A stretch of DNA of 27,029 bases from positions 1-27,029 of IMG/VR virus record IMGVR_UViG_3300040801_003070; one strand, given 5' to 3'. Below, piece by piece: positions 1-27,029 of the stretch (position 1 is its first letter; each line of letters starts with the position of its first letter). The notes beneath the pieces are model-generated. The model saw nothing but the letters and a program-made list of their open reading frames with translations. It was not told where the DNA came from and made no database searches. The translations under genes were made by a program, and so were the position numbers. The DNA is from a virus.

Positions 1-285
1 ATCTTTAAATAAAGGGTCATTTTGTAAATGAGTGACGTCATTTGCATCTTCATAGCCTAGCATTAACATTTACGCACGTTGCTTTAACTGATGTTCTCTG
101 CTATAAGTAATATATTTGGGGTTACGATGATCAGGTAATAATTTACCAAAATCAGACAATAGTTTATTATCGCGTTCTAATTTTTCAAGAAGAATCAAAG
201 ATCCATCTGAACTTATTTCTGTGGCTGAAAAATCAACCGAAACAGATTGATTTCTTCGATAAAATAATGTACTTTTAGTGCTCAA
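1..285 (-). pseudogene. IS1380-type transposase, 5' part, with in-frame stop
   Basis: The minus strand from 285 reads an N-terminus with FSATEISSDGSLILLEKLER, followed by a segment with PDHRNPKYITYS and LKQR, which I recognise as the start of IS1380-family transposases. A TAA at 70-72 interrupts the frame. The same frame then continues without shift as MLMLGYEDANDVTHLQNDP to the window edge, which is the sequence expected next in the family. The stop is therefore a nonsense mutation and not a gene end. The rest of the gene lies outside the window. Transposases of this family cut and paste their own element; this copy is probably dead unless the stop is read through. It abuts a truncated serine recombinase, which suggests that the insertion split that gene. 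Family assignment is from memory of conserved motifs. Confidence 0.8.
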
Positions 286-356
286 ATCTGGGTGTTTTTA
301 AAAAGTGAAATATTTGTTTTTAAGCACTTAAATATAACACTTTACACTCAGATATT

Positions 357-1373
357 TTGAATTTTAATGAATTATTCGGGTTAAAACAAGCCTTTATTTG
401 GAAAGCTAATAGCAATATGTCACACGTAGAAATCGCAAATAAGCTTCAGAAAAAGGGCTTGAATATTAGCGATAAGAAACTAAGTGATTTATTCAGAAAT
501 CCATTCTATTGCGGACTAATAGTCAACAGTCTTATTCCTGGGGAAATTATTGAAGGACTTCATCCGCCATTAGTATCTCGAGAAATTTTCTTGAAAATTC
601 ATAACCTATTAAACGCAGGAGCAGAAACTAGAAAATACTCTTTTGATGATGAGAATTTACCATTAAAGACCTTCCTTAAATCAACAGCTTGTGATACACC
701 TTATACAGGATTCATCGGTAAGAAAAAAGGTCTATACTATTACAAAAACAGACGCAAGGGAAGCAAGGAAAACAGAAGCGCAAAAAAGCTGCATCAAGAG
801 TTTTTAGACTTGTTAAATACTTACACTTTAAAAGATAAAAAATATGTCGCGCCACTTAAGGAAATCATTTATGATACTTTCGTAAAAATGAACGAAGAAG
901 GCATCAAAGAATCTGAAAGACTAAGTAAAGAAATTACAGCAGTAGAAAACAAGCTAGACCGACTAGAAGAGCGTTACGTATTTGAGGAGATAAATAGGTC
1001 ACAATACGATAAGTTTAAAGCAAAACTATCTGCTGAAATCAAAGAAAAAAAAGATAATTTATCGTCTCACAGCTTTGATAGTTCAAACCTTAAAAAGTCC
1101 ATTAATCTAGCACTCAAATATGCGCTTAACCTCCCGTTATTATGGAGTTCTGGGAATATTGAAACAAAGAGAGCAGTTCAGTATATGCTGTTTCCAGACG
1201 GTTTAGGGTATGACTTCAAAAACAAGCGAGTTCAAACTTTTAGAGTCAATTCAATTTTTACTCAAATCGCCTGTTTATCAGACAAGTTAGGAGCAAATAA
1301 AAACGAGAACTTTCAAAATAATATTGAAAATTCCCGTTTAGTGACCTCGGCAGAATTACACCACAAGACGTAA
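357..1373 (+). pseudogene. Large serine recombinase (integrase), C-terminal fragment
   Basis: Residues about 9-86 match the recombinase domain that follows the resolvase domain in large serine integrases: a helical stretch with KQAFIWKANSNMSHVEIANK, then the typical LFRNPFYCGLI and IEGLHPPLVSREIF. Residues 104-145 align with the zinc ribbon (YYYK and SAKKLH are present) and residues about 180-235 form the usual coiled coil. The N-terminal catalytic domain of about 150 residues with the nucleophile serine is missing, so the fragment cannot recombine DNA. The open frame begins with a TTG at 357, probably only a read-in from the neighbouring IS end; clear homology starts near base 381. Three of four zinc ligands of the ribbon are replaced (S109, N131, S136; C112 kept). 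Probably the former integrase of the prophage, cut by the insertion on its left. Confidence 0.75.
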
Positions 1374-1427
1374 CTTATTAGTTTTTAGTATAGTATTTTA
1401 ATCCTTGTGTCATCATTGTGTCAAACA

Positions 1428-1739
1428 TTATTCTATTTGATTCAATAATTCCAGCATTTTTTTCTTTAAGACTGCATTATTTAATGCAGGATCATATTTT
1501 TCAGGCGGTACTGCAATCTCTAATTTTTTTAAAACTTCATGAGGTTTAAGCAACCAGTTCAAATCAACATCTGGAAATTGTTCAACTAGATGTTCTATAT
1601 CCTTTTGATTATACCCACGCCTATTGGTTGCTAAATGACCTATGGCCATTCTTTTAGTGCCAATACGGTCGGCATATTCTTGTTGCGTAATGCCTTCTTT
1701 CTTTAAAACCGCTTTTAATTTCTCTCCAAAAGTTATCAT
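1428..1739 (-). CDS. Xre-type repressor, probable prophage CI-like regulator
   Basis: A 103-residue protein starting MITFGEKLKAVLKKEG. Residues about 4-60 form a helix-turn-helix of the Xre/Cro type (ITQQEYADRIGTKRMAIGHL), followed by a short helical tail. I chose the ATG at 1739 because the domain begins there; the frame remains open up to 1829, but that extension would lie in the operator region. It is transcribed leftward, away from the early and late phage genes, with a 108-bp divergent intergenic region that carries GATAC/GTATC repeats. The same repeat covers two late promoters, so this is the best candidate for the master repressor of lysogeny. It lacks a LexA/CI-type autocleavage domain, so induction would need another route such as an antirepressor. 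Confidence 0.75.
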   Translation of the reverse strand: MITFGEKLKAVLKKEGITQQEYADRIGTKRMAIGHLATNRRGYNQKDIEHLVEQFPDVDLNWLLKPHEVLKKLEIAVPPEKYDPALNNAVLKKKMLELLNQIE

Positions 1740-1847
1740 AGGTATGGTATTTAATTTATAATTGATACAAATAAGTATCATTACTTGCATAAGAAACAAA
1801 TACGTATCATCTTTGCTACCATGATACACGATAATACAAATTGATAC
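1740..1847. promoter_or_regulatory. Divergent operator region between repressor and early genes
   Basis: This region contains a perfect TGATAC-N6-GTATCA site at 1763-1780, a one-mismatch site GAAAC-N6-GTATC at 1793-1808, and two half-sites TGATAC at 1822-1827 and 1842-1847, 20 bp apart. The second site runs into CATCTTTG (1808-1815), one base from the Bacteroidota -7 box TAnnTTTG, which probably serves the rightward early gene. The last half-site touches the ATG at 1848. This arrangement fits cooperative repressor/Cro binding. Confidence 0.7.
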
Positions 1848-2156
1848 ATGGCAAACTTAAATAATTTTTGCGAGTTCTACGATATGCGTTTACACAAAGA
1901 GCAGGAGGATGATATTCTCGCTCAAGATATAGATGCTCTTTTAAATGATTTTCTTCCCCGCACTTATGTAGACGAAGTCTTAAAAATTGCAGAAAAAAAA
2001 GGTCTGGATGATAACTATTCACCAGCCTATATAAGACACGTGCGATCTGGTCGCACCAAGGATGCAAACGTCTTTATGTGCATCCTAGAAGTAGCAGGTA
2101 AGTACCAGCAGGCAATGAAAAAGCTTAAGTCTACTATAGAAAAAGTAACAGTTTAA
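1848..2156 (+). CDS. Small early protein in cro position, unknown function
   Basis: A 102-residue, charged, mainly helical protein, first gene to the right of the operator region. The middle (DNYSPAYIRHVRSGRTKDAN) looks like a recognition-helix segment: in Bacteroidota regulators, a helix followed by YIRHVRSGR often contacts DNA. The position opposite the repressor and the half-operator directly before its ATG suggest a Cro-like or early regulatory role. I do not recognise a family with certainty. The next gene starts 10 bases downstream, so the two are probably cotranscribed. Confidence 0.65.
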   Translation: MANLNNFCEFYDMRLHKEQEDDILAQDIDALLNDFLPRTYVDEVLKIAEKKGLDDNYSPAYIRHVRSGRTKDANVFMCILEVAGKYQQAMKKLKSTIEKVTV

Positions 2157-2166
2157 TCAATTAATT

Positions 2167-2748
2167 ATGGAACAATTTAAAAACACTGGCGTGTATCCCG
2201 GCATGGTTTGCGCTAACACCGAGATCTTCAATCACGGCTCAAAACTACTAGCCATTCATGGCGGTAAAACTATTGATTTTGACGATCTACCTATAGAGAT
2301 CTTTAACAGGATCAACCAGGTTCTTTATACTGATATTGCTGCTCTACAGCAATTAAAAGAATGGTTTCCTAACGATCCCAAATCGCAAATTAAAAAATTT
2401 GCTTCATGCCGTTTTGGTGGGCTAGATCACACTCCAGATTTTGGCGAGGACCAGCAATGTGGCGAGTACTGGGAATGTCCTAATCGTGGCAACTGTGCTG
2501 GCGAGGGGGTCGTTTGTAAACTACCTGTCTACAACAGCAAGCGCCTTTCTTATAAGGACATCAAATTGATCAAATTACTTACTACGGTATCAACAAACGA
2601 GGTCATTGCTATAGAATTAAGCATGCCACTAGGCTCTTTTCACTTGGCCAAAAAACGCCTATATGAAAAACTAGGGGTCATGACCAAACAAGAAATTACA
2701 CGGGTAGCGGTTGCCCTTAACATCATTCAACCGCACATCATCTATTAA
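2167..2748 (+). CDS. Cys-cluster HTH regulator (LuxR/GerE-like C-terminus)
   Basis: A 193-residue protein with three parts. Residues 1-75 are an unassigned N-terminal region. Residues 81-117 hold five cysteines (C81, C98, C104, C110, C117) spaced as in a metal-binding or Fe-S loop, including the segment QQCGEYWECPNRGNCAG. Residues about 125-190 look like a GerE-type four-helix HTH (LSYKDIKLIKLL, then EVIAIELSMPLGSFHLAKKR and LYEKLGV). The architecture suggests a redox- or metal-responsive transcription activator, or a basal regulator of early or late phage genes. Metal binding is inferred from Cys spacing only. It follows the cro-position gene by 10 bases, and a hairpin (2753-2770) lies directly downstream. 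Confidence 0.6.
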   Translation: MEQFKNTGVYPGMVCANTEIFNHGSKLLAIHGGKTIDFDDLPIEIFNRINQVLYTDIAALQQLKEWFPNDPKSQIKKFASCRFGGLDHTPDFGEDQQCGEYWECPNRGNCAGEGVVCKLPVYNSKRLSYKDIKLIKLLTTVSTNEVIAIELSMPLGSFHLAKKRLYEKLGVMTKQEITRVAVALNIIQPHIIY

Positions 2749-2752
2749 TCAT

Positions 2753-2773
2753 GGGCGGCCATCACCGCCCTTT
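2753..2773 (+). terminator. Hairpin with short U tract after the HTH regulator
   Basis: GGGCGG (2753-2758) pairs with CCGCCC (2765-2770) around a six-base loop and is followed by TTT. The short U tract suggests a weak terminator or attenuator that lowers expression of the genes further right. Confidence 0.5.
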
Positions 2774-2786
2774 ATCTCAAAAGACT

Positions 2787-3002
2787 ATGGACATAAATAA
2801 AGATATTACTACTACTACCTCCGATGCTATTATGTTTTTCGACGCATTGCAATTATTAAGTAAAAAAATATTAAAAGCACAGCTAGAAAAGATTGAGTCT
2901 TTAAATATCAATGATTATGAAGACACCGCTGCTAGAGCTACCCTATTCAGCAATCTTAAAGTGCAACGCAATCGCGTTATCGCAAAACTCAATGAATTAT
3001 AA
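2787..3002 (+). CDS. Small helical protein, unknown function
   Basis: A 71-residue protein starting MDINKDITTTTSDAI and ending KLNEL. An in-frame ATG at 2751 exists, but it lies inside the preceding hairpin, so I prefer the ATG at 2787. The product is predicted to be helical (two helices about residues 14-38 and 45-70) with mixed charge. It sits immediately upstream of the primase gene and is probably cotranscribed with it, separated by 52 bases that carry a 20-bp palindrome. No family recognised; a small replication accessory or regulator is possible but unproven. Confidence 0.55.
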   Translation: MDINKDITTTTSDAIMFFDALQLLSKKILKAQLEKIESLNINDYEDTAARATLFSNLKVQRNRVIAKLNEL

Positions 3003-3018
3003 TAATACAGATGGCTGT

Positions 3019-3038
3019 TTCGCTTTCGCGAAAGCGAA
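3019..3038. repeat. Palindrome copy 1 (TTCGCTTTCGCGAAAGCGAA)
   Basis: A perfect 20-bp palindrome in the gap before the primase gene, built around the core GCTTTCGCGAAAGC that recurs in the window. It is the longest and the only intergenic copy. Confidence 0.9.
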
Positions 3039-3054
3039 CTAAAAAATACATTAC

Positions 3055-6000
3055 ATGGCATATATAGACAAAGAATTTATTGAAAAAGTAGTAGATCAAA
3101 GCGACCTGCTTGCGGTGATCAAGGACTTTATCCCTCTTAAAAAACAAGGCGCCAGCTGGGTAGGCCTATCGCCATTAAGTAATGAAAAGTCTGGTTCTTT
3201 TATCGTTTCTCCATCTAAAGGTATTTGGAAATGCTTTTCATCTGGTACTGGTGGTAATAGTGCCATCAGCTTTTTAATGAAGGTGCAGCATAAATCTTAT
3301 CCCGAAGCTATTGAATACCTTTCGCAAAAGTTAAATCTATCTGTTCAATATAGCGATAGCAAACAAGCAGCTGTGTATGCTGAACGTAAAGAAAAAGAAC
3401 TGCAGTTATTACCAGTTCTTAAAGCTAGTGCAAGGGTTTATCATGAATTATTACAGGATAAAAGCAGTACTGCTGCGCATGCCGAGCTTAAAAAAAGAGG
3501 CTATGATCAAGAGGTGGCAGATACCTATCAAATAGGTTTTGCACCGGGCAATCAATTCCTTTATAAAAAGCTGAGTGAATCTGGCAGGGTGTCTGAAGGT
3601 GTGCAATTGCACCTTATTAATGAAAAGAACCAGGATAGGTATTGGAATAGAGTGATCTATCCTATACACGATGCAAGCGGCGAGATCATCGGTCTAGCGG
3701 GTAGAGATACCACTGGCGATAGTAAAGCTGCAAAATGGATCAACAGTTCTGAAACATTGTTGTATGACAAATCTAAGGTTTGGTATGCCTTGCACCTGGC
3801 AAAAAACAGCATCAGTAAACTAGACAATGCCTTTGTTGTAGAGGGTTATAATGATGTGATCAGCTTTCGCGAAAGCGGAATACCCAACACCATTTCCCCT
3901 TGTGGTACTGCCATAAGTAGTCAACAGGCAAAGATTTTAAAGCGTTTTTGTAAAAAGGTAACGCTTGCACTAGATGGCGACAGTGCTGGGATAAAGGCAG
4001 CGATAAGAAACATACCTATTTTTTTAAACGAGGGTTTTTCGGTTTGCGTGGTGCCTTTTCCAGACAGTGTAGATCCTGATGATCTTACCCGCATTATAGG
4101 TAATGGCCTGTGCAATATCGCTCTTAAAAAACAATACAAAAACGTAAAGGATTTTCTTGATGTAAACGAGATCGACGGCTTTAAGGTGTTGATAGATCAC
4201 CACCTTACTGGTAACGAGATCGAGAAAGCTGCAGGGGCTAAAAAACTAGCAGCCATTATTGCAGATATTGATGAAGATTTTATTTCAGAAACCTATACCC
4301 TATGGGTGGTTAAAGAATCGTCCATCACGGCAACCATTCTTAAAAAATGGATATACGAGGCAAAGCTTGCCAAAATTCAAGATAATTTTGAATATATAGG
4401 CAAGTATCAATTTCCAGATGGTGTAGATGAAACTAAAGAACTAGTTGAAATAGCCGACCGCTACCAGATCATACAGGCAAAAAACCAAATCTATGTGCGC
4501 ACTGGTGAGGAAGAGCCGTATAAATTTAGATCTATATCTAATTTTTCTATAGAGATCATACAACACATGGTAGACGAGAAATTCCCTACCAAATTATTGC
4601 GCATCGTCAATGTGCTTAATAAAGAGGTGATTTTTGATGTGCCCAGCGATGCGGTGAACACACCTCAAAACTTTGATAATGTAGTTACGCAGCAGGGAAA
4701 CTACTTTTTTAAAGGTAATCGTGGCGATCTTAATAAACTGCGTGCCTACCTATTTGATAAAATGGGTAGTGGCCGCAAGATCGATGTTCTGGGCTGGCAG
4801 TCTGAAGGATTTTGGGTATGGAACAATCGAGTGGTTATTCCTGGACAGGATGCTTTTAATATAGAGAGCAACGGTGTTTTTAAATTTAAAAATACCAGCT
4901 ACTACATTCCTAGTGCAAACGAGGTGTATAAAAATAACCCGTACAAGTTCACGCCGCAAAAAAGATTTGTAGCACACACAACCGACATGAGCTTTCTTAA
5001 TTACACATCGCTTATGGTAAAAGTACATAGAGAGCATGCCATACCATCGCTTATGTTTACTGTGGCCAGTTTTTATATTGATCTTATAGTACAATCTACT
5101 GGTGGTAATTTCCCGCTACTATTTTTCTATGGTCCTGCATCGACCGGTAAGGACATGCTGGCCGAGTGTTGTCAATCCTTTTTTGGAAAGCCACAAAATG
5201 CAATCAATCTAGAGGGTGGTAATTCCACCTTTACAGCACAAATTAGGAAGACGGCACAGTTTGCAAACTGCATTACGCACCTATCAGAATATAAGCGTGG
5301 TGATCAAAAACTAGATGGTACTTTAAAAGGATTTTGGGACCGTCGCGGTAAAGAGATCGGGAATATTGAATCTAGAGTGGCGACAGACGAGACGCCTGTG
5401 CTGTCTAGTATTTTACTTACTGGCAATGAATATCCAGAGAGTGATGCATTGATCACAAGGTTGATCTGGAATGAAATGACTAAATCAACCTTTACTGCCC
5501 AGGAAGATAAAGACTATCAAGAACTGGCAGATATGAATCACAAGGGCGTGAGTGGTTTTAGTGATGCCTTCATTTCCCTGCGACCCTTAATTAAAGAACA
5601 CTTTAAGAAGAATCTACGCACATTTAAAGAGACTTTAAAACAACGAGTGGTTGACGTTAATGGTCGTATGGTAGGAAATATGAGCGTTTTGGGCGGTGTT
5701 TTCTTAACGCTTAATGATGTAGTGAAATTTCCTTTTACTCTAGATGAGTTGTTATCAAACTTTGAAAAAATACTAATCAATCAAGAGCGCAAGCGCAATG
5801 CAAATAGCTTGATCAACCGCTGGTGGGATTGTTTTTTACAATCAATGCGTGGCCAGCGCAACGATCAGTTGCGGGTGCATGAAGATTTTACGGTAGAGGG
5901 TGAAAGCATCTTTTTCAATTTTACAAATGCTTACTCGCGTGTGCAACGCCAGTGGTTCTTGCAGTACAAGAATTTGGCGCCTGGTAAAATGACCATGCTT

Positions 6001-6279
6001 ACCGAGCTGCGCAAGAGCCAGGCATATATCAATGATCATACTAGCAAGCGCATGGACAGCGGTCGCAATGCGATTAATACGAGTGCGATAGAATTAAACT
6101 TGGGTGTGATCGATGTTGGCCAAGAAATAATGAACCAGTTGCAGTTTCAGCTTAGCGAATCAGGAGCTAATGGCACAGGTAATTTATTTGGTTCCTTCCC
6201 TGCAACCCAACCGAATTCACCAAATGATAGAGACAAAGGCGAAAAATCTGGAAGAAATGACGATGAATTGCCTTTTTAA
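3055..6279 (+). CDS. Primase-helicase: degenerate CHC2 domain, TOPRIM, P-loop ATPase
   Basis: A 1074-residue replication protein. Residues 5-90 align with the DnaG CHC2 zinc-binding fold (NEKSGSF, WKCFSSGTGG), but three of four ligands are serine (S39, S42, S63; C60 is kept). Residues about 110-345 are a DnaG-like core: the TOPRIM acidic residues are intact as EGYND (E263) and DGD (D307, D309). The C-terminal half carries a Walker A motif GPASTGKD at 693-700 and a following region (HLSEYKRG, LLTGNE) typical of phage DUF927/SF3-like helicase modules. It should therefore prime and unwind phage DNA at the adjacent repeat array (6288-6487). A palindrome copy lies inside the TOPRIM coding region at 3863-3876. 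The helicase subfamily is uncertain; the primase part is secure. Confidence 0.9.
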   Translation: MAYIDKEFIEKVVDQSDLLAVIKDFIPLKKQGASWVGLSPLSNEKSGSFIVSPSKGIWKCFSSGTGGNSAISFLMKVQHKSYPEAIEYLSQKLNLSVQYSDSKQAAVYAERKEKELQLLPVLKASARVYHELLQDKSSTAAHAELKKRGYDQEVADTYQIGFAPGNQFLYKKLSESGRVSEGVQLHLINEKNQDRYWNRVIYPIHDASGEIIGLAGRDTTGDSKAAKWINSSETLLYDKSKVWYALHLAKNSISKLDNAFVVEGYNDVISFRESGIPNTISPCGTAISSQQAKILKRFCKKVTLALDGDSAGIKAAIRNIPIFLNEGFSVCVVPFPDSVDPDDLTRIIGNGLCNIALKKQYKNVKDFLDVNEIDGFKVLIDHHLTGNEIEKAAGAKKLAAIIADIDEDFISETYTLWVVKESSITATILKKWIYEAKLAKIQDNFEYIGKYQFPDGVDETKELVEIADRYQIIQAKNQIYVRTGEEEPYKFRSISNFSIEIIQHMVDEKFPTKLLRIVNVLNKEVIFDVPSDAVNTPQNFDNVVTQQGNYFFKGNRGDLNKLRAYLFDKMGSGRKIDVLGWQSEGFWVWNNRVVIPGQDAFNIESNGVFKFKNTSYYIPSANEVYKNNPYKFTPQKRFVAHTTDMSFLNYTSLMVKVHREHAIPSLMFTVASFYIDLIVQSTGGNFPLLFFYGPASTGKDMLAECCQSFFGKPQNAINLEGGNSTFTAQIRKTAQFANCITHLSEYKRGDQKLDGTLKGFWDRRGKEIGNIESRVATDETPVLSSILLTGNEYPESDALITRLIWNEMTKSTFTAQEDKDYQELADMNHKGVSGFSDAFISLRPLIKEHFKKNLRTFKETLKQRVVDVNGRMVGNMSVLGGVFLTLNDVVKFPFTLDELLSNFEKILINQERKRNANSLINRWWDCFLQSMRGQRNDQLRVHEDFTVEGESIFFNFTNAYSRVQRQWFLQYKNLAPGKMTMLTELRKSQAYINDHTSKRMDSGRNAINTSAIELNLGVIDVGQEIMNQLQFQLSESGANGTGNLFGSFPATQPNSPNDRDKGEKSGRNDDELPF
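3863..3876. repeat. Palindrome copy 2, in the TOPRIM coding region
   Basis: Perfect GCTTTCGCGAAAGC, read in frame as Ser-Phe-Arg-Glu-Ser within DVISFRESGI. This aligns without gaps to the DnaG segment usually like DVIALHQAGI, so the site arose by substitution and not by insertion. Confidence 0.9.
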
Positions 6280-6287
6280 AAAAAATA

Positions 6288-6487
6288 TGTGTAGAAAAAA
6301 TCTGAAACGTCCAAAAAACTTTCCACACTTCCACACATAGGTTAATTAATTAAAAATGAAATAATTAAGTGTGTAGAAAGCGTGCGGAATGTGTTGGAAG
6401 GTGTGGAAAGTGTTTTTAGTTTCCAACACAATCCACACCGATTAAGACCTAAAGTATTGAAAATGTGAGGTGTGGATGTGTGGAAAG
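6288..6487. other. Candidate replication origin with iteron-like repeats
   Basis: This non-coding block directly follows the primase-helicase gene. It has about ten copies of a GTGTGGAAAG-like unit in both orientations. Plus-strand copies are at 6288-6297, 6369-6380, 6391-6400, 6401-6410, 6469-6478 and 6478-6487. Minus-strand copies are at 6319-6328, 6328-6337, about 6420-6430 and 6431-6439. The best unit, GTGTGGAAAG, is exact at 6401 and 6478. An AT-rich stretch (6338-6368, rich in TTAATTAA) separates the left copies from the right ones and could be the melting zone. The units resemble, but do not equal, the DnaA box TTATCCACA. Iterons plus an AT-rich element next to the initiator/primase gene is the standard plan of theta origins in phages and plasmids. 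Function is inferred. Confidence 0.7.
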
Positions 6488-6519
6488 TGAAAAGCCAAAA
6501 TGACTAAAATAAATTGACT

Positions 6520-6726
6520 ATGAATTTTTTAAAACCAGATTACAGTAAAGAAGAGCTGGAGCAGATCTTTAAAACCTGCAAGACCAATATGCAGGTGGTA
6601 GAACTTACAAAGCGCATAAAGTATGATATACTAGACTGTTTGCGCTTGCAAGTTGCCCTCACTTTTAATGATGTTAAACAGGCGGCCCTGCATGCCATTG
6701 ATCAATTAGATACCCATGAAAACTAA
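6520..6726 (+). CDS. Small helical early protein, unknown
   Basis: A 68-residue protein, MNFLKPDYSKEELEQIFKTC and onward, predicted to be entirely helical. The start is the ATG at 6520, which follows the repeat array by 32 bases; a TTG two codons upstream is less likely. It overlaps the next gene by 11 bases. Its helical, charged character resembles small phage proteins that occur downstream of replication genes in Bacteroidota, but no family is recognised. Confidence 0.65.
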   Translation: MNFLKPDYSKEELEQIFKTCKTNMQVVELTKRIKYDILDCLRLQVALTFNDVKQAALHAIDQLDTHEN

Positions 6727-7174
6727 AATCACACTACACCAGGCAACCATCGACATGTTGCACAATAGGTACACGCTTCATTATGGCATGCCCTATTTTA
6801 TTATAAAAAATGGACAGGTACAACTGCCTAAGATCTTAACGCCTAGAACCGATGTGGTAGAGCTGTATGTAAAGTGTGAGCTCAATATGATATGGCTGTA
6901 CAAATACAACATACCAGGTATAGATTATGAAATATCCTTAAGACTCGCCACCAGGGATGATATGGCATATACCAAAAAACATATCCGGGACGACTGCATT
7001 TATTATATAGATGGCGACATACCCAGGCATCTACAACCGCACACCAATATGCACGAAATAGCCGATTTTTTAAAACAAGATCGCATTTATGTACAGCAAG
7101 GACCAGGAATCATCAGTAATAATTTTAATAATAATCTCGCTTTCGCAAAAGCGCAAATACCACAAGCATCATGA
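6716..7174 (+). CDS. Early protein, unknown function
   Basis: A 152-residue protein with mixed alpha/beta pattern (ITLHQATIDMLHNRYTLHYG near the start, IYVQQGPGIISNN near the end). The ATG overlaps the end of the preceding gene by 11 bases, and the stop overlaps the next ATG as ATGA, so translation is probably coupled. No signal peptide or membrane segment. The coding sequence carries an imperfect copy of the recurring palindrome near its 3' end (7138-7153), here in a different frame (Ala-Phe-Ala-Lys-Ala). No family recognised. Confidence 0.65.
   Translation: MKTKITLHQATIDMLHNRYTLHYGMPYFIIKNGQVQLPKILTPRTDVVELYVKCELNMIWLYKYNIPGIDYEISLRLATRDDMAYTKKHIRDDCIYYIDGDIPRHLQPHTNMHEIADFLKQDRIYVQQGPGIISNNFNNNLAFAKAQIPQAS
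7138..7153. repeat. Palindrome copy 3, imperfect
   Basis: CGCTTTCGCAAAAGCG differs from the perfect 16-bp palindrome by one base (A for G at 7147 or so). It is the only copy read in another frame, giving AFAKA. Confidence 0.75.
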
Positions 7175-7386
7175 TAACAATAAAAATTTCAGACGACGAG
7201 CGCAGTGCCACAGTAAATGGCAAGAATGTATTTCAAGACAGTTGCGGCAACTGGCTTGCAAGCGGTGAACTGCTCACAGATCAAGAAAAGCAAACCTTTT
7301 TTAACCATTTGCGCCCACGTACTACGGTGCAGCATAAAATAAAACCATCGCTTTCTTTTTGTAAAATTAAAAGATCCTTGCCATGA
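7171..7386 (+). CDS. Small beta-rich early protein, unknown
   Basis: A 71-residue protein beginning MITIKISDDERSATVNGKNV. The N-terminal 30 residues look like a small beta sheet and the C-terminus is basic. Its ATG overlaps the previous stop (ATGA) and its own stop overlaps the next ATG in the same way, which fixes both starts and marks a tightly coupled operon. Function unknown. Confidence 0.6.
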   Translation: MITIKISDDERSATVNGKNVFQDSCGNWLASGELLTDQEKQTFFNHLRPRTTVQHKIKPSLSFCKIKRSLP

Positions 7387-7514
7387 AGTCGCCCACGCCC
7401 AACAGCTGGCAACATGCACAAGAGCATAGAGCACAAGCAATAGAGGCCTTGCGCAAGGCAAAGCAGCTAGAACTAGAACAATCAGATAAAAAGAAAAAAC
7501 AATCCCTAAAATAA
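7383..7514 (+). CDS. 43-residue basic/helical peptide
   Basis: A short gene, MKSPTPNSWQHAQEHRAQAI and onward, ending in a lysine-rich tail (KKKKQSLK). It overlaps the previous gene by four bases (ATGA) and lies 7 bases before the next ATG. The composition suggests one long helix with a positively charged end. The overlap and conserved spacing are the main support for translation. Confidence 0.5.
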   Translation: MKSPTPNSWQHAQEHRAQAIEALRKAKQLELEQSDKKKKQSLK

Positions 7515-7521
7515 AAAGATC

Positions 7522-7863
7522 ATGAATCAAAATTTAATAATAGACGCCATAGTAGTCATAATGCTTATTGCATTTGTGATCTACTTTCATACAGTGATGA
7601 TGCCATCACTTAAAGAAATAAATGAAAGCTTAAAAAGAGAGCGCGCTGCGCTAGAAAAAGAGCTGCAAGATAAACAGTGCAATATTCACAATTCCATACT
7701 TTTTAATTCAACGTATATTCTAGATGAAAATGCAGAACACAGGTACCTGGAATATATTAATGCTATACAAGAAATAGAGGCAGATGACTGGTTAAAAGAG
7801 CGAGAGATCAATGCAGCAAAGTTTATGCTTTCTTTTAATCGCATACTAATGAATAAACAATAA
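7522..7863 (+). CDS. Small membrane-anchored protein with cytoplasmic coiled region
   Basis: A 113-residue protein. Residues about 5-27 (LIIDAIVVIMLIAFVIYFHT) form one transmembrane helix, followed by a charged helical region with heptad-like pattern (LKEINESLKRERAALEKELQ). It belongs to the early operon and ends four bases before the next ATG. A membrane-anchored helical protein in this position could act in host takeover or superinfection exclusion, but the sequence alone does not decide this. Confidence 0.6.
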   Translation: MNQNLIIDAIVVIMLIAFVIYFHTVMMPSLKEINESLKRERAALEKELQDKQCNIHNSILFNSTYILDENAEHRYLEYINAIQEIEADDWLKEREINAAKFMLSFNRILMNKQ

Positions 7864-7867
7864 ATCA

Positions 7868-8167
7868 ATGCCAGTTAAAATCCAAAAGCAGCAGTACATG
7901 TTTATTCATTCCTGGAGTAAAAGGAATTTAAATAAACTAGAGACAGAAATTTGTTTTTACCTGCAACGAGAGGACCGTCGCATGATGAAAAATAAACAAG
8001 AACTATCCAGATGGTTAGAAGCAGTAAAACGCCAGGCAAGAAGCCTTAACTATGTACATAACCGCTGTAAACCACTAGAAGTAATAGAGCAAAAATACAG
8101 CGACACAAGAATCGTTTATCGCCTATCGGCACATGTATCTATAACTATCTATAAAAGTAAAATATAA
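7868..8167 (+). CDS. Small basic early protein, unknown
   Basis: A 99-residue basic protein (MPVKIQKQQYMFIHSWSKRN onward) rich in Lys, Arg and aromatic residues, with a central helical part (ELSRWLEAVKRQARSLNYVH) and a beta-like C-terminus (TRIVYRLSAHVSITIYKSKI). The charge suggests nucleic acid contact. It is the last gene of the tightly packed early cluster that starts at 6520; the next gene has its own possible promoter. Confidence 0.6.
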   Translation: MPVKIQKQQYMFIHSWSKRNLNKLETEICFYLQREDRRMMKNKQELSRWLEAVKRQARSLNYVHNRCKPLEVIEQKYSDTRIVYRLSAHVSITIYKSKI

Positions 8168-8201
8168 TGAAAAGCATAAGCGTAGTGCGACTTTGAAAAA
8201 A

Positions 8202-8209
8202 TAATTTTG
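8202..8209 (+). promoter_or_regulatory. Possible -7 promoter box TAATTTTG
   Basis: Matches the Bacteroidota consensus TAnnTTTG and lies 30 bases before the ATG at 8239. No good -33 TTTG is seen at the normal distance. Confidence 0.35.
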
Positions 8210-8238
8210 AATTAAACGATAAACTAATAATTAAAAAT

Positions 8239-8412
8239 ATGAGAACAATACAAGATGTTAAAATAGGCGAAAAAGTAGAAAGCGGTAGAAACGGTAAAGG
8301 AATGGTTACAAACAAAACCAAGCGAACGATAACAGTAACGTTTGAAAATGGTAATACAGTTAAAAACACATACAGACATAATGACGACTATTTTTATGGC
8401 TCTGATTTTTAA
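8239..8412 (+). CDS. 57-residue SH3/KOW-like small protein
   Basis: A short gene, MRTIQDVKIGEKVESGRNGK onward, ending YFYGSDF. The pattern G-x-x-V...GRNGKGMV...ITVTFENGNTV fits a five-stranded SH3-like or KOW-like barrel, a fold often found in small nucleic acid or protein-binding modules. A possible -7 promoter box lies 30 bases upstream. The fold is inferred from the alternation of beta strands and glycine turns. Confidence 0.55.
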   Translation: MRTIQDVKIGEKVESGRNGKGMVTNKTKRTITVTFENGNTVKNTYRHNDDYFYGSDF

Positions 8413-8449
8413 TTGTGCCTAACTAACTATAATCTAAAACTCACCCTAC

Positions 8450-8728
8450 ATGATATTAAAATACTCAATTATCGTCTTTGTTACCCAGCTTATATTTATT
8501 GGGTGTAGAACTTGGAATGTCAAAGCAATAGCAAAACATGACATTACACAAGTTTTAATAAGTGGCACTTTTGTGCATTTAGCTTGGCTTGTTTCTATTG
8601 CTATTGGTGCAGTTTCAATGCACGAAATAATCACAAAATTTGAATGGTCCTATTTGCCTATCATCGCCTGCTCTCTATCTGGCGGTTTGATTGGTAGCTA
8701 CCTTTCTATGAAAAGCAAGCGTTTCTAA
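8450..8728 (+). CDS. Small integral membrane protein, unknown
   Basis: A 92-residue protein with about three hydrophobic segments: residues 4-20 (YSIIVFVTQLIFIG), 35-58 (VLISGTFVHLAWLVSIAIGA) and 68-86 (YLPIIACSLSGGLIGSYLS). It is the last gene before a strong terminator at 8766-8789 and lies at the end of the early region. Phage membrane proteins at such a place are often involved in superinfection exclusion or holin-like activity; the lysis genes lie elsewhere, so exclusion or host-membrane interaction is the better guess. Confidence 0.6.
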   Translation: MILKYSIIVFVTQLIFIGCRTWNVKAIAKHDITQVLISGTFVHLAWLVSIAIGAVSMHEIITKFEWSYLPIIACSLSGGLIGSYLSMKSKRF

Positions 8729-8765
8729 AAACTTACACACCCCACATCACCCACACCAATAAATT

Positions 8766-8789
8766 AAATCCCCGCAATAGCGGGGATTT
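8766..8789. terminator. Strong hairpin between convergent genes
   Basis: AAATCCCCGC (8766-8775) pairs perfectly with GCGGGGATTT (8780-8789) around a four-base loop. Located between the end of the early rightward genes and the end of the leftward gene at 8795, it can stop transcription from both sides. Confidence 0.8.
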
Positions 8790-8794
8790 GTTAT

Positions 8795-9112
8795 TTATAA
8801 AAACCGTTGTAACATAATACTTTGCAACTGCAAGGCACTTCTTTTTTGATTAACAGTATTTGCGATCAGTTGATCTATGGCTGCTAGGGATTTTATGGTT
8901 GTGGTAAATCTTTTGTTGTGCTGGTGTGTTTTAGCCAGACCTGCAGCAATGACGTCGTCGCATTCAGCTTTTTTAATAAATGGTATGACACTCCCTCGCA
9001 TGATTTTAAAGTAAGCATTATTGCGATAAAGCATCTCACAAGTCCACCACATATGCTCTAGATCTTTTTTATTTTCACATACCAGGGTAAAACAATTTGA
9101 TATAGGTATCAT
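8795..9112 (-). CDS. Minus-strand protein next to the late promoter, unknown
   Basis: A 105-residue protein starting MIPISNCFTLVCENKKDLEH. I prefer the ATG at 9112; an upstream in-frame ATG at 9130 adds six residues. It is helical and basic in its second half, with an aromatic/Cys cluster (HMWWTCEMLY). It is the only leftward gene between the repressor and the right edge, and it is divergent from late block 1. Its start region carries a GATAC half-operator followed by the same CTATAT spacer found in the operator at 21483. It could be a regulator of the late block; no family is recognised. Confidence 0.55.
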   Translation of the reverse strand: MIPISNCFTLVCENKKDLEHMWWTCEMLYRNNAYFKIMRGSVIPFIKKAECDDVIAAGLAKTHQHNKRFTTTIKSLAAIDQLIANTVNQKRSALQLQSIMLQRFL

Positions 9113-9169
9113 TCCATCACCACTGCGCACCTCTTAAAATTTTACCCTTATGTAATAAAATGATAAAAT

Positions 9170-9208
9170 GTATCTTTGTGAATATTTGATACTTATATGT
9201 ATCTTTGA
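9170..9208 (+). promoter_or_regulatory. Late promoter 1 with embedded operator
   Basis: GATAC-N6-GTATC occupies 9188-9203, and its right half forms part of the -7 box TATCTTTG (9200-9207, TAnnTTTG). A second GTATCTTTG at 9170-9178 supplies a TTTG about 21 bases upstream. The ATG of the first late gene is at 9212, leaving a very short leader. A repressor bound here would cover the -7 box. Confidence 0.75.
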
Positions 9209-9211
9209 ATT

Positions 9212-9709
9212 ATGGAAATTTCATCACTCCTTGCTGGATTAACTACCATTTGCGGTATTGCTATAGATGCGACCGCCGTTGCTGTGCCTGCTAGCGATGA
9301 TAGTCAACAGGGCTTTTACGATAGTCGCATGCTAGATGGCATTAGACAGACTTCTTATTTTGGTAGATCTTCTGTACGCTTTCGCGAAAGCAAAAAAAGA
9401 ACTACTGCAGGAAACTTTTACGAGCAAGAGTGCATTATACAATTTCCTAATTACGATAGCCAAGCAATTGCTAGAATTAAAGAATACGAGCGTGCCAAAT
9501 TTGTATATATAAAAAACAGTAATGGTAAAGAGCTACTTATGGGCCGCAACGATCACCGTCAAAACCGCAAACCTTTATGTGATGTTCAGCGTGATGAGCA
9601 CATGACCATTATTACCTATACCTGTCAAAGCATTGCCCCTATTGGTTATAATGATGCACATCTTAACCTAGGCCTACCACATGAGCTACCTATATTTTTA
9701 TTTAATTAG
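9212..9709 (+). CDS. First late gene, tail-associated protein candidate
   Basis: A 165-residue protein with no transmembrane segment, mixed alpha/beta (EISSLLAGLTTICGIAIDAT at the start; QECIIQFPNYDSQAIARIKE in the middle). It directly precedes the tail-fibre gene by two bases and follows the late promoter, so a tail or baseplate role is plausible but not shown by any motif. A palindrome copy (9378-9391) is read in frame as FRES. The short 5' leader (about 4 bases from the -7 box) suggests a leaderless or nearly leaderless transcript, unless the start is further downstream. Confidence 0.6.
   Translation: MEISSLLAGLTTICGIAIDATAVAVPASDDSQQGFYDSRMLDGIRQTSYFGRSSVRFRESKKRTTAGNFYEQECIIQFPNYDSQAIARIKEYERAKFVYIKNSNGKELLMGRNDHRQNRKPLCDVQRDEHMTIITYTCQSIAPIGYNDAHLNLGLPHELPIFLFN
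9378..9391. repeat. Palindrome copy 4, in the first late gene
   Basis: Perfect GCTTTCGCGAAAGC, read as Arg-Phe-Arg-Glu-Ser-Lys in the 165-residue protein. Confidence 0.9.
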
Positions 9710-9711
9710 AC

Positions 9712-11259
9712 ATGAGTACGATATTTGATTTTGACGATAAAGAAGACCTACCATCTAGAGTAAAAGCACTCCAGGGCGTTCCAGAAAAGTACTGGATACC
9801 TGCCGAACATTGGAATCTAGTAGTAAGAGCTTTAAGAGGTTTTATACAGGCAGGCGTTCCTGGTGGGGTAGAGGATTTATATAAAGGCAGATACGCTAAT
9901 CTCAATGCAGTAGAACTAGCCCATCCCACACCTACTGATGGTGCTTATGCCTATACCACTAGCAATAGCCAGGTGATTGTTTTTATCGCACTAGACACCC
10001 AGTGGAATGAAATTGACTTAACCCCCACTATAGAAGGATTTGACACAGTAGATGATATTACCGCCAGAAACAACATTCCTACTGCCAAAAGAAAAATAGG
10101 CATGCGCAGGCGGGTAGTAAGCGAGGGAAAAGATTACCAGCTAGTAAATGGTATTCAAAACACTGATTGGGTTGAATTTGTTTACGGCCTCCCTGCATCA
10201 CCTTTACCGCCATACGCAAATATTGCTGCAATGCTCGCAGACCAAATAAATCAAATAGAAGGCTATGTGTATATAGCAGGTACAAAGGCTTATGTTAAGT
10301 TAGCTGCAAGTACTGCTAGTATTAGTGATTACTTTTTAGTTAGTGCAGGTAAATTTGTCGATGGTACTAACCCCCTAGATGCGGTTTATTTAGATGGCAG
10401 TGTGGGAATAGGAACTAATACACCTATGAATGGTTTGGTAGATAGCGCATCTCTTCCTATTAAAGGAATAGAGATAACAAGTGATAATGCAGGTAATAAC
10501 GTGCCTTTTTTAGTCTTTGATAGTCCAGGTTTAGGTTCTGCACCGAAACAATTGCAAGTAGGAATAGATAGTGCGGATGGTTCGAAAATATTAGATTTGG
10601 GTGGGGGAATAGTATTTGAAACTGCTAGTATTAATATTAAAAGCGTTAACGGTACTTTTCATACATTTATAGGAACTAACGGGATACATTCAAGCAGGGA
10701 TTTACATATATATGATGTTTTTACTACAATAGATCCAAGCGCAAAATTTGAAATAAGTAGCACTACAAAAGGCTCTATTCCATTCCCTAGAATGACAGAA
10801 GCTCAAAGACTGGCAATACCCTCTCCAGCAACAGGACTACACGTTTATCAACTTGATGGGGTTTCTGGGGTTTACGTTTATGATGGAGCTTGGTATTTAA
10901 GTGGTACTAGAATACCGAGATTGAGGTCTACTCTTTTTAGCACGAATCTTACTATAAATTCAAGTTCTCATGGGTTGAGCTATTATGCTACTACTAACAA
11001 CGTTCTAAACCTTACTCTAAGTAATTTAAACGTAGCTGGTATGTTATGTTCTGTAAATTCTTATGGAGAAAATGAATATCCTATAAATTTTGACTCTGCT
11101 ACTGTAGATGTTTTAGGTTATGACCCTGCAAACGGTACTTTAAAATTACAAAGGAGTTTAGTTACAAATGGTTTTACAGGAATAAGTATAGAATGTTTAG
11201 GGGTTGTAAATTCTAAAGTCACCTATAAAGTTTATGGAAACGTAAAACAAAGTATATGA
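9712..11259 (+). CDS. Tail fibre-like protein
   Basis: A 515-residue beta-rich protein. The N-terminal 50 residues (IFDFDDKEDLPSRVKALQGV, EHWNLVVRALRGFI) resemble the attachment part of Bacteroidota phage fibres. The middle has the phrase VYLDGSVGIGTNTP, and residues about 354-393 contain SIPFPRMTEAQRLAIPSPAT followed by VYVYDGAWY, a signature common in Bacteroidota tail fibres and adhesin-like phage proteins. The C-terminal 100 residues are an unassigned beta domain, probably the receptor-facing or trimerisation part. It overlaps the next gene by four bases (ATGA). It most likely recognises the host surface. Confidence 0.75.
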   Translation: MSTIFDFDDKEDLPSRVKALQGVPEKYWIPAEHWNLVVRALRGFIQAGVPGGVEDLYKGRYANLNAVELAHPTPTDGAYAYTTSNSQVIVFIALDTQWNEIDLTPTIEGFDTVDDITARNNIPTAKRKIGMRRRVVSEGKDYQLVNGIQNTDWVEFVYGLPASPLPPYANIAAMLADQINQIEGYVYIAGTKAYVKLAASTASISDYFLVSAGKFVDGTNPLDAVYLDGSVGIGTNTPMNGLVDSASLPIKGIEITSDNAGNNVPFLVFDSPGLGSAPKQLQVGIDSADGSKILDLGGGIVFETASINIKSVNGTFHTFIGTNGIHSSRDLHIYDVFTTIDPSAKFEISSTTKGSIPFPRMTEAQRLAIPSPATGLHVYQLDGVSGVYVYDGAWYLSGTRIPRLRSTLFSTNLTINSSSHGLSYYATTNNVLNLTLSNLNVAGMLCSVNSYGENEYPINFDSATVDVLGYDPANGTLKLQRSLVTNGFTGISIECLGVVNSKVTYKVYGNVKQSI

Positions 11260-12026
11260 TACACGCAGGTAATTTTAGCGTAATTAGAGACCCATTTACT
11301 TTCATAGTAAATAGTAATAATACTGGAACTAGTAATTCTAACCAGTTTACTATTCCTGTAAATAGTGGTAGCAATTATAACATAAAAACTTCTGATGGTT
11401 ATGAAGCTAATAGTTTAACAGGTAACCACACTATAACATTCCCCAGTGGAGCAGGCATACATACTGTTGAAATTTCGGGAAGATTTACAGGGTTTTATTT
11501 TTTTAATGGTGGGGATAAATTGAAGCTTACAAATATAACTAAGTGGGGAATTTATGGTGTTGGAAGCACAGGTCAAAATGTTGCATTTACTGGTTGTTCA
11601 AATATGATAATTACAGCAACTGATCCTACTCAATTTAGAGGTATTACTCAAATGCCCTCTATGTTTAATGGTACTTCATTAGTAACTCAAATACCTTATA
11701 TAGATGTTAGCAATGCTACAGTTTCTTCTGCATTCAATGCATTTTGCGTAAATAGTGGTTTGACAACTTTTTTACCTAATTACTTTGATAATTGCCCAGC
11801 AACTGACTTTAGTAATTCATTTAGAAACAATAAGATAGACGTTCAAGGAGTAGATAACATACTAACATCAATTAATACTGCTAGGTTAGCAGGAGTTCAA
11901 ATTTCAGGAAGAGATAAGATAATAGGTCTAAGCTTAGGGACAAATGCAACACCTAGTGCAGCAGGAAAATTGATTGTAGATGCACTAAGAGCAGATGGAT
12001 GGACAGTAGAATTAAATGGCTATTAA
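11256..12026 (+). CDS. Fibre tip/adhesin with DUF285-like repeats
   Basis: A 256-residue protein. The first 120 residues are Asn/Ser/Thr-rich beta structure. Residues about 125-205 show the pattern of BspA/DUF285 repeats, that is FNGTSLVTQIPYIDVSN and NYFDNCPATDFSNSFRNN, with leucine-rich-repeat-like periodicity of about 24-26 residues. Such repeats occur in surface adhesins and in tail tips of phages from this phylum. Translation is coupled with the fibre gene by ATGA, so the two probably form one fibre assembly. DUF285 is my assignment from repeat pattern. Confidence 0.7.
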   Translation: MIHAGNFSVIRDPFTFIVNSNNTGTSNSNQFTIPVNSGSNYNIKTSDGYEANSLTGNHTITFPSGAGIHTVEISGRFTGFYFFNGGDKLKLTNITKWGIYGVGSTGQNVAFTGCSNMIITATDPTQFRGITQMPSMFNGTSLVTQIPYIDVSNATVSSAFNAFCVNSGLTTFLPNYFDNCPATDFSNSFRNNKIDVQGVDNILTSINTARLAGVQISGRDKIIGLSLGTNATPSAAGKLIVDALRADGWTVELNGY

Positions 12027-12036
12027 ATAAAAAATT

Positions 12037-12450
12037 ATGGAAGCAATAATAAAAAGTACCGTATTACTCCCTTATGATAGTGAGGATGGAAGTACCGCAA
12101 TCATAAATGTAGAAGTTACTGACATGCACTTTGAGATAAAAAAGGGTCGTTTTGTAGCTTCTTTAGAACATTATTACTGGGTTGGTACAGGGGAGAATGC
12201 CCAAAAGGTAACTATAAAACAAAGAAACTCACCATATTTAAACGTTGAGATAGCATCATTATTTAGGTACCTTAATAACGACATTTTAGTAAACGATAAT
12301 TTTCCAGACGAGTTTACCTCATTAATAGCACAATCCTTATTATTTGAATTTCAGATGATAACTTATGCAGATGGTTTATGCGCTTATAGATCGCAGCCAC
12401 AAGATTGGGTGATAAACACTGATCCAGACCCCGTAAATATTAACGATTAA
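12037..12450 (+). CDS. Tail/fibre-associated protein, unknown
   Basis: A 137-residue acidic protein (MEAIIKSTVLLPYDSEDGST onward), beta-rich in the first half and helical near residues 85-115. It has no signal peptide or membrane segment. It follows the fibre tip gene by 10 bases, so it may be a fibre chaperone or minor tail component. No family recognised. Confidence 0.55.
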   Translation: MEAIIKSTVLLPYDSEDGSTAIINVEVTDMHFEIKKGRFVASLEHYYWVGTGENAQKVTIKQRNSPYLNVEIASLFRYLNNDILVNDNFPDEFTSLIAQSLLFEFQMITYADGLCAYRSQPQDWVINTDPDPVNIND

Positions 12451-12461
12451 ATTAAATAAAA

Positions 12462-12881
12462 ATGAAAAAAGTAACAACAATGATTACAATGCTGCTTATC
12501 ATAGCATCATTAACCGCAAATGCACAATGGTTCAAAAAGAAAGAAAAGGTTGACAAATTTGCGCCAAAAGTAGATACTCTTTATCGTGTGCCTGTACCCC
12601 AAAAATTACCAGTATGGTATGTGACAGAATACCGTTATAACATGGGAACCTTTACTGCAAAAGAAACATTATACTTTGAGCAAAAAGACATCAACAAAGA
12701 AAAGTTTAATGAAACAAAAGGATTGTACGACTATCTAGTAATAGAGAAAAAATACAAAAATTTAAACTTTTACTACCAACTTCTCAAAGAAAAGCAAGAG
12801 CAAGAAAAAGAGCAAGTAATAAAAGAAGATGAAGCTATTAAAAAGAGAACAATTGAACAATTAAAAAACTTAAAACAATGA
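12462..12881 (+). CDS. Secreted coiled-coil protein, unknown
   Basis: A 139-residue protein with a clear Sec signal peptide (MKKVTTMITMLLIIASLTAN, cleavage probably after Ala-Asn-Ala before Gln23). The mature part has a small beta region and a highly charged C-terminal helix (KEKQEQEKEQVIKEDEAIKK). It would act in the periplasm. It lies between tail and lysis genes and overlaps the next gene by four bases. It could modify the envelope during infection or lysis; the sequence does not decide this. Confidence 0.6.
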   Translation: MKKVTTMITMLLIIASLTANAQWFKKKEKVDKFAPKVDTLYRVPVPQKLPVWYVTEYRYNMGTFTAKETLYFEQKDINKEKFNETKGLYDYLVIEKKYKNLNFYYQLLKEKQEQEKEQVIKEDEAIKKRTIEQLKNLKQ

Positions 12882-13180
12882 GAACATTCTACCAAAAATT
12901 AGGCGATGACGACAAAATCCTGCATCAAGTAGGTGGTGCGGCTTTATTCATTATCACTTTTATTGCAGCAACTTTTTTATTTGCTGGCGATGGTGTTTAC
13001 ACAAATTTTAGTGGTTTTTTATTTTCTTTCGTAGTTACATTTATGGTAGCTTGTGGATGGGAAATAGTAAGATCATTTACTATGGAAAACAATTTTTTTG
13101 ATTGGCAAGATGTATGGGCTACTATGCTAGGTGCTATATATGGTGCTATTGCAGTTGGATTTTATTTATTATTTTCATAA
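12878..13180 (+). CDS. VanZ-like small membrane protein
   Basis: A 100-residue protein with three predicted transmembrane helices: about residues 18-37 (VGGAALFIITFIAATFLF), 43-62 and 78-99. The motif DDKILHQVGGAALF at the start, then GWEIVRSF and FDWQDVWATMLGAIYG, matches the D-K-x-x-H and DWxDVxxNxxG pattern of VanZ-like proteins. Phages of this phylum often carry such a protein near lysis genes; a holin-like role is possible. ATGA overlap with the preceding gene. Confidence 0.65.
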   Translation: MRTFYQKLGDDDKILHQVGGAALFIITFIAATFLFAGDGVYTNFSGFLFSFVVTFMVACGWEIVRSFTMENNFFDWQDVWATMLGAIYGAIAVGFYLLFS

Positions 13181-13190
13181 TAAAAAAATC

Positions 13191-13826
13191 ATGGGAATCA
13201 TTAGCATACTTAAAAGCGTAAGCATAGGCAGTTTTACAAATAAAAAAGCCTGGAAAAAACAACCTTTTGCGCTATTAGAAAAAGATCATAAAACACTTAT
13301 GGCGCACAAGTTTATTCTTGTAGAACATATGATTCACAATGTGGATAGTTCTATGATCAGCACTTTTAAGAATGCTTTTGATTTTTTCATGATAGAGCCC
13401 GAAAAGTATGACGGCGCCAGTGGTGATGTAGAACTTTATAAGATAGGCGACTATCGTTATGACATTGCTGCTATAATACATGACTATTTAGACGCGATCA
13501 ATTTTACCCATTCTTTTGATAATTTGATCAAGGCAGATCTAACAATGGCCAAAGTGATGAAACAACTCGGTGACCCAAGTATTCATTATGACAAGAGAGT
13601 AGGCTTATTAGCTATAATAAGACCATTGCGATTTGCGATTTCGTTTAAGCGCAGGAGAAAATTACCGCCTACTAATAAAGATTTGGAAGACAGGATCACG
13701 GTTTATATTTATGATTTTAAAATTAACTACTGGCCATTCATTACCTATTTAACTGCCGGCATTGCTTTGATCGTAATATGCGCCACGCACCCAGTAGTTA
13801 TGAAACTCTATAAAATTATCTTTTAA
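13191..13826 (+). CDS. DUF1353-like protein with C-terminal membrane anchor
   Basis: A 211-residue protein, start chosen at the ATG of MGIISILKSVSIGSFTNKKA because the frame upstream lies inside the previous gene. Residues about 75-125 contain KYDGASGD, then YDIAAIIHDYLDA and MAKVMKQLG, the order of conserved elements in DUF1353 phage proteins (TDGAS, AAxxHDYLY, MxELG). Residues about 180-205 form a membrane helix. DUF1353 proteins are common in tailed phages near lysis or tail genes; some are suspected to be envelope-active. The TAATG overlap with the next gene indicates coupling. Confidence 0.6.
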   Translation: MGIISILKSVSIGSFTNKKAWKKQPFALLEKDHKTLMAHKFILVEHMIHNVDSSMISTFKNAFDFFMIEPEKYDGASGDVELYKIGDYRYDIAAIIHDYLDAINFTHSFDNLIKADLTMAKVMKQLGDPSIHYDKRVGLLAIIRPLRFAISFKRRRKLPPTNKDLEDRITVYIYDFKINYWPFITYLTAGIALIVICATHPVVMKLYKIIF

Positions 13827-14404
13827 TGATTGTACCTGCGGTAATACACTCGCATTTGATTCCTTTTTTATATGGCGAGCTGGGTAAAGAAGATAAAAAG
13901 GTAAACGGTGTCATTACCGTTACCGCACCTGTATCACCGCACAGCTCAGTAGGGCACATGCTACAACATTGCATTTCTTTTTCTAAGGCAGTAAATAGAT
14001 CACACAAGGTGACATGTTATCTCAGCTTTTCAGAATTGTGCGATAACTTTAAAGACATGTATGGCTGCTTTCTAGATGATAATAACAATCACATTATGCT
14101 AGATGCCAGGGGTACATCTTTCCTTAATAATTTTCTAGAAGACATCATGCGCACCGCAATGATCTATTACATCATCGGCAGGATGGATAGAGAAGAGACT
14201 GACGATGTCATCAGGAAATCGATCTCTAGCTTTATGGAACGTTATGATTTATTTCTTTACGGTTTTTCTATAGAGGGATTTAGACAGGTGTATTATCGCA
14301 GTGTAAAGCGAGACGAGATTCTTAGACGCTTTAGAATAAGGCCTAAGTATCGCAAGTATGACGATGGCTTTCATGTTACATCAATCGGTGGTAATAGAGG
14401 TTAA
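13826..14404 (+). CDS. Late protein, unknown
   Basis: A 192-residue soluble protein (MIVPAVIHSHLIPFLYGELG onward), alpha/beta in its first half and helical in its second, with a basic C-terminus (KRDEILRRFRIRPKYRKY). It has Cys residues but no known metal motif. It begins at the stop of the preceding DUF1353-like gene (TAATG) and is followed by 42 bases before the next gene. No family recognised. Confidence 0.6.
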   Translation: MIVPAVIHSHLIPFLYGELGKEDKKVNGVITVTAPVSPHSSVGHMLQHCISFSKAVNRSHKVTCYLSFSELCDNFKDMYGCFLDDNNNHIMLDARGTSFLNNFLEDIMRTAMIYYIIGRMDREETDDVIRKSISSFMERYDLFLYGFSIEGFRQVYYRSVKRDEILRRFRIRPKYRKYDDGFHVTSIGGNRG

Positions 14405-14446
14405 TTTTGTAAGTAATAAGCATTTATTTAATTACAAAACGATCAC

Positions 14447-14779
14447 ATGTTAGATACAAACAGCAATCTTATAGTAGGGGTTTTAGGTGGTGTAGCAGCT
14501 ATAATAGGAGCTGCAAAATGGGTTGCCGACGCTTTTAAGGAACACCGCCTAGCCAAAGAAATCAAACTTATCGAAATCATTGAAGAGCTAGATATGGAAA
14601 AGGCACACAATAAACGCATTGACAAAGAGCTGCAAACGCTTAAAAACGATATGTCGCTTATGAAAATAAGAATGGCGGCAGTTTTACCCCTATTAAAAAA
14701 AATGAACGCTGGTGATCCAGAGACGATTGAACTATTAGAACTTCTTACCATTTCACCTAATGTTACCCCTGCATCATGA
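14447..14779 (+). CDS. Holin-like small membrane protein
   Basis: A 110-residue protein with one N-terminal membrane helix (LIVGVLGGVAAIIGAAKWVA, residues 8-27) and a long charged coiled coil (residues 30-85). It overlaps the amidase gene by four bases (ATGA). An N-terminal membrane helix plus cytoplasmic coiled coil, coupled to an endolysin, fits a holin or holin regulator. Not proven by homology. Confidence 0.6.
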   Translation: MLDTNSNLIVGVLGGVAAIIGAAKWVADAFKEHRLAKEIKLIEIIEELDMEKAHNKRIDKELQTLKNDMSLMKIRMAAVLPLLKKMNAGDPETIELLELLTISPNVTPAS

Positions 14780-15324
14780 AAACAGCCATAGTCATAGGAC
14801 ATCACGAGAATAGTAAAGGGGCCTATTCTCCCTTTCTTAAATTAGCAGAGTGGGATTTTTACCAGCAGTCACTTGCCTACCTTACTTTATTAAGGTTAGA
14901 CATGCCAGATATATATGTCCATGACCCTGCAATAAAGGGATATACCAGCCGTATAAAAGATACAGCTGCTAGAATAAACAAGTGCGCTTATGATCTAGTA
15001 ATAGAGCTTCATTTTAATGCAGCTGCATCACCCAGGGCAAATGGTTGCGAGACATTGTACTATTTTAAAAGTGCAAAGGGTAAAGAATTTGCCCAACTAT
15101 TTAGTAACACAGTAAATAAAAATACAGGGATAAGATTGCGCAATGCTGGTCTTAAAGCCCTAAGCAGTGATCGTGATCGCGGCTTTGCAAGTGTGTTTTA
15201 TACAGTGGCACCTACCATTTTAATCGAGCCCTTTTTTGGCAGTAATGCTGCCGACTGTGACCGCATTGACGGACCTAAAAAAATGGCAAGAATTATACAA
15301 GAGTTTTTAATAAATCTAGTCTAA
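14776..15324 (+). CDS. N-acetylmuramoyl-L-alanine amidase, endolysin
   Basis: A 182-residue Amidase_3-type zinc enzyme. It cleaves the bond between N-acetylmuramic acid and L-alanine in peptidoglycan during host lysis. The zinc and catalytic residues are visible: H9 in VIGHHENSKG, E25 in LAEWDFYQ, H79 in VIELHFNAAASP and E151 in TILIEPFFGS. There is no signal peptide, so export or release needs the holin-like neighbour. It is framed by coupled genes on both sides (ATGA and TAATG), which defines a lysis cassette. Confidence 0.85.
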   Translation: MKTAIVIGHHENSKGAYSPFLKLAEWDFYQQSLAYLTLLRLDMPDIYVHDPAIKGYTSRIKDTAARINKCAYDLVIELHFNAAASPRANGCETLYYFKSAKGKEFAQLFSNTVNKNTGIRLRNAGLKALSSDRDRGFASVFYTVAPTILIEPFFGSNAADCDRIDGPKKMARIIQEFLINLV

Positions 15325-15662
15325 TGGGCCTTATCACTACCATAAAAGAAAAGCTGCACCCCAGTAACAGCTTTATATGGATAGTTATTCTTATAGGTCT
15401 AGTACTTTTCTACCTGCGCGATAATTATACAAAAGAATTAGAAAAAACCCAGCTACTAGAACAAAAACGACAGGAATTAATTGATTTACGCTTTCGCGAA
15501 AGCGAGATACAGCAACAGCTATTGTGCGATCAAGAAGAAAGATTTTTAAAAATTATTAAAGAAATCAAGCAAGACATTAAATACGTGCCTTATGAAAAAA
15601 CTATTTATCGCTATTATAATGCAGACACTGTGCTGCACATTCTTAACAGCGCAAGATACTAG
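15324..15662 (+). CDS. Inner-membrane spanin-like protein (Rz-type)
   Basis: A 112-residue protein with one N-terminal membrane helix (FIWIVILIGLVLFYLR, residues 18-33) and a long periplasmic coiled coil (residues 35-90). This is the topology of i-spanins, which with an outer-membrane partner fuse the two membranes at lysis. It follows the amidase directly (TAATG), and its last 71 bases overlap the next gene in another frame, the classic Rz/Rz1 arrangement. A palindrome copy (15489-15504) is read as FRES within its coiled coil. No sequence homology to known Rz proteins was tested. Confidence 0.6.
   Translation: MGLITTIKEKLHPSNSFIWIVILIGLVLFYLRDNYTKELEKTQLLEQKRQELIDLRFRESEIQQQLLCDQEERFLKIIKEIKQDIKYVPYEKTIYRYYNADTVLHILNSARY
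15489..15504. repeat. Palindrome copy 5, in the spanin-like gene
   Basis: Perfect CGCTTTCGCGAAAGCG, read as Leu-Arg-Phe-Arg-Glu-Ser-Glu. Confidence 0.9.
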
Positions 15663-16152
15663 CGCACGTATAGACCCTGAAACTGGCAACGTTATACTGC
15701 CCTTTCAAAAAGCCCAAGAACTGGCAAACATTGCGCTAGATAGAGATCGCTTACTCGTGCAAATAAAGCACCTAGAACAAAAGCTATCAAGAACTGAAAA
15801 AGCCATCGATAGCCTGCAAGCCATACACCAGCAAACCATTCAGCAACACAACGACTATTTAATAGCCGATAGACTGCGAGACCAGGCAATAGATCAAACA
15901 GCTAGCGACCAGATAGACGTGTGGAAAGGCCTATCAAAAGGCATAGGATTTAGTACCCAAATTAACTCACAGGTTTACTCCTTTACAAACACCACCCCTA
16001 CAATTCCCTTGTCTATAGATGCCAGGCTATCGGTTACCGGCACCAGGTTTACATTTGCAGCCATACCATTTGCAGGCCTAGTAAACATACCAGGACAATC
16101 TACCTATGGCATATCAGGCTTAAAATTATCTGTAGGTTATAAGTGGTTTTAA
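15592..16152 (+). CDS. Outer-membrane spanin-like candidate with beta-signal
   Basis: A 186-residue protein with a Sec signal peptide (MKKLFIAIIMQTLCCTFLTA, cleavage before Gln-Asp), a coiled coil (about residues 40-105) and a C-terminal beta region of about 70 residues that ends SVGYKWF. A final aromatic residue after alternating hydrophobics is the beta-signal that targets outer-membrane proteins to BamA. A lipobox, as expected for Rz1-type o-spanins, is not convincing (the Cys pair is preceded by Thr-Leu). It overlaps the i-spanin-like gene by 71 bases. It may therefore be an o-spanin that uses beta strands, perhaps as an oligomer, in place of a lipid. Confidence 0.55.
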   Translation: MKKLFIAIIMQTLCCTFLTAQDTSARIDPETGNVILPFQKAQELANIALDRDRLLVQIKHLEQKLSRTEKAIDSLQAIHQQTIQQHNDYLIADRLRDQAIDQTASDQIDVWKGLSKGIGFSTQINSQVYSFTNTTPTIPLSIDARLSVTGTRFTFAAIPFAGLVNIPGQSTYGISGLKLSVGYKWF

Positions 16153-16171
16153 CACTTTAATAAGCAGATTC

Positions 16172-16237
16172 AAAAGTTATTCTAAAGTTTTGTGACCCTA
16201 CTAATAAGGGTCAAACATCACTTTGGAAATAACTTTT
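16172..16237. repeat. 66-bp imperfect palindrome after the lysis genes
   Basis: Arms at 16172-16199 and 16207-16237 share AAAAGTTATT at the outer ends and TGACCCT-like bases next to a seven-base loop, with bulges in between. It may end the late block 1 transcript or be an attC-like structure. No long U tract follows. Confidence 0.6.
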
Positions 16238-16318
16238 ATAATTTAAGCACATTAACCGATTAATATGTAGTATAACGAATATGTTTGTTTTAATTATCCG
16301 AAATGTCGGAATAGGTTG

Positions 16319-16326
16319 TATATTTG
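16319..16326 (+). promoter_or_regulatory. -7 promoter box TATATTTG
   Basis: Matches the Bacteroidota consensus TAnnTTTG 25 bases before the ATG at 16351, and suggests independent expression of the accessory island. No good -33 box is seen. Confidence 0.5.
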
Positions 16327-16350
16327 TGCATCTAATTAAAACAAACAAAC

Positions 16351-16590
16351 ATGAAAACATTAATTGAAACTTTAAGAAGCAAAAAAACTGGTTACGGGCA
16401 CTTTAGTATTTCTATTGAAATGGAAGAAATAGAGTTTAAAACTACAACGACAAACACAATGGCAATTGATGCAGCGTTTGATGATTGTTATGATGATGAA
16501 GATAATGACGGAAGATATTACGAAAGCAGAGAGGAAGCGCAAGAGGCTTTAGTTAATGAGATTTTGAGAGCAAACGAAATCGAACTATAA
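16351..16590 (+). CDS. Small acidic accessory protein
   Basis: A 79-residue protein (MKTLIETLRSKKTGYGHFSI onward), strongly acidic in the middle (DDCYDDEDNDG) with a C-terminal helix. It has its own -7 promoter box. The AT-rich island around it (16160-17340) lies between two phage blocks and looks like a moron insert. Acidic small proteins of this kind are sometimes DNA mimics that block restriction or other DNA-binding proteins; here this is speculation only. Confidence 0.55.
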   Translation: MKTLIETLRSKKTGYGHFSISIEMEEIEFKTTTTNTMAIDAAFDDCYDDEDNDGRYYESREEAQEALVNEILRANEIEL

Positions 16591-16592
16591 AA

Positions 16593-16745
16593 ATGTTACA
16601 ATCACACGAACAAAGAAAAGCGGAAAGAAGCAGGTTATTTAATATAGCCTGCAATAACGCTATAAGTTACTGGAGTGATAAACAAAACAATGATCAAGTA
16701 ATTTATTTTCAAAAACTAAAGTCATATAACACGAATTTAATTTAA
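16593..16745 (+). CDS. 50-residue accessory peptide
   Basis: A short gene, MLQSHEQRKAERSRLFNIAC onward, starting two bases after the preceding stop. The composition (charged first half, YWSDKQNNDQVIYFQ in the middle) looks protein-like. Translation is supported by spacing only. Confidence 0.45.
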   Translation: MLQSHEQRKAERSRLFNIACNNAISYWSDKQNNDQVIYFQKLKSYNTNLI

Positions 16746-16828
16746 CTTTTTGTGGTAAATTAATCAAACAATTTAAAAAAACACATTTTAGAAAAAACTC
16801 AAAGCATCCTGCAAGAATATATGCTAAG

Positions 16829-17023
16829 GTGTTTTTCCCACCTGATTGCCCAGAAAAGTTTTGGATGTATTATTTAGTCATGGAAGTAAACGGAAAGCCT
16901 TATCAAATTACATCGATTACAAATGAGGCTTTTGATACTTTAACACGAGGAATTGAACCAAATGGCTATGCTTCTGTCGAGTTTTATACAATTGAAAAAC
17001 ACCAATTACTGTTGGAGGCTTAA
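16829..17023 (+). CDS. Accessory protein, GTG start or 5'-truncated
   Basis: With the GTG at 16829 as start, the product is 64 residues (FFPPDCPEKFWMYYLVMEVN onward). The frame is open and protein-like back to 16730 (for example CGKLIKQFKKTHFRKNSKHP), but no ATG, GTG or TTG precedes 16829. The gene is thus either short with a GTG start, or the 3' part of a longer gene that lost its beginning, or read by frameshift from the gene at 16593. No family recognised. Confidence 0.4.
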   Translation: MFFPPDCPEKFWMYYLVMEVNGKPYQITSITNEAFDTLTRGIEPNGYASVEFYTIEKHQLLLEA

Positions 17024-17059
17024 GTTTACGCATAAACTCTTTTAAAAAACAATAACAAC

Positions 17060-17335
17060 ATGAGCAAAAACACAAATTACCTTGCAGCTGCAAAAGAATC
17101 ACAAAAAATAACTATCAATTACTGGCAAAGTATTCTAGAAGATGATAATAAATCTATAGGATGGTTAGCCAAAAAAAGCGGTATATCAAGATCGGTACTA
17201 TATGACTATTGGGCTGGCAAGGTAGACATGAGCCTTATTAATTACTACCGTATTTGTGGCGCTCTAGAATTAAGGCCATACCTGGTTCCAAAAGATAATG
17301 ATGACAATACGATTATAAACATGGGGTTTAATTAA
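17060..17335 (+). CDS. Xre-like HTH protein of the accessory island
   Basis: A 91-residue protein. Residues about 28-80 are a helix-turn-helix (SIGWLAKKSGISRSVLYDYW, then MSLINYYRICGALELRP). It is the last gene of the island before a strong terminator. It could regulate the island, act as an antitoxin or be a second phage regulator. Its HTH differs clearly from the repressor at 1428-1739. Confidence 0.65.
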   Translation: MSKNTNYLAAAKESQKITINYWQSILEDDNKSIGWLAKKSGISRSVLYDYWAGKVDMSLINYYRICGALELRPYLVPKDNDDNTIINMGFN

Positions 17336-17369
17336 ATAACCTCCATCACTATAAATAGATTAAAACTAC

Positions 17370-17398
17370 AAGCCTGCTTTATAAGCGGGCTTTTTTTT
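17370..17398 (+). terminator. Intrinsic terminator after the Xre gene
   Basis: AAGCCTGCT pairs with AGCGGGCTT (one G-T pair) around a short loop and is followed by eight T. It separates the accessory island from late block 2. Confidence 0.85.
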
Positions 17399-17450
17399 GC
17401 TTTTTTTTCATGTTACAAGTAAAAGCGGTGCATGCCTTGATATTTGTAGT

Positions 17451-18356
17451 ATGAAAAGAAATTCTCTTGCCTACGAGCTTATAAAAGGTGTATGGATGCT
17501 TGACACTACTTTCATTATGAATAGTGGTGAGCTGGTATCTTCTTTACTTAATAAGACTGGTAATATAGAAGCTGTAAAAAGCCAGGACGAAGTATTTCAT
17601 CCAGATATGTCGGTAGACATCTATAACTTTGATGGTGATAAAATAGGCCAGGGCTTTAACATCGATATACCACAGGGCAGCACTGCAAAAATAAATATGC
17701 TAGGTCCTATCATCAAATATGGTGATTACTGCACCTGGGGAGCTGACGAACTAACTGCGCAGTTATCACGTGCAGATCGCAATCCCAATATTACCGAAAT
17801 ACATTTATACATTGACTCTCCTGGAGGGTCTGTAAACGCTATTGCTCCATTTATTCAATTTGGTTTAACAAGAACCACACCTATAAAGGTGATAGTAGAT
17901 CAATGCTGCTCACTAGGTTACTGGGCTGCCATTGCTATGAAAGCCCCCATATATGTAGATAATGATATAAGTGCGGTAATAGGTAGTATAGGCGTGCAAC
18001 TTTCTATTATGGATGCTATACCGCATTATGAATCCATGGGGTATAAAAGCCACAGGATAACACCACCAGAAAGCAGCGAGAAAAACAAGGTCTTTGAAGA
18101 AGTACTGGCGGGTAATTATGACCGTATTAATAAAGAAATGCTGTCGCCCATGGCGCAAAAGTTTCAAAATGCAGTGCGAGATGCACGTCCAGGGGTGCAA
18201 GAATATGCACTTACTGGCAGGACCTTTATGTATGAAGCTGCTCTAGAGCAAAAACTAGTAGATGGGATTTCTAGCACGTCCCAACTGTTAATGGATAAAA
18301 AACAAAGTGCTCAACTTACAGATGCTCGTCGTGAGATTGCGACATCAATTCTATAA
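17451..18356 (+). CDS. Prohead protease, S49/SppA-like
   Basis: A 302-residue serine protease from the ATG of MKRNSLAYELIKGVWMLD. It contains IDSPGGSV, then CCSLGYWAAIAM with the probable nucleophile S154, and SAVIGSIGV, the order typical of SppA/S49 phage prohead proteases. It should trim scaffold or capsid proteins during head maturation. The gene is followed 23 bases later by the probable capsid gene, the standard protease-capsid pair. The frame is open further upstream to 17397, but that extension runs through the preceding terminator. A near-consensus -7 box (GATATTTG) lies just before the ATG. Confidence 0.85.
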   Translation: MKRNSLAYELIKGVWMLDTTFIMNSGELVSSLLNKTGNIEAVKSQDEVFHPDMSVDIYNFDGDKIGQGFNIDIPQGSTAKINMLGPIIKYGDYCTWGADELTAQLSRADRNPNITEIHLYIDSPGGSVNAIAPFIQFGLTRTTPIKVIVDQCCSLGYWAAIAMKAPIYVDNDISAVIGSIGVQLSIMDAIPHYESMGYKSHRITPPESSEKNKVFEEVLAGNYDRINKEMLSPMAQKFQNAVRDARPGVQEYALTGRTFMYEAALEQKLVDGISSTSQLLMDKKQSAQLTDARREIATSIL

Positions 18357-18379
18357 TTAACCCTTTAAAAAGAAAAAAA

Positions 18380-20554
18380 ATGAAACTCTCAAGATTTATT
18401 AAAACGCTGTCGCTGGTAACGTTCCTGTGCGGCTTTTTCAGTTGGGGACAAAACTTGCCTGTTATGGAAGACGGTAGTTTTGATCTTACTGGAGAACAAA
18501 AAACAAGATTAATGGCATCAAATAGTAATGGTGATGCTATGACAAATGCAGAGATCGACGCCATGATTGGCAAGATCAATGGCGAGTTAAAAGAGCTGCG
18601 CGCACAAGATGCTGCCGCTAGCGAGTTTAAGTCTGTAAAAGATATGCTGGCACAAATGTCTAAAGACAACGGTGTATCTGAAGAAGAGATAGAACTCGTT
18701 GCCAAAGATGGCGAGCCTGGGTCTATTACAATGGCGCAACTTACCGCACTGCAAGGCAAGCTCTCGCAAAGAGATGCCAAAATAAAGCAATTAGAACTTC
18801 TAGATGTAGGAGATCCAGCGGCTATTGATGGAAAAATTTTAAATAAAGGAGATATGCACAGTCAATCGCACTTCCTAGCATCTGGTGCAGACTGGGATGC
18901 AAAACAGGGCCGCCCTTGGAATGCGGCAGCAATGGCAGGAAGCATTAACGCATCTACCGACTGGGGGGATAAGTTAAGTGTAGAACGCTTGCAAAAAGAT
19001 ACAGATCATTTTTATCGTATCAATCCAGACACTATTAAGTCACTTTTTAGAGACGACGAGACATTACCGTCTTTCTGGCAATGGATTTATAATGTAAGCG
19101 ATAGAAGTGCCACATCTAGCATTGTTACTGGTGAAGTAACGCAGGCGAGAAAGCCAGGATGGTTACCTAAAAATAAACAAGCAATCAAGGCCGAAGAAGG
19201 ACGTGTATTCCCTATTCAAATTGATCTAGAGTTTGAAGGTTACCAGCTGCAAAAAATGGAATCTTCATGGTTACAAGAATGGAACAAAGAGGGATCACAA
19301 GCCTATAAGAAATCATTTATTGAATTCTTACTAGTAGAGATCGTTAAAAACGCACGTCTAGAAGATCGCCAGGCGATGATCAACGGTGTGTATTCTCCTA
19401 TCCCTGAAAATGTAAACATTACAGGAAAGTCTATTCACAAAATGGACGGTCTTTTAATACAGTTATGGAGAGCCTATTATATTGCTAAAAAATATAAAGT
19501 TGCCCCTATTGCAGCACCTACTAATCAAAACATTTTAGATCATGAAGTGGCATTAATTGAGAGCAATCTTAAAGAAGATGTAAAAAATGCTACAGGTCTT
19601 AAATTATACATGTCACCATCATGGGTGCGTGCAAGAATGTTGCGTAAGAGAGAGATCTATGGCGGTGATAATAACTATACTGGTGCCGAACTTATGGATA
19701 TAGAAAACTATCCTAATATTCAAATCTGTGCTTTGCGTGATCTAGAGGGTACTAACTTTATGTTTATTACTCCGGGTGATAACATACGCCCTATGTGTAA
19801 TGTAAAGAATGAAGATTCTATTTTTCAATTTGATAGTTTAAAAAGAAACTTCTTTGTTTATGCAGATTATAAAAAAGGTATCAAGTTTGACCATATAGGT
19901 AATGTGGTGAGCGATACAGATCCTGATAGCTTTAAAGTGCAAACGGTGTGGACCAATGGACAGCCTATCTTTAAAGATTCATTTGATGTAACTATGTATG
20001 ACGACACTACAGGCATCGTGACTGCGCTATATTCAAATATGCGTGTAGATAGCAACTGGACTACCGACATTACACAATTAAAAGGGCAATTTGCTGGTCA
20101 AGTTATTAAATTAACAGGATCTGCAGGTGCAACTGGTAATGTAAAGAACAATGCAAATATTGTTCTTGCTGGTGGTACAGATTTTAACCTGGCTACCACA
20201 GGCACCCTTACTCTAGTAGTTAATAACGACCTTACAGTAAAAGAAGTAAAACGCACTGGTAATTTACCATCACAGCCTACTGCTGTAGAGTTTACTGACA
20301 CTACAATAGACAGTCTAGCAGGTAACGAGTTTAAATTTATAGGCGGTGCTGCTGCAACACTTGCAAGCATAGAAAACCCTATAGAAGGTAGAGCAATCAA
20401 GATCTATGGTAAGACTGGTGTAGTATTTACTATAGAGAGCGTTGCAGGTAACATTGCAGTAAATTCAACAGCGGCACTAGATGCCGATGCAGAATTTGTA
20501 GAGCTTACTGTTATCGACGGAGTATTCACTGAAACTAATCGCAACGTAGCTTAA
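18380..20554 (+). CDS. Probable major capsid protein with scaffold-like N-terminus and beta modules
   Basis: A 724-residue protein following the prohead protease, so most likely the major capsid protein. Residues 1-24 read like a Sec signal (FIKTLSLVTFLCGFFSWGQ), although an in-frame ATG at 18464 (residue 29) would avoid it. Residues about 50-150 are a helical, scaffold-like region. Residues about 165-560 would form the shell domain. At the C-terminus, about 570-630 and 668-715, lie two similar beta modules (GQVIKLTGSAG, then NIVLAGGTDFNLA; GRAIKIYGKTG, then NIAVNSTAALDAD) which probably decorate the head surface. The HK97 fold is inferred from context and not from a motif. Confidence 0.7.
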   Translation: MKLSRFIKTLSLVTFLCGFFSWGQNLPVMEDGSFDLTGEQKTRLMASNSNGDAMTNAEIDAMIGKINGELKELRAQDAAASEFKSVKDMLAQMSKDNGVSEEEIELVAKDGEPGSITMAQLTALQGKLSQRDAKIKQLELLDVGDPAAIDGKILNKGDMHSQSHFLASGADWDAKQGRPWNAAAMAGSINASTDWGDKLSVERLQKDTDHFYRINPDTIKSLFRDDETLPSFWQWIYNVSDRSATSSIVTGEVTQARKPGWLPKNKQAIKAEEGRVFPIQIDLEFEGYQLQKMESSWLQEWNKEGSQAYKKSFIEFLLVEIVKNARLEDRQAMINGVYSPIPENVNITGKSIHKMDGLLIQLWRAYYIAKKYKVAPIAAPTNQNILDHEVALIESNLKEDVKNATGLKLYMSPSWVRARMLRKREIYGGDNNYTGAELMDIENYPNIQICALRDLEGTNFMFITPGDNIRPMCNVKNEDSIFQFDSLKRNFFVYADYKKGIKFDHIGNVVSDTDPDSFKVQTVWTNGQPIFKDSFDVTMYDDTTGIVTALYSNMRVDSNWTTDITQLKGQFAGQVIKLTGSAGATGNVKNNANIVLAGGTDFNLATTGTLTLVVNNDLTVKEVKRTGNLPSQPTAVEFTDTTIDSLAGNEFKFIGGAAATLASIENPIEGRAIKIYGKTGVVFTIESVAGNIAVNSTAALDADAEFVELTVIDGVFTETNRNVA

Positions 20555-20576
20555 TAGCTGCGTTCTAAAAAACTAA

Positions 20577-21410
20577 ATGATGAGTGTAAGAAAATCAGCA
20601 CCATTACCACAAGGGGCGTCGCCAGCGGCGCCCATAGGTAAAAAGCCCAACGTACACATTGTGTCGGTGGCAGATATATTAAGATATCCAGAGAGAGACT
20701 CTGGCAAGATTAACATTCTAGGTAACTATGTACTTAAGCCAGGTGCTAAGTCTAGCAGCTTTTACATGACCCCTTCAGAGCTTAAGTTAAGCTTTGCATC
20801 AGAGGGTGGTGAAAATGCCATAGGTATTTTACAAAAAATAGAAGGTTTGCACCCAGGTAACTATATCACATCACGTGAGTTTACTGCCGAGTGGTTTGGT
20901 ACCCCTTGTATATTATTTTTAGGTCTGTGCGATGGTACAGGTAATCATGATGTATATGGTACAGAGTGTTCGCCATTGACATTTAAGCCTAGTCAAGAAT
21001 TAAACAATGACAGTACAAACTTTACTTTCATGTTTGAGCAATTTGCAAGAACTAAATCCCTTCCAGGTCTTTATTCTGGCACACTTGCCCTAGCCTTGCC
21101 TAATGCCCCAGCTGCTTTTGATCTTGACCTACTAGCAGCAAACGAGACACAGCAATATAACTTGCCAGCGTCAGATACTGCGCTTACAACTATAAGTGTT
21201 GCTACAGAAGATCTAGACCAAGACACAACAGTGTCTATTGTAGGAGCAGGCGGGGCAAATCCTGCCGTACTTTCAGACGGTGCAAGCACCGCTGCAACTA
21301 TTATTCTTAAAAACGGGACCGACTGGATTGCCTTAAACAATGCCGTCATTCATTTAAAGAAAATAGATAATGGCAGTGTAACCTTCTTATATGAGCTTTT
21401 CCGCTCTTAA
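20577..21410 (+). CDS. Late structural protein, tail tube or decoration candidate
   Basis: A 277-residue beta-rich protein. Two adjacent ATGs are possible (20577 and 20580). The first 190 residues (for example SSSFYMTPSELKLSFASEGG and CSPLTFKPSQELNND) have the alternating beta pattern of tail-tube-like proteins. Residues about 215-277 form a module similar to those at the end of the capsid protein (AATIILKNGTDWIALNN). It is the last gene of block 2, followed by a terminator. Its role is inferred from position. Confidence 0.6.
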   Translation: MMSVRKSAPLPQGASPAAPIGKKPNVHIVSVADILRYPERDSGKINILGNYVLKPGAKSSSFYMTPSELKLSFASEGGENAIGILQKIEGLHPGNYITSREFTAEWFGTPCILFLGLCDGTGNHDVYGTECSPLTFKPSQELNNDSTNFTFMFEQFARTKSLPGLYSGTLALALPNAPAAFDLDLLAANETQQYNLPASDTALTTISVATEDLDQDTTVSIVGAGGANPAVLSDGASTAATIILKNGTDWIALNNAVIHLKKIDNGSVTFLYELFRS

Positions 21411-21428
21411 TTAAGAAAACTTTAACAC

Positions 21429-21465
21429 AAGCCCAATAAAGACACTGTTTTTACTGGGCTTTTTC
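21429..21465 (+). terminator. Intrinsic terminator of late block 2
   Basis: AAGCCCA (21429-21435) pairs with TGGGCTT (21455-21461), extended by further A-T pairs, and is followed by a T run. Confidence 0.8.
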
Positions 21466-21482
21466 ATATTACAACCTTAAAA

Positions 21483-21502
21483 GATACCTATATGTATCTT
21501 TG
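21483..21502 (+). promoter_or_regulatory. Late promoter 3 with embedded operator
   Basis: GATAC-CTATAT-GTATC at 21483-21498; the right half forms part of the -7 box TATCTTTG at 21495-21502. Same arrangement as at 9188-9207. The ATG of the next gene is at 21519. Confidence 0.75.
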
Positions 21503-21518
21503 ATTATACCCAAAAACT

Positions 21519-22433
21519 ATGAAACTTGACTATAAAATACAGGTAATTGACCTTTTATGTAAAGATGATTTACCGCCACAAGTGCTATTTAACAACTGCC
21601 TTTCTTTAATGGCAGCGGTACCAGGTAATAATAATGGCTCGTTAAGGCATTATAACCGCACAGGCTACAGCAAGGAGCGACTAGAGAGCATTAAATATGA
21701 TCTTAAAAAAGCTGCTGGTGTTACAGATGTAGACCTTGCCAAATACAAAGCTGCACAAGAGCAAATAAATGCTGCAGATGATGAGACAGATGCGCCACAA
21801 AGTGATGCTAAAGATCTTGCGCCAATTGAAAATCCATTTTTAAAAGTCGTTAAAGATGCGCCACAAGAGGTAAAAGCAGGCTATTCATTAAGAGCAGAAT
21901 TTCCTTTCTTATATGAAGCCGATTGCCCAGACGAGTTTAAAATACTCGTTGCCGATAAGATCACAGCCTTTACTAACTTCATTGAGCAGCATAAAGAGCT
22001 TTCAACGCTAGTTTATGGCGATCCCGAAAATGCTGTACCTGCTGCAGATCTAGGTAATAAAGAATTGTATGCCCTGGGCAGTGAGATACTAGATAATTAT
22101 ACTGAAAATGAAGATATTTATCAAGAGCTCACTTACTATGCACAGCACAAAGAAGTGCTTGGCAAGCATCCTAAATTACAAGCGCTCGCATTGCAACAAG
22201 AGGTTGATGCGATGAATAAAGCGACACTAGAAAAAAATATTAAAAACTTTAATATTTACAACTCTAGAGACGAAAAAAAGATAGGCAAAGCCAAGACCGA
22301 AGAAAGCAGATTGAAGTTTGAAAATAAGATCAACGAGCGTAAAGAGCAGTTAGATCTTATGCAAGCTAGACTTGATGTTTTAAATAATGTACAAGACAAC
22401 ACTGCGGTAAATGGAGAGCAAGACCAAAAATAG
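21519..22433 (+). CDS. Late protein with helical C-terminus, unknown
   Basis: A 304-residue acidic protein (MKLDYKIQVIDLLCKDDLPP onward). Residues about 55-120 are low-complexity and probably disordered; residues about 210-295 form a charged coiled coil. Such layout is seen in scaffold or head-assembly proteins, but no motif confirms this. It is the first gene after late promoter 3 and overlaps the PLD-like gene by 23 bases. Confidence 0.6.
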   Translation: MKLDYKIQVIDLLCKDDLPPQVLFNNCLSLMAAVPGNNNGSLRHYNRTGYSKERLESIKYDLKKAAGVTDVDLAKYKAAQEQINAADDETDAPQSDAKDLAPIENPFLKVVKDAPQEVKAGYSLRAEFPFLYEADCPDEFKILVADKITAFTNFIEQHKELSTLVYGDPENAVPAADLGNKELYALGSEILDNYTENEDIYQELTYYAQHKEVLGKHPKLQALALQQEVDAMNKATLEKNIKNFNIYNSRDEKKIGKAKTEESRLKFENKINERKEQLDLMQARLDVLNNVQDNTAVNGEQDQK

Positions 22434-23022
22434 ATTATTTGATCTAGCCTCTAGAAGAGAGATAGCCTCTCGCAAATCAGTGAGCGAGCAACACCTAAGT
22501 AGGTACTTGCTCGCCCACTTTCAAAAACTAGAAAATGTAAAAAGAGATTTGAAACGCTTGCCCACACAGGGCGAGTTTTTCTTTTTACAAAGTGACAAAA
22601 GTTTTAACGGTTTTACATTTATTCCTTTTGTAGCGCAATTAGAGAGCATAAGCCACATGTATGCCAGCACTTATTCCTTATCGCGCAAGGTGATCGATGC
22701 TTTTATAGAATTGCACGACACAGGCTTTATAGATAGAATCACGCTACTTATAAGCGATAGCATGATTAAACGTGTTCCTGGCACGATAGACCATTTAAAA
22801 GCAATGGCCGCCACTAGGGCAAATATTCAGGTAAAATTTGCGTGGGTACATGCTAAAGTTACACTATTAGAAACAAAAGACAATAAATACATTATCGAGG
22901 GCAGCGGTAACTGGAGTGATAATGCAAGCTATGAACAATATTTATTTGCAAATGATGGTGGGTTGTTCCGCTTTCGCGAAAGCTTATTTAACAACATAGA
23001 AATAAGACATGAATTTGATTGA
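22411..23022 (+). CDS. PLD-like (HKD superfamily) protein
   Basis: A 203-residue protein. Near the C-terminus it has H147-A-K149, an acidic E154/D157, then GSGNWSDNASYEQY (G164-S165-x-N167), which is the core of the phospholipase D/HKD nuclease motif HxK(x)4D(x)6GSxN. Spacing fits with E154 after K149, or with D157 before GSGN, so it is a variant. Only one HKD is present, as in dimeric bacterial nucleases. It lies in the terminase operon, overlapping both neighbours; a DNA-processing role in packaging or host-DNA degradation is possible. A palindrome copy lies at 22970-22983. Confidence 0.6.
   Translation: MESKTKNRLFDLASRREIASRKSVSEQHLSRYLLAHFQKLENVKRDLKRLPTQGEFFFLQSDKSFNGFTFIPFVAQLESISHMYASTYSLSRKVIDAFIELHDTGFIDRITLLISDSMIKRVPGTIDHLKAMAATRANIQVKFAWVHAKVTLLETKDNKYIIEGSGNWSDNASYEQYLFANDGGLFRFRESLFNNIEIRHEFD
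22970..22983. repeat. Palindrome copy 6, in the PLD-like gene
   Basis: Perfect GCTTTCGCGAAAGC, read as Phe-Arg-Phe-Arg-Glu-Ser-Leu near the protein's C-terminus. Confidence 0.9.
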
Positions 23023-23314
23023 TCAAGACATACAAACTATAGAAGAACTTGCCGGGTTGCAATACTCATGGCGAGAAATAGCCGTATATCTAGGTGTCAA
23101 TAAAGTAAAATTTAAGGCCGTATGGTCAGATCCAGACAGCCAGTTGCGTGAGGCTTATGATAGAGGCAGATTAGTTTGCAATACCGATATACAAATTCAA
23201 TTACAAAAAAACGCTATGGCAGGAAACATTACAGCCATACAGATGTATGAGAAAAATAGAGATGCGCGCAAAGCCGAAGATGAAAAAGAAAGAATCATCT
23301 ATGGGAAGGAATAA
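23009..23314 (+). CDS. Terminase small subunit candidate (HTH)
   Basis: A 101-residue protein. Residues about 8-40 form an HTH (QTIEELAGLQYSWREIAVYL), followed by a helical region with AMAGNITAIQMYEKN, a motif common in phage small terminases. It would recognise phage DNA and bring it to the large subunit. Overlaps the PLD-like gene by 14 bases and the next gene by 14 bases. Confidence 0.65.
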   Translation: MNLIDQDIQTIEELAGLQYSWREIAVYLGVNKVKFKAVWSDPDSQLREAYDRGRLVCNTDIQIQLQKNAMAGNITAIQMYEKNRDARKAEDEKERIIYGKE

Positions 23315-23945
23315 ACATCTTGCACAACTAGAAGACATCACGCTAGAAGATATCAATATCTTTATAGATAGCGGCGATCGTGATAATGCCCCAGCGCACA
23401 TAGTCGAGTACCTCCAATTAATGGAGAAAACTAGAAATATGTTTCAAAAAGTCAATCGATTTGGCTCTAGAGACAACATCATCAATCACCTTGTTAAAGT
23501 AGATGGGCTTACTAGGCATCTGGCTAGTCAGGTATATGACGACATGCAAGAACATTTCTATTGCGAGCGCAAGATCTCTAGAGATGCCTGGCGTCATATC
23601 ATTGCCGAAAAACAAGAAAAGTTGATCAATACCGGTATTATGCTAGCCAAAGATACCAAAGATCTTACCCAGTTAGTAAAGGCATTGAACGACATGGCCA
23701 AAACCTTAAGGTTAGACCAGCCAGATCCTATACAGCTAGATGAAGAAGCCGTGAAGCCATGGATCATTTATGATATAGATGCAGATCGTATGGGAATGCC
23801 GCATGTGTCTAGATCAAAATTAAAAGAACAAATTGCACAACTGCCAGACATTACCGATAAACAAAGACGCCATTTAATGGAGCAAGCCCTGGTCTTGCCC
23901 CTTAAACTATTTGTAGAAGATAAAGACAATGCCTTTAAAGATTAG
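23301..23945 (+). CDS. Terminase-associated helical protein
   Basis: A 214-residue protein starting MGRNKHLAQLEDITLEDINI. I chose the ATG at 23301; an upstream one at 23247 lies deeper in the preceding gene. It is mainly helical, with an HTH-like central section (NIINHLVKVDGLTRHLASQV) and a second helical part with AKDTKDLTQLVKALNDMAKT. Position directly before the large terminase suggests a packaging role, perhaps a second small-terminase-like subunit. Overlaps the large terminase gene by 17 bases. Confidence 0.6.
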   Translation: MGRNKHLAQLEDITLEDINIFIDSGDRDNAPAHIVEYLQLMEKTRNMFQKVNRFGSRDNIINHLVKVDGLTRHLASQVYDDMQEHFYCERKISRDAWRHIIAEKQEKLINTGIMLAKDTKDLTQLVKALNDMAKTLRLDQPDPIQLDEEAVKPWIIYDIDADRMGMPHVSRSKLKEQIAQLPDITDKQRRHLMEQALVLPLKLFVEDKDNAFKD

Positions 23946-25620
23946 CGATACCAACAGCGACCGCAGGTACACCACGTGGATAGAACTAGCCATAGATCTT
24001 ATATCACCTAAAAATCTATTTCTTATAGGTGGTCGTGGTACAGGAAAAACGGCAAACATACTGGCAAAGCGCAGCATGAAAATATCTGAAGACATGCCAG
24101 GTAGTTACCAGGCGTTTGTTGCTGCCACCTATGAAGATGCGCATAGGAACATTATTCCCACACTAGTAGAAGGATGGAATCGCAATGGCTGGGTAGAAGG
24201 TCGCGACTATGTACTAGACCAGCGACCACCAGATCATTTTAAACTGCCATATAAAAAGCCGCTAACATTTAATCATACCATTTCTCTTAAAAATGGCGTG
24301 TATATGGCTATTGCATCACTAGATCAAGTAAGCTCGGTTGCTGGTAATTCCTTTCAGCACCTGTACGGTGATGAAACAAAATATCATAATCCAGAAAAAT
24401 TAAAGAAGCTCACTCCTGCCATGCGTGGTTATGTAGAGTTTTGTAACAGCATTTATTACCGTGGCTGGTCCTTTACCACAGATATGCCCGATGTAATGGA
24501 AAAAGAGTATGACTGGATATTGCAAAGAGAAAAGGATTACAACGCGCACCAGGCAGAACTTGCGATGCGTGCCGCACTAGAGATCAATAAAGAAATCATA
24601 CAGATTAAGAAGTGTATAGAGCGAGGACAGCTCACTGCTGCCGAAAAGCGCCGTACTGTTCTACAAGACTGGATGATACAACACTACATTGCCAGAAATG
24701 ACTTAACATTCTTTTATGTTGTGTCATCTTATGCCAATGCCGATATTCTTACTGAAGGATATTTTGACGACGTTTACAAGGCACTAGGTCCTGAAGAATT
24801 TAGAAAAAGCGTACTGTCTTTAAAACCTGAATTGAACCGTGGAGAAGCCTTTTATCCTACTCTAGGAGAACATCATTTTTATGAAGATGGAACAAAGCAA
24901 GGTTTTTATGACAAGGTACCACTGGGTGACAAGATCGTCCCTACCTGGCGATCGCTTAAATATCTAGATCCTAATCTACCTATAGATTGCGGCGTTGATT
25001 TTGGAAATCAAATGAGCATGATAATAGGGCAGCAACGCGGTAATTATTACTATGTCTTAAAAGAATTTTTTACACTAGATCCTGACAACATAGACGATCT
25101 AGGTGAAACATTTATAAGTTACTTTAAAGGTTTTCCATCGTCACTACTGCGTGCCTTTTATGATAGATCAGGTAATCAAAATAAAGCTGTAAAGCGTGAC
25201 TGGGCTACCTGGTTAAAAAACAGTATAGAAACAAATCGCAACGGTACAAAGAGCGGTTGGACGGTAGAATTAATGAGTTTAAATCAAGGTACGATAGGGC
25301 AAGACCAAGAGCATTTATTTATGAAAAGAATGTTAGGCGAGTACAATGAAAAGCTGCCAAAAATCAAAATAGATAGCTTTCAATGTCCTAATTTTAAAAG
25401 CAGTCTTCTCGCTGCAAAAACCGAAGTAAAAAAAGATAGAAACAATAGTGCTTACATCGGTAAAGACAAGAGCAGCGAGAAGCGATTAAAAGGTTTAAAC
25501 TTAGTAAAGTATAGCACAAATTTTTCAGATGCTGGTAAATACCTTTTCTGCCGCCGTGAGTGGCAGCGCATTATGAACGCAAGACCGTTCTTAATGGCCG
25601 ATCCTAAGGTGATCGGCTAA
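23929..25620 (+). CDS. Terminase large subunit
   Basis: A 563-residue DNA-packaging motor. The ATPase half has Walker A GGRGTGKT at residues 34-41 and Walker B HLYGDE with D148-E149. The C-terminal RNase H-like nuclease begins near residue 350, with IDCGVDFG (D357) as the first acidic residue and a later AFYDRSGNQN as the likely second acidic motif. It cuts concatemeric DNA and pumps it into the prohead. Length is normal. Ends at a strong hairpin overlapping its stop codon. Confidence 0.9.
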   Translation: MPLKISDTNSDRRYTTWIELAIDLISPKNLFLIGGRGTGKTANILAKRSMKISEDMPGSYQAFVAATYEDAHRNIIPTLVEGWNRNGWVEGRDYVLDQRPPDHFKLPYKKPLTFNHTISLKNGVYMAIASLDQVSSVAGNSFQHLYGDETKYHNPEKLKKLTPAMRGYVEFCNSIYYRGWSFTTDMPDVMEKEYDWILQREKDYNAHQAELAMRAALEINKEIIQIKKCIERGQLTAAEKRRTVLQDWMIQHYIARNDLTFFYVVSSYANADILTEGYFDDVYKALGPEEFRKSVLSLKPELNRGEAFYPTLGEHHFYEDGTKQGFYDKVPLGDKIVPTWRSLKYLDPNLPIDCGVDFGNQMSMIIGQQRGNYYYVLKEFFTLDPDNIDDLGETFISYFKGFPSSLLRAFYDRSGNQNKAVKRDWATWLKNSIETNRNGTKSGWTVELMSLNQGTIGQDQEHLFMKRMLGEYNEKLPKIKIDSFQCPNFKSSLLAAKTEVKKDRNNSAYIGKDKSSEKRLKGLNLVKYSTNFSDAGKYLFCRREWQRIMNARPFLMADPKVIG

Positions 25621-25655
25621 AATTTTACTGTCGCTCTAGCGATAGTAAAATTTTT
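25619..25655. terminator. Long hairpin overlapping the terminase stop
   Basis: An AAAATTTTACT/AGTAAAATTTT stem continues through a G-T pair into TCGC/GCGA with a four-base loop. It can work in both directions. Confidence 0.8.
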
Positions 25656-25684
25656 AAAATACAGCCTGTTAAAGGCTGCATTTT
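25656..25684. terminator. Second hairpin, convergent
   Basis: AAAATACAGCCT pairs with AGGCTGCATTTT (one mismatch) around a five-base loop. Together with the preceding hairpin it separates the terminase operon from the leftward gene at 25699. Confidence 0.75.
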
Positions 25685-25698
25685 AAAAACTATTTAAA

Positions 25699-25962
25699 TT
25701 ACCATTTTGAAGAAATTACCCCCATTACACGTATCTCTATACCGTTGATGGTCTTGTATCCTCCTGTCTCTGTGTCTTTGGCTTCCATAACTGACCATTT
25801 TACAACCTTTTTTTGCAAGTCCTGGTTAAAACCGCTAAATACTCCGATACATTCTCTATCATTTCCAGTTAGTCCTGTTCTATCGAGTGCCTGCATTGCC
25901 GTATGCCCAGCGGTAACAAATTCTTTGTCTTTGTGAACATTGGGATGTACAATTACAGCCAT
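25699..25962 (-). CDS. Small soluble protein, unknown
   Basis: An 87-residue protein (MAVIVHPNVHKDKEFVTAGH onward), alpha/beta, with no signal peptide or membrane segment. It is transcribed leftward and ends at the double hairpin. It lies outside the late operon, so it is probably an accessory gene expressed from its own promoter in the lysogen. No family recognised. Confidence 0.5.
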   Translation of the reverse strand: MAVIVHPNVHKDKEFVTAGHTAMQALDRTGLTGNDRECIGVFSGFNQDLQKKVVKWSVMEAKDTETGGYKTINGIEIRVMGVISSKW

Positions 25963-25997
25963 TACATTTTAGATTTAAAAGTGATTTGTAATAACGG

Positions 25998-26028
25998 TTG
26001 CCCCTTGCGGTAAAGTGTACTATTTTTG
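25998..26028 (+). promoter_or_regulatory. Promoter TTG-N20-TATTTTTG
   Basis: TTG at 25998-26000 and TATTTTTG (TAnnTTTG) at 26021-26028 have near-normal spacing. No gene follows before the terminator at 26065-26096, so it may drive a small RNA. Confidence 0.5.
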
Positions 26029-26034
26029 TTTTGT

Positions 26035-26097
26035 ACTTGTTCCAGAAATAAGTATTGATTAATTAACCTCACACCATGCCGGGCGTGAGGTTTTTTA
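26035..26097 (+). ncRNA. Candidate small RNA of about 60 nt
   Basis: A promoter at 25998-26028 is followed after about 35 bases by a strong terminator, with no start codon of a plausible gene in between. The transcript would be mostly the terminator hairpin with a short A/U-rich 5' part. Speculative. Confidence 0.35.
26065..26096 (+). terminator. Intrinsic terminator
   Basis: AACCTCAC (26065-26072) pairs with GTGAGGTT (26085-26092), with a loop that could add three pairs, followed by six T. Confidence 0.8.
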
Positions 26098-26105
26098 GTT
26101 AAAAA

Positions 26106-26246
26106 TTAAATTGAATAATGCACAATTTCATCATGTGCGTTTTGAATCAGCCTGTTTAATTCTTGGTCCATCAAAGATTTTACCGCTGCAATCGAATAGG
26201 TATATGGTTTGTGCCTTTGATATGCATAAACTTTGAAATTAAGCAC
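26106..26246 (-). CDS. Possible 46-residue protein or gene remnant
   Basis: With a GTG start at 26246 the minus strand encodes a 46-residue product (FKVYAYQRHKPYTYSIAAVK, ending VHYSI). The frame stays open for about 25 codons further upstream, but without a standard start codon. The amino-acid content looks natural, so it may be a real short gene or the 3' remnant of a longer one. Confidence 0.35.
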   Translation of the reverse strand: MLNFKVYAYQRHKPYTYSIAAVKSLMDQELNRLIQNAHDEIVHYSI

Positions 26247-26299
26247 TATTGCTTTTTCTTTTATTTTTGTGAGCGTTGGCAAATGCCTGATAAGGCAAC

Positions 26300-26353
26300 T
26301 AATTACAAAATAATTAAAATATTTTGATTATTTCTTTGGTAATTACAAAATAA
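26300..26353. repeat. Direct repeat TAATTACAAAATAA
   Basis: Exact 14-bp copies at 26300-26313 and 26340-26353, 40 bp apart, the second lying between the -33 and -7 boxes of the promoter at 26335-26365. Possible operator. Confidence 0.6.
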
Positions 26354-26365
26354 GTTATATATTTG
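26335..26365 (+). promoter_or_regulatory. Promoter TTTG-N19-TATATTTG
   Basis: A full Bacteroidota-type promoter: TTTG at 26335-26338 and TAnnTTTG at 26358-26365. Leader of about 35 bases to the ATG at 26407. Confidence 0.7.
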
Positions 26366-26406
26366 CAGTGTAATAATTAATCAATAACAATTTAAAACAA
26401 AAAATT

Positions 26407-26592
26407 ATGAAAACTTTACACTACATCTTAAACACTAAAACAGATGAAAGCTTTGACACTATGGAAATGAAATTTTATCCTAACAATTGGGAACCTGAAA
26501 TGGAAGAGGATAAAGATTATTTACAAAGCTTAATTGATGAAGACCCTGAAAAATTTGAAAACTGCATTATTGAAACAAGAACTTTTGAATAA
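26407..26592 (+). CDS. Small acidic accessory protein
   Basis: A 61-residue acidic protein (MKTLHYILNTKTDESFDTME onward; also EPEMEEDKDYLQSLIDEDPE) with its own full promoter. Its N-terminus (MKTL) and small size resemble the other accessory gene at 16351. The stop overlaps the next ATG. No function known. Confidence 0.55.
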   Translation: MKTLHYILNTKTDESFDTMEMKFYPNNWEPEMEEDKDYLQSLIDEDPEKFENCIIETRTFE

Positions 26593-26786
26593 TGGCTTAC
26601 TGGTTTTTAAATAAGCAAACAAAAGAGCCGAGAATATTCGGCTCTTTGCCTGTTATGTGTGAAGAAATTACTGAACTGGATAAAAAAAGTTTAGAGTATC
26701 ATTTTAGCAGATTGAAAAAAGAAGAATTTGAAAACAATACTTACAGAATTGTTAAGCGTAATTTAGAGAGGGGTGGAAAAAAATAA
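26592..26786 (+). CDS. Small accessory protein
   Basis: A 64-residue protein (MAYWFLNKQTKEPRIFGSLP onward) with a basic C-terminal tail (RNLERGGKK). It starts on the last base of the preceding gene, so the two are translated as a pair. A basic partner after an acidic small protein recalls toxin/antitoxin pairs, but no motif supports this. Confidence 0.5.
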   Translation: MAYWFLNKQTKEPRIFGSLPVMCEEITELDKKSLEYHFSRLKKEEFENNTYRIVKRNLERGGKK

Positions 26787-26798
26787 AAGAAAAAAATT

Positions 26799-26972
26799 AT
26801 GAAATCAAAAATTGAATTAGATGTAAATGAAAATGAAGTAAAAAACCTAACAAGGGTTTTGATAGACCTTTTAGATTATTACTCTACGCTTCCAGAAAGA
26901 CAAGAAAAAATGAAAATGTTAGCAGATGCAACAGAAACTTCTTTAAAGCTCACTAGGTCATATTATAGCTAA
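26799..26972 (+). CDS. 57-residue helical accessory protein
   Basis: A short gene encoding MKSKIELDVNENEVKNLTRV onward to TSLKLTRSYYS, mostly helical and acidic. It starts 12 bases after the preceding stop and ends directly at an imperfect palindrome. It completes the cluster of small genes from the promoter at 26335. Confidence 0.5.
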   Translation: MKSKIELDVNENEVKNLTRVLIDLLDYYSTLPERQEKMKMLADATETSLKLTRSYYS

Positions 26973-27029
26973 CGTTTTGGCTATGTGCCGTTGTGAGGTA
27001 CGAGCAATGGACATATAGCCGTTGTTGAA
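26973..27029. repeat. attC-like imperfect palindrome at the right edge
   Basis: Directly after the stop codon, arms with AACG...GGCTATGTG and ACATATAGCC...GTTGTT pair with bulges. Structure and position after a small gene resemble integron attC sites or the dispersed flavobacterial repeats of this type. The right end is cut by the window. Confidence 0.45.

Follow-up and report, generated by a model that had tools for sequence, protein, structure and literature searches.

The palindrome GATAC-N6-GTATC occurs four times, once with a mismatch, in a 27,029-bp fragment recorded as a virus in IMG/VR (the whole stretch analysed, hereafter the window), and it is likely the operator of the phage's own 103-residue XRE repressor, which would use it to shut the early promoter and the promoters of two late blocks, late 1 and late 3. 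Comparison of early and late regions across relatives suggests that much of the family has an operator for its repressor at late 1. We hold with moderate confidence the broader view that this late-1 operator is present across much of the Duneviridae, that the repressor co-evolves with both of its operator locations as immunity types, and that some lineages, the window's among them, have extended the regulon to a second late promoter, where the operator stands in for the family's late-3 element.

Phage identity and gene content

By gene content and order, the window is a Duneviridae-like temperate phage of flavobacteria, with Flavobacterium phages laban6-1 and 6H among its relatives. The protein at the major capsid protein (MCP) position is 30-41% identical to those of laban6-1, 6H, 23T and Ingeline, the primase 40-45% identical to those of the laban6-1/6H group, and the LuxR-type regulator, a candidate late regulator, 30-44% identical to its counterparts; the homologous capsid block, primase and regulator also keep their order. 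In laban6-1, 6H, 23T, 2A and Ingeline this common order runs from the repressor and divergent cro-like gene through the LuxR-type regulator, primase and late-1 gene to the lysis genes, protease, capsid-position protein, a terminator-like hairpin (recognised by eye) and the late-3 promoter (Table 1). The label "late" is reasonable because late 1 precedes structural and lysis genes, from which its late timing is presumed. No family match was found for the terminase-large-like protein.

Several further features bear on the phage's history and host. A fragment of an IS transposase (70-285, minus strand; DDE_Tnp_1_4, 1.4e-8, just under the Pfam cut-off) lies beside a serine recombinase (357-1373, plus strand; Recombinase domain) that lacks its N-terminal part, and the integrase may have been broken by the IS. 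A 14-bp palindrome, GCTTTCGCGAAAGC, recurs near 3022, 3863, 9378, 15490 and 22970, one per about 5.4 kb; the 3.2-Mb Flavobacteriaceae genome G057 holds 578 copies, or roughly one every 5.5 kb, and the other 150 genomes searched hold 0-17. It is a highly iterated palindrome of host type, present in the phage at host density, and may point to the host genus. The late region also encodes a second small HTH protein (17060-17335, plus strand; HTH_26, 9.8e-5), and the late region of 6H likewise has an HTH gene, N375_gp25.

Table 1. Coordinates of the features discussed, in positions of the window.
Feature	Position	Strand	Remarks
Putative immunity repressor	1428..1739	-	103 aa; XRE helix-turn-helix + C-terminal helix
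Operator O1 (candidate)	1764..1779	.	perfect GATAC-N6-GTATC between repressor and cro-like gene
Operator O2 (candidate)	1793..1808	.	one mismatch; about -27 to -12 of predicted cro-like transcript start
Cro-like gene	1848..2156	+	divergent from repressor; same position in laban6-1, 6H, Ingeline (synteny)
LuxR-type regulator	2167..2748	+	phrog_10300, 3.2e-32; conserved in Duneviridae
DNA primase-like protein	3055..6279	+	marks early block
Late-1 promoter (predicted)	9175..9207	+	TTTG 9175-9178; 21-bp spacer; TATCTTTG 9200-9207
Late-1 operator (candidate)	9188..9203	.	-24 to -9 of predicted start
First late-block-1 gene	9212..9709	+	phrog_23018; homologs in laban6-1, 6H, others
Endolysin (Amidase_3), late block 1	14776..15324	+	
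Head maturation protease (S49)	17397..18356	+	
Major-capsid-position protein	18380..20554	+	phrog_21862; family marker
Late-3 promoter (predicted)	21467..21502	+	TATTACA 21467-21473; -7 box TATCTTTG 21495-21502; predicted start 21507
Late-3 operator (candidate)	21483..21498	.	-24 to -9; relatives have TGTAATTACA/GGTAATTACC/TGCAATTGCA there
First late-block-3 gene	21519..22433	+	phrog_21662
Terminase-large-like protein	23929..25620	+	by position; by-eye resemblance to L296 ORF 4255-5964

Candidate operator sites in the window

A preliminary description of this DNA had reported three perfect copies of GATAC-N6-GTATC and a fourth with one mismatch, and a whole-window scan recovered exactly these: O1 (GATACAAATAAGTATC), the late-1 site (GATACTTATATGTATC) and the late-3 site (GATACCTATATGTATC) are perfect, O2 (GAAACAAATACGTATC) has the single mismatch, and no further copy with up to one mismatch exists. 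Its other remarks on the sites were also borne out: read in reverse, the late-1 site differs from O1 in one of 16 bases; two sites lie on the late-1 and late-3 -7 boxes and two between the repressor and the cro-like gene; and the motif is rare, with a mean of 0.003 perfect copies (maximum 1) per window in 300 dinucleotide shuffles. All four sites are confined to three promoter regions. With up to one mismatch the shuffle mean was 0.48, and four or more copies appeared in 0.3% of the 300 shuffles. The four sites are real, and their frequency is not that of chance. At up to two mismatches the 13 copies in the window, against 8.8 expected, are no longer clearly enriched, so the signal depends on the four good sites. 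The pattern read backward has no occurrence in the window, and 45 related phage loci (861 kb) hold no perfect copy and 13 copies with up to one mismatch (0.41 per 27 kb).

The geometry is the same at both late promoters: with the -7 box set at -12 to -5 of the start, the rule for flavobacterial sigma-A promoters (PMC9723704), each operator spans -24 to -9 of the predicted start and overlies the -7 box. Through that box the two late sites agree in 20 of 21 bases, GATAC[T/C]TATATGTATCTTTGA. The predicted late-1 start, 9212, is the A of the ATG, which would make the message leaderless, a class comprising 5.5% of mapped mRNAs in F. psychrophilum (PMC9723704). On the early side, a -7-like box (CATCTTTG, 1808-1815) sets the predicted cro-like start by the same -12/-5 rule (PMC9723704), and the best match of the repressor-cro region across the whole window is the late-1 operator. 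Upstream of the late-1 gene there are two TATCTTTG boxes 29 bp apart (in 9160-9178 and 9188-9207), the additional copy at 9171 being adjoined by GATAA-N3-GTATC; operator and promoter may have been copied here as a unit that has since degenerated.

The putative repressor and its proposed mode of action

The putative repressor has the marks of an XRE (Cro/C1) protein. Its HMM matches are to HTH_19 (8e-6) and HTH_3 (1.2e-4), both just under Pfam cut-offs, and its PHROG matches are to phrog_8 (1.1e-7) and phrog_3. A model built from 12 family repressors predicts a five-helix HTH over residues 1-70 (pLDDT about 75-93) and, with less certainty, a C-terminal helix; the PDB neighbours of this model in Foldseek include HigA, SinR, P22 c2 and P2 C, each match being weak by itself (best E 2.4e-3, none below 1e-3). 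The 103-residue reading frame is present with its ATG at 1739, a longer GTG reading to 1829 being mechanical, and a cro-like gene diverges from it across the candidate operators. No S24 peptidase domain was found in the 103 residues, which gave only HTH matches and end in a helix instead, placing the protein outside the LexA/lambda-CI-like self-cleaving class. Induction by self-cleavage is therefore unlikely, and the repressor would be removed by an antirepressor or by competition from the cro-like protein. Searches for its close relatives in viral contigs, 400 Flavobacteriaceae genomes and the host-like genus returned only distant XRE proteins or nothing.

In a lysogen, the repressor, probably as a dimer, would bind O1 and O2 and switch off the divergent early (cro-side) promoter. 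It would also occlude RNA polymerase at late 1, and with it the structural and lysis genes, by covering the -7 box from -24 to -9, and in this phage would occlude late 3 likewise. Here we infer both that the binder is the repressor, either in place of the cro-like protein or in addition to it, and that binding leads to repression; the cro-like protein would itself be expected to bind these sites. Positive control by other factors probably persists.

Direct silencing of late genes by the repressor is probable, given that switch and late promoter share a site here and, with other sequences, in many relatives. The preliminary description, which had the repressor directly shutting both late blocks, fares differently at each: for late 1 the claim is supported by a coupling that recurs in relatives with lineage-specific sequences, while for late 3 it is plausible and so far window-specific (p = 0.08 across the family). 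The same description had the phage bypassing the late activator cascade, which the evidence does not support. Relatives have other conserved late-promoter elements (at late 3 a palindrome with a TGTCACA/TGTTACA box, at late 1 TTACA-N4-TTACA) together with the LuxR-type regulator gene, so repression probably acts on top of activation. Those family boxes are lost or altered in the window, and a simpler circuit in this phage alone is possible.

Early and late-1 regions across the family

Relatives were gathered by MCP alignment, regulator, primase and genome searches; single-sequence scans with the late-1 protein or the MCP found none, whereas MCP alignment and primase scans did. The test covered the window and 20 other phages for which both regions were available, 21 in all (G018, G033, G041 and G046 lack the repressor end). 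For each we scored the best ungapped segment that the repressor-cro intergenic region shared, on either strand, with the 130 bases leading up to the late-1 gene; region borders were partly hand-set, and the early regions of some relatives depend on ORF calls. The own-pair scores summed to 434.9, against 316.8 +/- 13.2 for shuffled pairings (z 8.9, p<=1e-5; none of 100,000 permutations of pairings reached the own-pair sum), where kinship among some of the phages makes the permutation p approximate and z stays high, at 8.3, with the window left out. AT-rich words raise the scores, an effect that the cross-pairing control absorbs. The regions were picked after sharing had been noticed in laban6-1 and 6H, which therefore do not count as independent tests. 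Seven phages that joined once the hypothesis had been formed gave p = 0.012, a small set in which L248 and L249 are close relatives. In 8 of the 21 phages, the top match of the repressor region in the available phage DNA was late 1, where 0.11 would be expected at random.

The shared words are lineage-specific: AAAAAGGAAAACTTTT in laban6-1, AAATACACTTCA in G011, ACAAATAAGTCTATT in G032 and AAAATTTACTTATAAGTA in G026, with 19 identical bases, TAGCAATTAATTGCTAAAT, in the early region and late 1 of G164. Across 14 phages, the similarity of these words between phages correlates with the identity of their repressors (Mantel r 0.28, p = 0.007), and lineage-specific words that track the repressor in this way are marks of an operator evolving with its repressor. 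GATAC-N6-GTATC itself was sought in the relatives and no perfect copy was found, because each lineage has its own operator; what recurs at late 1 is a word of each phage's own. Among the matches listed in a scan for GATACN6GTATCTTTG, multi-copy loci were tandem repeats or coding matches lacking the family genes. Late-1 sharing was not clear in G013, G016, G023 and L257, was weak in G059, and was not seen in Ingeline. In some relatives the putative operator covers the -33 side instead of the -7 box, so the mode is not the same throughout.

About half of the relatives have a TTACA-N3to5-TTACA direct repeat upstream of late 1 (6H, G011, G018, G020, G022, G023, G026, G034, L156, L193, L248 and L249), which is absent in the window; it is a candidate activator site.

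The late-3 promoter

Late 3 of most relatives combines a palindrome (TGTAATTACA, GGTAATTACC, TGCAATTGCA or TGCACGTGCA), centred 8 nt before TTTG in those measured, with a box that reads TGT[CT]ACA, TGTCTT or TGTCCT. The window's operator has the same centre, and the window's TATTACA stands 32 nt before TTTG, just as far as the TGT[CT]ACA box does in the family. A clear operator at late 3 was seen only in the window among the phages compared, and word sharing between early region and late 3 does not reach significance across the family (p = 0.08, or 0.13 with the window left out). Read most simply, the operator took over from the family palindrome in the window's lineage. We considered the GGTAATTACC palindrome as the operator of the distant phages that carry it at late 3 and rejected it, the palindrome being absent from the repressor-cro regions of the relatives compared. 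Near late 3 of an Algibacter relative (G013), AATAC-N6-GTATT is a weak candidate for a repressor word of that phage.

The phage fragment L296 carries an exact 20-mer of the window's late-1 site (GATACNTATATGTATCTTTG) on the -7 box of a promoter that follows a gene at the terminase position, and it is the only other contig in the viral collection (IMG/VR) in which this 20-mer was found. The promoter lies in the late region, and the L296 homolog of the late-3 protein is 35% identical to the window's. As L296 comes without a repressor region, the match is only suggestive of the operator's place on late promoters; it also hints that the tail block, which the window lacks, may have an operator.

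In six phages (L122, L125, L127, L128, L129 and L130) TGTCACA occurs several times per phage, often just before gene blocks and in a promoter-like setting, which makes it a candidate late-promoter box of these six.

Alternative explanations

The late-promoter sites might instead serve mainly the cro-like protein, lowering or timing the late promoters during lytic growth. Cro-type proteins usually use the same operators as the repressor, and the cro-like gene is lineage-variable too, at 23-34% identity to its counterparts in alignments; however, its product has no recognisable HTH family match in Pfam or PHROG, whereas the repressor has one. Repressor identity tracks the operators (the Mantel test covered the repressor only), and a lytic down-turn of late genes is less sensible than silencing in the lysogen, all of which makes the cro-like protein an unlikely main user. 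It is similarly improbable that the late-3 palindrome, and perhaps every site, is the window's version of the family late-3 palindrome, serving as an activator or timing site for a conserved regulator such as the LuxR-type protein. The common palindrome centre, the matching spacing of the relatives' TGTCACA box and the window's TATTACA, and the same 8-nt geometry at the window's late-1 site all speak for such a regulator, but TGTAATTACA and TGCAATTGCA are absent from the repressor-cro regions compared and do not resemble GATAC-N6-GTATC, while the window's late-3 site equals O1 in 10 of 10 arm bases.

Alternatively, the two late promoters could be a duplicated core promoter whose likeness to O1 and O2 arose by chance, which we regard as very improbable. 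Part of the -7 box falls within the GTATC arm, so that half of each late site is otherwise constrained, and the TATCTTTG copy at 9171 would also fit duplication. Yet the GATAC arm lies outside the promoter consensus and is part of a motif with no perfect copy in the related phages, and the coupling of early region and late 1 recurs in relatives with quite different sequences. We therefore retain the repressor as the likely user of all four sites.

If the broader, family-level view is true as well, lysogeny would rest on two or three direct locks and not on an early cascade alone. The comparison predicts operators in about a dozen phages, the cultured laban6-1 and 6H among them, and these make immunity groups and direct late-gene silencing testable together. 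It also offers a route to operators, namely words common to the repressor region and the late-1 promoter within one phage; the literature searches made for this comparison found no earlier account of such operators in these phages.

Comparison with known systems

A single repressor with operators at several places in the genome is already known from P1, L5 and SPbeta, and the window has the same operator sequence at its switch and at remote lytic promoters. P1 C1 has 22 operators dispersed over the genome and shuts lytic functions, late ones included (PMC8546580), and thus resembles the window in its single immunity repressor, its scattered operators and the presence of late functions among those shut. 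C1 is, however, reported to control Lpa, the late-promoter activator, and its operator is an asymmetric 17-mer, whereas in the window a palindrome lies at few sites and on the late promoters themselves. In SPbeta, the master repressor MrpR acts at about ten promoter regions via SPBRE, a repeat first spotted by sequence alone (PMC10516654); MrpR differs in its tyrosine-recombinase fold and its larger number of sites, the window's repressor being a small XRE protein. In mycobacteriophage L5 (cluster A) the repressor has sites both on promoters and away from them (PMC9283540). These are more than 20 asymmetric 13-mers, predicted to be bound by a monomer, many of them intergenic to stop elongation. 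The window instead has four palindromic sites, all in promoter regions, and so lacks the stoperator arrangement of L5.

Coliphage 186 is alike in that its CI-type repressor influences late functions through a distal operator, but there CI targets the promoter that drives the late activator and assembles into wheel-like oligomers. Among the Duneviridae, Flavobacterium phages laban6-1, 6H, 23T and 2A and Cellulophaga phage Ingeline agree with the window in gene order and have homologs of its primase and LuxR-type regulator, of its capsid block and of its late-3 gene, and laban6-1 and the 6H group each have their own repressor-region words on late 1; they differ in their annotated integrases, which are unlike the window's serine recombinase, and in their operator sequences, and laban6-1 has a TGTCACA-type signature at late 3. 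What sets the present case apart from P1, L5 and SPbeta is a small number of putative palindromic operators on the late promoters themselves, one of them apparently conserved across much of a phage family.
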